The notes under the pieces: generated by a model | Seen by the model: only the letters and a program-made list of their open reading frames with translations | The model's database searches: none | Told to the model about the DNA's origin: nothing | Assembly (NCBI GenBank): GCA_021773635.1 | Contig: JAJFJV010000017.1 | Span: 186,001-250,000 of the forward strand | DNA: 64,000 bases | DNA from: Gammaproteobacteria bacterium | Lineage (GTDB): Bacteria > Pseudomonadota > Gammaproteobacteria > HK1 | Direction of reading: 5' to 3' | Translations under genes and position numbers: made by a program | Shown here: positions 1-64,000 of the stretch, piece after piece | How positions within the stretch are numbered: position 1 is the first letter of the stretch | How the letters are laid out: each line of letters starts with the position of its first letter

Positions 1-404
1 GAAACCACCACCGCAATCAGCAGCGCCCGCCCGGCGATAGCGGGTAGCGCCTCGAAGTGAAAGGGGAAACCCGGTTTCCAAATCCGTATTCCGAGCATCA
101 ACAGAACTGCTGCCAGCACCAGCAAACTGCCCAGGCCCCACACCAGACCACGGGCTGACTGGCGGAAAAATTTCGCCCTGCTATCACCAAAGCCCCAGCT
201 TTTCCCCCCGTGGATCCCCAGACCCCGCAGTATTGGCCACAGCGCCAACACGGCGCAAAATTCCATCGTACGAAATACCAGCTTGGCAAACACCGGCTCG
301 CCAAGGCCCAGTCCCTGAATGGCGAGATACAGCGGATAGGAGACCAGCCCGGCCACGATCGGAACGAGCGTCAGATAAACCGCCAGCAAAGGTATTGCGC
401 CCAT
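1..404 (-). CDS. Partial integral membrane protein, possibly CPBP/CAAX-type protease N-terminus
   Basis: An open frame starts at ATG 404 (MGAIPLLAVYLTLVPIVAG) and runs off the left edge of the window with no stop, giving about 134 residues. It is strongly hydrophobic, with membrane segments near residues 5-27, 44-56, 88-106 and at the window edge. The layout resembles the N-terminal half of CPBP-family intramembrane proteases, but the diagnostic EExxxR motif would lie outside the window, so the family is a guess. It is divergent from argG, with about 250 bp between them. Confidence 0.5.
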   Translation of the reverse strand, partial: MGAIPLLAVYLTLVPIVAGLVSYPLYLAIQGLGLGEPVFAKLVFRTMEFCAVLALWPILRGLGIHGGKSWGFGDSRAKFFRQSARGLVWGLGSLLVLAAVLLMLGIRIWKPGFPFHFEALPAIAGRALLIAVVV

Positions 405-653
405 ACAACCGAGCCTTTTGTTAGTTCTTGTTGCCGGCAGGCACAGGTTCAAGCCTCCCCCATAGCGCCCGACCGGAACGGCGAGTATGACAATCTGGAA
501 GCCGATAGGGAAAGCGTGTTCTGACCTCCCCTGATTTTGCCGCCTTTTTCCGGTGTGTTGACCGCTCCCGCGCTACCCGCCTTGCCATAAAAACCGTATC
601 ATCTCGCCCTTTGCAAGCACCCGGGTTCGCCCGAACAGTTTCAGAGGAAAACC

Positions 654-1862
654 ATGCGCGATATCAACAAGGCAGTACTGGCCTACTCCGGGGGACTCGA
701 CACCTCGATCATCCTTAAATGGCTCGCCGATACCTACGGCTGCGAGGTAGTGACCTTTACCGCCGATGTGGGCCAGCGTGGCGAGGTGGAACCGGCGCGG
801 GCCAAGGCCGAGGCCATGGGAATCAAGGAGATCTATATTGAGGATCTGCGCGAGGAATTTGCCCGCGATTATGTCTTCCCCATGTTTCGCGCCAATGCCG
901 TCTACGAGGGCGTCTACCTGCTCGGCACCTCCATCGCCCGCCCGCTCATCGCCAAGCGACTGGTGGAAATCGCCGCGGATACCGGTGCCGATGCCATCTC
1001 CCACGGCGCCACCGGCAAGGGCAACGATCAGGTGCGCTTTGAACTGGGCGCCTACGCTATCAACCCGCAGATCGAAATCATCGCGCCATGGCGTGAATGG
1101 GACCTCAACTCACGGGAAAAACTGCTCGCCTACGCGGATAAGCACGGCATCCCGGTAGAGATGAAACGCGGCAAGAAATCTCCCTATTCCATGGATGCCA
1201 ATCTGCTCCACATCTCCTACGAAGGCGGCCCGCTGGAAGACCCGTGGACCGAGCCCGATGAGGACATGTGGCTGTGGAGCGTGTCGCCGGAAAATGCCCC
1301 CAACAAACCCACCTATGTGGAACTGGAATACGTTCGTGGCGATATCGTAGCCGTAGACGGTGAGCCCATGAGCCCGGCAAAGGTGATGATGCACCTAAAT
1401 CAGTTAGCTGAGGAAAACGGCGTGGGCCGCCTCGATATGGTGGAAAATCGCTACGTGGGAATGAAGTCCCGTGGCTGCTATGAAACCCCGGCCGGCACCA
1501 TCATGCTCACCGCCCATCGCGCCATCGAATCCCTCACCCTGGACCGCGAGGCCTGTCACCTGAAAGACGACCTCATGCCCCGCTACGCCAAGCTGGTTTA
1601 CAACGGCTACTGGTGGAGCCCCGAGCGTGAAATGCTCCAAACCCTCATCGACGCCTCCCAGCAACGGGTCAACGGCCACGTGCGCGTCAAGCTGTACAAG
1701 GGCTCTGTCACCGTAGTTGGCAGAAAATCAGCCTCTGACAGCCTGTTCGACGAAGATATCGCCACGTTTGAAGACGATCGCGGTGCTTATGACCAACGCG
1801 ACGCCGAAGGCTTCATCCGCCTCAACGCCCTGCGCCTGCGCCTGGCGGCACGGCGGAAGTAG
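654..1862 (+). CDS. argG: Argininosuccinate synthase
   Basis: ArgG joins citrulline and aspartate, using ATP, to make argininosuccinate in the last steps of cytosolic arginine biosynthesis. The 402-residue protein has the usual bacterial length. The N-terminal ATP pyrophosphatase P-loop AYSGGLDTS is at residues 10-18, and the conserved [15 protein letters not shown] segment that binds citrulline and aspartate follows near residue 115. The start at 654 follows a good ribosome site (cagagga). The gene stands alone and is followed by a terminator-like hairpin, so it looks monocistronic. The family assignment is certain. Confidence 0.98.
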
Positions 1863-1866
1863 ACTG

Positions 1867-1901
1867 GAAAAAGGGGCGCGCTGCAGCGTCCCTTTTCCCG
1901 T
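1867..1901 (+). terminator. Hairpin after argG
   Basis: An inverted repeat starts 5 bp after the argG stop: AAAAGGGGCGC pairs with GCGTCCCTTTT around a short loop. The stem ends in a T run (ccctttt), as expected of an intrinsic terminator for argG. Confidence 0.65.
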
Positions 1902-2056
1902 CACATCACCGGCAGCAGAAAAGTGACTTCTAAAATCCATAATCAACTCACTGCTGTCCCGCCAATCAACCCCCCTCATACCGAGCATGGCCCGTTTCAC
2001 CATAGCCAAGAACGAGTGCCCTGTTTGATTCATCCTTTGATGATGCTGCCGCTGTT

Positions 2057-2301
2057 TTATTCTGTAATGCGAAACTCGGCCAACAGAGGAATATGATCTG
2101 ATAACTTGCGCCACGCGCCACCATGTAATTTTTGGCAACTAGCCACGTCCAGACCACGACTATATAGACGGCCCATCCTCAACACAGGCAGCCATGCGGG
2201 AAATGTCTGGGCGTGCCTGCCCTCCAAAACGTGAAACACTTCGCTCACACCCAACTCGATATTCAAATGCCGTTCCGCAGGGCAATGCAGGAGCAATTGC
2301 C
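2057..2301 (-). pseudogene. C-terminal remnant of an endonuclease/exonuclease/phosphatase (EEP) family protein
   Basis: About 79 residues are open on the minus strand, ending in LSDHIPLLAEFRITE. The SDH-PL motif with the preceding aromatic and proline-rich TFPAWLPVLRMGRLYSRGLD segment is the C-terminal signature of EEP-fold Mg-dependent phosphoesterases (YbhP-like proteins, often found next to phospholipid genes). The N-terminal two thirds, with the catalytic Glu, His and Asn residues, is missing. The open frame stops making sense where a fragment of the window's dispersed repeat begins at about 2302. It is a 3' remnant probably cut by that repeat or a related deletion. It faces the CDP-alcohol phosphatidyltransferase gene, which may be an old functional neighbour. 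Confidence 0.6.
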
Positions 2302-2363
2302 GAGGATGCCGAGAGCAGCGCTTGAGACAGATTTTTCGATCATTTGAGAATAATAGTCATTCT
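2302..2363 (+). repeat. Fragment of the 160-bp TIR repeat
   Basis: The stretch cttgagacagatttttcgat at 2320 and the following catttgagaataatagtcat match the left-central part of the full repeats at 17140, 30348 and 63270. Both terminal inverted repeats and the internal ATG segment are missing. It lies between the EEP remnant and the CDP-alcohol phosphatidyltransferase and is oriented with the latter. Confidence 0.75.
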
Positions 2364-2399
2364 GTACTGAGGCTTGCATCACAACAGCAAGCAACATTA

Positions 2400-2984
2400 A
2401 TGCAAAGACCTGACGACAATATTGTTAATTTACCAAATGCTGTCAGCCTGTTGCGCCTGCTACTGGCACCCGTACTTATAGTGCTAGCTATCAATCAGCA
2501 ACCAATCTGGTTCATCGCCACCGTATTATTTTCGGGCTTCACCGATGTGCTCGACGGTTTTCTTGCGCGTATCCTCAACCAGATTACTAAACTTGGCTCG
2601 CACCTCGACAGCTGGGGCGACTTTGCAATGTATACCAGCATGGCGATTGGCGCATGGCTCTTGTGGCCAGATATTGTGATTCGTGAACAGCTCTCATTCG
2701 GGCTGATCATCGTTAGCTTTACTCTGCCGGTATTGCTCGGGCTGATAAAATTCCACCGCCTCACCAGCTACCACACCTGGAGCGTCAAGCTCGCAGTGCT
2801 GTGTACTTTTTTCGGGTATGTTCTGCTGTTCTCAGGAATAGCGGACTGGCCGTTTCATCTAGCAACAGCTATCTGCATTTATGCCAGTATTGAGGAAATT
2901 GTAATTACCCTGCTGATGAAGCACGAACACGTCGATGTACGCTCAATCTGGAAGGCGCTTAAATACCATCGCGCCGGGAGATAA
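2400..2984 (+). CDS. CDP-alcohol phosphatidyltransferase family protein
   Basis: An integral membrane enzyme that transfers a phosphatidyl group from CDP-diacylglycerol to an alcohol. The family signature D-x2-DG-x2-AR-x8-G-x3-D-x3-D is complete: DVLDGFLARILNQ followed by GSHLDSWGD, near residues 45-70. Several membrane helices follow. The frame is open from 2322, but the upstream part is repeat sequence, so I choose ATG 2400 (MQRPDDNIVNLPNAVSLLR), which matches the usual N-terminus of the family and gives 194 residues. The sequence cannot tell whether the acceptor is glycerol phosphate, serine, inositol or another alcohol. Codon use is AT-richer than in the housekeeping genes. Confidence 0.85.
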   Translation: MQRPDDNIVNLPNAVSLLRLLLAPVLIVLAINQQPIWFIATVLFSGFTDVLDGFLARILNQITKLGSHLDSWGDFAMYTSMAIGAWLLWPDIVIREQLSFGLIIVSFTLPVLLGLIKFHRLTSYHTWSVKLAVLCTFFGYVLLFSGIADWPFHLATAICIYASIEEIVITLLMKHEHVDVRSIWKALKYHRAGR

Positions 2985-3120
2985 TAGATCGCCCCGGATA
3001 CGCAAAATAGGAGACGGACCACGATTTCAGGTGAATTCACCTCATCCATCATAAAAACCGTGGCCTCCCCTATTCCTTCCCGTTAACTAAAACGCGCCAT
3101 ACCGAGCTAGAATCGACATC

Positions 3121-3528
3121 CAGCAAGCGACCGAATGTAACAATAAGAGACCTGACCCCGTACATTGCGTACTCGACCTTGTTGGCGACAAGTGGTCTTT
3201 GCTGATAATCAGAGACATCGGACTATTCGGAAAGTACCGAAATAAAGACTTTCAAGCGGGTGACGAGAATATTCCCTCGAATATCCTGGCGAGCAGGTTG
3301 AAACACCTCACCAACTCAAAGCTCATCGAAAAGCGGCTCTATCAGGCACACCCGCCCCGATTCGAATACCATCTGACAGATGCGGGATACGCTTTACTTC
3401 CGGTGATCAGGACGATGGCGAGGTGGGCGGTCAAACACGTAGCCGGAGTGGAGATACCCGAAGGACTCGACAATTCCTTCAGGAAAAACAAGGGGGATGT
3501 TCAGCGTCCTTCTCGATCTGCTTGTTAG
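3121..3528 (+). pseudogene. HxlR-type winged-helix regulator lacking a start codon
   Basis: The frame contains the HxlR helix-turn-helix core: VLDLVGDKWSLLIIRDI, then NILASRLKHLTNSKLI and the wing FEYHLTDAGYALLPV. The VLDLVGDKW part lies upstream of the first possible in-frame start (TTG 3199), and no ATG, GTG or TTG exists in this frame between the stop at 3088 and 3199. The usual family Cys before this motif is also absent (DPVHCVLDL). The 5' end has therefore decayed, or initiation is unconventional. The C-terminus past about residue 100 runs into a cassette-boundary-like sequence (GTTAGAT at 3524), so the last residues are probably not native. Confidence 0.6.
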
Positions 3529-3530
3529 AT
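3524..3530 (-). repeat. attC-like core (ATCTAAC on the minus strand)
   Basis: On the minus strand, ATCTAAC fits the integron R'' consensus RYYYAAC. It lies 13 bp after the stop of the 3544-3849 gene and is the exact complement of the GTTAGAT that precedes that gene at 3863-3857. In an integron cassette these two 7-bp cores should be complementary in this way. No integrase gene is visible, so this is only suggestive. Confidence 0.35.
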
Positions 3531-3543
3531 TCCGTATTTCGAT

Positions 3544-3849
3544 TTACCACGATCCTGGACTCATTATTTTCACTCCCAGCCACACCATAGGGATTGCCAC
3601 AAGAAATATTACAATCCGAGACAGAAAACATTCCTTTTTAGGTTCCGCAGTGAAACCAGTCACGTACATTGGCGCATTAAAAAGGAAACCATAAACTAGA
3701 TGGATGCCATAACCATAAATTAGCGCCCCTAGTCCATATTTCATCCCAAGCTCTCCATTTCTATGCGCTAGGTAAATCCAAACTACCAAGAACGCCACAG
3801 CACCGGTAATAAAAATATCGTTCAGTGGTTCCCGGTGCTTCTTTTCCAT
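3544..3849 (-). CDS. Small three-helix membrane protein, unknown
   Basis: A 101-residue protein starting MEKKHREPLNDIFITGAVAF. Three hydrophobic segments are visible, near residues 11-27, 39-55 and 79-97, with basic residues between them. I recognise no family. The gene is AT-richer than the core genes. It begins 8 bp after a GTTAGAT core and ends just before the complementary ATCTAAC, the arrangement of a single-gene integron cassette, where many unrecognised short membrane proteins are found. The start codon is the only ATG near the boundary. The function is unknown. Confidence 0.6.
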   Translation of the reverse strand: MEKKHREPLNDIFITGAVAFLVVWIYLAHRNGELGMKYGLGALIYGYGIHLVYGFLFNAPMYVTGFTAEPKKECFLSRIVIFLVAIPMVWLGVKIMSPGSW

Positions 3850-3856
3850 TTATTGA

Positions 3857-3863
3857 ATCTAAC
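3857..3863 (-). repeat. attC-like core (GTTAGAT on the minus strand)
   Basis: GTTAGAT fits the integron R' consensus GTTRRRY and is followed 8 bp later by the ATG of the small membrane protein. Immediately upstream on the minus strand is a GC-rich stretch with GGC/GCC inverted segments (gccgccgctggcc). This pairs with the core at 3524-3530. Confidence 0.35.
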
Positions 3864-3924
3864 GTTTGAGGCCAGCGGCGGCGAAGTCACCCAACTTGGG
3901 CACCTTAATTATGCGCCCTTCCCA

Positions 3925-4872
3925 CTACTGCATCCCATTAATGAGGTCTAATACCTCTGTCCTTTCCATAAAACCTGCGACGTTCACAGAATTTGGACTG
4001 GGTTTTGCACCATTGGCTATTAGCAGCTCAATGATTTCACTTGAGCCGCCAATAATTGCCGCATCAAATGGGCCGCCCTTACGTACTGCATAGAAGTTTA
4101 CGTTTGCACCTTCATTCAAAGCCACCTTCACCATCTCGATATCATTATATTTAGAGGCAATAATTAGTTTTTCAGTTGGATTCAGCCCCATGTACCGCCG
4201 CTCTCTTGATATATGGATCTCAGGTAACACCACTGACTTGCTCAATCCAACTAGCAGTGTTGCATCATCTTTAAACTCATGAGGAGGTATGTACAGGTTG
4301 AATCTAGCTGATTTTCCTGCTGCATTACCAGTTAAATCGCCCTTAACTACCATTCCTGCCACATCAAAAGATGCACCTGTACAGGGGTCATGGAAGGCAA
4401 CGCCAATATCGCCCCGACTTTCCTGTGGTATGTAGGTCAATGCGCAACCGGAATGAGGACTCCAACCTGCTACGATAAAATATTCATCATGTTTAGAACG
4501 ATGATTTGAATTCTTGGTTGTGGGCAGTCCAGCAAGTAATAATCGCGCCCAAACGTATGAGGCGGATGAACCATAAGCTGCTTCAATAGACGGTATTAAA
4601 TTCTTGCTCTTTGGGTCTGCCAATAACGACCTGTCGCTCTTCGCTAAATAGTCGAGATCTTTTGCAGTTCGCCGGTAAATCCACACCGGCATGTCCACGT
4701 ATATTACCCGCATCAGTTGACCAGGAATTAAACTCGTTATTTTGACTTCAACAGGATTCCTTGCTGCCTCGAGTTGCCCTGCTATATGGTCCTCAGGATA
4801 ATTATCTGCGAGCAAAACAGGTGACAAAATAATGTTGCAGGCGAAAAAGACAAATAATTTATGTAGTTTCAT
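3925..4872 (-). CDS. Secreted ankyrin-repeat protein, unknown function
   Basis: A 315-residue protein with a Sec signal peptide (MKLHKLFVFFACNIILSPVLLA, cleavage near residue 22). A long N-terminal domain of no recognised family follows. The C-terminus holds about two ankyrin repeats, residues 228-300: EKLIIASKYNDIEMVKVAL with GANVN, then FDAAIIGGSSEIIELLI with GAKP. It is predicted to be periplasmic, and its ankyrin part probably binds a protein partner. It follows GCGTTAGGG on the minus strand, again a cassette-like boundary close to the ATG, and its base composition is lower in GC than the core genes. It may be a transferred gene. Confidence 0.75.
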   Translation of the reverse strand: MKLHKLFVFFACNIILSPVLLADNYPEDHIAGQLEAARNPVEVKITSLIPGQLMRVIYVDMPVWIYRRTAKDLDYLAKSDRSLLADPKSKNLIPSIEAAYGSSASYVWARLLLAGLPTTKNSNHRSKHDEYFIVAGWSPHSGCALTYIPQESRGDIGVAFHDPCTGASFDVAGMVVKGDLTGNAAGKSARFNLYIPPHEFKDDATLLVGLSKSVVLPEIHISRERRYMGLNPTEKLIIASKYNDIEMVKVALNEGANVNFYAVRKGGPFDAAIIGGSSEIIELLIANGAKPSPNSVNVAGFMERTEVLDLINGMQ

Positions 4873-4971
4873 TATTCACTTTCTCTTGCCCTAACGCCTC
4901 GCTTCAGCGACTGGCACGCAGCGAAGTGGAGTGTCGCTCCTGTTACCAAGTGCGGAGTCAAGATACGAAGT

Positions 4972-5067
4972 CTAAATTCGTAGCGCTGCAATGGCTATTC
5001 CAAATATCCCGTTTCAAACCACAAGTCAGGCGTAGCGCACATGAGGACACAGTAGCACGGCGTGCAT
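4972..5067 (-). repeat. Diverged second copy of the lysS 3' end
   Basis: On the minus strand 5067-5026 reads M-H-A-V-L-L-C-P-H-V-R-Y-A-stop, against the real LysS ending [13 protein letters not shown]-stop at 5789-5748. Similarity continues past the stop, through cattgcagcg, to about 4972, matching 5697-5747 downstream of lysS. The two copies are in direct orientation and flank higBA, as expected when an element inserts at the 3' end of a gene and carries a replacement end. Confidence 0.65.
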
Positions 5068-5075
5068 TTGTCTTG

Positions 5076-5390
5076 TTATGCGGCACTAAGCGGTCGGATC
5101 CGTGACACATCTTCCTTAATCGCCTCTGCCGTATCCCATAAATCTATCGCCCGTTGCGCGTTCAACCAAAATTCCGGTGAGTTGCCAAAGAGACGGGCGA
5201 GCCTCAGTGCCATCTCCGGACTAACCGCTCGGCGCTCACGTAACAGCTCATTGATGGACTGGCGTGAAACGCCCACCGCTTTGGCCAGTTCGGAGACCGA
5301 CAATCCGTAGTCAGGGAGAAAATCCTCTCGCAGCATCTCACCCGGATGAGTAGGCCTGCGCTTCATCTTGCTTGTGTTGGGAATACTCAT
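5076..5390 (-). CDS. higA: HigA-type antitoxin (XRE family)
   Basis: A 104-residue helix-turn-helix protein with the HigA hallmark RRPTHPGEMLREDFL at the start and the HTH GLSVSELAKAVGVSRQSINEL at about residues 30-50. FGNSPEFWLNAQRAIDLWD follows, as in the HigA/VapI group. The ATG at 5390 is chosen because gaggtg lies 8 bp upstream; the more usual family start is the internal Met before KRRPTHPG. It lies 15 bp after the damaged higB frame, in the normal higBA order. Its stop overlaps a cassette-like core (GCATAAC). It should bind its own promoter. Confidence 0.9.
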   Translation of the reverse strand: MSIPNTSKMKRRPTHPGEMLREDFLPDYGLSVSELAKAVGVSRQSINELLRERRAVSPEMALRLARLFGNSPEFWLNAQRAIDLWDTAEAIKEDVSRIRPLSAA

Positions 5391-5405
5391 ATTCCACACC
5401 TCACC

Positions 5406-5654
5406 TTAATGATAATCACAAATTTCCACATCATAGGCATCGCCGTTGGCAAACCGAAAACATGTACGCCACTGGTCGTTGATGGATATCGAGTACTGTC
5501 CTTTTCGATCTCCCTTGAGAGCATGAAGTTTGCAATATCGGGGGCAATTCCCGCGTCGTAACGTCCTCCCAGCCCGAGGGGTGGCAAGGTATGTTGTCTT
5601 CAAGAGAGCCGTTTGCACTGCCTTCGTTCCCTGGATACCGGCTTTCGCCGGCAT
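5406..5654 (-). pseudogene. HigB-type toxin, N-terminally destroyed
   Basis: The last 45 or so residues are clear RelE/HigB toxin: LHALKGDRKGQYSISINDQW followed by FRFANGDAYDVEICDYH, which hold the usual catalytic-surface Arg, His and Tyr positions. Upstream the frame becomes unrelated (TLRRGNCPRYC, then ATPRAG). The first in-frame Met lies inside a palindromic genomic repeat (5618-5660). The family's N-terminal helices, including the RKL segment, are not present in any frame. The toxin is therefore probably inactive, leaving higA as an orphan antitoxin. Confidence 0.7.
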
Positions 5655-5660
5655 GACGGC
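5618..5660 (-). repeat. Palindromic REP-like repeat
   Basis: gcactgccttcgttccctgg followed by ataccggctttcgccggcat. The stem CCGGC-TTTC-GCCGG ends in gacgg. The same leading 20 bases recur at 26512 and, inverted, at 43512. This copy provides the false N-terminus of the higB frame. Confidence 0.7.
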
Positions 5661-5747
5661 ATTTTATTATTGAAAGAGAGCGGAGAAAGTCAAGGCTAGA
5701 ATCATAACGCTGCAATGACAGTTCCGGCCGTCCTGTTTTTCAGCCCT

Positions 5748-7235
5748 CTAGGCGTGGCGCATATGCGGAAACAGCAGTACATCCCGGATTGAGGGCGAAT
5801 CCGTAAGCAGCATCACCAGGCGGTCGATGCCGATGCCTTCCCCGGCAGTGGGGGGCATGCCGTGTTCCAGGGCGGTGATGTAGTCGGCGTCGTAGTACAT
5901 GGCCTCCTGGTCCCCGGCATCGCGGCTTTCCACCTGCTGGCGGAAACGTGCGGCCTGGTCTTCCGGGTCGTTAAGCTCGGAAAAGCCGTTGGCAATCTCG
6001 CGCCCGGCGATGAAAAATTCGAAACGGTCGGTGACCTCGGGATTTTCATCATTGCGCCGGGCGAGCGGTGAAACCTCAGTGGGATAAGCGGTGATGAAAG
6101 TGGGGTTCTGAAGCTGGTGTTCCACGGTCTTGTCGAAAACCTCCATCAGCAGCTTGCCCTGCCCCCATGACTCCTGCAGTGGAATTTCCAGCTTGTGGGC
6201 TATTCCCCGAAGTTGCTCCGGGTCACGCAATTCCTCGGCCTTGAGTTCCGGGTTAAAACGCAACACTGATTCTTCTACGGTCATACGTGCAAAGGGGGCA
6301 CTGAAATCATAATCCTGGCCCTGATACTGCACCGTGGTCCCACCCGTCACCTCACGGGCCAGGCCGCCCACCAGTTCCTCGGTAAGGTCCATCAGCTCAT
6401 GGTAGTTCGCGTAGGCCTGATAGAACTCGATCATGGTGAATTCGGGATTGTGCTGGGTAGAGAGACCCTCGTTACGGAAATTGCGATTGACCTCGAACAC
6501 CCGCTCAAAGCCCCCCACCACCAGCCGCTTCAGATAAAGCTCCGGCGCGATGCGCAGAAAGAGATCCATATCCAGGCTGTTGTGATGGGTCACAAAGGGA
6601 CGGGCCGCGGCGCCGCCGGCGATGGGCTGCATCATCGGTGTTTCCACTTCGAGATAATCGCGCTCGGCGAAAAACCGGCGGATATGGGCCACTATCGCGG
6701 AACGAGCCCGAAAAGTATCCCGTGATTCTTCATTGGCAATGAGGTCCAGGTAACGCTGGCGATATTTCACTTCCTGATCCGCCAGCCCATGGAATTTTTC
6801 CGGCAACGGCCGCAGGGCCTTCACCAGCAATCGCACGCTCTCGACGTGAATCGACAGTTCGCCGGTACGGGTGCGAAACAGATAGCCCTCGGCACCGAGA
6901 ATATCGCCCAGATCCCACTTCTTGAAACCGGTGTTGTAGAGCCCTTCGGGCAGATCATCGCGGCGCAGGTAGAGCTGAATTTTGCCAGAGCTGTCTTGCA
7001 GGGTGGCAAAGCTCGCCTTGCCCATGATGCGCCGGGTCATCATGCGTCCGGCTATGGACACACGAATCTTGCCAGCTTCCAGTTCGTCGCCATCGTGCTC
7101 GTCGTATTTGGCGTGCACCTCGCCCGCCAGGGCATTGCGCTGGAAGTCATTGGGAAAGGGATTTTCCGTCTCGCGCAGTACCGTTAGCTTGGCCCGGCGC
7201 TGTTCAATCTGTTCGTTATTATCTTCGGTGCTCAT
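5748..7235 (-). CDS. lysS: Lysyl-tRNA synthetase, class II
   Basis: LysS attaches lysine to tRNA-Lys in the cytosol. The 495-residue protein has the N-terminal OB-fold anticodon-binding domain ([19 protein letters not shown], near residues 57-75) and the class II catalytic core. Motif 2 is [20 protein letters not shown] (about 260-280) and motif 3 is [11 protein letters not shown] near the C-terminus. It lies 67 bp downstream of prfB on the same strand, the classic prfB-lysS operon. A diverged second copy of its last 14 codons and 3' flank lies at 4972-5067. Confidence 0.98.
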
Positions 7236-7302
7236 GGTTCCGTCATCCCGGTCCGTCGACCAGTGTTATTGAATTAAATGGCGGGAGTGACCCGCCCTAC
7301 GC

Positions 7303-8401
7303 TTATAAACCGCTTTTCAGACTGGCCTCGATAAAGGCGTCCAGGTCGCCGTCCAGCACGGCCTGGGTGTTACCGGTTTCCACTCCCGTGCGCAGATCCT
7401 TGATGCGCGACTGATCCAGCACATAGGAGCGGATCTGGCTGCCCCAGCCGATATCAGATTTTTCCTGCTCCACCCGGTTCTGCTCCTCCATGCGCTTGCG
7501 CATCTCCAGCTCATACAGCTTGGACTGGAGCTGCTTCGTGGCAGTGGCTTTGTTTTTATGCTGGGAGCGCTCGTTCTGGCACTGCACCACGGTGTTGGTG
7601 GGCAGGTGGGTAATGCGCACCGCCGATTCGGTGCGGTTAACGTGCTGGCCACCGGCACCGCTGGCACGGTAGACATCAATGCGGAGATCCGCCGGATTGA
7701 TATCGATATCCACATTGTCATCCACCTCGGGGGCGACAAACACCGCGGCAAAGGAAGTATGCCGCCGATTACCCGAATCGAAGGGAGATTTCCTCACCAG
7801 GCGATGTACCCCGGTCTCGGTACGCAACCAGCCAAAGGCGTGATCACCCTGAAAGCGAATGGTCGCACTTTTAATACCGGCCACCTCACCCGCAGAGAGT
7901 TCGATAAGCTCGGTTTTATAGCCACGCCGCTCACCCCAGCGCAGATACATGCGTAGCAGCATTTCCGCCCAGTCCTGGGCCTCGGTGCCACCGGAACCGG
8001 ACTGGATATCCACGAAGGCATTGGCCGGATCCATCTCACCGGAAAACATGCGCCGGAATTCAAGCACGGCCAGCTTTTTCTCCAGATCATCAAGATCAGA
8101 GCCAATCCCGGTGACGGTATCCGCATCATCTTCCTCGGCTGCCATCTCCAGCAGTTCCCCCGCCTCGGACAGGGCCAAGTCGAGTTCGCGAATGGTCTCT
8201 ACTATGCGTTCCAGCTCTGCCTGCTCCTGCCCCAGTCCGCGGGCACGCTCCGCGTCTTCCCAGACTGAGGGCTCTGCCAGCTCGCGCCGAACTTCGGTCA
8301 GTCGTTCCTCTCGCGCCGCATAGTCAAAGATACCCCCTCAAGGCATCAGTGCGCCCTTGCATGTCTTTGATTTTCTGCAGCACAGGATTGATTTCGAGCA
8401 T
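7303..8401 (-). CDS. prfB: Peptide chain release factor 2, with programmed +1 frameshift
   Basis: RF2 terminates translation at UGA and UAA. The first frame starts at ATG 8401 ([17 protein letters not shown]), runs 25 codons and ends at an in-frame TGA (8326-8324). A +1 shift after CTT (8329-8327) moves into the long frame DYAAREERL, giving 365 residues in all. The stop-codon recognition SPF tripeptide appears in [14 protein letters not shown], and the peptidyl-tRNA hydrolysis motif in [15 protein letters not shown]. Both are intact. The gene is cotranscribed with lysS. The frameshift is the known RF2 autoregulation: low RF2 leads to more shifting. The shorter frame from 8178 is only its 3' part. 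Confidence 0.97.
8324..8340 (-). promoter_or_regulatory. prfB programmed frameshift site
   Basis: On the minus strand the sequence is AGGGGGTATCTTTGA. An internal Shine-Dalgarno-like AGGGGG sits 3 bases before the CTT slippery codon, followed by the in-frame UGA and C. This matches the canonical bacterial prfB site. Confidence 0.95.
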
Positions 8402-8425
8402 CGTCATTTCCGGAACTATTACGCA

Positions 8426-8475
8426 GCCTGTAAAGCCGCGGGATGGTACTACAGTCGCGAATGGGCTTACAGGCT
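8426..8475 (-). terminator. Inverted repeat between the 8491 gene and prfB
   Basis: GCCTGTAAAGCC (8426-8437) pairs with GGGCTTACAGGC (8463-8474) around a loop of about 25 bases. It lies downstream of the stop of the 8491-9030 gene and upstream of prfB. It could end the upstream transcript, but no clear T run follows. Confidence 0.35.
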
Positions 8476-8490
8476 GGCAACTTGTCGGCC

Positions 8491-9030
8491 TTAGTGGCGT
8501 TTGCGTTTGCGCTTCTTTTTCTGTGATTGCCCTTTCGATGGCGTCACCATCGCGGGGCGCCTTCGGCGTCGACCGAAGATTGCCCAGCCACCGCCAAGTA
8601 TTGCCAGTACGAGAGCCGCATAGCCCCAAACCGGAAAGCCACCCTTGTCGAGTTTCGCCTCGACCAGCTGGTCGCCGATGAAATTCACGTAATGGCGCCT
8701 TTCAGTGTGCTCATCGCCCACCTTGAACGCGACGCGCAAGCTGACCTCATTCGACCCTGCGCTGACCCGCAGGCGCTGGCCAAAATTCTCGTCGTGCAGA
8801 TGCATTTTGATACTGTAAAAGCCATCCTCATCGGTCGTCGCGGATCCGCTAACCGACCCGACCCCGACCAGCACCTGCCGTCCCGCGAGCGGCTGTTTAC
8901 CGGCATCCAGCACATAGCCGCGCACCGTATAACGATGGTTGGCTTCGTGTTCAGCCCGCGCTGCGCCAGACCAGGCCAGCAACATCAGCACAATCCACAC
9001 CAGCGAAATATTTTTTTTGCCGACAGACAT
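8491..9030 (-). CDS. Periplasmic carboxypeptidase-regulatory-like domain protein with C-terminal anchor
   Basis: A 179-residue protein. ATG 9030 is chosen because a good ribosome site (caggagag) precedes it and a signal peptide starts there (MSVGKKNISLVWIVLMLLAW, ending AARA). Residues 30-100 form a beta-sandwich of the carboxypeptidase regulatory type: YTVRGYVLDAGKQPLAGRQV, then TTDEDGFYSIKM. A membrane helix (VWGYAALVLAILGGGWAIF, about 135-155) and a very basic tail rich in Lys and Arg follow. It is probably anchored in the inner membrane with the sandwich domain in the periplasm. The substrate is unknown. A similarly built protein ends the nap operon at 40578. Confidence 0.7.
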   Translation of the reverse strand: MSVGKKNISLVWIVLMLLAWSGAARAEHEANHRYTVRGYVLDAGKQPLAGRQVLVGVGSVSGSATTDEDGFYSIKMHLHDENFGQRLRVSAGSNEVSLRVAFKVGDEHTERRHYVNFIGDQLVEAKLDKGGFPVWGYAALVLAILGGGWAIFGRRRRRPAMVTPSKGQSQKKKRKRKRH

Positions 9031-9098
9031 GAATTTCTCTCCTGTTTGATTCTCGCGCAACGAAAAACCGGGGGTCACTTTTCAGCCACTCCCCTAAT

Positions 9099-10823
9099 CT
9101 ACGCACCCGCAATATGCTCAATTAGTAGCTGTGGGCTGCGAATGCCACGGAAATCATTGATGTCGAGACGATAGGCGAGATGCAGACGGTTATCCTTCGT
9201 TTCCGGCGCCTCGACACCGGCCTGAAAACAAATGGCGTCAATCTCCCGGGAACTCCCGGGCTGGCGCAGCTTGAGCTTCAAATAACCATTTCCCACGATG
9301 CGCTTCGATACTGCCTCGAACACACCATCGAATACGGGCTCGGGGAAACCCTGGCCCCAGGGACCGCCGGTACGCAGGTGCTCGGCAAGTTCGAGGCCAA
9401 TATCCCCCCCGTCCAGACCTCCATCACTCCAGATGACGCTTCCCGCTGGTTCCGGTCCCAGCCCCTGCTCCACCTCCGCTTCAAAAGCCGCCTGAAAGGC
9501 CTCCAGATTGGACTGCTTCAGGCTAAGACCCGCTGCCATGGCGTGACCGCCAAAGCGCCCCAGCATCCCGGGATGACGGGTCGAAATATTACTGAGCGCA
9601 TCGCGCACATGAAAACCCTTTACCGAGCGCGCCGAACCCCGCAGCTCGCCCGCATCACTGGTGGCGAAGGCCACCACCGGCCGGTGATAACGATCCTTCA
9701 GTCGAGAGGCCAGGATACCGACCACGCCCTGATGCCAGCTTTCATCAAAAATGCACAGTCCCGCCGGCAAGCTTCCGCCATCCAGATTGAGGGACTCCAG
9801 TTGCACCAGCGCATCTTCCTGCATGTCGCGCTCGATCTGGCGCCGCTCCCTGTTCAATTGGTCCAGAGTGCGAGCTGCTTTCAACGCCTCAGCATCGCTG
9901 TCGACCAGCAGGCACTCCACCCCCAGCGCCATATCCTCCAATCTACCGGCAGCATTGAGACGCGGGCCAACGGCAAAACCAAGATCCGAGGCCACCACCT
10001 GTGACTGATGACGCCCGCTCAATTTGAGCAGCGCGCGTATACCCGGCTGACAGTGGTCGGCACGAATTCGCCGCAGCCCCTGGGAAACCAGCAGACGGTT
10101 GTTGTAATCCAGCGGCACTACATCAGCCACGGTACCCAACGCCACCAGATCCAGTAACTGCGCCAGATTGGGCTCGCCTTCGCGAGAGGCAAACCAGTCC
10201 TGTTCCCGCAGGTGCGCACGTAGCGCCATAAGCAGGTAGAAGGCCACCCCGACCCCGGCCAGATGCTTGCTGGGAAAGGGATCTCCCGGCAGGTTGGGAT
10301 TGACGATGGCATCGGCGTCGGGAAGCTCGTCGCCTGGCAGGTGGTGATCGGTCACCAGCACCTTTATTCCCGCCGCGTGCGCCGCCTCTACCCCGGTATT
10401 GCTCGTGATGCCGTTGTCCACGGTGATGATGAGTTGCGGATCCCGGTCCCGCGCCAGTGCGACTACCTCCGGTGTGAGGCCGTAGCCGGTCTTGAAGCGA
10501 TTCGGCATCAGATAGTTTGCATAGTCAGCCCCCAACAGGCGCAAACCCCGTAACATGACCGCACAACCGGTGGCCCCGTCTGCATCAAAATCTGCGACCA
10601 CAAGAATTCTCCAGTCTTCGGTCAGCGCCTTGGCCAGCAGTTCCGTCGCCCGCTCGATACCCCCGAGTAGTTCAAAGGACAGCAGGCGATCCAGCGAGTA
10701 ACTCAGTTCCTGCCCGGACTCCAGCCCACGGGCGGCATAGACCCGCGCCAGTACCGGATGGATATCCGAAGGGAACTGCCCACTGTCGGTCGTCGGCCGG
10801 CGACGAATCTCCGTGGCATTCAT
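9099..10823 (-). CDS. recJ: Single-stranded-DNA-specific exonuclease RecJ
   Basis: RecJ degrades single-stranded DNA 5' to 3' in recombination, mismatch and base-excision repair. The 574-residue protein has normal length. The DHH phosphoesterase motifs are VVADFDADGATG (Asp residues near 78-82) and VTDHHLPGDE (DHH at 159-161). DHHA1 motifs RLNAAGRL and GRFGGHAMAAGLSL lie further on, and an OB domain forms the C-terminus. Its start overlaps the stop of the upstream RpfE-like gene by 4 bp, suggesting translational coupling, a common recJ arrangement in gammaproteobacteria. Confidence 0.97.
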   Translation of the reverse strand: MNATEIRRRPTTDSGQFPSDIHPVLARVYAARGLESGQELSYSLDRLLSFELLGGIERATELLAKALTEDWRILVVADFDADGATGCAVMLRGLRLLGADYANYLMPNRFKTGYGLTPEVVALARDRDPQLIITVDNGITSNTGVEAAHAAGIKVLVTDHHLPGDELPDADAIVNPNLPGDPFPSKHLAGVGVAFYLLMALRAHLREQDWFASREGEPNLAQLLDLVALGTVADVVPLDYNNRLLVSQGLRRIRADHCQPGIRALLKLSGRHQSQVVASDLGFAVGPRLNAAGRLEDMALGVECLLVDSDAEALKAARTLDQLNRERRQIERDMQEDALVQLESLNLDGGSLPAGLCIFDESWHQGVVGILASRLKDRYHRPVVAFATSDAGELRGSARSVKGFHVRDALSNISTRHPGMLGRFGGHAMAAGLSLKQSNLEAFQAAFEAEVEQGLGPEPAGSVIWSDGGLDGGDIGLELAEHLRTGGPWGQGFPEPVFDGVFEAVSKRIVGNGYLKLKLRQPGSSREIDAICFQAGVEAPETKDNRLHLAYRLDINDFRGIRSPQLLIEHIAGA

Positions 10824-11878
10824 AAAGCAGCTGTCCGTTTCAGCCAGTCACTTAGCGGTCTTTTGCGGCGCCACCAACCATAGGCGCGTCCCGACCTCCA
10901 TTCAAAGCGCTGGCCACAACCGGTCAGCAGCTGCAGGCCCGCCAGATGGCCCATCCGCAAAGCCTGATGCAAGGGCTGAAACCAGTCTGTTTCCAAGGCT
11001 TCCAGGCGGGTACGCCAGCCTTCCACGTCACCTGCCCGAACCTGCACATAAGCGGCATCGGCAGCCATGAGGCAACGTTCACTTCCCTGTGTCTCCTGCA
11101 GCCAGGCATCGGCGTTTGGAGGCAGATCAACCGCCGGAACACCGCCAAAAGCAGCCAGCGCGGGCAATAAGTCTTCATTGGACCAAACACGATCCCAGGG
11201 AGCCGTCACTGCGGCGGGATGCACACCACCTCCCCAGAGCCACAGACCATTGATGGCCGGCAGCCCTTGTGCCTCCCGGGCCGCATTAACCGGGCTCTGG
11301 TAAAGCACCATCTGTACCTCGTTCAGCCAGGCCCGCCAGCGCCCGCCGTCGGGCCCTCTCGGCAGGCTGGCGTCGAGGTCACCGCCAATGGCCTGGTGCG
11401 GGGGATGGGTTTCCATCTCAGGGGCTTCGTTGAGCCCCAGATACCAGCGCCGGGGATGAAGATTTTCGAGCCGCGGGCCCGCATCACCAAAGTGGGCATT
11501 AAGCTCCGCGCACAGGGCCTCGGATTCGTGCCGGGAGATGGTAACTTCCGCGGGATCAAGCAAACGCAGGGTGGCCATATCGGCCTGCAGATAAACCGGA
11601 TCGGCGCGCAAATAATAGCGCTCATCCACCACACCCCCGTCGAGCTCCCGACTCAAAGGTGCAACGGGCGCACCGCCATCGGGAAGCGGAAGGTCAAAAC
11701 AGGAGAAGGCCATGTCTTCTGGCCATGGATGATCCCGGAGATCATCAACCCGCCGGGCACGGCCCAGCAAGGCCTCCAGTGCCGGCAGCTTCAATCTCTC
11801 GCAAAGGGCATCCATATCCACCCGCCGCCAGGGGCCAAGCAGCCCCGGCAGCAGCAGGGTGAGGGTTGGGGGTGCCAC
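10820..11878 (-). CDS. RpfE-type/phosphoglycerate-mutase-like conserved protein
   Basis: A 352-residue cytosolic protein. Features match the conserved gammaproteobacterial family often annotated as regulatory protein RpfE or cofactor-independent phosphoglycerate mutase-like: an N-terminal TLLLPGLLGP, a central NEVQMVLYQSPVNAAREAQG, then GLWLWGGG and WSNEDLLPALA. The real role of the family is unclear and no catalytic motif can be assigned. It lies directly upstream of recJ with a 4-bp overlap, the usual neighbourhood for this family. The downstream coupling suggests shared expression rather than proven function in repair. Confidence 0.75.
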   Translation of the reverse strand: MAPPTLTLLLPGLLGPWRRVDMDALCERLKLPALEALLGRARRVDDLRDHPWPEDMAFSCFDLPLPDGGAPVAPLSRELDGGVVDERYYLRADPVYLQADMATLRLLDPAEVTISRHESEALCAELNAHFGDAGPRLENLHPRRWYLGLNEAPEMETHPPHQAIGGDLDASLPRGPDGGRWRAWLNEVQMVLYQSPVNAAREAQGLPAINGLWLWGGGVHPAAVTAPWDRVWSNEDLLPALAAFGGVPAVDLPPNADAWLQETQGSERCLMAADAAYVQVRAGDVEGWRTRLEALETDWFQPLHQALRMGHLAGLQLLTGCGQRFEWRSGRAYGWWRRKRPLSDWLKRTAAL

Positions 11879-11896
11879 GAAGTGCCAGGAAGAATC

Positions 11897-12976
11897 CTAG
11901 CCCTTCAGGTTATCCAGAATCACCGTACGCACGGCATCCAGCTCGGCGCTGACGGTACGTAACGGCTCGGCGCTCTGCTTGATGGCAATATCCGGGTCCT
12001 TGAGGCCATGGCCGGTGAGGGTGCAAGTAACGGTACTGCCCTTGGGGATCTTTCCCGAGGCAATATCACGCAACGCACCAGCGATGGAAATGGCCGAGGC
12101 CGGCTCACAGAATACGCCCTCGCTGACGGCAAGGAGTTTCTGAGCAGCGAGGATCTGTTCATCGCTGAATTCGTCGAACCAGCCACCGGATTCATCGTGC
12201 GCCTTCCAGGCCTTGTCCCAGGACTGGGGATTACCAATACGGATAGCCGTAGCGACGGTCTCCGGATTTTTCACTGGATGGCCGCGCAGGAAGGGGGCTG
12301 AGCCCGCCGCCTGGTAGGCGCACATGGGCGGTCGGCTAGAACGACCCTCGGCATGATATTCGCTGTAGCCTAACCAGTAGGCACTGATATTGCCGGCATT
12401 GCCCAGCGGCAGGCAGTGATAGTCGGGGGCGCTACCCAGCTCATCCACAATTTCAAAGGCAGCGGTCTTCTGCCCCTGCAAACGGTATGGGTTGATGGAG
12501 TTGACGATGGTCACCGGCGCGTCCTCAGCCACCTGCTTCACGAGTTCCATGCCCTCATCAAAGTTGCCGCTAATCTGGATGACTACAGCGCCGTGCATCA
12601 TCGCCTGGGCGAGCTTGCCCAGCGCGATCTTGCCCTCGGGAATGAGCACAAAGGCGGTAATACCGGCACGCGCAGCGTAGGCTGCTGCCGCGGCTGAAGT
12701 ATTGCCGGTAGACGCACAGATGATGGCGCGACTGCCTTCTTCCACCGCGCGGGTTACCGCCACGGTCATGCCACGATCCTTAAAGGAACCGGTAGGATTG
12801 AGGCCCTCAAATTTGGCGTAGATTTCACAGCCCTTGCCATGCTCTTTGGAGATGCGGTCGAGGCGAATCAGGGGAGTGTTGCCCTCGCCAAGACAGACCG
12901 CCGGGGTGGAGGCCTTGAGCGGCAGGCGGTCACGGTAACGATCGATGAGTCCGGTGTAGCGTTTTTGTTCAGACAT
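11897..12976 (-). CDS. thrC: Threonine synthase
   Basis: ThrC converts O-phosphohomoserine to threonine with pyridoxal phosphate. It is the short form (359 residues). The PLP lysine lies in [17 protein letters not shown] (near residue 65), followed by [20 protein letters not shown] and the glycine-rich phosphate loop [18 protein letters not shown] 12976 ([19 protein letters not shown]) is chosen, because the longer frame to 13024 adds residues without homology. It lies downstream of hom on the same strand, but 170 bp of palindromic repeat separates the two. Confidence 0.97.
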
Positions 12977-13049
12977 GTGTTTATCCAGTTGTCGTTGGGA
13001 TACGAGCACGGCCCTACGCGGCATCGCTACTGTCCCGTTAACGAATATC

Positions 13050-13136
13050 CGTCATACCGGGCTTGACCCGGTATCCAGTTGAGCGGTTCAAAAAAGCCTG
13101 GATTCCGGCTCAGTAAAAAAACGCTGTCCGGAATGA
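13050..13136. repeat. Two palindromic repeats between hom and thrC
   Basis: The first is cgtcataccgggcttgaccc with ggtatccag, stem ACCGGG/CCCGGT. The second starts cctggattccggctcag and ends ctgtccggaatgacg. Both are of the ATTCCGG-xx-CCGGAAT type, common as intergenic palindromes in proteobacteria and related to those at 5618, 26512 and 43465. They could stabilise or terminate the hom transcript. Confidence 0.6.
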
Positions 13137-13146
13137 CGAAACTTTT

Positions 13147-14463
13147 TTAATTAGCGTCGAGGTGCTCCACCCTTATCCGGGTAACAGCGCCCTGGATACC
13201 TTCCAGGGTTTCGATCCGGCTAATCGCCTCGTTCATTTCCCCCTCGCGTACGCGGTGCGTAAGGAGAATGAGGGGCACATGCTCCGCACCCGCCGCGGGT
13301 TCTTTCTGCACTACCGCCTCAATACTGATACCACGCTCACCGAGTATGTGCGCCACCTCGGCCAATACCCCGGGGCGGTCGGCGGCTGCCATGCGCAGGT
13401 AATAGGCGGTCTCCACATCCTCCATAGCCAGCACTGGAACCTCGGAAATGGCATCAGGCTGGAAGGCAAGATGCGGTACCCGGGCCTCTGGATCAGCGGT
13501 GAGGGTGCGAACCACATCCACCAGATCGGCAACCACCGCCGAGGCGGTGGCATCGGCGCCGGCGCCGGCACCGTAATACAGCGTCGGTCCCGCGGCATCA
13601 CCCTGCACCAGCACCGCGTTCATTACCCCGTCCACATTGGCGAGCAAACGGCGTTCCGGGATGAAGGTGGGGTGCACCCTGAGTTCCACACCGCCGCTGG
13701 CGCGGCGCGCGATACCCAGATGCTTGATGCGATAGCCCAGTTCCTCCGCGTAATTGATGTCCTCGGAGGTGACTTTGGAGATCCCCTCCACGTAGACCTT
13801 GTCAAAACGCAACGGTTTGCCGAAGGCGATGGCACCCAGGATGGTGAGTTTGTGGGCCGCGTCGATACCCTCCACGTCGAAGGTGGGATCGGCCTCGGCA
13901 TAACCCAGTTTCTGTGCCTCGGCCAGCACGTCGGCAAAGTCCCGGCCCTTGTCGCGCATCTCGGAGAGAATGAAGTTGCCGGTGCCATTGATGATGCCCG
14001 CCAGCCACTCGATACGGTTGCCCGCCAGACCCTCACGTATAGCCTTGATAATGGGGATACCACCCGCCACCGCGGCCTCGAAGGCCACCATCACACCGCG
14101 CTCTTGGGCAGCGGCAAAAATCTCGTTTCCGTGCAACGCAATCAGCGCCTTGTTGGCGGTGACCACATGCTTGCCATTGGCAATCGCGGCCAGCACCAGC
14201 TCCCGCGCCTTGTCGGTACCGCCAATCAACTCCACGACGATATCGATGTCGGGATTGCTGACCACATCCTCCGAGCGCTGCGTCAAGGCGATGCCCTCGG
14301 TGGAACAGATACGTGCCTTGCCGAGATCCCGCGCACTGGCCTGCACCACCTCCAGCGCACGCCCGGCACGCCGGGTGATTTCCGCGGCATTGCGCTCCAG
14401 CACATTCACCGTGCCGCCACCTACCGTTCCCAGGCCTAGCAGACCAATTTTTACCGGCTTCAC
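13147..14463 (-). CDS. hom: Homoserine dehydrogenase
   Basis: Hom reduces aspartate semialdehyde to homoserine with NAD(P)H, at the branch point to threonine and methionine. The 438-residue protein begins with the nucleotide-binding GLLGLGTVGGGTVNVL. The catalytic domain follows, with the NGTGNFILSEM and YAEADPTFDVEGIDAAHK motifs near residues 170-215. A C-terminal ACT domain (YYLRMAAADRPGVLAEVAHIL, near 355-375) gives allosteric control. It is 32 bp downstream of alaC and upstream of thrC, the usual alaC-hom-thrC order. Confidence 0.97.
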   Translation of the reverse strand: MKPVKIGLLGLGTVGGGTVNVLERNAAEITRRAGRALEVVQASARDLGKARICSTEGIALTQRSEDVVSNPDIDIVVELIGGTDKARELVLAAIANGKHVVTANKALIALHGNEIFAAAQERGVMVAFEAAVAGGIPIIKAIREGLAGNRIEWLAGIINGTGNFILSEMRDKGRDFADVLAEAQKLGYAEADPTFDVEGIDAAHKLTILGAIAFGKPLRFDKVYVEGISKVTSEDINYAEELGYRIKHLGIARRASGGVELRVHPTFIPERRLLANVDGVMNAVLVQGDAAGPTLYYGAGAGADATASAVVADLVDVVRTLTADPEARVPHLAFQPDAISEVPVLAMEDVETAYYLRMAAADRPGVLAEVAHILGERGISIEAVVQKEPAAGAEHVPLILLTHRVREGEMNEAISRIETLEGIQGAVTRIRVEHLDAN

Positions 14464-14495
14464 AAAAACTCCTTCAACATAAAGTTGCCGTACAA

Positions 14496-15674
14496 CTAAC
14501 CTTCCTGAAACATCTTCTTCACCCCGCGTATCGCCTGCCGGGTACGTTGCTCATTTTCGATCAGGGCAAAGCGCACGTGATCGTCACCAAATTCGCCAAA
14601 ACCGACCCCCGGCGATACCGCGATACCGGCCTTATTGAGTAGCAATTTAGTGAATTCCAGAGAATCCAGGTGCTGGTATTGCTCCGGGATCTTGGCCCAC
14701 ACGAACATCGTACCGAGGGGCTTCTCCACCGGCCATCCTGCGGCATTAAGCCCGTCGCAGAGGATGTCCCGGCGCAACTGATAGGTATCGCGGATCTCGG
14801 CCACGCAGTCCTGCGGGCCTTCCAGCGCGGTGACCGCGGCTACCTGTATGGGCGTGTAGATACCGTAATCCAGATAGGACTTCATCTTGGCCAGCGCCCC
14901 CACCAGGATCGGATTACCCACCATGAAACCGACGCGCCAACCGGGCATGTTGTAGCTCTTGGAAAGCGAGAAGCATTCCACTGCCACATCCTTGGCGCCG
15001 GGCACCTGCAGTATCGAAGGCGCCTCATAACCATCAAAGCAAAGATCAGCATAGGCAATGTCCTGAATCACCCAGATCTTGTGCTCGCGTGCCACATCGA
15101 CCACTTTTTGGAAAAAATCGAGATCGACACACTGCCCGGTGGGATTTGCCGGGAAATTGATCACCAGCATCTTGGGCCGCGGCCAGCAGGCCTTGATGGA
15201 TTTCAGCAATTCCTCAAAGAAATCTTTCCCCGGCACCAAAGGTACGTGGCGAATATCCGCCCCGGAGATAACAAAGCCCCAGGGATGAATCGGATAGGCC
15301 GGATTGGGCACCAGCACCACGTCACCCGGCCCCACGGTAGCCAGCGCCAGATGGGCCAGGCCCTCCTTGGAACCAATGCTGACAATGGCCTCGCTCTCGG
15401 GGTCTAGGTCCACATCAAAGCGCCGCTTGTACCAGTTGCATATGGCCTGACGCAGGCGCGGTATCCCCTTCGACATGGAATAGCGATGCGTGTCCGGACG
15501 GCGCGCCACTTCCACCAGTTTCTCGACGATATGTGGCGGCGTCGGCCGTTCCGGGTTTCCCATGCCGAAATCGATAATGTCTTCACCACGCGCCCGTGCC
15601 TCTGCCTTCAGCTCATTGACGATGGCAAAAACGTAGGGAGGCAGGCGTTTTATTCTGGGAAAATCGGTATTCAC
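14496..15674 (-). CDS. alaC: Alanine-synthesising aminotransferase, class I/II (AlaC type)
   Basis: A PLP aminotransferase that makes alanine from pyruvate and glutamate. The protein has the AlaC N-terminus ([19 protein letters not shown], then [11 protein letters not shown]). The PLP lysine lies in [15 protein letters not shown], and the cofactor-contacting NFPANPTGQ and [11 protein letters not shown] are present. A longer open frame extends to 15827 but is not family-like, so GTG 15674 is chosen (392 residues). No strong ribosome site precedes it, so the start is uncertain. It is transcribed with hom. AlaC rather than another class I aminotransferase is inferred from the N-terminus and gene order. 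Confidence 0.88.
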
Positions 15675-15867
15675 GGGGCTGTGGCCAATCAAGGGACGGG
15701 GCTTTTGTTCCGGGCAGCCCCTTTCCGGTATGCAAGCGGGTGAACATACCCAATCCCCGGATGGCCTGTCAACGAAGGAAACCCACTCGGGGCTCCAGCT
15801 TGTACACACACAAAAACCGCGGGCCACCCCTCCTTTTCACGCCAATTGACATGGTATTCTCGCGCAA

Positions 15868-16299
15868 ATGCTTAAGCCGTCCACTGCAGCCGCCATCGTT
15901 GTGTCCCTCTCACTGATATTCCCGCTTCACGCGGCGGAATCTGCACGCACCCTTTCGGCCCCGGAATCGGCTTCCATCAGCATGCAGGCCACGCCGCTGG
16001 CACCGCCGGTGCCCCGGCCGGTGGCGCGTAATATCCCGGAGGAGACCTGGTCCCAACCCCGTAACGGTGAAACCTTTCTGCGTCTGCCCGCGGTGGCCGA
16101 TACGGTGCGCGACTATTTGCACGACCCCGAGCAACGCATATTGGTACGCCATCCGGGCACCGAAGAAGGTGAGTTGCAGGCCAGTGAATTGCGCGGCTGG
16201 TTGGTGGCACTGGGTATCAGCTCTACCCGCATCGCCCTGATTCCCGACCCGAAACACCGTGAAACGCTGGAACTGCGAGTAGCACCCCCCTCCCGATGA
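15868..16299 (+). CDS. Exported protein, unknown, upstream of a nitrilase-family gene
   Basis: A 143-residue protein with a signal peptide (MLKPSTAAAIVVSLSLIFPLHAA, cleavage near residue 23). A Pro/Ala-rich linker spans residues 30-60. The C-terminal 70 residues (ILVRHPGTEEGELQASELRGW, then GISSTRIALI) weakly resemble the end of an OmpA-like peptidoglycan-binding fold, but the key residues cannot be confirmed. Its stop overlaps the start of the next gene by 4 bp. I do not recognise a named family. Confidence 0.65.
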   Translation: MLKPSTAAAIVVSLSLIFPLHAAESARTLSAPESASISMQATPLAPPVPRPVARNIPEETWSQPRNGETFLRLPAVADTVRDYLHDPEQRILVRHPGTEEGELQASELRGWLVALGISSTRIALIPDPKHRETLELRVAPPSR

Positions 16300-17135
16300 G
16301 CAGCGCAAAACAGCCGGATCGGATAGCCAGCCTGCAGATGGTCTCCGGTGCAGACGTGAATGCTAACCTCGGTGCCGCCGCCGAATTGCTGGAACAGGCG
16401 GCCGCTGAAGGCGCCCGTCTGGCGGTATTGCCAGAAAACTTTGCCTTTATGGGGCAAGGTGAACAGGATGTTCTGGCTGTCCGTGAACTGGAGGGCTCGG
16501 GCCCTATTCAGGATTTTCTTGCCGAACAGGCCCAACGCCACGATCTCTGGATCGTCGCTGGCACCATTCCCCTGCTTTGCGACGAGGAAGAAAAAAGCCG
16601 CTCCGCCTGCCTGCTCTATAACGATAGCGGCCTGCAGGTGGCGCGCTACGACAAGATTCACCTCTTTGATGTCACCGTGCAGAGTGGCACGCTGGAGGAA
16701 TACCGCGAATCCCGCACTATTGATGGCGGCAACGAGGTGGTGGTGGTCGATACGCCGGTGGGACGCCTTGGGCTGGCCGTCTGTTACGATCTGCGCTTTC
16801 CGGAGCTGTTCCGGGCTCTGGCCAGCCGTGGAGCCGAACTTGTGGCCCTGCCCGCCGCCTTCACCGCGGTAACTGGTGCAGCCCACTGGAGCACCCTCAT
16901 TCGCGCCCGCGCCATTGAAAACCTTTGTTATCTCATCACTTCGGCCCAGGGCGGCCGCCACCCCAGCAGCCGCGAAACCTATGGCCACAGCATGATCGTG
17001 GATCCCTGGGGGGTAATACTCAGGGAACTGCGGGACGGCCAGGGCCTCATAAGCACTGAACTCGACCGGGAACAACAAGCGGCCACGCGCCGTGCCTTTC
17101 CCGTGCTGGACCATATACGACTGGAAATTCCATGA
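16296..17135 (+). CDS. Carbon-nitrogen hydrolase (Nit/deaminated-glutathione amidase type)
   Basis: A nitrilase-superfamily amidase of 279 residues. The catalytic triad is visible: Glu in LAVLPENFAFMG (near 47), Lys in YDKIHLFDV (near 118) and Cys in GLAVCYDLRFPELFR (near 160). The family includes Nit1/Nit2 enzymes, which repair deaminated glutathione or hydrolyse omega-amides; the exact substrate is an inference. It is translationally coupled to the exported protein upstream and lies before tldD, a conserved neighbourhood in gammaproteobacteria. The stop is followed directly by a full copy of the TIR repeat. Confidence 0.93.
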   Translation: MSSAKQPDRIASLQMVSGADVNANLGAAAELLEQAAAEGARLAVLPENFAFMGQGEQDVLAVRELEGSGPIQDFLAEQAQRHDLWIVAGTIPLLCDEEEKSRSACLLYNDSGLQVARYDKIHLFDVTVQSGTLEEYRESRTIDGGNEVVVVDTPVGRLGLAVCYDLRFPELFRALASRGAELVALPAAFTAVTGAAHWSTLIRARAIENLCYLITSAQGGRHPSSRETYGHSMIVDPWGVILRELRDGQGLISTELDREQQAATRRAFPVLDHIRLEIP

Positions 17136-17139
17136 CACA

Positions 17140-17301
17140 GGAACCTGCCGGATTTAGGCGCTCGTCGCGAGGGGAAGCCACTTTGAGACAGATTTTTTGG
17201 TCGTTTGAGGCCAATAGTCATCGCTATTAAACGAAAAGGACCGAGAAATATGGCCAAAATGGCTTTTCCGCAGCAGAGCAGTCCTGAGTCCGACAGGCTC
17301 C
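17140..17301 (+). mobile_element. TIR repeat copy 1 (MITE-like), between nit and tldD
   Basis: The left end is CCTGCCGGATTTAGG and the right end is CCTGAGTCCGACAGGCTCC; they are imperfect inverted repeats of each other. The inside holds the cgctcgtcgcg hairpin, the conserved tttgagacagattttttggt block, and aaaagga before an ATG at 17250. The element codes for no transposase. Its ATG is in frame with tldD. Confidence 0.85.
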
Positions 17302-17312
17302 TGCACAATCCC

Positions 17313-18743
17313 ATGGCCACCGCTCGGCGGGAACTCCTCGCCCCGGGTGGTCTGGATGAACATCACATCCACGCCACCCTGGAAGACATCCTCCGCCACG
17401 ACATTGATCTTGCCGATCTCTACTTTCAGAGCACCCGCCACGAGTCCTGGGTGCTGGAAGACGGCATCGTCAAGGAAGGCTCGCACAACATTGAACAAGG
17501 GGTCGGGGTACGCGCTATCAGCGGTGAAAAGACCGGCTTCGCCTACTCCGAGGAACTGGTGCTACCGGCCCTGCAGGATGCAGCACAAGCGGCACGCGCC
17601 ATCGCCAAGGCCGGCAAGGGTGGTCGGGTACAAGCCTGGGGTCCCGCCGCTGAACGTTCCCTGTATACGCCCTCGGACCCCCTGGCTTCGCTACCACTGG
17701 AGCAGCGCATCGAACTGCTACGCACGGCAGATGCCGAGGCGCGCCGGCAGGATCCCCGCATCCAGCAGGTTATCGTCAGCCTCTCGGGTGAATGGAGTGT
17801 GGTACTCATTGCCGCCAGTGACGGAGTTCTAAGCGCCGATGTACGCCCGCTGGTACGCATGAATGTGACCACCATCGCTGAAAAAGGCGGGCGCCGGGAG
17901 GTGGGTAGTGCCGGAGGTGGTGGCCGTTATACCTATGACTATTTCCAGGGGGGTGATCGGCTGGTGGGCTATGCCCGCGAGGCCGCCCGTCAGGCCCTGG
18001 TCAATCTCGATGCTCGCGATGCCCCGGCCGGAACCATGCCGGTGGTACTCGGCCCCGGCTGGCCCGGGGTGCTGCTGCACGAGGCCATTGGCCATGGCCT
18101 GGAAGGAGATTTCACCCGCAAAGGCAGCTCGGCCTTTTCCGGACGTATCGGCGAACGTGTCGCCTCGGAACAGTGCACCGTGGTAGACGATGGCACCCTG
18201 CCCAATCGCCGCGGCTCCCTGAACGTGGATGACGAAGGGGTGACCACCCGCTGCACGACCCTCATTGAGAACGGCATCCTCGCCGGCTACATGCAGGACA
18301 AGTTGAATGCCGGCCTGAGCAAGGGTGCGGTGACTGGCAACGGTCGCCGTGAATCTTTCGCCTATCCCCCCTGCCCACGCATGACCAATACCTACATGAT
18401 GCCCGGCGCCTACGAGCGTGAGGAGATTATTGCCTCGGTGGAACGCGGTCTCTATGCGGTGAATTTCGGTGGCGGCCAGGTGGATATCACCTCGGGCAAG
18501 TTCGTATTCTCCGCCAGCGAGGCCTATCTCATCGAAAACGGAAAAGTCACCCACCCGGTGAAAGGTGCCACCCTCATAGGCAATGGCCCGGAGGTGCTGA
18601 CCCGGGTCAGCATGGTAGGCAACGACCTGGAACTGGACCCCGGCGTCGGAGTCTGCGGCAAGGAAGGCCAGTCGGTGCCCGTCGGCGTGGGCCAACCCAC
18701 ACTGAAAGTCGATGAGTTAACCGTGGGCGGCACCGCCACATAA
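17313..18743 (+). CDS. tldD: TldD metalloprotease subunit
   Basis: TldD forms a heterodimeric zinc peptidase with TldE/PmbA that degrades unstructured peptides and processes some peptide toxins. The zinc motif HEAIGH is in [14 protein letters not shown] (near residue 255). The N-terminal [20 protein letters not shown] and the C-terminal [15 protein letters not shown] are typical. The native start is taken as ATG 17313 ([16 protein letters not shown]), giving 476 residues. The frame is open upstream to 17205, however, and includes an in-frame ATG at 17250 with a good ribosome site inside the TIR repeat. A 497-residue form with a repeat-derived leader is possible. The partner tldE is not in the window. 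Confidence 0.96.
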
Positions 18744-18755
18744 GGAAGGCAAACC

Positions 18756-20693
18756 ATGATTCCAGAACTTGGACACTTCGCCCTCATTCTCGCCTTCTGC
18801 CTGGCCATGGTGCAGGTCATCCTGCCACTCGCCGGTGCCTGGCGCGGCTGGCCCCGCTGGGTGGCACTGGCCGTGCCCGCGGCCCGGGGACAATTCCTGT
18901 TTCTGATTGTTGCCTTCGCCTGCCTCACCTGGGCCTTCATCGCCAAGGATTTCTCGGTCACCTATGTGGCCAGCAACGCCAACTCAAAACTGCCATTGAT
19001 GTACCGCATCTCCGCGGTCTGGGGCGCCCATGAAGGCTCCTTGTTGCTGTGGGGGCTAACCCTCGCTGGCTGGACCGCGGCGGTCACATTTTTTAGCAAG
19101 GGCCTGCCGGAGATCTTCCGTGCCCGGGTACTGGCAGTCATGGGTTTTGCCAGCAGTGGGTTTCTGCTCTTTCTGCTAACGACTTCCAATCCCTTTAGCC
19201 GGCTGATCCCGGCGGCACCGGAAGGACGCGACCTCAACCCGCTACTGCAGGATCCGGGACTCATCATCCACCCGCCCATGCTTTATATGGGCTACGTGGG
19301 CCTGGCGGTGCCTTTCAGCTTTGCCATCGCCGCGCTGCTGGACGGCAAGCTGGATGCCGCATGGACCCGCTGGACCCGGCCCTGGACCACGGTGGCCTGG
19401 GTCTTTCTGACCCTGGGTATCACCCTCGGCAGCTGGTGGGCCTATTATGAACTTGGCTGGGGTGGCTGGTGGTTCTGGGACCCGGTGGAAAACGCCTCCT
19501 TCATGCCCTGGCTCATTGCCACCGCCTTGATCCACTCGCTTGCCGTAACGGAACAACGCCAGGCCTTCAAGGCCTGGACCGTGCTGCTCTCCATCTTCGG
19601 CTTTGCGCTCAGCCTGCTCGGTACCTTTCTGGTGCGCTCGGGTGTGCTGGTTTCGGTGCATGCCTTTGCCACGGATCCGGCCCGCGGCATCTTCATTCTG
19701 GCCTTTCTTACGGTGGTCATTGCCGGTGCCTTGCTGCTCTTTGCCTGGCGCGCCCACACCATCAGCGGCGGCGGTAACTTCGAGGGCTTTTCCCGGGAAA
19801 CCCTGCTGCTGGTGAATAACGTGCTGCTGGTCGCCGCCAGCGCCACCATCCTGCTCGGCACCCTCTACCCCCTGATTACCGATGCCCTCGGCCTGGGCAA
19901 AATTTCCGTGGGACCACCCTACTTCGAGCGTGTCTTCGTGCCACTCATGCTGCCACTGATTCTGATCATCGGCCTTGGCCCATTGACCCGCTGGAAGAGT
20001 GATCGCCCGCAACGGCTGGCTCCCAAACTGCGCTTCGCGCTGCTAGTCAGTGTGGCGGCTGCTATTGGCCTGGTGGTGGCCTTGTGGCCAGCCGGGCTGA
20101 TGGTGCTGCTCGGTCTCACCCTTGCCATCTGGGTGATAGGCAGCACGGCTCAGGGAGTGATCAGCCGGGTCAGTGGCAAGGCAAACAAGCTACAGGCGCT
20201 GTTTGGCCTGCCGCGTAGTTTTGTCGGCATGAGCCTCGCCCATATCGGCATGGCAGTCTTCATTATCGGGGTAACCGTGACCAGCACCTTCAGCGTGGAG
20301 CGGGATGTACGCCTGGCTCCCTCAGACACGGAGACACTGGCGGGTTATCGCTTTGAGTTCGGCGGAACCAAATCGGTACGGGGTCCCAACTACAACGCCC
20401 AGCGCGGCGATATCCAGGTCTTTCGTGGTGAACGGGCAGTCGCGCTGCTGCAGCCGGAAAAACGGATCTATCTGGCCCAGGGCCAACCGATGACCGAGGC
20501 CGCCATCAACGCCGGCTTTTTTCGCGATCTCTACGTCGCCCTGGGAGAATCTGTTGGCAACGGGGCCTGGACCCTGCGCCTTTATTTCAAACCCTTTATC
20601 CGCTGGATTTGGCTTGGACCGCTGTTAATGGCCCTCGGTGGCCTGCTGGCCGCCTCGGACCGGCGCTATCGCCCACGGAGTAAGGTGGCATGA
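18756..20693 (+). CDS. ccmF: Cytochrome c maturation haem lyase CcmF
   Basis: CcmF is the large inner-membrane subunit that attaches haem to apocytochromes c in system I. The 645-residue protein is highly hydrophobic, with many helices. The periplasmic WWD domain is clear: GGWWFWDPVENASFMPW (near residues 232-250). Conserved periplasmic His residues appear in the early WGAHEGSLLLW and in HPPMLYMGYVG. It starts 12 bp after tldD and overlaps ccmH by 4 bp. Local ccmA-E and ccmG are absent and must be elsewhere if the pathway works. The many c-type cytochromes in this window imply that it does. Confidence 0.97.
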   Translation: MIPELGHFALILAFCLAMVQVILPLAGAWRGWPRWVALAVPAARGQFLFLIVAFACLTWAFIAKDFSVTYVASNANSKLPLMYRISAVWGAHEGSLLLWGLTLAGWTAAVTFFSKGLPEIFRARVLAVMGFASSGFLLFLLTTSNPFSRLIPAAPEGRDLNPLLQDPGLIIHPPMLYMGYVGLAVPFSFAIAALLDGKLDAAWTRWTRPWTTVAWVFLTLGITLGSWWAYYELGWGGWWFWDPVENASFMPWLIATALIHSLAVTEQRQAFKAWTVLLSIFGFALSLLGTFLVRSGVLVSVHAFATDPARGIFILAFLTVVIAGALLLFAWRAHTISGGGNFEGFSRETLLLVNNVLLVAASATILLGTLYPLITDALGLGKISVGPPYFERVFVPLMLPLILIIGLGPLTRWKSDRPQRLAPKLRFALLVSVAAAIGLVVALWPAGLMVLLGLTLAIWVIGSTAQGVISRVSGKANKLQALFGLPRSFVGMSLAHIGMAVFIIGVTVTSTFSVERDVRLAPSDTETLAGYRFEFGGTKSVRGPNYNAQRGDIQVFRGERAVALLQPEKRIYLAQGQPMTEAAINAGFFRDLYVALGESVGNGAWTLRLYFKPFIRWIWLGPLLMALGGLLAASDRRYRPRSKVA

Positions 20694-21196
20694 AGAGACT
20701 TTTCGACTACTCCACTCGCTGGCTTACGGCACTCGTGCTTGCGAGTGGCCTTTGCTATGGCGGGCTCGCCCAGGCGGCAACTTTTGAGGCACGGACCTTT
20801 GATAACCCTGCGCAGGAGGCACGCTACAAAAGCCTCATCCAGGAATTACGCTGCCTCGTCTGCCAGAACCAGAATATTGCTGACTCCAATGCGGAGCTGG
20901 CGGCGGATCTTCGCCGCGAGACCTACAAGATGGTACGCACCGGCGCCAGCGAAGCCGAGATCAAGAACTTCATGGTGTCACGCTACGGGGATTTCGTGCT
21001 CTACAACCCGCCGTTGCGGGCCGCCACCTGGCTACTCTGGGGTGGCCCCTTCCTGTTCATGCTTGTCGGCCTGTGGCTGATGCTGCGCATGGTCCGGCGC
21101 CGGCGGCAGGAAAAGGCCCCGGTACTTTCCGAGGCCGAGCACAAGCGCGTGGAACAACTGCTCCATACGGATGAACACGAGGAGCATACGCTGTGA
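20690..21196 (+). CDS. ccmH: Cytochrome c maturation thiol protein CcmH
   Basis: CcmH is a periplasmic thiol-disulfide protein that handles the apocytochrome CxxCH cysteines. It has a signal peptide (LTALVLASGLCYGGLAQA), then the redox motif LRCLVCQNQNIADSNAELA, then AADLRRETYKMV. A membrane helix near residues 108-130 (WLLWGGPFLFMLVGLWLML) and a basic cytosolic tail follow. The length of 168 residues is normal. It overlaps ccmF and ccmI by 4 bp on each side, so ccmF-ccmH-ccmI is one translationally coupled unit. Confidence 0.95.
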   Translation: MKRLFDYSTRWLTALVLASGLCYGGLAQAATFEARTFDNPAQEARYKSLIQELRCLVCQNQNIADSNAELAADLRRETYKMVRTGASEAEIKNFMVSRYGDFVLYNPPLRAATWLLWGGPFLFMLVGLWLMLRMVRRRRQEKAPVLSEAEHKRVEQLLHTDEHEEHTL

Positions 21197-22455
21197 TCGG
21201 GCTATGGCTGGGAGCCGCCCTGATGGTGCTCGTTGCACTCATCTTTCTTCTTCCACCGCTACTGAGGTCACGAACCCGCCACGCGCCCACGGCAGATCGC
21301 CAGCAACTCAATCTCGCTATCTATCGCAGCCGCCTTGAGGAACTGGAATCCGCCCGCCAGGCAGATGAACTCGATGAGGATGACTACCGGGCAGCCCGGG
21401 AGGACCTTGAGCGCGCAATGATGGCGGATGTGCCCGTGGTGGAGGCTGAAAGTGAGACCCCCAACGCCCCTCACCCGGTCACCGCGGCAGTCCTGGCCCT
21501 TGCAGTTCCAGTGGCGGCCCTGGGCCTCTATCTGGCCCTCGGAAACCCACAGGCACTTTCCCCTGGTACCGTGGTGGCCCGCACCACCGCCCCCACGGAT
21601 GCCACCGGCAGTACTACTCAGTCACTACCCTCGGTAGACAGCATGCTGGCGCAACTGGAAACACGGCTGGCAAGTCATCCCGATGATGCGGAGGGCTGGC
21701 GTCTGCTGGGTCGCTCCTATACCCATCTTGAGCGTCTCGAAGACGCATCACGCGCCTTTTCCCGGGCACGGGCCCTGCGGCCCGACAATCCCGACGCCAT
21801 GCTCGATCACGCGGAAATCCTCGCCAGGCTGGCGGGAAATCGCCTGGAGGGAGAGGCGATGAAACTGGTCAATCGGGCGCTTGCCGTAGACCCCAGCCAT
21901 CGGCGCGCCCTGTGGCTAGGGGGATTCAGTGCCCTGCAGGCCGGCGACAAACCCGGCGCCATAACCCACTGGGAGAAAATTCAGGCCCTGGGCGGACTCG
22001 AGCCGGAAGAGACCCAGATGCTCAACCGTATGCTGGCCCGGGCGCGGGGAGAGGAGGAAGTGGCTCCCAAGGCACCGGCACCCCCGCCATCGACCGCGAG
22101 TGTTGATGGCGCCCGCGTGACGGTGCGTGTCGAGCTGGCGTCGGAACTGCGGGATCAGGCTGCTCCCACGGATACGGTTTTCATCTATGCGCGTGCAGCA
22201 GAAGGTCCGCGCATCCCGCTGGCTATCGTTCGCAAGCAAGTACGTGATCTGCCGCTTACGGTCGCTCTCGACGACTCCATGAGCATGTCCCCTGAATTCC
22301 GGCTTTCTCTCTACCCCGAGGTCATCATTGGCGCACGGATATCCAAATCCGGCAATGCCCGCCCGGACAGTGGCGACCTGCAAGGCAGCAGCGACCGCCT
22401 TCACACGGCAGACACAGGCAAGGTGTCGATTACCATTAATAAACGTCTGCCCTAG
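21193..22455 (+). CDS. ccmI: Cytochrome c maturation apocytochrome chaperone CcmI
   Basis: CcmI presents apocytochrome c to the CcmFH haem lyase. The 420-residue protein has two membrane helices, one N-terminal (MIGLWLGAALMVLVALIFLL) and one near residues 95-115. Between them is the CcmI-type cytosolic loop LNLAIYRSRLEELESARQA. TPR repeats follow from about 145 to 270 (LASHPDDAEGWRLLGRSYTH, RALAVDPSHRRALWLGGF). The C-terminal periplasmic domain begins near residue 300 (RVTVRVELASEL). It is the last gene of the ccmFHI unit. Confidence 0.93.
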   Translation: MIGLWLGAALMVLVALIFLLPPLLRSRTRHAPTADRQQLNLAIYRSRLEELESARQADELDEDDYRAAREDLERAMMADVPVVEAESETPNAPHPVTAAVLALAVPVAALGLYLALGNPQALSPGTVVARTTAPTDATGSTTQSLPSVDSMLAQLETRLASHPDDAEGWRLLGRSYTHLERLEDASRAFSRARALRPDNPDAMLDHAEILARLAGNRLEGEAMKLVNRALAVDPSHRRALWLGGFSALQAGDKPGAITHWEKIQALGGLEPEETQMLNRMLARARGEEEVAPKAPAPPPSTASVDGARVTVRVELASELRDQAAPTDTVFIYARAAEGPRIPLAIVRKQVRDLPLTVALDDSMSMSPEFRLSLYPEVIIGARISKSGNARPDSGDLQGSSDRLHTADTGKVSITINKRLP

Positions 22456-22473
22456 GAACCGGCTGCTACGGCT

Positions 22474-23214
22474 ATGCCACCCACGACTGTCGGGAAAATC
22501 ATCCAATGGTTGGGCGTTGACCCAAACCCGGTCAGCCACACCGAAAAGGCGGTGGCCACTCTGGGGGCCTTTGTCGGCATTTTTCTGACCGCCTGGATCA
22601 GCCTGCATGTGGTGCAGACGCCCGCTGCGATCATGATTGTAGGTTCCGTGGGAGCATCCGCGGTACTGCTTTTCGCGGTTCCGCACGGTCAGCTCACGCA
22701 GCCATGGGCGCTGCTTGGCGGCCATTTGGTTTCCGCCTTCGTGGGCGTGAGCTGCGTAAAATTTGTGCCCGGCGGACTCATATTCGTTGCAGCGCTCGCC
22801 GTCTCGCTGGCCATTGGGGCCATGCATATAACACGCTGCATTCATCCCCCGGGGGGTGCGACCGCTTTGATAGCGGTTATCGGGGGCGCCGGTATCCACG
22901 ATCTGGGGTATGGCTATGTCCTCATACCTATCGGGCTCAATGCCCTGCTGATACTCCTGGTCGCCGTTGCCTTTAATTACCCCTTCGCCTGGCGGCGTTA
23001 TCCGGCAGCGCTCCATACCCGGCATGAACACGTGCCACCTACGCCCAGCGGCATCCGGCTTGAAGATATAGAGCTTGAGGATATTGAACACGCACTGCAC
23101 GCGCTCGATACACCGATTGATGTGCCGGAGGAAGAGTTACAACTGATTTACGAACTGGCCGAACAGCACGCGATACAGCGACACGCCGGAAATCCCAAGC
23201 CACGACAACTTTAA
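22474..23214 (+). CDS. HPP family membrane protein
   Basis: A 246-residue integral membrane protein. The defining HPP motif lies in RCIHPPGGATALIAVIGG (near residues 128-145). Four hydrophobic segments are visible between residues 25 and 170 (TLGAFVGIFLTAWISLHVV, VGSVGASAVLLFAV). A hydrophilic acidic cytosolic tail ends the protein. Some members of the family have been linked to nitrite transport, but that role is not established for this subtype, which lacks a CBS domain. It follows ccmI by 18 bp and may be cotranscribed. Confidence 0.88.
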   Translation: MPPTTVGKIIQWLGVDPNPVSHTEKAVATLGAFVGIFLTAWISLHVVQTPAAIMIVGSVGASAVLLFAVPHGQLTQPWALLGGHLVSAFVGVSCVKFVPGGLIFVAALAVSLAIGAMHITRCIHPPGGATALIAVIGGAGIHDLGYGYVLIPIGLNALLILLVAVAFNYPFAWRRYPAALHTRHEHVPPTPSGIRLEDIELEDIEHALHALDTPIDVPEEELQLIYELAEQHAIQRHAGNPKPRQL

Positions 23215-23285
23215 TTCACTGCAAGCCCGAAAGGTCTGTTACACTCCGCCGCTTCAGGGTGCTTAGCGGTTTGCACCTCTCTGAA

Positions 23286-23301
23286 GGCGGCTTCTGCCGC
23301 C
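23286..23301 (+). other. Hairpin in the rhlE leader
   Basis: GGCGGC-TTCT-GCCGCC is a perfect 6-bp stem with a TTCT loop, 88 bp before the rhlE start. It may end the HPP transcript or act in the helicase leader; no T run follows. Confidence 0.4.
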
Positions 23302-23388
23302 ATCTCTAAACATTCCTTTAACCGGATCCCCTTAAGACCGTCCCCGATGCCCTGCATCGAGTAGGTGGATCCCGGAGCATTATTTTCC

Positions 23389-24687
23389 ATGTCATTTGAA
23401 AACCTCGGCCTGTCGGCCGAATTGCTGCGCGCGATCGCAGAACAAGGCTACACCGAAGCAACCCCGGTACAACAACAAGCCATCCCCGTTATTCTCGAAG
23501 GCAGAGACATCCTTGCCGGCGCCCAGACCGGTACCGGCAAGACCGCCGGATTTACCCTGCCGCTGCTGCAACTGCTCAGTGAACACGCCCAGGGCAAGGG
23601 ACAACGCCCGGTGCGGGCACTGGTCCTGACCCCCACCCGCGAGCTGGCGGCCCAGGTGGAGCAGAGCGTCAAGACCTATGGCCGCCATCTGCCACTGCAC
23701 TCGGCGGTGATCTTCGGCGGCGTCAAAATCAACCCGCAGATCGCGCAACTGCGTAAGGGTGTGGACGTCCTGGTGGCGACCCCCGGCCGCCTGCTTGATC
23801 ATCTCGGTCAGAAGACCCTGAATCTTTCCCACGTAGAGATCCTGGTCCTGGATGAGGCGGATCGGATGCTCGATATGGGCTTCATCCACGACATCCGCAA
23901 GGTGTTGGCACATCTGCCCGAAGAACGTCAGAACCTGATGTTCTCAGCCACTTATTCCAATGAAATCAAACGTTTGACCAGCAGCATGCTGAACAACCCG
24001 GCGATGATCGAGGTGGCCCGGCGCAGCCTGGCCGCGGAATCCGTCGACCAGCTGGTGCACCCGGTGGACAAGAAGCGCAAACCCGCCCTGCTGTCCTGGC
24101 TGATCGGGTCAAAAAACTGGCAGCAAGTGTTGGTATTCACCCGCACCAAGCACGGTGCCAACCGTCTGACCAAACATCTGGAAAAGGATGGCCTGAGCGC
24201 CGCCGCCATTCATGGCAACAAGAGCCAGGGCGCCCGTACCCGCGCGCTCGCCGGCTTCAAGAAGGGTGAGACCCGCGTCCTGGTGGCCACTGATATCGCC
24301 GCACGGGGTCTGGATATCGCCCAGCTACCACACGTGGTGAATTACGAATTACCGAACGTTTCGGAAGACTACGTGCACCGCATCGGCCGCACTGGCCGGG
24401 CGGGTCTGGAAGGACAGGCCATCTCGTTGGTCTGCGTGGATGAACTCAAACTGCTGAAAGATATCGAACGCCTGCTCAAACGTGATATCCCCAAGGAAAT
24501 CATCGAGGATTTTGAGCCGGACCCCAGCATCAAACCTGAGCCAATTCAAAATGGCCGTAATCGGCCCTCGGGTGGTGGACGCCGCCAGCAGCGCGGCCGA
24601 CCATCAGGTGGACACAAGCGGCCCAGAGCGGGTGCGAGTAAAGGCAACAGTGGTGGCAACAACTGGAAATCTACCGGCACCCGCTAA
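23389..24687 (+). CDS. rhlE: ATP-dependent DEAD-box RNA helicase, RhlE type
   Basis: A DEAD-box RNA helicase of 432 residues. It has the Q motif and the P-loop [13 protein letters not shown] (near residues 43-55), [10 protein letters not shown], and the DEAD box in [13 protein letters not shown] (near 155). The SAT motif is FSATYS, and the C-terminal helicase motifs are [12 protein letters not shown] and [10 protein letters not shown]. The tail after residue 390 is rich in Arg, Gly and Gln, typical of RhlE and likely to bind RNA. ATG 23389 ([20 protein letters not shown]) is the family start. The role is probably ribosome assembly or RNA decay. Confidence 0.95.
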
Positions 24688-24725
24688 CTCCTTCCGCACC
24701 ATCCTCGATACTGCTCCAAACCCAA

Positions 24726-24752
24726 TGTGCGGCACACCATGTGTGCCGCACA
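24726..24752 (+). terminator. Perfect 12-bp hairpin after rhlE
   Basis: TGTGCGGCACAC-CAT-GTGTGCCGCACA is a perfect 12-bp stem with a 3-base loop, 38 bp after the rhlE stop. There is no T run, so it may be a factor-dependent terminator, an RNA stabiliser or a DNA palindrome. The remaining bases to 24925 show no gene I can support. Confidence 0.5.
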
Positions 24753-24925
24753 ACTCTGATTCCTGCAAGGACATGCTTGCGTAGCGCTTGACCCGGCGTT
24801 TGTCGATAGGCACCCAAGCCTGAGGAGGGAGCAGCGAAAATGACTGTTTAACAGCACCCAGCCACGAGCAGAACTGCTAGGTAATAACTGTCACCGTATA
24901 TTTGGAGTCTGACCAAACTGTATTG

Positions 24926-25495
24926 CTATGCTCTTTTTGCAGGAATAAGGACTGCTCCTATTTTCCCAAATATATCTTCAAACCTACCGGTTTTATGACC
25001 AAAATATAGAAATACTTGACCTCTTGTATTTCCTGAAACATGCTTACCATCGTCTGTTTCAAACGCAATACGGCGATCAGGAAAACAAATCACATCAGAA
25101 AACCTTAGAAGCGAGTGAAACCACCGTGTTTCAGTAGCATTATTAACTAATACAATCCCTTGGGCGATTGATTGATTTGCAAGATTTGCAAGAAACACAT
25201 CAATCGCTGCATCTATGATTTTCCTACCATATGGCGGATTCATAAATACCCTGCCTTGATCTTGAAACCATTGCTGCTTAAATGCATCAGCTTTAATGTC
25301 AAAATACCTTTTGGCTTTGACATGCTCATTTGCAGCACGAGATGAAAATGGATCAAGATCAATATCACCCATCACTTCTCTTGCCATATCTGTATACATA
25401 CTAGGCGTAAACCACGAATCTGAATCTCGTACTTTCCCCCTGCCATCACCAGGCTTCGACCCAATATATGCAAGCTTATTTTTATCTGCCTTCAT
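24926..25495 (-). CDS. DNA N6-adenine methyltransferase, phage Dam type
   Basis: A 189-residue methyltransferase of the phage N6-adenine type. The family pattern is clear: DSWFTPSMYTDMAREVMGDI, then DLDPFSSRAANEHVKAKRYF, and the catalytic motif IV NPPY in GRVFMNPPYGRKI (near residue 91). ATG 25495 (MKADKNKLAYIG) is chosen over an upstream TTG. The gene is clearly AT-rich compared with its neighbours, pointing to transfer. It follows a PD-(D/E)XK nuclease gene by 37 bp on the same strand, so the two may form a small restriction-modification pair. The target sequence cannot be read from the protein. Confidence 0.88.
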   Translation of the reverse strand: MKADKNKLAYIGSKPGDGRGKVRDSDSWFTPSMYTDMAREVMGDIDLDPFSSRAANEHVKAKRYFDIKADAFKQQWFQDQGRVFMNPPYGRKIIDAAIDVFLANLANQSIAQGIVLVNNATETRWFHSLLRFSDVICFPDRRIAFETDDGKHVSGNTRGQVFLYFGHKTGRFEDIFGKIGAVLIPAKRA

Positions 25496-25532
25496 TCCAA
25501 CCACCAAAATCTTCAGTTATTTCACATACAAT

Positions 25533-26027
25533 TCATCTGAATGTATTGTTTGCCCATGTCATAAATTCAGTGGCATTCATTACACGGATATTTTTCTGGG
25601 ATTTTTCTTCCGGGATATATAGACGATTTCTTACAGCATTACGGAGCCATTCTATTGCGCCAGCTCTAAAACCATCACCATCTATCAAAATAATTACATC
25701 ATCCTCAGGAATTGCATCAACTGCACTTAAATATAGATGCGGTAATTTTTCATCTACACTACCGGCGCTCTGCTGCCACTTACATTCAATACGAACTTCC
25801 AGCCCATATCTCTCAGACTTAAGTAGAAATTCAGTTTTACCTTTTGACCCATATAACGTTGTATATGGAGCGTTCTTTATAAGAATTTCTGATCTCTCTG
25901 TCAAAGGAATCTTTTCTAGGTCTCTGTTCTGAACAACATGAAAACCATGAGGAGTAAGTGCACCTATAACAATACCTTCAAGAACACTTCCAGATCTATT
26001 GGCCAGCCCACCCTGAGAAATAACCAT
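25533..26027 (-). CDS. PD-(D/E)XK-type nuclease, likely restriction enzyme partner
   Basis: A 164-residue protein starting MVISQGGLANRSGSVLEGIV. The core beta-alpha pattern GKTEFLLKSERYGLEVRIECKW carries ECK, which fits the (D/E)xK half of a PD-(D/E)XK active site. QQSAGSVDEKLPHLYLSAVD and DDVIILIDGDGF follow, a pattern I associate with small predicted restriction nucleases. It lies immediately upstream of the phage-type adenine methyltransferase on the same strand and shares its AT-rich composition, so the pair was probably acquired together. Restriction activity is inferred from fold and context. Confidence 0.72.
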   Translation of the reverse strand: MVISQGGLANRSGSVLEGIVIGALTPHGFHVVQNRDLEKIPLTERSEILIKNAPYTTLYGSKGKTEFLLKSERYGLEVRIECKWQQSAGSVDEKLPHLYLSAVDAIPEDDVIILIDGDGFRAGAIEWLRNAVRNRLYIPEEKSQKNIRVMNATEFMTWANNTFR

Positions 26028-26542
26028 AATGGATTCTAACTCTTATTTTTCATAAATATCTTGCTCTAAAACCACCATTCTCTACCACATTCTATAGGGG
26101 CCCATTTTCTGGAAAGTAGGGCGGGATGCAGGCAGCAAAGCAGCGGCTGCGATGAATAGTTGCTAGCGCCCGTGAAAACGATGCCGAATTTCCGTTCCAG
26201 TCACCGGGAACTTCCCGAGCCTTTCGCTCTCCCCGCTTCTTGCTCATATTAGTGTCTCCATGACAATGGGCATTCCGCCTCCTGCGCACTTTCAAAATAG
26301 GCTGCCTCAGCTCATCTGAAACGTGGCTCCCCATCCAGACGAAAAACCTAAACCCTAAATCGTTGTGTTTCAAGGGGTTTGTCGTGACTGGAACTCGGCC
26401 CTTCAAGAATTCCTTTAGCCCAAATGTGGCTAAGGAGAGTCTTCAGCCAGCACTTATTAAGGGGGCGCCTGGCAAAGCCCAGGGGCACCGTTAAGCTGAC
26501 GAGCGAAAATTGCACTGCCTTTGTTCCCTGGATTACCCGTTG
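26028..26542. other. 515-bp gap with hairpins, no convincing gene
   Basis: There is no coding frame I would support. The gap holds two hairpins, CCTTTAGCC/GGCTAAGG near 26411-26434 and GCGCCTGG/CCAGGGGC near 26465-26485, followed by the REP-like palindrome at 26512-26559. An open minus-strand frame at 26406-26092 has no recognisable protein features. The region looks like the scarred end of an acquired segment. Confidence 0.5.
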
Positions 26543-26559
26543 TCACGGGTAATGACGTA
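26512..26559 (+). repeat. Palindromic REP-like repeat
   Basis: tgcactgcctttgttccctg is followed by gattacccg-ttgt-cacgggtaatgacg, giving the stem TTACCCG/CGGGTAA. It has the same leader sequence as the copies at 5618 and 43465 but a different stem. Confidence 0.7.
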
Positions 26560-27184
26560 GCTTTGCCCCTGCACGCCAGCTAATGATGAAGTAGTTGTAT
26601 TCCTGCTCCCCGCCAGCGGGTGTCACATGCACATCAGTGAGTGAGTCAAGCACTACCAGGTCCTCTCCCAGTACGCCCTGCATTTTTTCCTTATCGTAAC
26701 GCTCCACCGGCAGTCCGCTGCAAGACTTCGGCCCGTTCAGGGAGAAGGTGCCAATTATGGCGTGACCCTCTGGAGCGAGATGTTGCTTGAGTACCGCCAC
26801 ATATTTTTGCTGATCTTCTTCGTCGGTTAGAAAATGAAATACCGCGCGGTCATGCCAGATATCAAATGACTGCCCGAGCACGAGCCGGGTAACATCATCC
26901 GCCCGGTAATCGGGGATATCACCGTGCGCTCCCAGGCGATCACGCACAATGGACAGCGCTTTTTGTGAAAGATCAACGAGCGTAATTTTCCGAAAACCCC
27001 GCTCAATTAGCCGATCCACCAACCCGGAGGCGCCGCATCCAATCTCAATGACTGATTGCTCGGGCGAAATCCCGACCTGGTCCAGCAATCTGAGCGAGAT
27101 CTCGGGAGATACCTGATACCACCCGACTTCCCGATGGTCCCTGCTTTGATAAATATTTTCCCAGTGCTGCTCACGCTGAGTCAT
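26543..27184 (-). CDS. Class I SAM-dependent methyltransferase
   Basis: A 213-residue Rossmann-fold methyltransferase. Motif I is SVIEIGCGASGLVDRLIERG (near residues 44-63), the acidic residue after beta-2 is in ITLVDLSQKAL, and YRADDVTRL and FDIWHDRAVFHFL complete the pattern. The N-terminal HWENIYQSRDHREVGWYQ is typical of small-molecule thiol, tellurite or selenium-type methyltransferases of unknown substrate. It is a single gene with no clear operon partner, between the REP-like repeat and vapBC. The substrate is unknown. Confidence 0.88.
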   Translation of the reverse strand: MTQREQHWENIYQSRDHREVGWYQVSPEISLRLLDQVGISPEQSVIEIGCGASGLVDRLIERGFRKITLVDLSQKALSIVRDRLGAHGDIPDYRADDVTRLVLGQSFDIWHDRAVFHFLTDEEDQQKYVAVLKQHLAPEGHAIIGTFSLNGPKSCSGLPVERYDKEKMQGVLGEDLVVLDSLTDVHVTPAGGEQEYNYFIISWRAGAKLRHYP

Positions 27185-27227
27185 GAAAAAAACTCCTATT
27201 CAGCCAGAAAACAACTGATTGAATACG

Positions 27228-27602
27228 CTATATCCGATAGGGCACACGAACACCGGGGTGATCCGCCGGGAAATCACGGGTATTCCGGCTCACCAATAGA
27301 CATGAGCGGGTCGTGGCAGTTGCCCAGATAATGGCATCGGGCAAGCGGAGCCGCTCTCCCCGCCTCAGCTGCACGGCTTTTTCAGCAATATCCGGATTCA
27401 GGGAGATGAGTGTAAATCGCTCCAAAAAGCCTCTAAGCAGGCCCTCTTCACGCTCATTCTTGGCGCCTACCAACACTTCCATCCAACTGATAATACTTAT
27501 CTCAGGCTCATCATATCGGGCAATCTCGAGGCGTGCTGCCTCAACACCGTTCAGATAATCGATGAGGATATTGGTATCGAACAGCGCCTTCACGGCGACC
27601 AT
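27228..27602 (-). CDS. vapC: VapC-type PIN-domain toxin
   Basis: A 124-residue PIN-domain ribonuclease. The acidic active-site residues are in the N-terminal ALFDTNILIDYLNG (Asp near 9), in the central Glu of ISIISWMEVLVGAK (near 43), and in RLRLPDAIIWATA (Asp near 92). It is the toxin half of a type II pair. Its ATG lies inside the 3' end of the antitoxin gene (13-bp overlap), the usual vapBC organisation with translational coupling. It is likely to cleave a specific tRNA or rRNA site, as known VapC proteins do. Confidence 0.93.
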   Translation of the reverse strand: MVAVKALFDTNILIDYLNGVEAARLEIARYDEPEISIISWMEVLVGAKNEREEGLLRGFLERFTLISLNPDIAEKAVQLRRGERLRLPDAIIWATATTRSCLLVSRNTRDFPADHPGVRVPYRI

Positions 27603-27811
27603 TCATCACGCAAATCATCTTCATAACTCAAGGCATCCTGCCCACGGTCCTGCCAAAGCGCGAAAGCTTCATCGCCATCCGGCTGGCGGTGCCTGCGCAA
27701 TAAATCTCTGACGGCTCGCCGAATCGCCTCGGCGCGGGAGATATGCTCCCGGCCACAGAGTTCTTTTAATTGTTGGAGATCCTGCTCAGGAATTTCAATG
27801 ATAGTACGCAT
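27590..27811 (-). CDS. vapB: Ribbon-helix-helix antitoxin for VapC
   Basis: A 73-residue protein from ATG 27811 (MRTIIEIPEQDLQQL). The first 45 residues form a ribbon-helix-helix fold: a short beta strand (TIIEIPE), then REHISRAEAIRRAVRDLL. This is a CopG-type DNA-binding antitoxin. The acidic C-terminus (LSYEDDLRDEWSP) should wrap and neutralise the toxin. It is upstream of vapC and overlaps it. The symbol vapB is used functionally; the RHH class differs from AbrB-type VapB. Confidence 0.85.
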   Translation of the reverse strand: MRTIIEIPEQDLQQLKELCGREHISRAEAIRRAVRDLLRRHRQPDGDEAFALWQDRGQDALSYEDDLRDEWSP

Positions 27812-27873
27812 GGCGGCATCATACGACGTCATCAGATGCGTATCAAACCACGGGACTATTTTATCGAGGAGAA

Positions 27874-28305
27874 CTACATACGATGTGGCTTGTAGGTGAT
27901 GCCATTGGCCTCTTGTAGCTCTCGCACATAGCGAATGATCAAGTCCACCTGACGCTCCGATACCTGGGGCACGGGCGCCATATCACCAAAACGCCAATGA
28001 TGCTGACGCACCCCCCGTTTTGCCGCCATCCGGAAGGATGGATCGGCGTGATGGCCCGGATTATAGATATCGTGTAACAGCGGTGGCCCCTGTTCGGTGC
28101 CCATGGCATTTTCACCGTGGCACTGGATGCAATACTTGTCGTATGAGCGCTTGCCGGCAATTGCCCGGGGTGAAAATTCGGGCACGGTAACTGATGCCGT
28201 TTTCCGCGTTTCCAGAGACCCGCTGGCCCACCATATTGCAACGCCCGCTATAGCTGACACGACGATGACGAGCCCGAGAATCTTGCCTTGTTTGCTAACT
28301 TTCAC
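27874..28305 (-). CDS. Membrane-anchored monohaem cytochrome c
   Basis: A 143-residue cytochrome. GTG 28305 is chosen because an AAAGGAAAG ribosome site precedes it. An N-terminal anchor (ILGLVIVVSAIAGVAIWW) leads to the periplasmic domain. The haem site is YCIQCHGENAMGTEQGPPLL, and a C-terminal Met (FGDMAPVPQVSERQV) is the likely sixth ligand. The last helix, VDLIIRYVRELQEANG, is typical of class I cytochromes c. It is the last gene of the copper block, 47 bp after the AhpD-like gene. An electron-transfer role with copA or the propeller protein is an inference. Confidence 0.88.
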   Translation of the reverse strand: MKVSKQGKILGLVIVVSAIAGVAIWWASGSLETRKTASVTVPEFSPRAIAGKRSYDKYCIQCHGENAMGTEQGPPLLHDIYNPGHHADPSFRMAAKRGVRQHHWRFGDMAPVPQVSERQVDLIIRYVRELQEANGITYKPHRM

Positions 28306-28352
28306 ATGCTTTCCTTTATAAACATCAAACCGACCGATCTTGCTTCCGCCCA

Positions 28353-28934
28353 CTATTTTTTCATCTCGTCCGTTTGCCTGCCTGACTGTGGTGCAGCGCT
28401 GCAAAAACCTTGCGGTAACACGCCCAGTGCGGCATTAAATTTGCTTGAGAGATTTTGAAATGCAATGAGTGCGGTCAACTCGATGATCGCATCCTCATCA
28501 AAATACACTCGCAAGCGCTGAAAGTGTTCCTCGGTCGTCTCCCGATCGGTGTAGGTCATGGCTTCGGCGTAAGCTAATGCCGCCTTTTCACGCTCGGAGA
28601 ACAAGGCGCTCGATTCAAAACTTGCAAGGGTTGCCAGTTTCTCCATTTCTGCGCCGCGCTTGAGTACCGTCGCAGAATTTATATCCACGCAAAATGCACA
28701 CCAATTAACTTGGGATACCCGTACCGTGATCAGCGAGCGCAAGACCGGCTCCAGCGGTGAGCTTCGGCGATCCAGCGCCCCATAGAGCAAAGCCAGTCCG
28801 GCAAAAACCCTGGGCGTGCACCCCCATAACTTTGCTGGCTCCAACACGGCTCCATAGCGGCGTCGCTGATTCCAGAAAAATAGCCGCACGTACCACGGGT
28901 AGCGCTGATTACCAGATATTTCAATATGGGCCAT
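28353..28934 (-). CDS. AhpD-like/carboxymuconolactone decarboxylase family protein
   Basis: A 193-residue helical protein. The thiol motif VNWCAFCVDINSATVLKRG contains CxxC with the downstream Asp and Ser pattern of the CMD/AhpD fold. LFSEREKAALAYAEAMTYTD is the other conserved helix. Family members are peroxidase-type disulfide reductases or decarboxylases; this one keeps both cysteines, so a redox role is more likely. It lies 32 bp after the propeller gene and before the cytochrome in the copper block. Confidence 0.85.
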   Translation of the reverse strand: MAHIEISGNQRYPWYVRLFFWNQRRRYGAVLEPAKLWGCTPRVFAGLALLYGALDRRSSPLEPVLRSLITVRVSQVNWCAFCVDINSATVLKRGAEMEKLATLASFESSALFSEREKAALAYAEAMTYTDRETTEEHFQRLRVYFDEDAIIELTALIAFQNLSSKFNAALGVLPQGFCSAAPQSGRQTDEMKK

Positions 28935-28966
28935 CCACTACCATCCCATGCTCAATGCCGCTTGAT

Positions 28967-30022
28967 TCACTGGTGTACAGCCACCGCCATCTGGTGGGCG
29001 ATGCCATTCAGTTCAATCACCTTACGCACCGCTAGCGTGCCCTGATCCACCACCCACAGCATTTTCTTCGCCCGGCTGGACACATAGAGCTTGCCATCGC
29101 CAAGCGCGGTGACGTGGTAGGGTGCGGGGCCGAGTGCAAGGCGGCGTATAGCACCATTAAGCAGATTGATGGCCAGCAGGTAATTCTCCTCTTGGCTGCT
29201 TACAAAGAGGCTCTTGCCGTCGTCCGAGAGCGCCACGCCATGGGGTGAGGCACCGACGGTGTAAGTTCGCCCAGCCCCCTTTCCAGCGAGCGGAATCACG
29301 GAAACCGTACCATCGCCCACGTTATTGACATACAGGGTACGGCCATCGACCGAAAGGATCATATGGCCAGGTTGATCTCCCGTCGAAATCTTGTGTTTTT
29401 GTACCCAGGACTCGACATCGATCACGCTCACTTCGTCATCGCCATAGTTGCTCACATACAGGAGCCGTCCATCCGGGCTGAAAGCAACATAGTTGGGGGC
29501 ACGCCCGGTAGCCAGCGTTTGTAGCACTTGGTATTGACGCAGATCGATAATGCTGACACCTCCTTTTCCCGGATGAGTAGCGACGGCCACGCGACCGTTC
29601 GGTGACACCGCCACATGATGTACAGCTCCCTGTACCGCGATGCGCCGCACCACGGTTTTGCTGGAAGTGTCGATGATGGAAATATGGCTTGTACCTTGTT
29701 CGGTACCCCGACTATCTGCCGCCGGTTGATGATGGCGTTGATGCTCGGCCTCGGACATCTCACCGGGTTTGGGAGGCACCCGCTTCCGGCCCAACACCGT
29801 TTCCGTATAGCTGCCCGCAACCAGATACCGCAGGTCCGGCGTAATCGCCAGGCCGTGTGCATTACCCACATCCTGGATTACCGCGGCCACGCGATCAGTA
29901 TCCCCCTCCACCACTTGCACCTGCCCGCTGGCCCCCAGCGGAAGATAGATCTCCGTTGCTGCCGGTACGGCTTGTATGGGCAGCCATGCCATAAACATCC
30001 AGACTCCTATCCACATTCTCAT
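28967..30022 (-). CDS. YVTN-type beta-propeller, periplasmic
   Basis: A 351-residue protein with a signal peptide (MRMWIGVWMFMAWLPIQAVPA). It is built of YVTN-like propeller blades: HHVAVSPNGRVAVATHPGKG, NYVAFSPDGRLLYVSNYGDD, HMILSVDGRTLYVNNVGDG and HGVALSDDGKSLFVSSQEEN. A His-rich insertion (EAEHQRHHQPAADS, near residue 95) could bind metal. It is found with copper and cytochrome genes. Such propellers often support nitrous-oxide or copper enzymes, but its function here is unknown. The start follows the DUF2933 gene stop by 26 bp. Confidence 0.85.
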   Translation of the reverse strand: MRMWIGVWMFMAWLPIQAVPAATEIYLPLGASGQVQVVEGDTDRVAAVIQDVGNAHGLAITPDLRYLVAGSYTETVLGRKRVPPKPGEMSEAEHQRHHQPAADSRGTEQGTSHISIIDTSSKTVVRRIAVQGAVHHVAVSPNGRVAVATHPGKGGVSIIDLRQYQVLQTLATGRAPNYVAFSPDGRLLYVSNYGDDEVSVIDVESWVQKHKISTGDQPGHMILSVDGRTLYVNNVGDGTVSVIPLAGKGAGRTYTVGASPHGVALSDDGKSLFVSSQEENYLLAINLLNGAIRRLALGPAPYHVTALGDGKLYVSSRAKKMLWVVDQGTLAVRKVIELNGIAHQMAVAVHQ

Positions 30023-30048
30023 TCTTCCGGCCTCCGGTGCTCGCGGGC

Positions 30049-30288
30049 TCACTGTTTTTTGTCTCCGGATTTATGGCCATGCCCACCATGACCGCGGTGC
30101 ATAAAGATATGCATCAACGGGCAGGCCGCCACGAGAAGCCAGGGAAGATAGGGTAATAGTTCAGACAGGTGGGCACGATGCTCCAGGCTCAGAAAGAGTG
30201 CCACCACAATTGCCAGGCCGATCAGACCACGCCGGCCGATAAGCCAGTGGCCGCCACCAGATTTTCTGTCTGTGATTTCTGCAGCCAT
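30049..30288 (-). CDS. DUF2933 small membrane protein
   Basis: A 79-residue protein from ATG 30288 (MAAEITDRKSGGGHWLIGRR) with a strong ribosome site (ggagg). One or two membrane helices (GLIGLAIVVALFLSLEH, LLPYLPWLLVAACPLMHIF) lead to a C-terminal His/Gly tail (MHRGHGGHGHKSGDKKQ). This is the DUF2933 pattern, commonly found with copper-resistance genes; metal binding is likely but unproven. The same frame stays open upstream into the TIR repeat, whose ATG at 30402 would add 38 residues. Confidence 0.85.
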   Translation of the reverse strand: MAAEITDRKSGGGHWLIGRRGLIGLAIVVALFLSLEHRAHLSELLPYLPWLLVAACPLMHIFMHRGHGGHGHKSGDKKQ

Positions 30289-30347
30289 ACCAAAACCTCC
30301 TCGCCTTGTGGAAAGGCGTTCATTTAAAGTGGGCCGTCCTTGGCTTG

Positions 30348-30508
30348 GGAGTCTGTTGGACTTAGGTCTGCTCGGCTGTGGAAAAGCCATATTGGCCATA
30401 TTTACCGGTCCTTTTCGTCTAATAGAATGACTATTATCCTCAAACGACCAATAAATCTGTCTCAAGATGGCATCCCCTCGCGACGAGCGCCTAAGTCCGA
30501 CAGACTCC
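30348..30508 (-). mobile_element. TIR repeat copy 2 (MITE-like), between copB and the DUF2933 gene
   Basis: The two ends read GGAGTCTGTTGGACTTAGG and, inverted, GGAGTCTGTCGGACTTAGG: 19-bp terminal repeats with one mismatch. The inside holds the ctcgtcgcgagg hairpin, ttgagacagatttattggtc, and aaaggaccgg before ATG 30402. It encodes no transposase. It is oriented with the DUF2933 gene and in frame with it. Confidence 0.88.
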
Positions 30509-30519
30509 TGGGTAACCAA

Positions 30520-31245
30520 TTAAAACCAGAAACTGAATCCGGCCAGTACTGAAAAGACATTGATATCCTCGCCTTCCGCGCGCGCCAAGTTGGCAGTATT
30601 GCCAATCTTGCGTTCCCAGTTGACACCAATGTAGGGGGCAAATTCACGCACCACCTCGTAACGCAGCCGCAGGCCCAGTTCCACATCGTTGATGCCGGAA
30701 CCGACACCCAGCTCCGCTACTTTCTGAGCCGCGACATTCACTTCGGCTGAAGGTTGCAGGATCAGCTTCTGGGTCAACAGGATGTCGTATTCGGCATCGA
30801 AGCGTGCGGAGATATCGCCCTCCTCACTGACAAACAGCGAGCTGTCCACCTCAAACCATTGAGGGGCCAACCCCTGAAAGCCGATCACACCATAGGCGCG
30901 TTGCGGACGTGGCTGAAAGTCATAGCGCACCCCGAGCTGCAGGTCCCAGAATTTCGACACCAGACGGCTATACAAGAGCTGAAACTCGGCCTGTTCGAGA
31001 TGGCCACTGCGCACCTTTTCGCCCTCGGTCTTGAAGGCCAACTTGTGGTAGTCCGAACCCACCCAGCCCCCGGCATCCCAAGCGACCACGTCGTTTCCGT
31101 CCACCGCCCGGTATTCCAGTTGATCCACCTTGAACAGGCTGAACATTTTTTCCTCCGCCGCACTGGTGGTTCCCGCCCAGGTGGCAAGCAGCGCGAGCAC
31201 CAGAACGGCCCCGATGTGCAGCAAACTATATCTTTGTAATGGCAT
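30520..31245 (-). CDS. copB: Copper resistance outer-membrane protein CopB
   Basis: An outer-membrane beta-barrel partner of CopA. From ATG 31245 it has a signal peptide (LLHIGAVLVLALLATWAG, ending TTSAAEE) and 241 residues. The sequence matches the CopB/PcoB barrel: LEYRAVDGNDVVAWDAGGWV, QLLYSRLVSKFWDLQLGVRY, ELGLRLRYEVVREFAPYIGV and the C-terminal aromatic FSFWF. It lacks the Met/His-rich N-terminal linker of some CopB proteins, so it is the short form. It follows copA by 53 bp. Confidence 0.93.
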   Translation of the reverse strand: MPLQRYSLLHIGAVLVLALLATWAGTTSAAEEKMFSLFKVDQLEYRAVDGNDVVAWDAGGWVGSDYHKLAFKTEGEKVRSGHLEQAEFQLLYSRLVSKFWDLQLGVRYDFQPRPQRAYGVIGFQGLAPQWFEVDSSLFVSEEGDISARFDAEYDILLTQKLILQPSAEVNVAAQKVAELGVGSGINDVELGLRLRYEVVREFAPYIGVNWERKIGNTANLARAEGEDINVFSVLAGFSFWF

Positions 31246-31298
31246 GGTCAGAACCTTGGCATGTCGGGATGGCTGTAGATGATTTCTGCTTGAGGTAT

Positions 31299-33056
31299 TC
31301 ATTCGACGATGACCTCCCGAAACATGCCGGTGGCAAGATGGTAGAAAAGATGACAATGGAAGGCCCACTTGCCAAGGGCATCCGCAGTAAGATCGAAATA
31401 GACCGTCTCGCCCGGCTTGACGTTGACCACGTGCTTGCGCGGGCCGAGCGCGCCCTGACCGTTGTCGATCTCCATCCAGTGACCGTGCAGATGCATGGGA
31501 TGGTTCATCATCGTCTCGTTGACGAACTTCACCCGCACACGCTCGTTATGGCGCAGGCGGATAGGTTCCGCCTCGGAGTATTTCTTGTCGTTGATGGACC
31601 AGAAATAGCGCTCCATATTGCCCGTGAGACGGAGCTGTATCTCACGCTCCGGGGGCTTTTTCTCGTAGGGAACCAGGCTACGCAGATCCTGGTAAACCAG
31701 AGTCCGGTAGGGGGCCGTTTCGACGCTACCCTGACTCATGGGCATGCCCTGCTTCATCCCGGGCATGGATGAACCGTGGTCCATTGGCACTCCCGGTTTC
31801 GTGCCGGGTTGCATCGGCTGGCCCATCATTCCAGGCATCATGGCCTTGCCATGCATTTTCTGATGCATGGAAGCCATGGGGGAACTCCCCTTGAGCTTAT
31901 GCATACCGTGTTGCATGGGAGCTTTCCCGGTGCGCACCGGCTGATGCATTGCGGGCATAGATGAGGCTTTTTTCATTGCCTCCATATCATGCCCAGCATG
32001 TCCGCTGCCCATATCCGCCATGGTGAGCAGGGGCCGCTCGCGTAGTGGGGGAATCTCGGCGGTCATGCCCTCCCGGGGAGCCAGGGTGCCGCGGGCATAC
32101 CCACTGCGGTCCATGGACTCGGCGAAGATCGTGTACGCCTTGCCGGCCTCCGGCTCAACGATGACATCATAGGTTTCCGCCACCGCGATGCGGAATTCAT
32201 CCACCGCGACCGGCTGTACATTCTGGCCGTCGGACTGCACCACCGTCATCTTCAGGCCGGGAATGCGTACGTCGAAAAAGCTCATGGCCGCCGCATTGAT
32301 AAAGCGCAGGCGCACCCGCTCGCCGGGCTGGAATACCCCGGTCCAGTTGCTTTCCGGGTCCTTGCCATTGAGGAGAAAAGTGAAACCACTGACGTCGGCA
32401 ATGTCGGTGGGATCCATGCGCATCTGGCCCCACGCTTGGCGATCTTCAATGATCGCATCCTTCGCCGCTTGAGACTTTGCGGCACCCAGTTCCCGCATCA
32501 GATCACCGAGGGTGCGCTTGTTATAGTTGTAGTAGTCGCTCTTCTTTTTCAGATTCGACAGGATCTTTTCCGGCTGTTCGTTACTCCAGTCCGAGAGCAT
32601 GACCGTGAACTCCCGGTCATACTTCACCGGGTCCTCGTCAGCAGGATCAATCACGATGGGCGCGTAGACACCGATGGGCTCCTGGAGCCCCGAGTGACTG
32701 TGGTACCAGTAGGTACCGCTCTGACGAATCCTGAACTTATAGGTGAAGCTTTCTCCCGGTTTTATGCCGGGAAAGCTGAGACCGGGAACCCCGTCCATCG
32801 CCGCGGGCAACAACAGTCCGTGCCAGTGCAGTGAAGTGTCTTCTGCGAGGCGATTAGTGACCTTGATCACCACCTCCTCACCCTCCCTAAATCGCAGCAG
32901 CGGCCCCGGAACGGTGCCGTTAATGGTGAGCGCCGGGCGCTCTTCTCCACCTACCCGGATCACTCCCCGATCGACCACCAGGTCATAACTCGCCGCATAG
33001 GCACCGGCAGAAAACCCACTGGAAAAAAATAACAAAACAAAAATAAAACGTGACAT
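31299..33056 (-). CDS. copA: Multicopper oxidase CopA
   Basis: A periplasmic multicopper oxidase that detoxifies copper(I). From ATG 33056 it has 585 residues and a Sec-like signal (FIFVLLFFSSGFSAGAYA), not an obvious Tat one. Copper ligands are visible: HWH (77-79), HSH (119-121), HPMHLHGH (519-526) and HCHLFYH (from 567). Residues 346-444 are an unusually Met/His-rich loop (MADMGSGHAGHDMEAM, then MHGKAMMPGMMGQPM), a likely Cu(I)-loading site. It lies 28 bp after the cupredoxin gene. A longer start at 33071 is possible. Confidence 0.95.
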   Translation of the reverse strand: MSRFIFVLLFFSSGFSAGAYAASYDLVVDRGVIRVGGEERPALTINGTVPGPLLRFREGEEVVIKVTNRLAEDTSLHWHGLLLPAAMDGVPGLSFPGIKPGESFTYKFRIRQSGTYWYHSHSGLQEPIGVYAPIVIDPADEDPVKYDREFTVMLSDWSNEQPEKILSNLKKKSDYYNYNKRTLGDLMRELGAAKSQAAKDAIIEDRQAWGQMRMDPTDIADVSGFTFLLNGKDPESNWTGVFQPGERVRLRFINAAAMSFFDVRIPGLKMTVVQSDGQNVQPVAVDEFRIAVAETYDVIVEPEAGKAYTIFAESMDRSGYARGTLAPREGMTAEIPPLRERPLLTMADMGSGHAGHDMEAMKKASSMPAMHQPVRTGKAPMQHGMHKLKGSSPMASMHQKMHGKAMMPGMMGQPMQPGTKPGVPMDHGSSMPGMKQGMPMSQGSVETAPYRTLVYQDLRSLVPYEKKPPEREIQLRLTGNMERYFWSINDKKYSEAEPIRLRHNERVRVKFVNETMMNHPMHLHGHWMEIDNGQGALGPRKHVVNVKPGETVYFDLTADALGKWAFHCHLFYHLATGMFREVIVE

Positions 33057-33084
33057 GAAAAACTCCCGCATACACACGGCTAAT

Positions 33085-33672
33085 TTATGGCGCTTGAACA
33101 TCGATTTTCCCCATCATCCCTGCCTGGTAGTGCCCGGGGATATTGCAGGCAAATTCCAGGCCTTGCGCCGCCTTGAAGGTCCAGGTCAGCTCGCCGGTTT
33201 TCCCCGGCTCGATCAATACTGAGTTGGGATCGTCATGGGCCATGGGCATGCCCATTTTTGAGTGATCCATCGGCATCGCGGACTTCTTGATACCGGTGGG
33301 AGTCAGCGTTCCATGGGTCATCATCATGGTCATCTGGTGCTGGTGCTCCCGATGCATCTCGGGTGTACCCAGGTTGAATTCGTGCAGTAACTGACCCCGG
33401 TTTTCGATGACCAGGCGGATGGTCTCGCCGTCTTTTGCATTGATTTCCGATAAATCAAAGCGGTTATCCGTTGCGATGATGTGAATCGTCCGATCCGCCT
33501 GCTCCGCTTTTGCGGGGCTACCAAAACTGAGGGCGTGGCCATGAGCCTCCTGTGCCCCCGAATGGCCGTGCCCACCGCCATGCATTCCGGCGGCGTTGGC
33601 CACTGCAATACCCGACAGGAAAAGTGCGCTCCAAAGCGACAAGAAAGAAAGTTTGGAAAGCTTGCTAAACAT
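33085..33672 (-). CDS. Periplasmic cupredoxin
   Basis: A 195-residue secreted type 1 copper protein. The signal peptide is LSFLSLWSALFLSGIAVANA. A His/Gly-rich N-terminal stretch (GMHGGGHGHSGAQEAHGH) precedes the plastocyanin-like domain: LVIENRGQLLHEFNLGTP carries one His ligand, and FACNIPGHYQAGMMG carries the Cys, His and Met ligands. A Met/His insertion (MHREHQHQMTMMMTHG) lies between. It probably shuttles electrons or copper to CopA, which is encoded directly downstream. Confidence 0.92.
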   Translation of the reverse strand: MFSKLSKLSFLSLWSALFLSGIAVANAAGMHGGGHGHSGAQEAHGHALSFGSPAKAEQADRTIHIIATDNRFDLSEINAKDGETIRLVIENRGQLLHEFNLGTPEMHREHQHQMTMMMTHGTLTPTGIKKSAMPMDHSKMGMPMAHDDPNSVLIEPGKTGELTWTFKAAQGLEFACNIPGHYQAGMMGKIDVQAP

Positions 33673-33857
33673 AGGGTGTCCTCAAAACAAGGTGATAATG
33701 CCGACATCTGTCCCGGGGTGACGGTTCCTGCCGGGAACACGCACAAATTAACCGGGCACAGTGCCGTAACAAAAAAAAGGTTGTAATCAGGCAGCCTCAG
33801 ACAACGATGGCATGCACAGAATCGTGCGCCAGCCTGAGCCTGATACGGGTAAGAGAA

Positions 33858-34223
33858 CTACCGGGGGGGCCGCAGAAGCGGCGAAGGGTGCTGGGTATGT
33901 AGAACGGAAACGGGCCCGGGGATACGGGCCTCGGAATCAAAGAGAAAATGAGGCGTATGCTGAACGGGCAAGGCACTTCCCACACTACAGGAAACCCCGC
34001 AATGCTCATTGCCGTGGCCATGTGATTCGTGGTCGTCCTGATGACCCGACGACCATCCAGCGTGCACGCCATGATGCGGTGGTGCCCCGGCTAATCCGCC
34101 TGACTCCGGCGAATGCGAGGCAACCTCGATGGCCGCAATATCCACGTCCACCGCCGCGGAGGCTGCGGTGGAAAGCCCAAACAGCAGGCTCATCAGCAGT
34201 GTGATAACGGCGACTGAACGCAT
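33858..34223 (-). CDS. Small exported His/Cys-rich protein, probable metal binder
   Basis: A 121-residue protein with a signal peptide (VAVITLLMSLLFGLSTAASA). The mature part has a His cluster (HHGVHAGWSSGHQDDHESHG) and a HCGVSC motif. It resembles small periplasmic copper-responsive proteins such as the CopL or DUF2946 groups, but I cannot place it firmly. It opens the copper block, 185 bp before the cupredoxin gene. The metal-binding residues and context suggest copper sensing or buffering. Confidence 0.65.
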   Translation of the reverse strand: MRSVAVITLLMSLLFGLSTAASAAVDVDIAAIEVASHSPESGGLAGAPPHHGVHAGWSSGHQDDHESHGHGNEHCGVSCSVGSALPVQHTPHFLFDSEARIPGPVSVLHTQHPSPLLRPPR

Positions 34224-34371
34224 TCGTGATATTGCCCCAAAAAATGTCCGCCCACTTTAGTCCAGAAAACATCTTGACGTAAAGACTTTTTTCCGCGCCC
34301 ATGCGGGATATAAAGCCAGCACAATCAATCAGTTAAGATTCCACCTACAGGAAGGTTTGGCCATGGATGGC

Positions 34372-34427
34372 CTTATGCCGCGGAGCACAGGGACCGCTCC
34401 TTGGCATCCATGCCATCGCGGCATAAG
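34372..34427. repeat. Nested palindrome after the RND genes
   Basis: The outer stem CTTATGCCGCG (34372-34382) pairs perfectly with CGCGGCATAAG (34417-34427). The inner stem is GGAGC/GCTCC (34382-34400), and TGGCATCCATGCCA is itself palindromic, echoing TTGGCCATGGATGGCC just before the outer stem. It lies between the 3' end of the RND gene and the 5' end of the copper block. It may be a bidirectional terminator or a dispersed palindromic repeat. Confidence 0.6.
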
Positions 34428-34467
34428 TACATCCTTGTACAAAATGTGCGAGAGCGGCGCTTGACAA

Positions 34468-37400
34468 CTATATCTGTGCTTTGTGACGCCCTTCCAAAAA
34501 TCCCACGGTCAATGACAACAGTGGGGGGATGATGGCCAGCGTCAGAATCGCGGACAGCGCCAGACCACCGATGACCACCGATCCGAGACCACGGTAAAGC
34601 TCCGATCCGGCGCCCGGGAAGAACACCAGCGGCAGCATGCCGAAGACCGAGGTGAGGGTGGACATGAAGATCGGGCGGATGCGGTTGCGGGTGGCTTCCA
34701 GGATCGCTTCATGTGCCGTCATATGCTCCTCACGCAGGTGAAACAGGGTCTGGTGCACCAGCAGGATGGCATTGTTCACCACGATACCTATGAGGATGAC
34801 AAAACCCAGCAGGGTGAGCATGTCGAGGGGCTGGAAGTAGAAAATGTTAAGCAGAGCCAGCCCCCCCACCGCGCCGGCGGTGGCGAGCGGCACCGAAAGC
34901 ACGATGACCGCGGGGTAGACGAAGCTCTCAAACAGCACGGCCATCACCAGATAGACGATCACCAGTGCCATCAGCAACTGCCAGACCATCGCCTCCCAGG
35001 TCTCGGTCAGTTTGTCGGCGGTACCGGACATGCGCACCCGCACACCCTCCGGCAAACCCTCAGCCTCCATGGTGCCGATGACCTCACGCTGCAGAAGCTC
35101 CATGGCCTCCTCCAGCACCAGCCGTGGTGCCGGACGAATTTCCAGGGTAACAGTCCGTTCGCGCTCACGATGACGAATCTCCGTGGGACCGGCGGTAAGC
35201 TGCACATCGGCGAGGGAGCGCACCGGCAAAATTAGCCCGGAACGGGTCACTACGGGCAAGTTGTCGATCTGCTGGGTGTTGACGAGGCTGTCCTCGGGCC
35301 CGGCCAGCATCAGGTCCAGACGACGGCCCTCTACAGTCACCTCCGCCACCCGCAGGCCATCGTTGTACATATCAATGGTGTCGCCAAGATCGCGCACGCT
35401 GACGCCACTGTCGGCCAGGCGCACGCGGTCTGGAATGATACGCAGCTCCGGGGCGCCCAGTTCCAGCCCGGGGCGTGGGCGCATCTGGTTGCCCTCACTG
35501 CGTGGCATCACCTTTTCCACCAGTCCTACCGCCTTGCGCGCGAGATCCAGATTCTGCTCCAGATCGGGGCCGGAGATATTGAGATCGATCTTGCGTCCAC
35601 CCCCCACGGCACGGCCAAAGATGGAGGGCTGGCTGATAAAGCCGAAGGTGCCCGGCTCACTGAAGACCGGCTTCTCCAGCACCGGAATCAGCTCCGCCAC
35701 CCGTTTCGGATCCTCGGCTATGGCACCGACGAAGGTGCGGGCCGGGGTGGCGACAAAAAAGAAGTTATCCACGCGCGGGGGCCCATCCGCCGCAACCTCG
35801 CCGTTCCACAGCGGGCGTACGGTGGCCTCTACGCCACGGGCGATGTCGGTGGTGGTTTGCAGGTTGTAACCTGGCGGCGGCATCACCACTCCGAAAACCA
35901 GGTTACGGTTACCCTCTGGCAGGTATTCGAGTTTGGGCAGGTAAAGCCAGGTGGCCGTACCGGCCAGGGTGGAGATAGCCAGCACCAGCGCAAACGCAAG
36001 CAGACGCGAGTCCGCCACCCGTTCCACCAGTGCAGTGGTCCCGCGCACAAAGGTTCTGGCACAGCCATCGATCAGCGGCAGATGAAAATGGCTCTCGGGG
36101 TCACCCACGTCACCGCCTAACAGGCGGTTGGCAAGGGCGGGAATCACCGTAATCGCCACTACCAAAGACAGGCAGACCGCCACCGCAATGGCCACCGCGA
36201 TATCACGGAACAGCTGCCCCACCTCGAGATCGAGCACCAGGATAGGAATAAACACCATCACCGTGGTCAGCGCCGAGACAAATACCGCGCCCCAGACCTG
36301 GCGGGCACCATGATAGGCGGCCTCGCCCACGGGCCGGCCCGCCTGGCGCAGCCGGTAGATGTTCTCCAGCACAACGATGGCGGCATCCACCACCATGCCC
36401 ACCGCAAAGGCGAGACCGGCGAGTGAGATTACGTTCAGCGAGCGGCCGAGGGCCGCCATGGCGACGAAGGCGCCGATAACCGAAACCGGGATGGCCAGCG
36501 CCACCACCAGCACCGCGCGCAGGGAGCGCAGAAAGAGCAGCAGGATGAAGGCCGCCAGCGCACCACCCAGATAGATATTCTGCTCCACCAGATTGATGGC
36601 AGAATTGATGTAGACGGTCTCGTCGTAGACCTGTTCAAAGCTGAGTCCCTCGCGCGCCGCTGCCCCGGCCCCCAGTTCCTTCGCCGCCGTACGCAGCCCG
36701 GCCATGGTCTCGATGACGTTGGCCCCCACCTCGCGGGTCGCGCTCATGGCCATGGAGGGCGAGGCCATATGGCGAATACGCGCACGCGGCTCCTTGTAGC
36801 CGTAGCCCACCTCGGCGATATCACCCACGGTCACCCGCGCTACCCGCCCGGTTTCCGTCGCCCGCTCGCTACGCAGCAAGACCTGGCGCACCTGCTCGAT
36901 GGTGCTCAGCTCGCCCTCGGTGCGCACCACGTAACGACGCTTGCCCTCCTCCACATCACCGGCGGAGACCGAGGCATTGGCGGCACGCAGGGCCCGCACC
37001 ACATCCGGCACAGTGAGTCCGAAGCGGGCCATGCGTGCGGGGTCGAGCACCATCCGCAGTTCCCGCTCACCGCCCCCGTAGACATTGATGCGCCCCACCC
37101 CGGGCACCCGCTCCATGCGCTCCTGCAGGATATCCTCGGCAAAATCACCGTAGGTGTGCATCGCCTCACGCTCGCCATCCTTGCCCTTGAGGATGAACCA
37201 GGCGATGGAATTGTCCTCGCTGCCCACGGTGCGCAGAGTGGGTTCATCCACCTCGTCCGGATAACTGCTTACGCGATCGAGGCGGTTGGCCACCAGCAAC
37301 AGGGCACGGTCCATGTTCATGTTAATGTGGAATTCCAGCGTGACCTGACCCCGCCCGTCCTGGGCCGAGCTGCGCATCTCCACCACGCCTTCGAGCCCCT

Positions 37401-37614
37401 TCAGCACCTCTTCCTGCTGATTGACGATCTCCCGCTCCACCTCGGCGGGCGCCGCGCCGGGCCATTCGGTACGCACGGTGATGACCGGACGGCTGACGTC
37501 CGGGGTGAGCTGGATGGGAATGGTGCGAAAGGCCACCAGGCCGAACATCACCACCATCATCACCGCGGCAATGACCGCGATGGGGCGATGGATGGAGACG
37601 CGAATAAGATCCAT
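34468..37614 (-). CDS. RND efflux transporter, HAE1/AcrB-like
   Basis: A 1048-residue inner-membrane proton-driven exporter. It has the RND layout: an N-terminal helix (PIAVIAAVMMVVMFGLVAF), a periplasmic porter domain (LTPDVSRPVITVRTEWPGA), then membrane helices. The proton-relay region is GMVVDAAIVVLENIYR (near residue 410), with a single Asp instead of the DD pair. The second half repeats the layout, with GIVVNNAILLVHQTLFH. It is encoded downstream of its adaptor gene. No outer-membrane channel is linked. The substrate is unknown; the single Asp is seen in several HAE1-like subgroups. Confidence 0.93.
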   Translation of the reverse strand: MDLIRVSIHRPIAVIAAVMMVVMFGLVAFRTIPIQLTPDVSRPVITVRTEWPGAAPAEVEREIVNQQEEVLKGLEGVVEMRSSAQDGRGQVTLEFHINMNMDRALLLVANRLDRVSSYPDEVDEPTLRTVGSEDNSIAWFILKGKDGEREAMHTYGDFAEDILQERMERVPGVGRINVYGGGERELRMVLDPARMARFGLTVPDVVRALRAANASVSAGDVEEGKRRYVVRTEGELSTIEQVRQVLLRSERATETGRVARVTVGDIAEVGYGYKEPRARIRHMASPSMAMSATREVGANVIETMAGLRTAAKELGAGAAAREGLSFEQVYDETVYINSAINLVEQNIYLGGALAAFILLLFLRSLRAVLVVALAIPVSVIGAFVAMAALGRSLNVISLAGLAFAVGMVVDAAIVVLENIYRLRQAGRPVGEAAYHGARQVWGAVFVSALTTVMVFIPILVLDLEVGQLFRDIAVAIAVAVCLSLVVAITVIPALANRLLGGDVGDPESHFHLPLIDGCARTFVRGTTALVERVADSRLLAFALVLAISTLAGTATWLYLPKLEYLPEGNRNLVFGVVMPPPGYNLQTTTDIARGVEATVRPLWNGEVAADGPPRVDNFFFVATPARTFVGAIAEDPKRVAELIPVLEKPVFSEPGTFGFISQPSIFGRAVGGGRKIDLNISGPDLEQNLDLARKAVGLVEKVMPRSEGNQMRPRPGLELGAPELRIIPDRVRLADSGVSVRDLGDTIDMYNDGLRVAEVTVEGRRLDLMLAGPEDSLVNTQQIDNLPVVTRSGLILPVRSLADVQLTAGPTEIRHRERERTVTLEIRPAPRLVLEEAMELLQREVIGTMEAEGLPEGVRVRMSGTADKLTETWEAMVWQLLMALVIVYLVMAVLFESFVYPAVIVLSVPLATAGAVGGLALLNIFYFQPLDMLTLLGFVILIGIVVNNAILLVHQTLFHLREEHMTAHEAILEATRNRIRPIFMSTLTSVFGMLPLVFFPGAGSELYRGLGSVVIGGLALSAILTLAIIPPLLSLTVGFLEGRHKAQI

Positions 37615-37640
37615 ATCGAAAGTGCCTGTACTACCGCCTG

Positions 37641-38732
37641 CTAGTGGCGGACCTTCTGACCCGGATGCAACCGCTCATTGCCGCGGATCACCGCGAGCTC
37701 ACCGGTTTGCAGGCCGGAGAGCACTTCCAGGCGATTGCCCGACGAGACGCCCAGGCGCAACTCACGTTGCTCCACCGCCCCGGTCACGACCACGAAGGCG
37801 AAGTAGCGCCCCCCGCGATTGATAACCGCATCCTTGTGCACCGAAAGCACCTGGCGTGGCGCGGCCACCGGCAGTTTGACCACCACCGATTGATTCACCG
37901 CCAGCGGCCGACCGCTGTCGTTAAAAAAGGGACGAAAGCGCACCTGGCGGGTACGGGTCAGGGGATTCTCGTTGGGAACGATGGCCCGCACCCGCGCACT
38001 GTGCAGACTGCCATCCTCCAGCTCGATGGCGACCGCCACCTCACCACGCAGCCCTTCCAGCTGGCTCGCCGGTACATCCGCCTCGATCTCGAGATCCGCG
38101 TCGTTCACCATGCTCACCACCGCATTCCCCAACGACAGGAAAGCACCGGGAGAGGCGTGACGGCGGGTAATCACGCCGTTATAGGGGGCGCGAATCTCGG
38201 TACGCTCGAGATCGATGCTGGCAATGCCCAACTCGGCGTTGGCGCGCGCAATACTCGCCTTCGCCTCCTCGATCTCACTCTCGTAGCGCACCACCTCTTC
38301 CAGCTTGTCCTCATAATTGGCCTTGGGAAAGGCCGGAGAGCCCTTGAGCTCACCGAAACGGCGGGCCTCCTGCCGCGCCAGCTTCAGGCGCGCCCGGGCG
38401 GTCTGCAGTCGCGCATCCTCCAGCTGCTTCTCCGCACGCCGCCGCGCCACTTCCCCCGACTGGCGACGCTGGGCCAGCCGTGCCAGCACCTGCCCCGCCT
38501 GCACCCGGTCGCCCACCTGCACCTCAACCCGCTCGACCGCGCCGTTGACCAGTGCGGCCACCGAACCCTCCTCCCGCGCCACCAACCGCCCGATAACCGG
38601 CGCGGTCTGGGTCAATGCTTCACGCCGTACCGCATCCACCCCCACCAATGCGGGTGGCGGCTCTTGGGCCACGACGAAGGTACTGAATAACGCTAGAAAC
38701 GGGAGAGGTAGATAACAGTAATGAAGATGCAT
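37641..38732 (-). CDS. RND periplasmic adaptor (membrane fusion protein)
   Basis: The 363-residue adaptor joins the RND pump to an outer-membrane channel. It has a signal peptide (LPLPFLALFSTFVVA). The split lipoyl domain is GSVAALVNGAVERVEVQVGD with RVQAGQVLARL and, later, IRAPYNGVITRRHASPGAFL. Between them lies a long alpha-helical hairpin (residues about 95-165), rich in Ala, Arg and Glu. Beta-barrel and membrane-proximal domains follow. It ends 27 bp before the pump gene on the same strand, forming a two-gene operon. Confidence 0.94.
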   Translation of the reverse strand: MHLHYCYLPLPFLALFSTFVVAQEPPPALVGVDAVRREALTQTAPVIGRLVAREEGSVAALVNGAVERVEVQVGDRVQAGQVLARLAQRRQSGEVARRRAEKQLEDARLQTARARLKLARQEARRFGELKGSPAFPKANYEDKLEEVVRYESEIEEAKASIARANAELGIASIDLERTEIRAPYNGVITRRHASPGAFLSLGNAVVSMVNDADLEIEADVPASQLEGLRGEVAVAIELEDGSLHSARVRAIVPNENPLTRTRQVRFRPFFNDSGRPLAVNQSVVVKLPVAAPRQVLSVHKDAVINRGGRYFAFVVVTGAVEQRELRLGVSSGNRLEVLSGLQTGELAVIRGNERLHPGQKVRH

Positions 38733-38839
38733 CAGAACGTTCCAGGCAGTGAGTCAAACAAGCGTGAGACAAGCTGCGGAGGTTATGCAAAAGCTGTGGA
38801 CGCCACAAGCGGGCACGGGCAAGGAATTAAGCATCGGGC

Positions 38840-39952
38840 TCAGGGCAAGTGCGTACGCGCCAGATAATCGTGGGACTGCATCTCTTCCAGGCGGCTACGG
38901 GTACGCTGAAATTGGGCCTGCAAACGACCTTCGGGATAGATGCCGGCGGGGCCAGTGGCTGCGGAAATCACCAGGTTGACGTTACGGTCATAAAATTCAT
39001 CCACCAGGTGAATGAAGCGAGCGACAATATCATTCTCACCGCGCTCAATGATGGGAATGCCAGAGATAAATACGGTGTGATAACAGCGGGCGATCTCGAT
39101 GTAGTCGGCGGTGCTTCGCGGGCCCTCACAAAGCGTGGCAAATGAAAACCAGGCAATGCCGTCGGCAAGGCGCAGGGTCGCTACCGGGCGGCCATCAAGC
39201 ATCAGGTCCTCGCCGATGCTCATATTTTCCGGGCCCAGGCTCTCATAGATCCGGTTCAATACCTTCTCAGCACCCTTATCCTGCGGGGTATGAAATATCT
39301 CGGCCCGCTCCAGGGCCCGCAAACGATAGTCCGCCTGACCTTCCAGGTGAACGGACTCCATATGCTTATTAATCAGGGCAATGGCCGGCAGAAAGCGTGT
39401 GCGTTGCAGACCGTCACGGTAAAGGTCATCGGGGGCGATATTGGAAGTGGTTACCAACACGACGCCGTGCTCAAACAGGGCATCGAGCAGGCCCGCCAGC
39501 AGCATTGCATCGGTAATATCCGAAACCAGAAATTCATCCAGACAAATGACTCGCCATTGACGGGCAATCTGCGCCGCTACCAGTCGCAAAGGATCCCGGC
39601 GATCGCGGAGCATGCCCAACTCATGGTGCACGTGCTGCATGAAGCGGTGAAAATGAATGCGTAACTTGTTGGAAAATGGCAGGGCATCATGAAAGGCGTT
39701 GATCAGATGGGTCTTGCCACGCCCCACCCCGCCCCAAAGATAAAGCCCACGAGGTGCGACCATCGGCCGGGGCCGGGGAATTAACGCCTGCAAACGGGCA
39801 AGCAGGGACCGGTGCCGGGTTGGGGTATTGGTCAGCGCCTCATACAGTCGCTGGGTATGGTCAACCACCAGTGCCTGCACCGGGTCGGGCAGAAAGCCAT
39901 CTTCTTGCAGATCAACCTGATAACGTTCGGCTGGCGTGCGTGCCGGATTCAT
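38840..39952 (-). CDS. zapE: Cell division ATPase ZapE
   Basis: An AFG1-like AAA ATPase that affects FtsZ rings. The 370-residue protein has a Walker A motif in LYLWGGVGRGKTHLINAFHD (near residues 68-80) and Walker B in VICLDEFLVSDITDA (near 132-146). The sensor residue follows in VVLVTTSNIAPDDLYRDGLQ. The N-terminal ERYQVDLQEDGFLPDPVQ is typical. The gene is single, unlinked to the pump operon downstream. Confidence 0.95.
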   Translation of the reverse strand: MNPARTPAERYQVDLQEDGFLPDPVQALVVDHTQRLYEALTNTPTRHRSLLARLQALIPRPRPMVAPRGLYLWGGVGRGKTHLINAFHDALPFSNKLRIHFHRFMQHVHHELGMLRDRRDPLRLVAAQIARQWRVICLDEFLVSDITDAMLLAGLLDALFEHGVVLVTTSNIAPDDLYRDGLQRTRFLPAIALINKHMESVHLEGQADYRLRALERAEIFHTPQDKGAEKVLNRIYESLGPENMSIGEDLMLDGRPVATLRLADGIAWFSFATLCEGPRSTADYIEIARCYHTVFISGIPIIERGENDIVARFIHLVDEFYDRNVNLVISAATGPAGIYPEGRLQAQFQRTRSRLEEMQSHDYLARTHLP

Positions 39953-40017
39953 ACGCTGATCACTTTGTTTCTCGCCTGTGCAAAAATATTGACTTCTCCT
40001 ACCGGAACCCGTGACAA

Positions 40018-40521
40018 GTGGCCGATCTTCACCAAATCCAGTTCAATTATGTCCCGGAAGCCGATCGATTGCTGCTCCGCATCAGCACCGCCGATAAATC
40101 CGAATTTCGCTTCTGGCTAACCCGGCGCTACGTGCGCCTGCTGTGGCCAGCCGTACTCAAGCTGTTGCGGGATAATCCCCAGGTCAAGGCCCAGGAAAAC
40201 AGCCTGAATCGCGATACAGTGCTTGATTTCCAGCATCAGCAGGCCATGCAGCAGGGTGATTTCAGCACCCGATACCAGGCCGATGCCGAGGCCACGCCGC
40301 TGGGTGAGGAGCCACTGCTACTGGCCAAACTGCAGCTGGGGCAAGGCAAAAAGAGTCCAGTCCTGAACTTGGCGCCACTCAAGGGTCACGGGGTCAATCT
40401 GGCACTTCCCGGCCCACTACTACACAGCTTTGCCGGCATGCTGGTGCAGGCCGTTAAACAGGCAGAATGGGACCTGAATCTTCGCCTGGAGCAAAGCACG
40501 CCGGCCGGTCGAACCCATTGA
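40018..40521 (+). CDS. Conserved hypothetical protein
   Basis: A 167-residue soluble protein starting at GTG 40018 (MADLHQIQFNYVPEADRLLL). The body (RISTADKSEFRFWLTRRYVRL, LLLAKLQLGQGKKSPVLNLA) shows alternating beta strands and amphipathic helices, with no signal peptide or catalytic motif. It looks conserved and well coded, but I cannot name the family. It is divergent from zapE with 65 bp between them. It could be a PilZ-like or small regulatory protein, but nothing visible proves this. Confidence 0.6.
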   Translation: MADLHQIQFNYVPEADRLLLRISTADKSEFRFWLTRRYVRLLWPAVLKLLRDNPQVKAQENSLNRDTVLDFQHQQAMQQGDFSTRYQADAEATPLGEEPLLLAKLQLGQGKKSPVLNLAPLKGHGVNLALPGPLLHSFAGMLVQAVKQAEWDLNLRLEQSTPAGRTH

Positions 40522-40577
40522 AGACGACCACAAGCCAAGCACGACCTGCAGCTTACAAATAACCCGCCCGGGAAACG

Positions 40578-41153
40578 TCAGGGTCTGGCTTGGCCCCGTG
40601 CCCGACGTCGGCGCCTGAGGAGCATGGCGGCGATTGCCAATACCACGAAGATGGCCGTACCCATAGCGATGGCAGGCAGACGCGAAGGCTGCCCGACCTG
40701 AAGCGGGAATTCCAGCCGGTAGGGTTCATGTTCGGCCTCAAACTCTACAACCACCATATAGTTGCCCGCCTGGTCCAGTGCATACCCTTGGCGGTGCACC
40801 CCGTCGTCGGGTCGCTGGGTCCCCAGCAAATGCTCCCTGGAATCGCCAAACCAGCCCTGTTTACGCACCTTGAACGCCATCTCTCCGGCAAAGGGATGGC
40901 CCTCCTTCAGGTGAGCGGCGTAGACATTAAGCCGCCCACGCTCACCCGGCTGGGGAAAGGCCGGAAAGGCCATGTAGCTAATGGCGAAAGCACCCACCTG
41001 CACCTCCACCTCGGTACCCGGCGGGGTATTGGAATCCTCGCCCAGACTATAGGCGGGGCGACCCAGCACGTGATGTGCCTGCGCGGCTCCCGCGAAGAGT
41101 ATAAGGCCAAAAATAACGGCCACAATCAAGGCAGCTGATTTACGAAAATACAC
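40578..41153 (-). CDS. Anchored periplasmic protein, last gene of the nap locus
   Basis: From GTG 41153 (MYFRKSAALIVAVIFGLILF, signal ending GAAQA), 191 residues. The mature domain (VEVQVGAFAISYMAFPAFPQ, RLNVYAAHLKEGHPFAGEMA) looks like a beta-sandwich. A C-terminal helix (AIAMGTAIFVVLAIAAMLL) and an Arg-rich tail anchor it in the inner membrane. The layout resembles the 8491 protein. It follows the second ferredoxin gene by 14 bp. I recognise no named family. Its position suggests a role in nitrate-reductase electron transfer or assembly. Confidence 0.7.
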   Translation of the reverse strand: MYFRKSAALIVAVIFGLILFAGAAQAHHVLGRPAYSLGEDSNTPPGTEVEVQVGAFAISYMAFPAFPQPGERGRLNVYAAHLKEGHPFAGEMAFKVRKQGWFGDSREHLLGTQRPDDGVHRQGYALDQAGNYMVVVEFEAEHEPYRLEFPLQVGQPSRLPAIAMGTAIFVVLAIAAMLLRRRRRARGQARP

Positions 41154-41167
41154 GATTCCAATCCTCT

Positions 41168-41755
41168 TTAGGCTGATGTCACCCGTGGCCGCACATGAAT
41201 GGCCAGCGCCGGATGGGGACAGATCTCGACGCACAGGCCGCAGCCCACACAGCCGGAACGCACCACCGGCCGATAGATGTTGGCAAATTCGAAATTGATC
41301 GCCTTGTCCCCTACCGGGCACACCGTGACACAGGCACCACAAACCCCCCGATCCAGCCACGGATAGCAGGTGTCTCGGTCGATACGCGCAATGCCCATAT
41401 CGATCTCCTGACGCGGAATAACCCTCAGGGCATCAGTGGGGCAGGCCTCCATACACTTGCCACAGAGGATGCAGGCGCTGGCCCGTGGGTCGATATAGGG
41501 TGTGTTCACCTCGCCGCCGCCGGAACGCGCATAAAACTTGATGCAACGCGGCGGGCACACCTCGGCACAAAGACCACAACCGATACAGGCGGCGGTAAAG
41601 GCCCGGGCGTCCGCAAGTGCTCCCGGTGGGCGCAGGTGACTGGCATCCGCCGCCCGGGCGGGTGCCAGGAAACGGGCAATCCCGAAAGGCAGGGCCCCGC
41701 CCGCCGCCAGGGCCAGAAAGGCCAATACACGGCGCAGCAAGCCGCGGCGTTGCAT
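41168..41755 (-). CDS. Second NapG-like four-cluster ferredoxin
   Basis: A 195-residue exported ferredoxin. The N-terminal RRGLLRRVLAFLALAAGGAL is a Tat-like signal with twin Arg. Four 4Fe-4S motifs are present: CIGCGLCAEVCPPRC, CILCGKCMEACP, CGACVTVCP and CVGCGLCVEICP. This is the NapG pattern, and the protein is a paralogue of the 42743 gene. It overlaps the napH stop by one base (TGATG), so the two are translationally coupled. It probably passes electrons from NapH in the periplasm. Confidence 0.9.
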   Translation of the reverse strand: MQRRGLLRRVLAFLALAAGGALPFGIARFLAPARAADASHLRPPGALADARAFTAACIGCGLCAEVCPPRCIKFYARSGGGEVNTPYIDPRASACILCGKCMEACPTDALRVIPRQEIDMGIARIDRDTCYPWLDRGVCGACVTVCPVGDKAINFEFANIYRPVVRSGCVGCGLCVEICPHPALAIHVRPRVTSA

Positions 41756-42732
41756 CAGTTATCACCTGTAGCAGATTTGGCCCCGTGGCGCAGATGGGTA
41801 CGCCCCAGATGCCCCGCCCCCTGCGCCGGCAGGTCGGTCAGGGAAAACCTGAAGGCAAGGGCATCCGTGGGACAAACGGCCATGCAAGCCGTGCAGTTAT
41901 TGCACTCCTGTCCAAAGCCGTCACGCATGGGTTGCAGGCCAAATTCACACACCACATCGCACTTGGTGCAGTCGTTGCACTGCTCCACCTTGCGCGCGAT
42001 ACGCAGCAGCCGATAACGCCCCAATAAGGAATACAGCGCCCCGCCCGGACACAGATAGCGGCAAAAACCCCGCCGCGACACCAGCAGATCAAACAGTAGC
42101 GTGAGGGCGAAAAATATCGCTCCCGCCCCAAAGCCGCCCAGAGCAATGGCGTAATACAGCTCCCGACCGATGATCGCCGGTGGATAAATCAGGGCAAAAA
42201 AGATGGTGCCGGTGAACATGGACAGCACCAGTCCCAAGGCCAGCACCCCGTATTTGAAACGCAGGTCAAAATGACGTGTGGGCGATCTCAGACCCAGAGC
42301 CCTGAGCCAACGGGAAAGCAGGCCATTCAGTTCATAGAGCAAGGTTGCGGGACAGATCCAGCCGCAGAAAAAGCGCCCCAGCAGCACCGTGAGAACGATG
42401 GGGATCAGGGCACTCAACAGAAATGGCCCATACACCCGGCCACCGGCCGCTATCTGCCCGGCCAACGCCAGCGGGTCACTCAACTTCAGACCAAAAACAT
42501 TGGCCGACCAGGTGGTTCCCTTGAGGGCATCGAGATCCGTGGCCGGATCATCCGTGAAGGGTTCGGTCAGCCACTCCATGGCATCGTAAAGCTGTTGCTC
42601 CGCGGGCGCCAAAAGATCATAGGCGTGAGCCGCCCGGTAACTCTGATAAATACTGAGAAAAGGCAGCAGCACCAGCATGGCAAAAATCAGGGTCAGGGTA
42701 ACCAGGCGCAATTTGTTCAGATGACGCAACAT
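41755..42732 (-). CDS. napH: NapH-type quinol dehydrogenase membrane protein
   Basis: A 325-residue membrane ferredoxin. ATG 42732 is chosen because GAGGTG lies 6 bp upstream. It has four membrane helices, with the periplasmic or cytosolic Cys motifs CGWICP (near residue 113) and CRYLCPGGA (near 225). Two C-terminal 4Fe-4S sites follow: CNDCTKCDVVC and CNNCTACMAVCP. NapH takes electrons from quinol and passes them to NapG. The insertion of about 50 residues between the first and second helices is longer than usual. Confidence 0.92.
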   Translation of the reverse strand: MLRHLNKLRLVTLTLIFAMLVLLPFLSIYQSYRAAHAYDLLAPAEQQLYDAMEWLTEPFTDDPATDLDALKGTTWSANVFGLKLSDPLALAGQIAAGGRVYGPFLLSALIPIVLTVLLGRFFCGWICPATLLYELNGLLSRWLRALGLRSPTRHFDLRFKYGVLALGLVLSMFTGTIFFALIYPPAIIGRELYYAIALGGFGAGAIFFALTLLFDLLVSRRGFCRYLCPGGALYSLLGRYRLLRIARKVEQCNDCTKCDVVCEFGLQPMRDGFGQECNNCTACMAVCPTDALAFRFSLTDLPAQGAGHLGRTHLRHGAKSATGDN

Positions 42733-42742
42733 GTGTCGCACC

Positions 42743-43342
42743 TCAGGCAGAGCTCATCGGCGTGCCACGGCGATCGGGAATGATGCGGATGGCCTGTGGA
42801 ATCTGAATGCAGGACCGCTCACAAATACCGCAGCCGACACACCCGTCCAACACGTGAGGCTGCTCCAACCGACCCACACGAATAGCAATGTCTGGCAAAG
42901 GGCAGGCCCGGTAGCAAACGCCACAGGTTTTGCCCTGCCAGGACAGGCAGATGCGATGGTCCACCTGCGCGCGCCCCATATGGACCCTCTCCAGGATTTC
43001 CTCCGCCTCGCGGGCCACCGGCTGGATGGCCCCGCTGGGACAGACGTCACCACACTTCATGCACAGGATGCAGGCCTGTTCGCGAGGAATGATGTACGGG
43101 GTATCCGCCGAGGCGAGACCATTTTCCAGGCCAAAGTAGCGGATACAGCGATTGGGACACACCTCGGCACACTGGCCGCAATGAATACATTGCGCGGTGA
43201 AATCATCCTCAGCCAAGGCCCCCGGGGGACGCAGATAACGCTGGGTGCCGGGTGCCGCTCCAACATTCGGAGCCACCGCCCCCAATGTCACAGCAGCGAC
43301 TGCGCCCTGGATTAGATCACCAAGAAAGGCTCTGCGTTGCAT
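42743..43342 (-). CDS. napG: NapG periplasmic ferredoxin
   Basis: A 199-residue Tat-exported ferredoxin from ATG 43342 (MQRRAFLGDLIQGAVAAVTL). Four 4Fe-4S motifs are present: CIHCGQCAEVCPNRC, CILCMKCGDVCP, CGVCYRACP and CVGCGICERSC. It relays electrons from NapH to the periplasmic nitrate reductase. It is encoded between napA and napH; 276 bp with palindromic repeats separate it from napA, so expression may be uncoupled from the catalytic subunit. Confidence 0.93.
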   Translation of the reverse strand: MQRRAFLGDLIQGAVAAVTLGAVAPNVGAAPGTQRYLRPPGALAEDDFTAQCIHCGQCAEVCPNRCIRYFGLENGLASADTPYIIPREQACILCMKCGDVCPSGAIQPVAREAEEILERVHMGRAQVDHRICLSWQGKTCGVCYRACPLPDIAIRVGRLEQPHVLDGCVGCGICERSCIQIPQAIRIIPDRRGTPMSSA

Positions 43343-43464
43343 GGCTAAAGGCATCCACCCAAATTAAATTTACTCCGGCTGGAGACCGTCCTCTCACCAC
43401 CGCGCGCAAAAAGCACATCGGTAGTGAATCGAATGAAAATAATCTCCAAAGCCCGAAAAAAAGC

Positions 43465-43512
43465 CGTCATTACCCGCGGAAGCGGGTAATCCAGGGAACA
43501 ACGGCAGTGCAA
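43465..43512 (-). repeat. Palindromic REP-like repeat, napA-napG gap
   Basis: cgtcattacccgcggaagcg is followed by ggtaatccagggaacaacgg, giving the stem ATTACCCGC/GCGGGTAAT. On the minus strand it carries the same leader as the copies at 5618 and 26512 (gcactgcc-ttgttccctgg). Confidence 0.7.
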
Positions 43513-43557
43513 TCAGCCCTCACAAGAACAACCATGCCCGCCTGGCCCCGCCTTCGC

Positions 43558-43592
43558 TTCCTGGACCCCGGGTCTCCGCCCGGGGTGACGGT
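43558..43592. repeat. Second palindrome in the napA-napG gap
   Basis: cctggaccccgggtctccgc followed by ccggggtgacgg, with stem ACCCCGGG/CCCGGGGT. It has the layout of the CTGGA...TGACG palindromes elsewhere in the window. Confidence 0.55.
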
Positions 43593-43618
43593 GGTGTTTT
43601 TAGGTATAGCTAAGACCC

Positions 43619-46315
43619 TTAGACCTTCTCGATACGGCAAGCAAGTTTCTTGAAGTCCACCTGCCCCGAGACCACGTCCCAGACCCGGCTAGAGGTACTG
43701 TTTACCAGCCAGCGGTTCTTTTTCGGGTCCGCACTATCCGCTACCGAGAGATTCCAGGGGCTGAAGAAATAACCCTTGGGCACCGCATTACGCACCGGTT
43801 TTACCAAGCTATTCAAACCCACCTGGGCACGCGCCTCGAAGGAACCACGGCGGGTCACCAGGCGCACCTTATCGCGGTCCTTGATGCCCAAGGCCTTGGC
43901 ATCCTCAGTATGCATTTCCACATACATCTCCGGTACCAGACGCCGGGTGGTGGGGCTGCGGATGGACTTGGCCGTATGGAAATGTTCGTACACCACCCCA
44001 AGGCCCAGCCAATAGGGATATTTATCCTTCGGCACCTTGTCCCAGCTTTTAGCACGCTGATCTTCATCGGGCAGATCCGGGGTCAAACCCATATCCCGTG
44101 CCTTTTTGAGCAGCGGGATATGGTCGATGGTGAGCAAACCTGGCTTGTGGCCAAACTCCATGAGCTGTTTGGTCACGGCCTCGCGCTCGCTGTAGTCCTG
44201 CTGCACGAACTTCATATGCACCTTGCCATCCTTGGTACGGAAGTAACCATAGGGACGATTTTTCCACTTTCCCTCCTGCATCATGAAGCGCCGGGTAGTG
44301 CCACCGTCCTTGGCAATGGCATAGGTCGGTGCCGGCCATTGCACGCCACGCAGACGTTTTATGTGCTCGTAGGGGCTAACACCGTCAAGCTTTTCTACCT
44401 CCAGCAGACCACTCAGATCCGTATCGGTACCCTCGGAGGCCTTGATCACATCACGAAAAACTTCCTCGGTCCGATAAAAGCCCTTGTCATCCCGTTTCCA
44501 GGGGAAGATAGCCTCGGCGTCCAGCCCCAGCAGATGGGCAATCTCACGCCCCTTGTCGATCACCATATCCAAATCCGGACGACATCCGGGTGGTGGCTCG
44601 GCGGCCTTCTCGACAATATTCAAGCGACGCTCGGAACTGATATAAATCCCGTCCACCTCACCCCAGGTTGCGGCGGGGAAGATCACGTCGGCATAAAGAT
44701 TATTGGGGGCGTGGCGGTAGATCTCCTGCACCACATTGAAGGTCTTCATCAGTGCCGGACGCACCAGTTTGTCCTGATCCGGCAGATCAATGTGGGTGGC
44801 GTAGACCAGAAACATCGCCTTTACATCCCCCTTCAGCGCACGCTCCATCATACCCACCGCATAACCCGGGTTCTTCGAGTTCATGGCGGTGACCAGATTT
44901 TTCTCCGGCACTCCCCAGGCTTTGGCCATCTTCAGGCGATGGGTGGCGTTCTTTAGTGGCTGGTTAAAGGGCAGACGGCCGGTCAGTCCACCGGTAAAGC
45001 GCTCACCCATGGCATTGGGTTGTCCGGTCATGGAGAAGGGTCCACAGCCGGGCTTGGCAAGATTGCCGGTCAGCGTCAGCAGGTTGATGATGGCGATGAC
45101 GTTATGCTGGCCATGGATGTGCTGATTGTAGCCAATGCCCCACATGATGATGACACCACCGTAACCATCCCCGGCGTGGCTCTGGCGACTGCGCGCCAGG
45201 CGTTTGCGGGTAGCATCGGCAAACATTCCTGCGACGCGACGGATCAGCGCCGGGTCCACCTCGGCATTGCCCATGCGATCCTGCACCTGCTCCGGGCTAT
45301 AACTCTTCAGCACCCCCTCCGTATATTCCTTCCAGCCGGTGGTATGGGCCTTGAGAAAGTCCCAGTCCACCACATCCTCGTGCTCTTTCAACAGGACATG
45401 GGCGATGGCGTTCAGAAAGCTGATATCACCATTGAGTACCGGCACGTGTACATGATTTTTCGGATTGATATCGGCATAACCCTGGCTGGAGCCGGTATAA
45501 CGCGGGTCCACCACCACGGTGGGGATATCCTTTTTCCTTTTGTGGTCTGCGGCACGCCAGAAGATGATCGGATGGGCCTCCCGGGGGTTGTGCCCGAAAT
45601 GCATGATCATGTCTGACAGCTCGATATCCTCATAAGCCAGCGGCGGCGTATCGGAACCCAGCGTGGCGAAGTAGCCGGTCACCGCGGAGGTCATGCACAT
45701 ACGCGCATTAGCCTCAATAGTATTGGAGCCCAGCACCCCCTTCATAAACAGGTTTTCGAGGTATTGGCCCTCCATGGTGAGCTGGCCGGAACCGTAAAGC
45801 CCGATGGAATTGCCACTGTATTTCTTGGCAAAATGAACAATCTTGTGGGCTACCATCTCCGAGGCCTGTTCATAAGGCACCCGAGTGAAGTGTTCCTCAT
45901 CAAAAGAACCCTTGGTGGCACTGATAAAGTCCAGATCACCGTGGCCTGGCTTCTGCCATTCCTGCCACACATCCTTGCGTACGTATGGCTCCCCTTCCAT
46001 ACGATCCACGTAGATAGGCTCCGCCGCAGTCAGGCCCTTGATGCACTGCAGACCGTAGTTGGTGGGGTGATCCTTGTCCGGACGCATGGAGACGATACGG
46101 CCATTCTCTGCCTGAATGATGGTGCCGCAGCCAACCCCGCAGTAGGGGCATTGGGCCACCGCCGTGGTACGTTTGACGCCTGGAGTGGGCGGTGCAGCGG
46201 GCGCCGCCTCCAGCTCCGGATTAGCCCCAACAAACAGCCCTGCGCCAGCCGCCGAAGCGGTAATGAAGGAACTGCCCTTGATGAAATTCCGCCGGTTTAC
46301 TTTGATTCGTTTCAT
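43619..46315 (-). CDS. napA: Periplasmic nitrate reductase catalytic subunit, NapA type
   Basis: An 898-residue molybdenum enzyme that reduces nitrate to nitrite in the periplasm. A Tat signal (VNRRNFIKGSSFITA) leads to a 4Fe-4S site with C56, C59, C63 and C91 (CPYCGVGC, then GLQCIKG). The Mo-bis-MGD cysteine is C207 in NARMCMTSAVTGY; a Cys with this context indicates Nap rather than formate dehydrogenase. TGQPNAMGERFTGG and DVIFPAATWGEVDG are also present. It is about 70 residues longer than typical NapA. A strong ribosome site (ggag) precedes the ATG. It follows the dihaem cytochrome gene; napB and napD are missing nearby. Confidence 0.9.
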   Translation of the reverse strand: MKRIKVNRRNFIKGSSFITASAAGAGLFVGANPELEAAPAAPPTPGVKRTTAVAQCPYCGVGCGTIIQAENGRIVSMRPDKDHPTNYGLQCIKGLTAAEPIYVDRMEGEPYVRKDVWQEWQKPGHGDLDFISATKGSFDEEHFTRVPYEQASEMVAHKIVHFAKKYSGNSIGLYGSGQLTMEGQYLENLFMKGVLGSNTIEANARMCMTSAVTGYFATLGSDTPPLAYEDIELSDMIMHFGHNPREAHPIIFWRAADHKRKKDIPTVVVDPRYTGSSQGYADINPKNHVHVPVLNGDISFLNAIAHVLLKEHEDVVDWDFLKAHTTGWKEYTEGVLKSYSPEQVQDRMGNAEVDPALIRRVAGMFADATRKRLARSRQSHAGDGYGGVIIMWGIGYNQHIHGQHNVIAIINLLTLTGNLAKPGCGPFSMTGQPNAMGERFTGGLTGRLPFNQPLKNATHRLKMAKAWGVPEKNLVTAMNSKNPGYAVGMMERALKGDVKAMFLVYATHIDLPDQDKLVRPALMKTFNVVQEIYRHAPNNLYADVIFPAATWGEVDGIYISSERRLNIVEKAAEPPPGCRPDLDMVIDKGREIAHLLGLDAEAIFPWKRDDKGFYRTEEVFRDVIKASEGTDTDLSGLLEVEKLDGVSPYEHIKRLRGVQWPAPTYAIAKDGGTTRRFMMQEGKWKNRPYGYFRTKDGKVHMKFVQQDYSEREAVTKQLMEFGHKPGLLTIDHIPLLKKARDMGLTPDLPDEDQRAKSWDKVPKDKYPYWLGLGVVYEHFHTAKSIRSPTTRRLVPEMYVEMHTEDAKALGIKDRDKVRLVTRRGSFEARAQVGLNSLVKPVRNAVPKGYFFSPWNLSVADSADPKKNRWLVNSTSSRVWDVVSGQVDFKKLACRIEKV

Positions 46316-46333
46316 TATCTGAATTCTCCAGAA

Positions 46334-46972
46334 CTAGCGGTTCATACTGCGCAGGTAAGTAATAATGTCGTCGATCTCCCGATCCGAGAGATCCGCCAGG
46401 CCGGTGCCGCCCTGGAAACCCATCATGCGAGTCCCGGAACGTCCTTCCTTGATAGTAGTACGGATAAGACCGTCGCTGACCTTGTTGAGAAAGCCCGGCT
46501 TGCCGATGGCGGTGCCGGTGCCCCCGGCGGCATAACCATCCCCGGAAAAACCGTGGCAACCCGCGCAGACCTGCTCGAACCAGAGCTTGCCGAGACGGGC
46601 ATCACCATGGGCCTCAGGCTCGGCATTAACCGCCGCGCTGCGATCCGGTAGCTGCTCGTGATCACGCAAATAGGCGACGATGGCCTTGACTCCGGAGCGA
46701 CCCAGATGGGCAAAGGGCGGCATCCCGGTACCGCTACGACCATCGCGGATGGTGCCCATGATGAACTTGTCATCAGCAAGGCTAAGAAATTCCTTGTTGG
46801 TCAGCGAGGGTGCGACACCCGGCTTGCCGATGGCATCCGCCTGATGGCAGAAGCCGCAGTTCTGGTTATATAGCCGCTCGCCCTCAGCGACCATATTCTC
46901 TGCCGCCCACAATCCCGCAGGGGAGCCCACCAGTGAGCACAGCAATATGAGCATTTGCCTGTTTAGCACCAT
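46334..46972 (-). CDS. Dihaem cytochrome c, probable NapA partner
   Basis: From ATG 46972 (MVLNRQMLILLCSLVGSPAG, signal ending LWAAE), 212 residues with two class I cytochrome c domains. The first haem is NCGFCHQADAIGKPGVAPSL; the second is VCAGCHGFSGDGYAAGG. Axial Met candidates follow in TGMPPFAHLGRSG and RMMGFQGGTGLADLS. It is encoded 18 bp before napA, in the place where napB would be expected, and its fold differs from NapB. It probably hands electrons to NapA. Confidence 0.92.
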   Translation of the reverse strand: MVLNRQMLILLCSLVGSPAGLWAAENMVAEGERLYNQNCGFCHQADAIGKPGVAPSLTNKEFLSLADDKFIMGTIRDGRSGTGMPPFAHLGRSGVKAIVAYLRDHEQLPDRSAAVNAEPEAHGDARLGKLWFEQVCAGCHGFSGDGYAAGGTGTAIGKPGFLNKVSDGLIRTTIKEGRSGTRMMGFQGGTGLADLSDREIDDIITYLRSMNR

Positions 46973-47064
46973 CACATCCTCCATCCACCACAAAAAAAAT
47001 CAGCCACCCATCCGTATTTATCCGTCAATCGTCAAGATACTAAAATGTGCATCCCACATATACA

Positions 47065-47078
47065 TTGATCGAGATCAA
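47065..47078 (-). promoter_or_regulatory. FNR-type box upstream of the cytochrome-napA genes
   Basis: TTGATCGAGATCAA is a perfect palindrome matching the FNR consensus TTGAT-N4-ATCAA. It ends 93 bp before the cytochrome ATG (46972) and after the stop of the pentahaem gene. A dedicated anaerobic promoter for cytochrome-napA-napGH is likely. Confidence 0.85.
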
Positions 47079-47096
47079 ATCCATCCCAATTAGGCT

Positions 47097-47774
47097 TTAC
47101 CAACCATCATTGCTGGCCGCACGTGCCATGTCAGCATGGCAATCCCCGCATGGCACCTTGTCACGCTCAAAGCGTGCATGCTCCTGTTCGAGAAATTCTT
47201 CGGGCAGGCTATGGGCAACGCCCTGGTGGCAATCAATACAGGTGCGCTGCTCGATAAAGGCTTGGCGATGCTTGTCATAGGCCCGGCGATGCTTGTCCGC
47301 CGCTGCCCCCTTCTGAGCCTTCAGATTCATATAGCTGAAGTCATGACAGTTGCGGCATTCCCGGGAATTATTGCCACGCATCGTGTCCCACACCTGGGTG
47401 GCCAAAGACAGGCGCTTCGCAACAAATTTCTCACGCGTATCAACGGTGCCAAGGAAATGTTGAAGTAATTCATTACTGGCGTGAATCTTGCGCATCACCT
47501 TAAACGCCCATTCCTTGGGCACGTGGCAATCGGGACAGGTGGCGCGCACGCCGGCAGGATTCGAAAAATGGATGGTCTTGCGGTACTCGCGGTAGACATT
47601 GTCCTTCATCTCATGACAGGAGATACAGAAGGCCTCGGTGTTGGTGAGTTCCAGGGTCCAGTGAAAGCCGCCCCAAAACAAAATCCCGGCGAGAAAGCAT
47701 ACGCCCAAGGCGACTATTGGGGCACGCGCGACCAAGCGCCGTAAATTGCTCACGGAGAGACGCAAGTGCCTCAA
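47097..47774 (-). CDS. NapC/NirT-type cytochrome with five haem motifs
   Basis: A 225-residue membrane-anchored multihaem cytochrome. The N-terminal helix is IVALGVCFLAGILFWGGF. Four motifs match NapC/NirT: CISCH (50), CPDCH (80), CRNCH (140) and CIDCH (179). A fifth, CGDCH (209), lies in an added C-terminus. NapC oxidises quinol and feeds periplasmic reductases. The start codon is TTG 47774, overlapping the hemN stop (TTGA); GTG eight codons later is an alternative. It is cotranscribed with hemN. Confidence 0.9.
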   Translation of the reverse strand: MRHLRLSVSNLRRLVARAPIVALGVCFLAGILFWGGFHWTLELTNTEAFCISCHEMKDNVYREYRKTIHFSNPAGVRATCPDCHVPKEWAFKVMRKIHASNELLQHFLGTVDTREKFVAKRLSLATQVWDTMRGNNSRECRNCHDFSYMNLKAQKGAAADKHRRAYDKHRQAFIEQRTCIDCHQGVAHSLPEEFLEQEHARFERDKVPCGDCHADMARAASNDGW

Positions 47775-49159
47775 ATCGCCCGGGAGTAAGCGCCACCGGC
47801 CGCATGGGCGGGTAGATGACGGTCAAAAACCATACAGATATTGCGCACCAGCAGTCGTCCCGGGGGCAGAACGTGAATGACGCCCTCGGTCAGGGACAAC
47901 AGGCCGTCATCCATCATTTCCTGCAATGCCACCCGCTCCGCGGAAAAGTGTTCCCAAAAATCCAGCTTCCAGCGCGCCTCAAAGGCTGCCGGATCGAGCT
48001 CAAAGTGGCAGATAAGCTGAGTGATTACCTCACGCCGCAAACGGTCCTCCGGCTCCGGCGCCAGGCCCCGGAAAACTGCCAGCCGTCCTTCTCCTATCGC
48101 TTGACTGTAGGCACCTGCCTCACGCTCGTTCTGGGCATAATTTCCGCCGATGGAGCCGATAGCACTCATACCCATACCCACCAGATCACACTCGGCATGG
48201 GTTGAATAACCCTGGAAATTACGATGCAGGCTACCCCGTTGCTGGGCCTTGCAGAGCTCATCGTCCGGACGAGCAAAATGGTCCATGCCAATGAATACAT
48301 AACCCGCCTCGCCGAGTCGCTCGATGGTGCCCTGAAGGATGCGCAGTTTTTCCTCCACCGAAGGCAATTCAGCGGTCTTAATCTGTTTTTGTGATTTAAA
48401 GCGTGTGGGCAGGTGCGCATAGTTGAAGACCGAAAGCCGGTCCGGCGCCATAGCGATCACCTTGTCGAGAGTCACCATGAAACTCTCCAGAGTTTGCAGC
48501 GGCAATCCATAAATGAGATCCATGCTCACGGAATGGAAGTCGTTACTCCGCGCCGCCACCAGGATCTGCTCGGTCTGCTCTTCACTCTGCACCCGATTGA
48601 CCGCACGTTGCACCTCAAGGTCGAAGTCCTGAACACCCAGGCTAATACGGTTGAATCCGAGCTCCCGCAACACCCCAACGGTAAACTCATTGGCCTCGCG
48701 CGGATCCACCTCGATGGAATACTCCCGGTTCTTTTCCTCGCTGAGATGGAAGTGTTCCGCCGTGGTGCGCATCAAATCGCGCATCTGTTCGGGATTGAAA
48801 AAAGTGGGCGTACCCCCACCCCAGTGCAGCTGCGTTACCTTGCGGTCCCGGTCAAACAAACGTCCCTGGAGCGCAATTTCCTGCTTCAGGTGGCCAAGAT
48901 AAGGCACCGCGTGGGCACGGTTTGCAGTCACTATCTTGGTGCAGGCGCAGTAGTAACAGATGCGCGAACAGTAGGGCAGATGAAAATAAAGGGAGATGGG
49001 TCGCGGCAGGGGTTCCTCGTTGGAATCCTGAACCCATGCCTGATATTCCGCTTCATGTAACTCGGAAAACTGCAGGGCCGTAGGATAAGAGGTATAACGC
49101 GGCCCCGCCCGGTCATAACGGGTGATCAACTCCGGATCAAAAACCAATGCTTCGTTCAT
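47771..49159 (-). CDS. hemN: Oxygen-independent coproporphyrinogen III dehydrogenase
   Basis: A radical-SAM enzyme that makes protoporphyrinogen IX without oxygen. From ATG 49159 (MNEALVFDPELITRYDRAGP) it has 462 residues. The SAM cluster is YFHLPYCSRICYYCACTKIV (CxxxCxxC), followed by LHWGGGTPTFF, and later YIFG-like FIGMDHFARPDDEL and GYSTHAECDLVGMGMSAIG. It supplies haem for the cytochromes in anaerobic growth. It lies upstream of the pentahaem NapC gene and behind a FNR-type box. Confidence 0.95.
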   Translation of the reverse strand: MNEALVFDPELITRYDRAGPRYTSYPTALQFSELHEAEYQAWVQDSNEEPLPRPISLYFHLPYCSRICYYCACTKIVTANRAHAVPYLGHLKQEIALQGRLFDRDRKVTQLHWGGGTPTFFNPEQMRDLMRTTAEHFHLSEEKNREYSIEVDPREANEFTVGVLRELGFNRISLGVQDFDLEVQRAVNRVQSEEQTEQILVAARSNDFHSVSMDLIYGLPLQTLESFMVTLDKVIAMAPDRLSVFNYAHLPTRFKSQKQIKTAELPSVEEKLRILQGTIERLGEAGYVFIGMDHFARPDDELCKAQQRGSLHRNFQGYSTHAECDLVGMGMSAIGSIGGNYAQNEREAGAYSQAIGEGRLAVFRGLAPEPEDRLRREVITQLICHFELDPAAFEARWKLDFWEHFSAERVALQEMMDDGLLSLTEGVIHVLPPGRLLVRNICMVFDRHLPAHAAGGAYSRAI

Positions 49160-49230
49160 GCTTCCCTGACGACCTGACTCAAAAAACTGTGTGCGTGAGC
49201 AATTTTTAGCGCTCAGATCGATGCAACACA

Positions 49231-49244
49231 ATGATCGAGATCAA
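49231..49244 (-). promoter_or_regulatory. FNR-type box upstream of hemN
   Basis: ATGATCGAGATCAA carries the palindromic core TGATCGAGATCA, one base from TTGAT-N4-ATCAA and with the same spacer (CGAG) as the box at 47065. It ends 72 bp before the hemN ATG (49159), a fitting position for FNR activation. Confidence 0.8.
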
Positions 49245-49266
49245 TAAAAACGGCATTAACCCGGCT

Positions 49267-49782
49267 TTAGCCAGTGCCGCCATCCCGATCCGTTACATTG
49301 ACCCAGATTCCCATACTGCCAAGGGATGCAAAACACAGCAGCACCCAGCCCGGCATGCTCAGGCCAAGGAAACGCCACGCGACCTCGGCACATTCACCCG
49401 ATGCAGTAAAAACCATTTTTATGGTCTCCATCAGGGGAAAGGCCTCCAGCATGTAATCGAGCCCGGGACCACAGGTGGGTGCCTCGCCCGGGGGCAAATG
49501 CTGAAGCCAGAGATGCCACGCTGATACACCGCCCCCCGCCAGTGCCGCCAATAGCAGCAAACCGGCATAAATCCGCGCCCCGGATATCCCCGGATGCTGA
49601 ATTGCCGCGGCAAGAAAGACCAGCCCCAGAACCAACACCCCCAGGCGCTGAAAAATACACAATGGGCAGGGATCGAGACCCACAAAGAATTGAAACACGT
49701 AGGCACTGACCAGTAAGGCAACACAGGCCAATGCCCCCACGAGATTGAGTATCCGGCGGTTCGGCAGGGGAAAATTTCTCAT
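49267..49782 (-). CDS. dsbB: Disulfide bond formation protein DsbB
   Basis: DsbB reoxidises periplasmic DsbA using quinone. The 171-residue protein has four membrane helices. The first periplasmic loop has the redox pair in GLDPCPLCIFQRLG, and the second loop has Cys in GEAPTCGPGLDYM and SGECAEVAWRFLGLSMPGW, the full DsbB set. It lies between fnr and hemN on the same strand, with an FNR box of hemN just past its 3' end. Anaerobic respiration needs many oxidised or haem-bearing periplasmic proteins, so the link is plausible but not proven. Confidence 0.94.
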   Translation of the reverse strand: MRNFPLPNRRILNLVGALACVALLVSAYVFQFFVGLDPCPLCIFQRLGVLVLGLVFLAAAIQHPGISGARIYAGLLLLAALAGGGVSAWHLWLQHLPPGEAPTCGPGLDYMLEAFPLMETIKMVFTASGECAEVAWRFLGLSMPGWVLLCFASLGSMGIWVNVTDRDGGTG

Positions 49783-49810
49783 CTAAAAACTCGATACCGG
49801 TCGCCCATGC

Positions 49811-50569
49811 TCAGGCGATGTTATCAGCCTCCTCCTCCAAAGAATGGGCCACAAGTTTTTCCAGCGCATCCAGCTGATGGATGGAAATCTCACGCCGATC
49901 AACGCTGATCCATCCCGCCTCCTGGAAATGGGCAAACTGCCGGCTCACCGTCTCCAGGGCAAGTCCAAGATAATTGCCAATATCGTGGCGCGACATGCTG
50001 AGATTAAAGTTCAGCGGGGAAAAACCACGCTCGCCATGACGCCGTGACAGATTGAGCAGAAAAGAGGCCAGCCGCTCCTCCGCCTTCTTGTTACCCAGCA
50101 TCAACAGCATGGCCTGCTCGGCACCGATCGCCCGGCCCATGAGGCGATGAAACTCACGATTCAACCCCGGCACCAGCGTACAGATCGACTCCAGCCGGCG
50201 ATAAGGTAGCTCGCAGATACTGGTGGTCTCCAGGGCGGTGGCAGTACAGGTGTAACTGTCGGTCCCGCATCCATCCAGCCCCAGCAGGTTTCCCGGCAGG
50301 TGAAAGCCCAATATCTGCTCGCTGCCCCCGGGTGCCGATATATGGATCTTAATCGAGCCGGAATGGATGGCATAAAGGGCCCGCAGGGATTCGCCACGCC
50401 GATACAACACCTCGCCACGCTGCAACGGACGGCGATGACGAACGATGCCCTCAAGCTGCGTCAGCTCCGCCGGATCAAGGCGACGCGGGAGGCAGAGCTC
50501 CATCAGACTGCATTCGGCACAAGAGACCTTGAGCAGACAAAGATTAAGGGGGGCGGCACTTTGAACCAT
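49811..50569 (-). CDS. fnr: Fnr/Anr oxygen-sensing regulator
   Basis: A 252-residue CRP/FNR regulator. The 4Fe-4S ligands are present: C17, C20, C26 (SCAECSLMELC) and C119 (ETTSICELPY), matching Cys20, 23, 29 and 122 of E. coli Fnr. The effector domain is IHSGSIKIHISAPGGSEQIL. The recognition helix is SRHDIGNYLGLALETVSRQF, with the E-xx-SR pattern that reads TTGAT half-sites. It is 29 bp upstream of dsbB. The boxes at 47065 and 49231 are good candidates for its targets. Confidence 0.95.
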   Translation of the reverse strand: MVQSAAPLNLCLLKVSCAECSLMELCLPRRLDPAELTQLEGIVRHRRPLQRGEVLYRRGESLRALYAIHSGSIKIHISAPGGSEQILGFHLPGNLLGLDGCGTDSYTCTATALETTSICELPYRRLESICTLVPGLNREFHRLMGRAIGAEQAMLLMLGNKKAEERLASFLLNLSRRHGERGFSPLNFNLSMSRHDIGNYLGLALETVSRQFAHFQEAGWISVDRREISIHQLDALEKLVAHSLEEEADNIA

Positions 50570-50774
50570 TTAATAGAGTTCCTGGAAACCAGGTGCATTG
50601 GACCAGTTCAACGGTCGCGAAGCAACCGTATCCGGGGGACGCTGATTCGGTGCATACAGAGCGAGCGTGCAGATGATTTCCGCGCTATCATTCAGCTCAT
50701 GGACCCGCGCTGGATACGGGCTCATGGACAGACTTGAACAAGGCCACGATACCGACGCATATTCAGAGGATTCC

Positions 50775-51362
50775 ATGTCTGAAGTCATCAAACGGCTAAA
50801 CGCCGAACACCGCAATATCGTCAAGCTGCTCGACCTTCTGGACGAGGAACTCGCTACCTTTCATGCCGGCGATCAGCCCAACTTTGAGCTCATGCTCGAT
50901 GTCATGGATTATTTAACCCACTACCCGGACACCTTCCACCACCCCAAAGAGGATCTGGTGTTTAACCGCCTGCGGCAACTGGATTCAGGCAGCCATCACG
51001 TGGTGGACAAACAACTGAAGGAGCATGAGTCTCTGGCACGGGAAGGAATCGAGTTCCGCAATGCCCTGCGCGGCATGGTGAACGATGAGGCATTGATGTT
51101 GCGCGACACCCTTGAGCATTTGGGCACTCGCTATGCTGAATCCTTGCGCAACCACCTCTATACCGAAGAGGCCCAGGTCTTTCCCCGCGCCCTCAATGTT
51201 TTGCGGTCAGATGACTGGAACGAGATAGACGAACGTATTTCCCATCGGGATGATCCGCTGTTCGGAGAAGCCGTGGCAGTGGAGTTTCAGGACCTCTTCG
51301 AGGAAATCTTGCGGCTGGAAAAGGACATCAGCGAGCAGGATGCTACGGCTGACACCGCCTGA
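50775..51362 (+). CDS. Haemerythrin-domain protein
   Basis: A 195-residue cytosolic haemerythrin-like protein. ATG 50775 (MSEVIKRLNAEHRNIVKLLD) follows an AGAGGA ribosome site; the longer frame to 50667 is not family-like. Di-iron ligand candidates are spread as expected: His in NAEHRN, His and Glu in HHPKEDLVFNRL, His in LKEHESLAREG, then His/Glu in HLYTEEAQVFPRAL. Such proteins bind oxygen or nitric oxide or protect iron centres. It is divergent from fnr and close to the nap locus, so handling of NO or iron is an attractive guess. Confidence 0.9.
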   Translation: MSEVIKRLNAEHRNIVKLLDLLDEELATFHAGDQPNFELMLDVMDYLTHYPDTFHHPKEDLVFNRLRQLDSGSHHVVDKQLKEHESLAREGIEFRNALRGMVNDEALMLRDTLEHLGTRYAESLRNHLYTEEAQVFPRALNVLRSDDWNEIDERISHRDDPLFGEAVAVEFQDLFEEILRLEKDISEQDATADTA

Positions 51363-51392
51363 GCCGTTGGTTGCCCCCCGCGTCGGGGAATT

Positions 51393-51878
51393 TTAGCTCT
51401 CCCCGGACCAGTGCCAGTCACCTGAGCGACCGCCGCGTTTTTCCAGCACCCGAACCGCGGAGATACACATACCCCGGTCCACTGCCTTGCACATATCGTA
51501 AATCGTCAGCAAGGCATTCTGGACAGCACACAGAGCCTCCATTTCCACTCCGGTACGGGCCACCGTCTCTACCCGTGCTTCGCAGGTTACCGCACAGTCG
51601 GCTTCATCCAGCTGGAAATCCACCTCGACCCGGGTCAGCGGCAGGGGATGACACAGGGGAACAAGATCTGCCGTCTTCTTGGCCGCAGTAATACCGGCAA
51701 TCCGCGCGATACCCAGCACATCCCCCTTTTTGTGACCCCCACTACTGAGTTTTTCCAGAGTATCCCGGTTCATGCTGATGCGACCACCCGCCACCGCAAT
51801 GCGATGAGTCTCGGGCTTATCCGCCACGTCCACCATCCAGGCCGCTCCACCTTTGTTGAAATGGCTAAGTTCTTTCAT
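51393..51878 (-). CDS. moaC: Molybdopterin biosynthesis protein MoaC
   Basis: MoaC, with MoaA, makes cyclic pyranopterin monophosphate, the first step of molybdenum cofactor. ATG 51878 ([20 protein letters not shown]) gives 161 residues. Conserved segments are [55 protein letters not shown] and MCKAVDRGM, covering the active-site Lys and Asp. It is divergent from moaD with 32 bp between them, so both may share a control region. The cofactor is needed by NapA. Confidence 0.96.
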
Positions 51879-51910
51879 AATGTTCCGCTCCAAAAGCCGA
51901 AGAGAGCCTG

Positions 51911-52144
51911 ATGTCCATAACGGTAAAGTATTTTGCCCGCCTGCGTGAGCAACTGGGCCGCAGCGAGGAACAGCTTCCAGCCACCGCCGGCGATTCGGTA
52001 GGCGCCATCTGGAAAGCCGCCACCGGTACCGAGCAACTACCGGATAGCATCCTGGTGGCCGTCAACCTGAGCTACGCCAAAGCTGACACCCCGGTACAGG
52101 ACGGCGATGAGGTCGGCTTTTTCCCACCGGTAACCGGCGGCTAA
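51911..52144 (+). CDS. moaD: Molybdopterin synthase small subunit MoaD
   Basis: A 77-residue ubiquitin-fold protein that carries sulfur for dithiolene formation. It starts [20 protein letters not shown] and ends GFFPPVTGG; the C-terminal Gly-Gly becomes a thiocarboxylate. The start follows the family pattern. It is divergent from moaC and convergent with glnD. moaE and moaB are not in the window. Confidence 0.95.
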
Positions 52145-52166
52145 CCGACCCCGCCCGCCAGATTTA

Positions 52167-54833
52167 TCAAGCCGGGGTATCCAGTTCAGCCACCAGACAC
52201 TCTCGCAAACGCACCTCAGTGGCCCCTCCCAACGGCTGCCCGGCATCGTCCATCAGCAGAAAATGGTCCTCGGCCCGCTCGCCCAGGGTTGCTATACGCG
52301 CGGTTGTCAGGTGCACCTGATTTTCCACCAGCACCCGCCCAATTCGGGAAAGTAGCCCCGGCCGATCGGCGCTCACCACCTCCATGCGGGTAGCAGAAAC
52401 CTCCTCCTCGGGGAAAAACTGGACCGTGGTAGGAATCAGGAAATGACGGTAGCGACGCTGGGGCATACGCATTTCTGCACAAGCCACCTCCTGTGGCCGC
52501 GCCAGAGCCTGGCGCAGACGACCCCGGATTTGGGCCTTGCGGTGAGCGTCAGACACGGGCGCACCTGAAGCAGCCTCAAGCACAATATAAGTATCTACAC
52601 TCATGCCGTTAGGGGCGGTATGTATATTGGCCACCATCACATTCAGTTCCAAACCGTTAAATACGGCGGTGGTCGCGGCAAACAGATAATCCTGGTCGCG
52701 AGTATAGACAAAGACCTCTGTGCCACCGCGAATTTGGCGCACGTGAACCAACCGTGGTTCGGCCTCGCTATTTTTCAAAATAGCCTCAGTCTGCCAGACA
52801 ATATCTTCCGGCACCGTGCGCAGGAAATAATCGTTCCCAAGACCCTGCCAAAGGTCTTTGATCGCAGCCTCATCCGTACCCTTTCCGAGCAATAATTCCT
52901 GTGCTCTCCGACGCGTGGAGGCAACCAGATCTGCAGGTTTTGGAAAGGCTTTGCTACCACACTCAAGATTTGAGGCAGTGGCCTCGTACAGGTCCTTGAG
53001 CAGGGTTTCCTTCCAACCATTCCAGAGGTCGGGATTGGTCGCACGTATATCGGCCACGGTGAGCAGATAAAGGTGATCCAAGCAGCTGCGGTTACCCATC
53101 TGGTCCGCAAAACGCTGTACCACCTCGGGGTCGCCAATATCCTGCTTCTGTGCGGTCATGGACATTAACAGGTGGTGGCGCACCAGCCAGCTGACTAAAT
53201 CACGCTCATCATCGGGCAGACCGTGATGTTCGCAAAAGCGTCGTGCTTCCTCCGCCCCGAGCTGCGCGTGATGCCCGCCGCGCCCCTTGGCGATATCGTG
53301 TAGCAGACCGGCGAGATAGAGCAGTTCCGGCCGCTCTATCCTTTTGAATACCTCCATACAGTGGGGAAATTCCAGGTAACGGTGGGCTTGGGAAAACTCA
53401 CGCAGATTACGTACCACGCCCAGGGTGTGATCATCCACGGTATAGGCATGAAACAAGTCGTACTGCATCTGACCAACGATGCGGGCGAACACGGGTAGAT
53501 AGGCGGAAAGCACGCCATAGCGATGCATGCGCCGAAAACCGTGGGCCACCCCGCGTTTCTGGCGCACGATGCGCAGGAACAGGGCATGCGCCTTGGGGTC
53601 ATCGCGAAAGTTGTCATCGATTAGATAGCAATGGTCTCGCGCCAGACGAATGGTCTCGGGATGCACTCCCTTCATGCCGGGATGGCTTTGCAATACCAGA
53701 AACATCTCGAGTAACGCCAGGGGGCGGCGGCGAAACACGGTATCGTCGATGGCCTCGAGCAGCCTGTTACGCACCTGAAAGCGCTTATTGATGGGAATGA
53801 CTTCCGCTTCCTCACTACCGTGCAGAAAAAACTCCCGGAACAGGGCCAGCAGCACCTCATTCAGACAACGCAGCTCTCGCACGGAACGAAAGTAATCCTG
53901 CATGAACTGCTCCACCGCGAGACACTCGGTGCGATCGTGGTAACCCAGACGAGAGGCCAGCTCACGCTGGTAATCGAAGAGCAATCGGTCTTCCCGTCGT
54001 CCTGCCACCAGGTGCAGGGCGAAGCGGATCCGCCAGAGAAAATTCTGCCCGGCCACCAGGCTGTCATATTCGGGCTCGGTGAGAAAACCCCGGCTCAGTA
54101 ACTCGCTGTAACTGTCGGCGTAGAAATGGCGCTTCACCACCCAGCCGATCATCTGAATATCACGCAGGCCCCCAGGCCCCTCCTTGATATTGGGCTCCAG
54201 GTTATAGGCGGTATCGTGGAATTTATGGTGGCGTGCCACCTGCTCTTCGGACTTGGCGGAAAAAAAGGCCGCGCTGTCCCATATGGCGTTGCGCCCGGTG
54301 CAATGCCGCATCTCCTGGAACAGTCCTGCCGGCCCCGTGAGCAGGCGGGACTCCATCAGGCTGGTAGCCACGGTAATGTCGCGGGTTGACTCCTCCACGC
54401 AATCGGCCACGGTGCGCACGCTGTGACCAGGTTCCAGGCCAATATCCCAGAGAAAGGTCAGAAACTGCTGAATCTTTTGGCTCTGATCGGCACTCGGCAC
54501 CTCCGTGAGGAGCACCATGAGGTCGATGTCGGAACCGGGATGAAGCTCTTTGCGACCGTAACCACCCACCGCTATGAGGGCAAAATGGCCCTCCAGGGAC
54601 AGTTTGAAATGCGCCCACAGGCTGACAAGCAACCGATCCACCAGCACCGCTCGCTCACCCACCAGGCGATGTGCGGAGATATCGGACCAAAACCGCTCGG
54701 CACGCGCCTGTTCCGCCGCCAGCAGGGCAGCGCGTATCTGTACCGGGGCATCGTCCGCCGCCAGCAGGCAGATGAAATCCAGGTCATCACAGACGTTTTC
54801 CGCTGTGGCAATTTCCCCCGGGTCGCCAGCCAC
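52167..54833 (-). CDS. glnD: Bifunctional uridylyltransferase/uridylyl-removing enzyme GlnD
   Basis: GlnD senses glutamine and adds or removes UMP on PII. The 888-residue protein has the full domain order: a nucleotidyltransferase (GGYGRKELHPGSDIDLMVL, near 95-113), a GlnD-specific helical part, an HD domain (YLAGLLHDIAKGRGGHHAQL, near 500) and two C-terminal ACT domains (VMVANIHTAPNGMSVDTYIV; TRMEVVSADRPGLLSRIGRV). It ends 22 bp from the moaD stop and starts 4 bp after map, with which it forms the common map-glnD pair. Confidence 0.97.
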   Translation of the reverse strand: MAGDPGEIATAENVCDDLDFICLLAADDAPVQIRAALLAAEQARAERFWSDISAHRLVGERAVLVDRLLVSLWAHFKLSLEGHFALIAVGGYGRKELHPGSDIDLMVLLTEVPSADQSQKIQQFLTFLWDIGLEPGHSVRTVADCVEESTRDITVATSLMESRLLTGPAGLFQEMRHCTGRNAIWDSAAFFSAKSEEQVARHHKFHDTAYNLEPNIKEGPGGLRDIQMIGWVVKRHFYADSYSELLSRGFLTEPEYDSLVAGQNFLWRIRFALHLVAGRREDRLLFDYQRELASRLGYHDRTECLAVEQFMQDYFRSVRELRCLNEVLLALFREFFLHGSEEAEVIPINKRFQVRNRLLEAIDDTVFRRRPLALLEMFLVLQSHPGMKGVHPETIRLARDHCYLIDDNFRDDPKAHALFLRIVRQKRGVAHGFRRMHRYGVLSAYLPVFARIVGQMQYDLFHAYTVDDHTLGVVRNLREFSQAHRYLEFPHCMEVFKRIERPELLYLAGLLHDIAKGRGGHHAQLGAEEARRFCEHHGLPDDERDLVSWLVRHHLLMSMTAQKQDIGDPEVVQRFADQMGNRSCLDHLYLLTVADIRATNPDLWNGWKETLLKDLYEATASNLECGSKAFPKPADLVASTRRRAQELLLGKGTDEAAIKDLWQGLGNDYFLRTVPEDIVWQTEAILKNSEAEPRLVHVRQIRGGTEVFVYTRDQDYLFAATTAVFNGLELNVMVANIHTAPNGMSVDTYIVLEAASGAPVSDAHRKAQIRGRLRQALARPQEVACAEMRMPQRRYRHFLIPTTVQFFPEEEVSATRMEVVSADRPGLLSRIGRVLVENQVHLTTARIATLGERAEDHFLLMDDAGQPLGGATEVRLRECLVAELDTPA

Positions 54834-54837
54834 TAAC

Positions 54838-55614
54838 TCAACCTTTGGCGTCGGGCAAACGGGTCAGCACCTCAAATCCGTCGTCGGTCACCAGTATGGT
54901 GTGTTCCCATTGGGCCGAAAGATCCCGGTCCCGGGTGACTACGGTCCAGCCATCAGACAGTACCTTCACATTGCGCTTGCCGACATTGATCATGGGCTCA
55001 ATGGTAAAAATCATTCCCGCCGCCAGGGTCTCACCGGTGCCCGGCCGACCGTAATGCAACACTTGCGGGTTTTCATGAAATTCGCGACCAATGCCATGGC
55101 CACAATATTCCCGCACGACCGAATAGCCTTCTCCCTCCGCCAGGGTCTGGATAGCATGGCCAATGTCACCAAGTTGTATGCCCGGGCGCACCATATTGAT
55201 GCCCTTCCACATACAGTCCTCACTGATACGCATCAAACGGCGGGCGCGCACCGAGGCCTCACCGACGGCAAACATACGACTGGTATCACCATGAAAGCCG
55301 TCCTTGATCACGGTGATATCGATATTCACGATGTCTCCCTTCTTGAGACGCTTTTCCCCGGGGATGCCGTGGCAGACCTGATGGTTCACCGAGGTGCAGA
55401 TTGACTTTGGGAAACCGTGATAGTTAAGCGGTGCCGGAATAGTTTGCTGCACATCGACCATAAAATCGTGACAGATACGATCCAGCTCACCGGTGGTGAT
55501 ACCGGGAACCACATGGGGCTCAATCATGCGTAGCACATCAGCCGCCAGCACGCCGGCGACCCGCATCTTCTCGATCTCGGCGGCGGTCTTAATCGAGATG
55601 AGTGAATTTTTCAT
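54838..55614 (-). CDS. map: Methionine aminopeptidase type I
   Basis: Map removes the N-terminal Met of new proteins. The 258-residue enzyme starts at ATG 55614 (MKNSLISIKTAAEIEKMRVA). The metal ligands lie in VNIDITVIKDGFHGDTSRMF (two Asp), YCGHGIGREFHENPQ (His), FTIEPMIN (Glu) and WEHTILVT (Glu). It is encoded opposite to rpsB, the usual gammaproteobacterial map/rpsB divergence, and upstream of glnD. Confidence 0.97.
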   Translation of the reverse strand: MKNSLISIKTAAEIEKMRVAGVLAADVLRMIEPHVVPGITTGELDRICHDFMVDVQQTIPAPLNYHGFPKSICTSVNHQVCHGIPGEKRLKKGDIVNIDITVIKDGFHGDTSRMFAVGEASVRARRLMRISEDCMWKGINMVRPGIQLGDIGHAIQTLAEGEGYSVVREYCGHGIGREFHENPQVLHYGRPGTGETLAAGMIFTIEPMINVGKRNVKVLSDGWTVVTRDRDLSAQWEHTILVTDDGFEVLTRLPDAKG

Positions 55615-55748
55615 GTCCATTTATAAGTGATTCCTGGGTGCGCCCTTTGGCAGGCGCCTTGTCTGACGGCGTGAAGCAGACTCAAAAAGAGCGCGCCGGG
55701 CGATCTGGAGGAAGAAGATTTTCTCCTTTTGTTCCGCGTACTTGTCGA

Positions 55749-55777
55749 TTGTCGTATCGTGCCGTCTATGGTATAAA
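55749..55777 (+). promoter_or_regulatory. Probable sigma-70 promoter of rpsB
   Basis: The -35 TTGTCG (55749-55754) and -10 TATAAA (55772-55777) have a 17-bp spacer. This puts the transcription start near 55784 and gives a leader of about 158 nt before rpsB, similar in length to the E. coli rpsB leader. Confidence 0.65.
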
Positions 55778-55815
55778 TTCGCGCCCCCGAAAGGCAACAT
55801 GTCGGGGAATTTAGC

Positions 55816-55835
55816 CGGGGCCCTGCAGGGCCCCG
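55816..55835 (+). promoter_or_regulatory. Perfect 20-bp palindrome in the rpsB leader
   Basis: CGGGGCCCTGCAGGGCCCCG is a perfect palindrome inside the 158-nt leader. The rpsB leader of gammaproteobacteria is known to bind S2 for autoregulation; this stem is a likely part of that structure. The rest of the stretch 55615-55941 holds the promoter and leader but no gene. Confidence 0.5.
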
Positions 55836-55941
55836 AAATCCGCACACGCACCGTCACAGGGTTCCGGGTGCTCGCGCCAGCTAGCGCGGGTTGAGTTCTG
55901 GGGTGCGTGGAGGCCAAACCCACTATATCAGGAGTTATAAA

Positions 55942-56784
55942 ATGGCAGACGTTTCGATGCGCGACATGCTCGAAGTCGGGGTTCACTTCGGTCATCGGAC
56001 CCGCTACTGGGACCCGCGCATGGCCCCCTATATTTTCGGTGAGCGGAAAAAAATCCACATCATCGATCTCGAGAAAAGCCTTCCCCTTTACCGCGACGCC
56101 GTACACTTTCTCGGCCGCATGGCCGCCAATCGCGGCGTCATCCTGTTCGTCGGCACCAAACGTGCTGCCCAGGAGGCCGTGCGTGAGGAAGCCGCTCGCT
56201 GTGGCATGCCCTATGTCGACCGACGCTGGCTCGGCGGCATGCTGACCAACTTCAAAACCGTGTCGGGCCGGGTCAAACGGCTGCTGGATCTGGAGAAAAT
56301 GGAAGCTGAGGGTGGTTTCGATAAGCTCAGCAAAAAGGAAACCCTTTCGCGCCGGCGTGAGATGGAAAAGCTCGAACGCAGCCTGGGTGGCATCAAAAAC
56401 ATGAACGGCCTGCCCGATGTCCTCTTCATCGTCGATGTTGGACACGAAGACATCGCTGTTCAGGAGGCCGTGAAGCTGGGCATTCCGGTGGTCGGCGTGG
56501 TGGATACCAACAACAGCCCCGAGGGTGTGGATTACATCATTCCCGGCAACGATGACTCCATCGGTGCCATCCAGCTCTACGTAAAGGGTGTTGCCGACGG
56601 CATTCTTGATGCGCGCACGGTGAGTGAAGGTGCGGCCGCAATGGAGAAGATTGCCGCTGCCGTAACTGAGGAGAGTACTGCCACCGAAGCGGCAGAGTCA
56701 CCCGCCCCAGCCGCGGAAACTGAAGCGGCTCCAGCGGCAGAAGCGCCTGCTTCAGAGACCGAGGCCGCCACGCCCTCTTCCTGA
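55942..56784 (+). CDS. rpsB: 30S ribosomal protein S2
   Basis: A core small-subunit protein. ATG 55942 ([20 protein letters not shown]) follows an AGGAG ribosome site. The 280-residue protein contains the S2 signatures [36 protein letters not shown]-like [20 protein letters not shown], and [20 protein letters not shown]. It has a long Ala/Glu/Pro-rich C-terminal tail (from about residue 245) beyond the usual fold, found in some proteobacteria. It heads the rpsB-tsf-pyrH-frr unit. Confidence 0.98.
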
Positions 56785-56810
56785 GCATTGCTCGAGCCAG
56801 CCCCACAGTA

Positions 56811-56831
56811 CCCCGGGCAAACACCCCGGGG
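56811..56831 (+). terminator. Hairpin between rpsB and tsf
   Basis: CCCCGGG-caaacac-CCCGGGG (56811-56831) is a 7-bp GC stem 27 bp after the rpsB stop, without a T run. It probably acts as a partial terminator or processing site, as in other rpsB-tsf operons. Confidence 0.5.
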
Positions 56832-56890
56832 TCCAAACTTAAAAATATCGCCGTCAACTAGCGGTGGCGATCAGTCAGGTGATTAGGATC

Positions 56891-57772
56891 ATGCAGATCA
56901 GTGCAGCATTAGTTAAAGAATTACGCGGGCGCACCGGCGCCGGCATGATGGAATGCAAAAAGGCCCTGGTAGCGGCCGAGGGCGACGTTGAAAAGGCCCT
57001 GGATACCATGCGTCGTGATGGCCAGGCCAAGGCAGATAAAAAGGCCAGCCGAATTGCAGCCGAGGGCCTGGTGGCCTTTGCCGTTGATGGCGCCAGGGCT
57101 GCCATAGCCGAGGTCAACTGTGAAACTGACTTCGTCGCCAAGGAAAATGAGTTTCAGGATTTCCTCCAGGCAGTAACCGGACGCGTGCTGGCCAAGTCTC
57201 CAGCAGATGTCAGCGCCCTGGCTGAAGTCTCCATGGATGATGACGGTGGCCCCACGGTCGAGGAGCGGCGCCGGGAGCTGGTAGCAAAGATTGGCGAGAA
57301 TATCTCGGTACGGCGTTTCGCCACCCTGGAAAGCAGCGACGGCACCCTCGGCAGTTATCTGCACGGTGGTCGTATCGGCGTACTGGTCGAACTTGATGGT
57401 GGCAGCGAAGATATCGCTCGCGACATCGCCATGCACGTGGCCGCCAGCCGCCCCTTATGCGTTTCCGAAGCCGAAGTGCCCGCCGATGAGGTGGCACGGG
57501 AAAAGGCCATCCTGGTGGGTCAGGCCGCGGACAGCGGCAAGCCCGAGGCGATTATCGAGAAAATGGTTGCCGGACGGATGAAGAAATACTTCGCCGAAAT
57601 CACCCTGCTCGGCCAGGCCTTTGTAAAAGACCCTGACCTCTCGGTGGAGAAATACCTCAAGCAGAACGGCTGCACGGTACGACGCTTTGTACGCTTTGAG
57701 GTCGGAGAGGGCATGGAAAAGCGCTCGGAAAACTTTGCCGAAGAAGTAAAGGCCCAGGTGCAAGCCAGCTAA
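56891..57772 (+). CDS. tsf: Elongation factor Ts
   Basis: EF-Ts exchanges GDP for GTP on EF-Tu. ATG 56891 (MQISAALVKELRGRTGAGMM) gives 293 residues. The N-terminal UBA-like module ends in ECKKALVAAEGDVEKALDTM, and the TDFVAKEN motif of the core contacts EF-Tu. The C-terminal KYLKQNGCTVRRFVRFEVGE is typical. The open frame upstream to 56864 is not family-like. It is cotranscribed with rpsB. Confidence 0.98.
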   Translation: MQISAALVKELRGRTGAGMMECKKALVAAEGDVEKALDTMRRDGQAKADKKASRIAAEGLVAFAVDGARAAIAEVNCETDFVAKENEFQDFLQAVTGRVLAKSPADVSALAEVSMDDDGGPTVEERRRELVAKIGENISVRRFATLESSDGTLGSYLHGGRIGVLVELDGGSEDIARDIAMHVAASRPLCVSEAEVPADEVAREKAILVGQAADSGKPEAIIEKMVAGRMKKYFAEITLLGQAFVKDPDLSVEKYLKQNGCTVRRFVRFEVGEGMEKRSENFAEEVKAQVQAS

Positions 57773-57781
57773 AGCCTGCCC

Positions 57782-58510
57782 ATGCCCGCCCCCGAGCTCA
57801 AATATCGGCGTATCCTGCTCAAACTGAGCGGTGAAGCGCTTATGGGGTCAGGGGATTACGGCATAGACCCGGCGGTACTGGAACGCCTTGCCAGCGAGAT
57901 CAAGGATCTGGTTGCCGCCGGCGTTGAACCCGGCATCGTCATCGGTGCCGGGAATATCTCCCGGGGAGCCAGCTTGGCGGATCAGGGTATGGCACGGGTG
58001 ACGGGCGATCACATCGGTATGCTGGCAACCGTGATCAACAGCCTGGCGCTACAGGACATCCTGGAACGTCACGGGCTGTCCACGCGGGTGATGTCGGCGT
58101 TGCCGGTCAACACGGTCTGTGAGGACTACCAGCAACGGCGTGCCATTCGTCATCTCGAGAAGGGTCGTGTAGTCATTTTTGCTGCCGGCACGGGCAATCC
58201 CTTCTTCACCACGGATTCTGCGGCCAGCCTGCGTGCCATCGAGATCGATGCCACGCTGATGATCAAGGCCACCAAGGTGGACGGTGTATATAGCGCCGAC
58301 CCGATGCTTGATGCAGGCGCCGAACGCTACACTCACCTTGATTACGACCGGGTGCTGGCTGAACGACTCGGGGTCATGGACGCAACGGCAATCGTCCTGT
58401 GTCGTGATCACGGCATGCGCCTGCGGGTACTCGACATGAACCAGAAAGGAGGCCTGCTGGCAGCGGCACGCGGCGAAGCCGTAGGCACTCTCATCGATGG
58501 CAATCAATAA
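57782..58510 (+). CDS. pyrH: Uridylate kinase PyrH
   Basis: PyrH phosphorylates UMP to UDP. The 242-residue protein has [16 protein letters not shown] at the start, [20 protein letters not shown], and the C-terminal [16 protein letters not shown]. The phosphate-loop segment reads [11 protein letters not shown], whereas most PyrH proteins have GGGNIFRG; the Gly-to-Ala and Phe-to-Ser changes are worth noting, though the fold is intact. It lies 9 bp after tsf. Confidence 0.96.
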
Positions 58511-58526
58511 AGTGAGGCCCTAAGCC

Positions 58527-59084
58527 ATGCTGGAAGATATTAAATCGGATGCGACTCAGCGCATGGGAAAAAGCGTCAAAGCGCTACAGGGTACGCTGAC
58601 CAAACTGCGCACCGGCCGCGCCCACACCAGCCTGCTGGATCATATCCTCGTTCCTTACTATGGCAGCGATGTGCCCATAAACCAGGTGGCAAATATCGCC
58701 GTTGGCGATGCCCGCACGCTGACCGTGACGCCTTGGGAAAAGCCCATGATGCAGGTCGTGGAAAAGGCCATCCGCGACTCGGATCTTGGCCTTAACCCGG
58801 TCACCTCGGGGACGGTCATGCGGGTACCGCTGCCAGCACTGACCGAGGAACGCCGGCGCGATATGACACGTATTGTGCGTCAGGAAGCGGAAGGGACACG
58901 GGTGGCCATCCGCAATATCCGCCGTGATGCGAATCACACCCTCAAGGAGTTGCTCAAGGAAAAGGAAATCACCGAGGACGATGAGCGCCAGGGCGAGCAG
59001 GAGATGCAGCAACTCACGGATCGCTTTATCGCCGAGGTGGAACAGATACTCAAGGACAAAGAAACCGAGCTGATGGAGGTTTGA
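58527..59084 (+). CDS. frr: Ribosome recycling factor
   Basis: Frr splits post-termination ribosomes with EF-G. The 185-residue protein is the normal length. Signatures are [60 protein letters not shown] and the Glu-rich C-terminal helix. The gene lies 16 bp after pyrH, in the standard order. Confidence 0.98.
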
Positions 59085-59132
59085 TTCCCCTCCCTCCGCC
59101 CTGTATCCCGGTCTTATTTGGCTTCCCTGACG

Positions 59133-59876
59133 ATGCCCGCTGAAACCCCCACACTGCCCAGACATATCGCCATCATTATGGACGGTAACGGGCGCTGGGC
59201 ACGACAACGCCACCTGCCGCGCTTTGCCGGACACAAGGCGGGGGTCGATACCGTCAGAAAACTGGTACGACATTGCGGCGAGATGGGCATTTCAGCCATG
59301 ACTCTGTTTGCCTTCAGCAGTGAGAACTGGCGACGCCCCGAGAAGGAAGTCAGTCTGCTAATGGGGCTGTTTGTCACTGCCCTGGAGCAACAGCTTAAAA
59401 AACTGAACAAACACAATGTACGCCTGCGCATCATCGGTGACCGCAGCCCATTCAACGCCAAACTCAAGGCCTTGATTGACGACGCCGAGGCCCGCACCAG
59501 CGATAATACCGGCCTGGAGCTTGTGATCGCGGCCAATTACGGCGGTCGCTGGGATATCTGTCAGGCAGCACGCACACTGGCAAGGCTGGCCAGCCAGGGC
59601 GCACTTGATCCGGATGCAATCAGCCCGGAACTACTGCAGTCGCATCTGAGCCTGAACGATCTGCCAGAGCCGGACCTCTTTATCCGCACCGGCGGTGAAA
59701 AACGGGTCAGCAACTATCTGTTGTGGCAACTGGCCTACACCGAGTTCTATTTCACCGACACCCTGTGGCCTGATTTTGACCACATCGCCCTCGAAAAGGC
59801 CCTCAGTTCCTATCGCTCCCGTGAACGCCGCTTCGGCCGTACCAGCGAACAAATCTCCGCAGCTCAGGATGACTGA
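59133..59876 (+). CDS. uppS: Undecaprenyl diphosphate synthase UppS
   Basis: A cis-prenyltransferase that makes the C55 lipid carrier for cell-wall precursors. From ATG 59133 (MPAETPTLPRHIAIIMDGNG) it has 247 residues. The Asp of IIMDGNGRWARQ and the HKAG motif (FAGHKAGVDTVRKLVRH) form the catalytic core, and DLFIRTGGEKRVSNYLLWQL and YTEFYFTDTLWPDF are conserved. The open frame from TTG 59118 adds five unlikely residues. The stop is 6 bp before cdsA. Confidence 0.97.
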   Translation: MPAETPTLPRHIAIIMDGNGRWARQRHLPRFAGHKAGVDTVRKLVRHCGEMGISAMTLFAFSSENWRRPEKEVSLLMGLFVTALEQQLKKLNKHNVRLRIIGDRSPFNAKLKALIDDAEARTSDNTGLELVIAANYGGRWDICQAARTLARLASQGALDPDAISPELLQSHLSLNDLPEPDLFIRTGGEKRVSNYLLWQLAYTEFYFTDTLWPDFDHIALEKALSSYRSRERRFGRTSEQISAAQDD

Positions 59877-59882
59877 AAGAGC

Positions 59883-60704
59883 ATGAGCGGTCTCGGCGCC
59901 CGCCTCGCCACCGCCGGGATTCTGGCCCCCCTGTTGCTTGCCGGGGTGCTTTACCTGCCAACGCTTTGGCTTGCCTTTGCGCTCGCCTTCTTTGTCCTGC
60001 TCGCCGCATGGGAGTGGAGTGGCCTCATGGGCTGGCAACGCCCTGCGGCACGGGCCGCCTATACCGTGCTTGTGACCGCTGCGCTTGCCCTCGTCTATCT
60101 GGTGAATACCATTTCCCTGCCCCTGTGCATGCTTGCCCTTGGCTGGTGGCTCTACGCCTTCCGCTGGCTCATCCGCCAACAACTCGCGGCCCCGGATGCC
60201 AGCCCGCGTCTGTTTCTTCCCCTGCCGCTCACGGGCCTGCTGATCCTGTTGCCCGCCTGGAGTGGATTGGTTCATCTGCATGGCCAGGGTGAAGAAGGTC
60301 GCCTCTTCATGGTGTTGCTGCTACTGCTCATATGGGGTGCAGATTCCGGAGCCTATTTTGCCGGTCGCACCTGGGGAAACCGGCGCCTGGCATCGCGTAT
60401 CAGCCCCGGTAAAACGTGGGAAGGTGTAGGGGGCGCTCTGGTCGCCACCGCCGCACTGGCATCGGCAGCAGCAATGTATCTGGAATTGGGATTATCTGCG
60501 GCACTTTTGCTGCTCTCCCTCTGTCTACTGACCACTCTGGTCTCCATTGGCGGCGACCTGGCAGAAAGCCTGTTCAAGCGCCGCGCCGGAGTCAAAGACA
60601 GCGGCAGTCTGCTGCCGGGGCATGGCGGTATACTGGACCGCATCGACAGCCTCACCGCGGCTGCCCCGTTCTTCGTCCTCGGACTCTACTTCACAGGGCT
60701 ATAA
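59883..60704 (+). CDS. cdsA: Phosphatidate cytidylyltransferase CdsA
   Basis: CdsA makes CDP-diacylglycerol for phospholipid synthesis. The 273-residue protein is mostly membrane-embedded, with about eight helices. The signature KDSGSLLPGHGGILDRIDSL near the C-terminus and DSGAYFAGRTWGNRRLA are typical, and GKTWEGVGGALVAT lies between them. The stop overlaps or abuts dxr. The order uppS-cdsA-dxr is standard. Confidence 0.97.
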   Translation: MSGLGARLATAGILAPLLLAGVLYLPTLWLAFALAFFVLLAAWEWSGLMGWQRPAARAAYTVLVTAALALVYLVNTISLPLCMLALGWWLYAFRWLIRQQLAAPDASPRLFLPLPLTGLLILLPAWSGLVHLHGQGEEGRLFMVLLLLLIWGADSGAYFAGRTWGNRRLASRISPGKTWEGVGGALVATAALASAAAMYLELGLSAALLLLSLCLLTTLVSIGGDLAESLFKRRAGVKDSGSLLPGHGGILDRIDSLTAAAPFFVLGLYFTGL

Positions 60705-61883
60705 GTGATTGGCATCAGCATACTGGGATCCACCGGCAGTATCGGGCTCAACACCCTGGATGTCATCGCCCGGAATCGGGGACGCTTCCGGGTGGTTGCC
60801 CTGACGGCCAACAGTAGCGACGAACGGCTGGCAGAACAGTGCATCGAGTGGCAACCGGAGTTTGCCGTGATGGCGGATGCGGATGCCGCGGAACGCCTGC
60901 AGCGACGCCTCCATAACACAGAGTCATCGACTATCGTCTTGGCCGGCACTGAAGGACTGGAACAAGTTGCCGCCCTGCCGCAGGTAGGCTATGTCATGGC
61001 CGCCATTGTGGGCGCTGCGGGATTGCTGCCAACACTGGCAGCGGCGCGGGCGGGGAAACGGGTCCTGCTCGCGAACAAGGAAGCCCTGGTGATGTCCGGG
61101 CAACTATTGATAGACGCGGTCCACGAGCATGGTGGTGAACTGCTACCCATCGACAGCGAACACAACGCCATCTTTCAGGCCATGCCCCCGCCCGGTGCTG
61201 CCGGGCTGGACCAGGCGGGCGTACGACGCATCCTGCTTACTGGCTCGGGAGGTCCCTTCCGCACCCGCCCGCTGGAAAGTTTTCACGAAATTTCTCCCGC
61301 CGAGGCCTGTGCCCACCCGAACTGGAAGATGGGGCGCAAAATCTCGGTAGATTCGGCCACCATGATGAATAAGGGGCTGGAACTCATCGAGGCCTGCTGG
61401 CTGTTTGCCACCGGACCAGAACGCATCGAGGTATTGATTCACCCGCAGAGCGTTATCCACTCCATGGTGGAATACAGCGACGGCTCGGTACTGGCGCAGC
61501 TGGGAAACCCGGACATGCGCACCCCCATTGCGCACGCCCTGGCCTGGCCAGAGCGGATCGACGCAGGCGTTGCGGCACTGGACCTGGTAAAGATTGCGGG
61601 TCTCAGCTTCGAGGCACCGGATACCGAGCGCTTTCCCTGCTTGCGCCTGGGCTTTGAAGCCGCACGGGCGGGCGGCACCGCCAGCGTTCATCTCAATGCC
61701 GCCAATGAGATCGCGGTAGACGCCTTCCTTAACGGGAAACTGTCCTTTACGGATATTCCGCGGGTTATTGAGCACACGCTTGAAGCTCACACAATGGTGC
61801 CGGTGCAGGATCTCGACACCGTACTTGCCGCTGATCACGCGGCCCGCGCCACCGCCGCCACCTGTATCGCAGAGCTCTCCTGA
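60705..61883 (+). CDS. dxr: 1-deoxy-D-xylulose-5-phosphate reductoisomerase
   Basis: Dxr is the second enzyme of the MEP isoprenoid pathway and feeds UppS. It starts at GTG 60705 ([20 protein letters not shown]). The 392-residue protein has the NADPH-binding GSTGSIG, then [25 protein letters not shown] and [11 protein letters not shown]. The metal- and substrate-binding [20 protein letters not shown] follows. The stop is 2 bp before rseP. Confidence 0.98.
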
Positions 61884-61885
61884 TT

Positions 61886-63250
61886 ATGGAATTTCTTTAT
61901 TCCGTTCTCTCCTTCGTGGTGGTCGTTGGCATCCTCATAACGGTGCATGAATTTGGCCACTTCTGGGTTGCCCGCAAGCTGGGCGTCAAGGTGCTGCGCT
62001 TTTCTATTGGTTTCGGCCGCCCGCTGTGGAGTGGCCGGCGTGCCAATGATGACACCGAGTACGTGCTCGCCCTGATCCCCTTGGGGGGATACGTGAAGAT
62101 GCTCGATGAAAATGAGGCCCCGGTTGCCAGGGAAGAGCTATCCAGGGCCTTTAATCGCAAGCCCCTCGCCGTGCGTGCCGCGGTAGTGATTGCCGGCCCG
62201 CTCGCCAATTTCCTGTTTGCCATTTTTGCCTGCTGGGCCATGTACGTCAGCGGCATCGAGGGATTACGCGCTACCGTTGGAACGGTCGAAACAGGCAGCG
62301 TCGCCATGACCGCCGGTCTTCATGACGGTCAGCAAATCCTGCGTGTGGGTGAGCGCGAGGCACGCACATGGGACGCGGTTATCCAACGACTGATCGGCAG
62401 TGCCCTGGGGCAACAAAAGGTCGAGATCACTGTCCGGGAAACAGACGATCGACAGCGGACTCTGGAACTTCCACTGGACGACATTTCCCTGGATGCGCTC
62501 GCCCGCGGCGGATTTTTCGACGAACTGGGCATCACCCCCCAACGCCCGAGCCTGCCAGCGGTTATCGGCCGGATTGAGGCCGGCGGAGCTGCGGAAAAAG
62601 CAGGTCTTGAACCCGGGGACCGTATCGTACTCGCGGCGGGTAAGAGCATAGGAAACTGGGGGGCCTGGGTTGAGGCTATCCGTGCACGACCCGACCAGAC
62701 CTTTCCCGTCACTATCGAACGCGAAGGCATCACCCACACCCTCGAACTCCGTCCCAAGGCGATCAAACGCGGCGGCAACGTGATTGGACGTATCGGCGCC
62801 GCTGCCAGGGTGCCGGAAGACTGGCGTGCCCGGCACTACGTCAGCCAACGCTATGGCCTGCTTGAAGCCATTCCCCGCAGCCTCGAAAAAACCTGGGATT
62901 TCACCACTTTGACCCTTGGTATGTTCTGGAAGATGCTGACCCTCGAGGTCTCCAGCGAAAATCTCAGTGGCCCCATTAGTATCGCCCAGTACGCTGGCCA
63001 CTCGGCTCAGGCCGGCCTGTCACGCTTTCTCGAATTCCTTGCCATCGTCAGCGTCAGCCTCGGTGTCCTCAATCTACTGCCTATACCAATACTGGATGGT
63101 GGACACCTGATGTATTATTTTATCGAGCTTTGCACCGGCCATCCCCCAGCGGAAGCGGTCCAACTACTCGCACAACGCTTTGGCATTGCGGTGATTATTG
63201 GCTTGATGAGCCTGGCACTTTACAATGACCTCGCCCGGCTACTCGGCTGA
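61886..63250 (+). CDS. rseP: Site-2 protease RseP
   Basis: An inner-membrane zinc protease that cleaves RseA to release sigma-E and trims signal peptides. The 454-residue protein has the zinc motif HEFGH in ITVHEFGHFWVARKLGV (near residue 22). Two PDZ domains occupy the middle (GLHDGQQILRVGEREARTWD; AGLEPGDRIVLAAGKSIGNW). The second metal motif is NLLPIPILDGGHLMYYF (near 395). The stop is followed 20 bp later by a TIR repeat that separates it from bamA. Confidence 0.97.
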   Translation: MEFLYSVLSFVVVVGILITVHEFGHFWVARKLGVKVLRFSIGFGRPLWSGRRANDDTEYVLALIPLGGYVKMLDENEAPVAREELSRAFNRKPLAVRAAVVIAGPLANFLFAIFACWAMYVSGIEGLRATVGTVETGSVAMTAGLHDGQQILRVGEREARTWDAVIQRLIGSALGQQKVEITVRETDDRQRTLELPLDDISLDALARGGFFDELGITPQRPSLPAVIGRIEAGGAAEKAGLEPGDRIVLAAGKSIGNWGAWVEAIRARPDQTFPVTIEREGITHTLELRPKAIKRGGNVIGRIGAAARVPEDWRARHYVSQRYGLLEAIPRSLEKTWDFTTLTLGMFWKMLTLEVSSENLSGPISIAQYAGHSAQAGLSRFLEFLAIVSVSLGVLNLLPIPILDGGHLMYYFIELCTGHPPAEAVQLLAQRFGIAVIIGLMSLALYNDLARLLG

Positions 63251-63269
63251 GCGCTGAATTCGTCGTAAA

Positions 63270-63429
63270 GAATCTGTCGGATTCAGGCGCTCGTAGCGAG
63301 GGGAAGGCATTTTGAGACAGATTTTTCGGTCATTTGAGGATAATAACCGAGCTATTAGACGAAAAGGACCGGAAAATATGGCCAAAATGGCTTTTCCGCA
63401 GTAGAGCAGTCCTAAGTCCGACAGACTCC
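63270..63429 (+). mobile_element. TIR repeat copy 3 (MITE-like), between rseP and bamA
   Basis: The left end AATCTGTCGGATTCAGG and the right end CCTAAGTCCGACAGACTCC form an 18-bp imperfect terminal inverted repeat. The inside holds the cgctcgtagcg hairpin, ttttgagacagatttttcgg, and aaaaggaccgg before ATG 63379, here followed by MAKMAFPQ and a stop. It is oriented with bamA. The remaining bases of the gap 63251-63551 hold nothing else that I can identify. Confidence 0.9.
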
Positions 63430-63551
63430 CAGCTGGCATAATAATCCCGCCAGCGACCAGGGGCAGGGCCATATCGCGGCTCCCTGGAAACCCCGTAGCG
63501 CCCACTACCTGCACTGCAGGAGAGCGTTACGCATAACAAGATTAAGGGTTC

Positions 63552-64000
63552 ATGCACCGACTACCGAAGCTTCTCGCCTTTGCCTTCCTCGCCCTGCTAT
63601 TGCTGCCGCCCAGTGGTTTCGCTTTTGAGTCCTTTGTCGTCCAGGATATCCGCCTGGAGGGTTTGCAACGCATTTCCGCGGGCACCATCTTCAACTACCT
63701 GCCGATCAAGGTGGGCGACAAACTGGATGAGGGCCGTAATGCGGAGGCCATCCGTACCCTGTTCAAAACCGGTTTCTTCAAAGACGTCCGTCTGGAGCAG
63801 GAAAATAACACCCTGGTGGTCGTGGTCAGTGAACGCGCCTCCATTGCCGGCATCACCTTCTCTGGCAATAAATCCATCGAAACCGAGCAATTGCTCGACT
63901 CTCTCAAGCAGGTGGGATTTTCCAGCGGGCGCGTATTCAACCGCACGATCTTTGAAAAGGTCGAACAGGAATTACAGCGCTCCTACTTCGGCCTGGGTAA
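63552..64000 (+). CDS. bamA: Outer-membrane assembly factor BamA, 5' part
   Basis: The first 149 residues of BamA, which inserts outer-membrane proteins; the rest runs past the window. The signal peptide is LLAFAFLALLLLPPSGFA. The first POTRA domain begins FVVQDIRLEGLQRISAGTIF and continues RTLFKTGFFKDVRLEQENN; the second starts ITFSGNKSIETEQLLDSLKQ. It follows rseP, as in most gammaproteobacteria. Confidence 0.97.
   Translation, partial: MHRLPKLLAFAFLALLLLPPSGFAFESFVVQDIRLEGLQRISAGTIFNYLPIKVGDKLDEGRNAEAIRTLFKTGFFKDVRLEQENNTLVVVVSERASIAGITFSGNKSIETEQLLDSLKQVGFSSGRVFNRTIFEKVEQELQRSYFGLG

Follow-up and report, generated by a model that had tools for sequence, protein, structure and literature searches.

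A Widespread Family of Hairpin Elements, Probably Mobilized in trans by IS1182 Transposases

Introduction

MITEs are usually seen as remnants of a single insertion sequence that are confined to one lineage and do not last long. A repeat of about 160 bp that recurs in the stretch of DNA analyzed here (64 kb, hereafter the window) raises the question of whether it is a leftover of this kind, a regulator of the genes beside which it lies, or an element maintained for reasons of its own. A preliminary description of the window had proposed that the copies are always co-oriented with the gene downstream of them and may be kept for an effect on its expression, while allowing that the repeat could be a MITE mobilized by a transposase from another place in the genome; it had also suggested looking for target-site duplications and for a complete transposon that shares the ends.

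Results

The three full copies that had been described were recovered with matching ends. Copy 1 (17140-17301, plus strand; 17137-17304 with flanking dinucleotides) is an older copy with flanks CA/TG, located between an ORF ending at 17135 (putatively nitrilase-like, by eye) and an ORF called tldD in the preliminary description. Copy 2 occupies 30348-30508 (minus strand; outer bounds 30345-30511), and copy 3 (63269-63429, plus strand; outer bounds 63266-63432) is preceded by an ORF ending at 63250 and followed by one that had been called bamA. The terminal repeats differ from GGAGYCTGTCGGAYTTAGG by two mismatches on the left (17140-17158, plus) and one on the right (17283-17301, minus) in copy 1, by one (30348-30366, plus) and none (30490-30508, minus) in copy 2, and by three on the left (63269-63287, plus) and none on the right (63411-63429, minus) in copy 3. 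With up to three mismatches allowed, the end pattern matched six times in the window, compared to 0.01 matches expected from shuffles. A fragment previously placed at 2302-2363 belongs to the family over about 2321-2363 (plus strand), where it comprises the left arm and loop side only; the remainder did not match and the fragment is without a terminal repeat.

The element measures about 161 bp, or 167-169 bp when the flanking CTA and TAG are counted, and is therefore too short for a transposase gene. It is also non-coding, bears terminal inverted repeats, and is present in several copies per genome, all of which are features of MITEs. Each full copy folds as a single imperfect hairpin spanning the whole element, with a fold z-score of -7.7 for a window copy and of -12.2 on one strand and -9.1 on the other for a second copy of the same genome (L008). 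The inner and second hairpins that had been described as separate units thus both belong to one full-length structure. No match to Rfam was detected in the window at the gathering threshold, and a permissive search with two loci (L113 and L155) returned only a sub-threshold match to mir-2188 that lies outside of the element. A literature search for 14-letter pieces of the ends returned a single paper, on dam methylation in Salmonella, that is unrelated judging by its title.

With a covariance model, carriers numbered 83 among 369 genomes of the class and 48 among 398 genomes sampled across the phylum. Among the latter carriers, 41 are outside the class, and 39 of these fall in one taxonomic family. 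Two or more classes of a single phylum, Pseudomonadota according to named records, carry the element, and the cultured carriers include Thioalkalivibrio denitrificans and Pseudomaricurvus alcaniphilus. One query found no copy in phages, viral contigs yielded no match to two internal hairpin patterns, and plasmids yielded one copy with one query and none with another.

Six copies in the genome of the window (G000), namely those at 17140 and 63269 and four younger ones (L006-L009), are missing at the orthologous places in both congeners (G001 and G002). Junctions are clean at three of these empty sites and the flanks have diverged at the other three; the surroundings of copy 2 (30348-30508) are not conserved in the congeners, and it hence has no readable empty site. 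The filled site at L006, the one site at which the duplication was read directly, contains exactly two extra bases (TA) relative to both empty sites. Among 77 copies from other loci, conservation ends at C-TA/GGAG...CTCC/TA-G (slashes mark the element boundaries), TA is present on both flanks of 52, and the first G is kept in all 77, even in the 15 with a base other than G following the right TA. Retention of this G without a matching G on the right flank fits a duplication of 2 bp and not of 4 bp. Collectively, these observations point to C-TA-G as the target, with TA duplicated upon insertion; such duplication combined with insertion polymorphism is characteristic of MITEs.

IS1182-family transposons (ISAzo2 and relatives) have ends that match the outer 15-21 bp of the hairpin. 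The end CTAGSAGYCTGTCGGA was identified in 42 viral contigs, 16 of which hold at least 240 bp inward of it; an IS1182 transposase lies inward in 10 of the 16 and outward in none of the 42. Five IS1182 elements were read end to end in viral contigs (1457-1637 bp; L274 and L292 are the same element), and the two transposases scanned match NF033551 (E about 1e-108). L284 and L299 match the first end subtype more fully than any other locus, and a transposase-like ORF (by eye) begins in each; these loci were left out of the IS1182 count because too little sequence follows for a match. Eight IS1182 elements, ISAzo2 included, were read among 16 plasmid records, with the end at both sides in five and at one side in three, at 0-2 mismatches. 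On plasmid pMPC6-328K, what is left of an IS1182 transposase gene is situated about 140 bp away from the hairpin (L223). The hairpin has two end subtypes, ...GTCGGACTTAGG and ...GTCCGAGAATAG, with IS1182 counterparts (CTAGCAGCCTGTCGGACTTAG in L357; CTAGGAGTCTGTCGGACTTA in L274 and L355), and the counterpart CTAGGAGGCTGTCCGAGAAT is present in L301 of G126, a genome that bears the hairpin element. The terminal repeats therefore match those of an autonomous element, in viral contigs, in G126, and on plasmids, as is typical of MITEs.

An autonomous partner in the same genome is usual for MITEs and not required; one with both ends is present in G126 and none was found in G000-G002. No IS1182 transposase was detected in G000, G001, or G002 (E up to 1e-10), though the positions of copies differ among them; the draft assemblies may lack the gene, or it may have been lost. 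Likewise, no complete transposon sharing the hairpin's ends was found in the genome of the window, where two lone ends that were inspected (L042 and L049) proved to be fragments. Among 16 element-bearing genomes, only G126, G052, and G007 match the IS1182 transposase over the family cut-off. Among loci read, only the IS1182 of G126 shows both ends and a partial one in G073 shows one, while IS1182 copies in four members of the window's family (G004, G008, G013, and G015) are without hairpin-type ends. End pairs are 160-179 bp apart in 75 of 95 cases (L111-L223), and the three longer pairs that use an end outside the short pairs (272, 1879, and 4255 bp; L116, L212, and L188) contained no IS1182 transposase. 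Inspection by eye of 66 end-pattern rows in the complete genome G137 identified no facing pair 0.8-3 kb apart.

None of 104 hairpin interiors matched any of ten IS1182 elements by BLASTN. In a profile search (E 0.0005 to 0.016), three IS1182 elements matched weakly at their ends, with the longest matches reaching 34 to 53 bp into the element, which leaves room for some interior relation to IS1182 near the ends. An interior made of left-over IS sequence, as internal deletion of an insertion sequence would give, is not supported by these comparisons.

Because the ends are shared, TA is duplicated, and insertions are polymorphic, we infer that an IS1182 enzyme does the moving, which supports the earlier suggestion of a MITE whose transposase is supplied from another place. 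An IS1182-family transposase from another element would recognize ends of the type CTAG[G/C]AG[C/T]CTGTC[G/C]GA... and paste the element at the TA of a CTAG target, duplicating the TA. IS630 (Tc1/mariner-type) likewise takes TA in CTAG, and the target and 2-bp duplication are as in IS630/ISY100 (PMC2170065, where the CTAG preference is given in the title of a cited paper), such that an IS630 MITE might be considered. However, the transposase domain PF13358 was present in 2 of 12 genomes searched and not found in G000-G002, the six scanned loci among nine IS630 loci were without a facing end pair within three mismatches of CTAGGAGTCTGTCGGACTTAGG-type ends, and the hairpin ends match IS1182 instead. 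We regard an IS630 origin as most improbable.

The idea that the element persists because it regulates the gene downstream drew on the four copies noted in the window and their apparent orientation. However, only codirectional spacers are informative, because between divergent genes either orientation reads toward a gene and between convergent genes neither does, a point that the 1-in-8 chance assigned to the window copies leaves out of account. In codirectional spacers from many genomes, the element ran in the same direction as the genes in 31 cases and in the opposite direction in 31. These counts exclude copies near locus ends and repeated contexts, as well as 29 of 132 contexts that lacked a gene on one side, had one at a distance above 500 bp, or had one running across the copy. 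They rely on a codon-model gene caller, used in place of a cruder caller that took antisense ORFs in GC-rich DNA and that gave 33 and 34. The distribution of copies among codirectional (62), divergent (20), and convergent (21) spacers was similar to background (121, 35, and 37, respectively); an excess in convergent spacers obtained with the cruder caller (35 versus 24) vanished with the codon model (21 versus 20). Random orientation is the outcome that the preliminary description had itself set against an effect on downstream expression, and none of the six copies with readable sites is conserved between congeners. Retention as a regulator is consequently very unlikely.

The median distance from a copy to a gene 3' end is 9 bp, and a TAG stop codon is the insertion site of 37 among 129 copies. 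Since the element starts with G, the TAG is re-formed when a C-TAG stop codon receives a copy, and tolerance of such insertions would help to explain the copies near gene 3' ends.

Stem covariation across all 47 selected diverse copies was 0.404, compared to 0.163 (sd 0.006) in shuffles, none of 500 of which reached the observed value, and at most 0.136 in slid controls; a 41-copy version agreed. Paired cells amounted to 89.4% in the 47 copies versus 74.9 in shuffles, and both sides have changed in 50 of 70 stem pairs. Length is nearly constant, with 129 of 138 distinct copies measuring 167-169 bp. In a set of 104 copies (the 138 minus those >93% alike or with >12 gaps), the bulged or mismatched bases G28, A34, A50, G71-A72, G74, A94, G96-A97, A135, and G136 are near-invariant, each being present in 98-104 copies. 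Long quasi-palindromes undergo templated correction between arms, and such correction during replication could produce covariation without selection on the fold. It would, however, erase mismatches, and here mismatched bases rank among the most conserved positions and length is rigid, which makes this explanation improbable. Because the stem covaries, the bulges are near-invariant, and the length is almost constant, the folded form appears to be selected, with letters of the stem turning over while pairing stays.

This covariation fits a role as DNA or as RNA alike. It is possible, if doubtful, that the hairpin is kept since its transcript works as RNA (a 3'UTR stabilizer, an RNase III/E substrate, or a small RNA) and that transposition merely spreads it. 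Folded as RNA, the plus strand is more stable than the other in 100 of 104 copies, with a mean difference of 12.8 kcal/mol, G-U cells outnumber A-C cells (393 versus 243), a total that favors the plus strand, copies lie close behind genes, and copies of ERIC and Correia elements are reported to act through RNase E/III in the available text of PMC10969869. Against this, the G-U excess per base pair is not significant (35 versus 29 pairs, p = 0.53), the element is without an Rfam match in the sequences searched, and, with random orientation to flanking genes, the plus strand would be transcribed along with the gene only about half the time.

Discussion

The results argue strongly for a widespread MITE family that is mobilized in trans by IS1182 transposases and whose folded form is under selection. 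Unlike an ordinary deletion-derived MITE, its interior is, on the sequence comparisons made here, a rigid hairpin of near-constant length and not recognizable IS1182 sequence. Most likely, an extruded form (cruciform or single-stranded) would aid transposition or survival of the element, the main alternative being a role for its transcript. We tentatively suggest that the element may be a mobile fold and not a decayed insertion sequence, in which a protein (the IS1182 transposase or a host factor) would read the extruded hairpin, its fixed bulges (G28, A34, A135-G136, and tandem G-A), and its ends, making it a structure-recognized parasite of IS1182 that has lasted in two or more classes of bacteria.

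Length, bulges, and fold are the same in about one-fifth of sampled genomes of the class and in another class of the phylum, despite turnover of the stem letters, and this constancy suggests that selection has long acted on a folded nucleic acid, here in a transposon with no room for a transposase gene. The family offers a testable system for asking whether IS1182-family DDE transposases, for which stem-loop targets have been suspected before, take folded DNA as their substrate. The covariance model can also be used to annotate a repeat family without an Rfam match in the sequences searched.

Among known systems, we know of no REP elements with IS1182-type ends. REP elements (GTAG- and CGTC-tagged) resemble the hairpin in being palindromic and present in many copies, as described in the available text of PMC3733652, but measure 20-40 bp versus about 165 bp. 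The ERIC and YPAL repeats of enterobacteria are likewise intergenic and fold as stem-loops, the YPAL model comprising 168 positions (PMC2267715, in the portion available); an E. coli collection gave no match to the hairpin with one query copy. For IS1272, which belongs to the IS1182 family, inverted-repeat or stem-loop targets have been reported, with the stem-loop being replaced and no target duplicated (PMC5678879, in part), whereas at L006 the TA is duplicated and no replaced sequence was observed. IS1182-family insertion sequences (ISAzo2 and relatives) share the terminal repeats CTAG[GC]AG[CT]CTGTCGGACT over 15-21 bp but encode a transposase, measure 1457-1825 bp where measured, and have an interior unmatched by the hairpin (BLASTN).

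The closest known element is MITEPye1 of Paracoccus yeei, described in 2024 and the only IS1182-type MITE in the text available from a literature search (PMC11578231, likewise in the text available for what follows). By description and not by sequence, MITEPye1 differs in that it is reported from one alphaproteobacterial species, at 1-3 copies per chromosome and with 4-bp direct repeats, and in that covarying structure across species is not described in that text. It resembles the hairpin in being 159 bp long, ORF-less, and intergenic, in folding as a long stem-loop, and in having 18-bp terminal repeats that resemble those of the IS1182-family ISPye18, with IS1182 transposases as its proposed mover.

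Copies in the Window and Its Genome

Sequence searches of the window returned three full copies of the hairpin element, at 17140-17301 (+), 30348-30508 (-) and 63269-63429 (+), in agreement with the preliminary description, whereas the family fragment placed there at 2302-2363 spans only 43 bp (2321-2363). The terminal pattern of the element had six matches in the window versus 0.01 expected. A genome-wide count had also been proposed; with the first copy as query, 21 places were identified in the window's own genome (2.55 Mb, 46 contigs, the window being contig 9, 186001-250000). By inspection, these represent ten copies that are nearly complete, one of them with an insert inside it, and an eleventh that two inserts interrupt, together with several fragments and two opposite-strand self-matches. 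The end pattern, allowing up to three mismatches, had 29 matches in this genome versus 5 for a reversed control.

Two copies in this genome, on contigs 30 and 32, carry an extra REP-like insert of ~50 bp at the hairpin loop (GCATCCTGC...CTACATCCCTGTAG type; L010 1586-1636 and L011 1588-1638). These loop inserts are 83% alike, and one of the two copies has a second insert in its right arm (L011 1679-1727). A different repeat of ~125 bp, with arms GTCATACCGGGCTTGACCCGGTATCC and GGATTCCGG...GGAATGACG, is present at window positions 13024-13152 and has further copies in both congeners; we take it to resemble CGTC-tagged REP repeats. The sole Rfam match of the window at the gathering threshold is a t44 RNA (55823-55919).

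Mobility and Target Site

The hairpin element moves. In both congeners (G001 and G002), the sequences that flank the copies at 17140 and 63269 adjoin each other with no element between them, and four younger copies from the same genome (L006-L009) are likewise missing from both, although the flanks of L007-L009 have diverged and their junctions are not clean. All six readable copies were therefore absent from both congeners; the site of the 30348 copy was not readable because its surroundings are not conserved.

The target-site duplication for which a check had been suggested is TA: compared with either empty site, the filled site at L006 is longer by two bases, TA. Among 77 copies from other loci, some of which share a genome, the conserved pattern is C-TA|GGAG...CTCC|TA-G with random flanks beyond, and TA flanks 52 of them on both sides. 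All 77 elements begin with G, even the 15 in which another base follows the right-hand TA. These data agree with a preference for CTAG as target and duplication of 2 bp (TA), but not with a 4-bp duplication.

Position Relative to Genes

The preliminary description had each copy oriented toward its downstream gene, a claim that falls once more copies are considered. A codon-model gene caller allowed 103 of 132 contexts to be classified, and in codirectional spacers 31 hairpins pointed in the same direction as the genes and 31 in the opposite direction; divergent and convergent spacers held 20 and 21 copies, respectively (background spacers: 121 codirectional, 35 divergent, 37 convergent). The median distance from a copy to a gene end was 9 bp for 3' ends and 84.5 bp for 5' ends. 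The TAG stop codon of an ORF of at least 120 codons was formed by 41 of 173 CTAG ends (in 37 of 129 copies) versus 60 of 808 other CTAG strand-sites (p = 7e-9), but this control includes intragenic sites, from which insertions would be eliminated, and the excess thus reflects where copies survive and not necessarily the cutting preference of the enzyme. The stop codon is restored on insertion because the element begins with G.

A Conserved Fold

The inner and second hairpins recognized in the preliminary description do fold, but not as separate structures: the element is one imperfect hairpin over its full length. For the first window copy, its fold energy lay 7.7 standard deviations below that of shuffles; for the own-genome copy L008 the difference was 12.2 (9.1 on the other strand). 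Covariation was evaluated on an alignment of 47 diverse copies, built from sequence alone, using a 70-pair hairpin selected by Watson-Crick fraction in a larger set of 104 copies. In this set, 89.4% of cells were paired versus 74.9 when shuffled, both sides had changed at 50 of the pairs, and the covariation score was 0.404, against which shuffles scored 0.163 (sd 0.006) and slid partners no more than 0.136; because the 47 copies share ancestry and also belonged to the set on which the structure was picked, both controls somewhat favor it, with the bias greatest in the percentage paired and the two-sided changes less affected. An RNAalifold consensus fold of 24 copies had compensatory change in 37 of 56 pairs. 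Some of the strongest conservation is at bulged or mismatched positions (G28, A34, A50, G71-A72, G74, A94, G96-A97, A135, and G136, each kept in 98 to 104 of the 104 copies), and G71-A72 with G96-A97 presumably forms a tandem sheared G-A motif.

Length is similarly constrained. With flanking CTA and TAG included, 129 of 138 distinct full copies are 167-169 bp, and truncated forms that retain both ends are uncommon (9 of 95 end pairs span < 140 bp). Were the ends alone important, lengths would be expected to vary. The fold of the element is under selection. The + strand is more stable as RNA in 100 of 104 copies, while G-U versus A-C per pair was 35 to 29 (p = 0.53), and a DNA role and an RNA role cannot be separated by these data.

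Distribution Among Genomes

BLAST identified the hairpin in 16 of 143 genomes, the window's own included. A covariance model identified it in 83 of 369 genomes (67 of 272 genera) of the Gammaproteobacteria and in 48 of 398 genomes sampled across the phylum, 41 of which were outside the class (39 from family f207, the other two from f204 and f227, one apiece). Of 20 copies that were read, 14 from outside the class, nearly all had the same motifs and ends by eye. Copy L347 (101-266, genome G576; 84 bits) is strongly diverged, with ends and stem letters that differ at many places although the model aligns its full length, and could represent the margin of a broader family.

A scan of named genomes yielded at least 112 stretches carrying the family. 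Thioalkalivibrio, Sedimenticola, Thiomicrorhabdus, Pseudomaricurvus, Candidatus Thiodiazotropha, and Pseudomonas were among the matches listed; E. coli had no match with one hairpin query. MAG records titled Klebsiella pneumoniae (L117) and Bacteroidetes (L116, L122, L145, and L174) were also among the matches listed, which may reflect incorrect titles or mixed bins.

IS1182 Transposases as the Candidate Mover

A search of loci totalling 780 kb from other genomes yielded no full transposon with the same ends, suggested earlier as a source of mobility, nor was one apparent in the complete genome G137, where the end-pattern listing was judged by eye. A scan of viral contigs for CTAGSAGYCTGTCGGA yielded 42 contigs. 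Some hold complete elements, 1457 to 1637 bp from end to end, in which such ends (0 or 1 mismatch) enclose a transposase; L274 and L292 carry the same element and count as one. Two of the transposases were scanned, and both match IS1182 (NF033551, E about 1e-108). Where at least 240 bp lay inward of the end (16 contigs), the transposase was present on that side in 10; none of the 42 contigs had it outward. As the 16-base pattern is short and chance matches are possible, the evidence is the inward transposase, not the number of matches. Related transposases were present in 16 plasmid records; of the eight elements read, ISAzo2 of Aromatoleum among them, five had the end on both sides and three on one (0-2 mismatches).

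Both end subtypes of the hairpin have IS1182 counterparts. The first (...GTCGGACTTAGG) corresponds to CTAGCAGCCTGTCGGACTTAG (L357) and CTAGGAGTCTGTCGGACTTA (L274 and L355), and the second (...GTCCGAGAATAG) to CTAGGAGGCTGTCCGAGAAT at the right end of L301 (GAGAAC at the left), an IS1182 from the hairpin-bearing genome G126. A second-subtype hairpin on plasmid pMPC6-328K (NZ_CP034782.1; L223 6001-6166) lies ~140 bp from the remnant of an IS1182 transposase gene (6309-6556). This is a conjugative plasmid of Pseudomonas sp. MPC6, and the copy on it is a possible transfer route.

Counting against IS1182 as the mover, its transposase was not detectable in the window's genome or in either congener, and paired hairpin-type ends were absent from the IS1182 loci read in other genomes of the window's family. 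The earlier suggestion of a MITE is nevertheless retained in that the hairpin is most probably a MITE-type element mobilized by IS1182 transposases, even with none detectable in its own genome. Its interior, judged by sequence, differs from IS1182: none of 104 hairpin interiors matched ten IS1182 elements by BLASTN, and a whole-hairpin profile matched the ends of three of the ten weakly (E 0.0005 to 0.016), the longest of these matches extending 34 to 53 bp into the element. Short elements with IS1182-type ends that by eye lack this hairpin's motifs were also observed (147 bp, L294 7647-7793; 98 bp, L295 8309-8406) and are perhaps ordinary deletion-type IS1182 MITEs.

Comparison With Known Elements

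The family has no match in Rfam and is undescribed in the literature searched, which covered few subscription journals and did not extend to ISfinder. IS630 elements also take TA and CTAG, according partly to the title of a reference cited in the source (PMC2170065). IS1272, of the IS1182 family, is reported to replace stem-loop targets (PMC5678879). MITEPye1, with 159 bp, IS1182-type ends, and a long stem-loop, is the same kind of element as the hairpin (PMC11578231). The unexpected part is the covarying hairpin, which is widely conserved.

Follow-up and report, generated by a model that had tools for sequence, protein, structure and literature searches.

A small PDDEXK_11 nuclease gene joined to a phage-type Dam methyltransferase gene: a putative two-gene restriction-modification system, most likely acting at GATC

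In a 64,000-nucleotide stretch of a gammaproteobacterial genome (contig JAJFJV010000017.1, positions 186,001 to 250,000; hereafter the window) we describe a pair of adjacent genes that is likely, judging from sequence comparison and structure prediction, to form a type II-like restriction-modification system of only ~1.1 kb, most likely directed at GATC, in which the methyltransferase (MTase) has probably been exchanged. The novelty lies in the combination: a PDDEXK_11 nuclease that normally occurs with other kinds of MTase is here accompanied by a phage-type one, and size and gene order differ as well. From these data we infer cleavage, methylation, the GATC site and a role in defence against phage DNA. 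If this reading is correct, the pair would represent an unusually small two-gene restriction-modification system, and one in which the nuclease retains its role within the pair although unrelated MTases have taken over the protective one. Phage Dam genes, which are generally interpreted as orphans with an anti-restriction role, would then in some cases be one half of a complete restriction system on a phage, a setting in which such systems have been reported to be rare (PMC4176335).

The two genes and their AT-rich island

The first gene of the pair (25533..26027, minus strand, 164 codons) encodes a PD-(D/E)XK nuclease of the family PDDEXK_11 (PF20472), as indicated by Pfam, an AlphaFold model, and its relatives. 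The Pfam match spans profile positions 2-145 of 145 with an E-value of 7.6e-43 and a score of 146.2 bits (gathering cut-off 23.7). In the AlphaFold model (mean pLDDT 90.5, pTM 0.85), a helix at residues 5-27, strands at 47-56, 62-71, and 76-84, a helix at 90-105, and a strand at 110-116 make up a PD-(D/E)XK core. The ECK active-site pattern described in an earlier note on this DNA corresponds to E81-C82-K83 (codons at 25779..25787, minus strand), the (D/E)xK motif on strand 76-84, with E81 and K83 invariant in a 17-row alignment; the first acidic active-site residue, E66 (25830..25832, minus strand), is nearly invariant, with D in several relatives, and lies on strand 62-71. Structure prediction, which that note had proposed as a check, therefore came out in its favour, since the confident model places E66, E81, and K83 on adjacent strands of the core with the active site intact, the arrangement that characterizes the superfamily. 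Further conserved features of the nuclease are E17 and a Q-x3-GSVDEK motif. Structural neighbours found with VIA-align include the restriction enzymes BstEII (Z 10.0) and EcoT38I (Z 7.8), which are middling scores, and Can2/Cdn1-type nucleases score at similar Z, so that the fold by itself does not settle function. Foldseek searches with the models of the window proteins gave no strong match, a sequence search of the PDB returned no relative of either protein, PADLOC and NCBIfam named no system for the nuclease, and our literature search found no publication naming PDDEXK_11. A second PDDEXK_11 hit in the window genome (L183:2073-2465 on G000:C28, minus strand; E 2e-18) was considered as a partner and rejected, being distant and on another contig; it lies near parA/parB on a contig of 10.6 kb, and no MTase was found beside it.

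The second gene (24926..25495, minus strand) encodes an adenine-N6 DNA MTase of PF05869, the phage T1-type Dam family, according to Pfam, PHROGs, and the predicted structure. Its open reading frame comprises 189 codons from an ATG, or 193 if a TTG farther upstream (25507) is taken as the start. The protein matches PF05869 with an E-value of 4.2e-17 and 62.8 bits (gathering cut-off 28.1) and phrog_111 with an E-value of 9.5e-33; it scores 48.7 bits against TIGR01712, the NCBIfam equivalog for phage N-6-adenine-methyltransferases, which is under the curated cut-off of 97.05 and marks it as a divergent member. The NPPY catalytic motif (motif IV, residues 86-89, 25229..25240, minus strand), which had been recognized earlier as that of the phage Dam group, is intact, with N86, P87, and P88 invariant and Y89 nearly so across 16 relatives. 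The predicted structure (pLDDT 85.3) has a Rossmann-type MTase fold and weakly resembles RlmJ and others. Among viral homologs, the MTase is 49% identical to that of L080 and 39% identical to that of L084.

Both genes are intact and are separated by 37 bp (25496-25532); the list of open reading frames and the GC profile agree with the adjacency, the sizes of 164 and 189 codons, the gap, and the AT-richness that had first drawn attention to the locus. No specificity or translocase subunit is encoded among the open reading frames neighbouring the pair, so that it has the form of a type II system, with adjacent, co-directional nuclease and MTase genes. The window genome has a GC content of 58%, and the pair sits in an island of 38% GC (0.382 in the block 25001-26000, against ~0.58 around it). 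We delimit an AT-rich insertion carrying both genes at 24766..26573, with no strand assigned, based on this GC value and on flanks that are 82% identical in the sister genome G015. The flanking genes, one for a DEAD-box helicase and one for a SAM-methyltransferase, are both conserved in a sister genome; in G015 the flanks, at ~82% identity, enclose ~0.5 kb of unrelated DNA and no pair, while in the sister genome G016 they fall on separate contigs. No PDDEXK_11 match was found in the sister genomes of the window host. Low GC and a variable insertion site thus point to horizontal acquisition of the pair from outside, and we regard it as a genuine, probably functional restriction-modification pair acquired in this way. 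A promoter scan returned sites that were rarer than in shuffled sequence. Other elements lie close by: a ~48 bp repeat at 26510-26557 has ~25 more copies in the window genome and its sisters, and the segment 26119-26375 recurs at 72% identity elsewhere on its contig (G000:C9:282678-282935), with related copies in both sisters. At 27228-27832 on the minus strand there is a VapBC-type toxin-antitoxin-like pair (PIN-like and ribbon-helix-helix-like), judged by eye only.

Relatives of the pair and exchange of the methyltransferase

A search across 84,980 species genomes yielded 17 relatives of the window nuclease at 34-62% identity, spread over many phyla, and their neighbours were typed from the adjoining open reading frames using Pfam and home-made HMMs. 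Nearly all 17 have an adenine MTase gene directly upstream of the nuclease. This partner belongs to the D12 family (PF02086) in most cases and to the N6_N4 family (PF01555) in Brocadia, Zixiibacteria, and one spirochaete; the nuclease of L015 has no MTase partner, and the L018 locus is cut by a contig end. The sole plasmid match, from Alicyclobacillus, has a D12 partner, and more distant nuclease relatives in bacterial genomes likewise have D12 or N6_N4 partners. Because an MTase adjoins nearly all relatives, the nuclease appears to be the restriction-enzyme half of a two-gene family, from whose bacterial members the window differs in both partner class and gene order. In bacterial genomes, PF05869 genes are mostly solitary, and no other bacterial PF05869-PDDEXK_11 pairing was found in two Pseudomonadota genome samples (369 and 398 genomes, partly overlapping). 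At one of the bacterial loci (L008:4101-4886), an EcoO109I-type restriction endonuclease gene (PF14511, E 1.5e-86) lies directly upstream of a D12 and PDDEXK_11 pair.

On viral contigs, an alignment-based scan recovered 46 nuclease loci, and a second scan with the MTase as query recovered 80 MTase loci, whereas scans with single sequences gave no matches; no close DNA or protein relative of the nuclease was found in cultured phages. Nine distinct viral contigs (L076; L080, which equals L105; L081; L082; L083; L084, which equals L134; L099, with its near-copy L100; L110; and L142) have a PF05869 gene directly next to a PDDEXK_11 gene on the same strand, and both gene orders occur. The nuclease half is confirmed by Pfam on every one of these contigs, and the MTase half on L076, L080, L082, L083, and L084; the MTase halves of L081, L099, L110, and L142 were identified by a home-made HMM only. 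Seven of the nine nucleases retain all of the D/E..ExK residues; in L081 the K is replaced by R, and L099 lacks the E of ExK. Full-length family matches, conserved active-site residues, and recurrence on nine contigs together place the pairing far beyond chance. The two-gene linkage that the earlier note had suggested looking for in other genomes is thus found on viral contigs, where the two genes are in every case neighbours on a single strand, but it is not the usual arrangement of the nuclease family, which mostly has MTases of other families, and it was seen in no other sampled bacterium. Nor is it usual for the MTase: 6 of the 80 viral MTase loci have the nuclease, and most viral PF05869 genes lack this partner. 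Eight PDDEXK_11 nucleases on phage contigs (L044, L046, L047, L049, L055, L062, L064, and L066) have no adjoining MTase and form one clade, and several of these MTase-less phage nucleases sit between a ThyX or UDG-like/3'-5' exonuclease gene and a DNA polymerase A gene. Small open reading frames just downstream of two other PF05869 MTases (L114:3549-4016 and L116:3473-4036) appear by eye to encode other PD-(D/E)XK nucleases and have no Pfam match.

A maximum-likelihood tree built from 64 nucleases places that of the window with those of L004 and L025 (support 93/94; the group includes one long-branch row), both of which are D12-linked, suggesting that its MTase was probably exchanged. The tree requires at least 13 switches of partner class, compared with a possible minimum of 3 and a mean of 28 after shuffling, and this number of swaps is approximate given weak deep branches in both trees. 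The window MTase belongs to a well-supported group of 13 PF05869 sequences, five of which are nuclease-linked. By these phylogenies, the window pair looks like a nuclease of a D12-linked lineage that has been joined to a phage-type PF05869 MTase.

Target site and competing explanations

Four separate lines of evidence suggest GATC as the likely site. The MTases beside the two nearest nucleases give full-length matches to E. coli Dam (E about 1e-91), the partners in Bacteroidota have DpnM as best match (5e-52), and the N6_N4 partner shares 56-59% identity with second MTases from plasmid systems of the DpnII type, that of pSRQ700 among them; LlaDCHI is listed as a GATC isoschizomer (PMC4190342). 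For the phage-type class, M.Phi93DAM has been found to methylate GATC by SMRT sequencing and DpnI/DpnII digestion (PMC4190342); we find that it belongs to PF05869 (E 6e-34) and is a distant homolog of the window MTase (26%, E 4e-10). The nuclease profile resembles the catalytic part of DpnII to a degree that varies with the alignment used (hhalign 76% and pairwise E 2.3e-5 with alignment A5; 3.8% and 0.011 with the narrower A1), and in the A5 register E falls on E and DGxG on DGxG. The presence of GATC enzymes in all three partner classes and the weak likeness to DpnII make a miniature type II system with GATC as its site the best reading, and three unrelated partner classes with GATC members are most simply understood if the site of the nuclease is fixed at GATC. 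The earlier note's proposal of an unusual, very short restriction-modification system is supported as regards the small nuclease-MTase pair, but we see in it a variant of the known GATC-type systems, not a new system.

We propose that the nuclease would be a compact DpnII-like PD-(D/E)XK enzyme lacking the N-terminal half of DpnII and would cut unmethylated incoming DNA, most likely at GATC, while the phage-type Dam would place m6A on the same site and so protect the cell's own DNA. The PF05869 enzyme would have taken the place of the Dam/DpnM-type D12 or N6_N4 partner usual for this nuclease lineage. The host and two sisters carry an E. coli Dam-like D12 enzyme of their own, and GATC may therefore already be methylated in these cells; if so, the genome would have been protected before the pair arrived, replacement of the MTase would have been easy, and restriction would be limited to DNA from Dam-negative sources. 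A broader generalization is plausible but falls somewhat short of a favoured conclusion: PDDEXK_11 may be a minimal GATC endonuclease family whose fixed site permits swaps among D12, N6_N4, and PF05869 partners, with phages carrying the PF05869 version as a complete ~1.1 kb system and Dam-positive hosts tolerating swaps because their DNA is already protected.

The host's own Dam also opens another interpretation, namely that the nuclease relies on this housekeeping enzyme and that the PF05869 gene, instead of encoding the cognate MTase, is a chance neighbour or the decaying remnant of a phage. The solitary habit of PF05869 genes in bacteria and the lone genes among the closest viral relatives of the window MTase are in keeping with it, but two intact, co-directional genes of equally low GC only 37 bp apart, from families that are adjacent in either order on nine other contigs, are hard to reconcile with a chance neighbour or remnant, and we consider this interpretation improbable. 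A somewhat stronger case, though still an unlikely one, can be made for a real restriction-modification pair whose site, set by a co-adapted new MTase, is something other than plain GATC, such as a longer GATC-containing motif, GANTC, or an unrelated one. Other motifs are possible in these MTase families, among proteins of solved structure the N6_N4 partner is closest in sequence to the GANTC enzyme CcrM, and a phage restriction-modification enzyme recognizing RGATCY, R.Nph3I, is known (PMC10734518). There is likewise no GATC avoidance specific to the window genome, in samples of which GATC occurs at 0.79 of expectation; the identical ratio in a sister without the pair makes avoidance uninformative. 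What speaks for GATC itself is that each of the three unrelated partner classes belongs to a family in which GATC enzymes are known. Finally, it is very improbable that the nuclease is a phage-derived replication or recombination nuclease with an MTase beside it by chance: the phage clade in which the nuclease occurs without an MTase, between replication genes such as those for ThyX and DNA polymerase A, offers a precedent, but the window nuclease lies outside that clade, among MTase-linked nucleases, and its bacterial relatives adjoin MTases.

Relation to known systems

The preferred reading, a two-gene system acting at GATC, places the pair closest to the DpnII/LlaDCHI-type (MboI-like) systems, in which one or more adenine MTases and a PD-(D/E)XK nuclease likewise share one operon; the D12 and N6_N4 partners of PDDEXK_11 are related to DpnM and to the second MTase of these systems, respectively, and the nuclease profile may be remotely similar to DpnII in its catalytic half, to an extent that depends on the alignment. 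The window nuclease differs in having 164 residues in place of 285-304, in lacking the N-terminal half, and in giving no match to PF04556, the DpnII endonuclease family (one phage relative reaches E 0.0027, below the cut-off), and the pair differs in its PF05869 MTase and in having the nuclease gene first. With the PDDEXK_11 and D12 pairs of L004 (a Chromatiales MAG) and L025 (in genome G148), it shares the nuclease family, at 62% identity to L004, and an adjoining MTase, but their partner is an E. coli Dam-like D12 enzyme encoded upstream, whereas that of the window is a PF05869 enzyme encoded downstream. Orphan phage Dam enzymes of PF05869, such as the GATC enzyme M.Phi93DAM, have the same MTase family and NPPY motif (PMC4190342) and usually no nuclease partner, in contrast to the adjoining one found here. 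Virus-borne pairings of a nuclease with an MTase at GATC are also described for PBCV-1 (M.CviAI and A579L) and Marseillevirus (R.Mis1I; PMC7248222, PMC10734518), which we liken to the window pair by description and which belong to viruses of eukaryotes.
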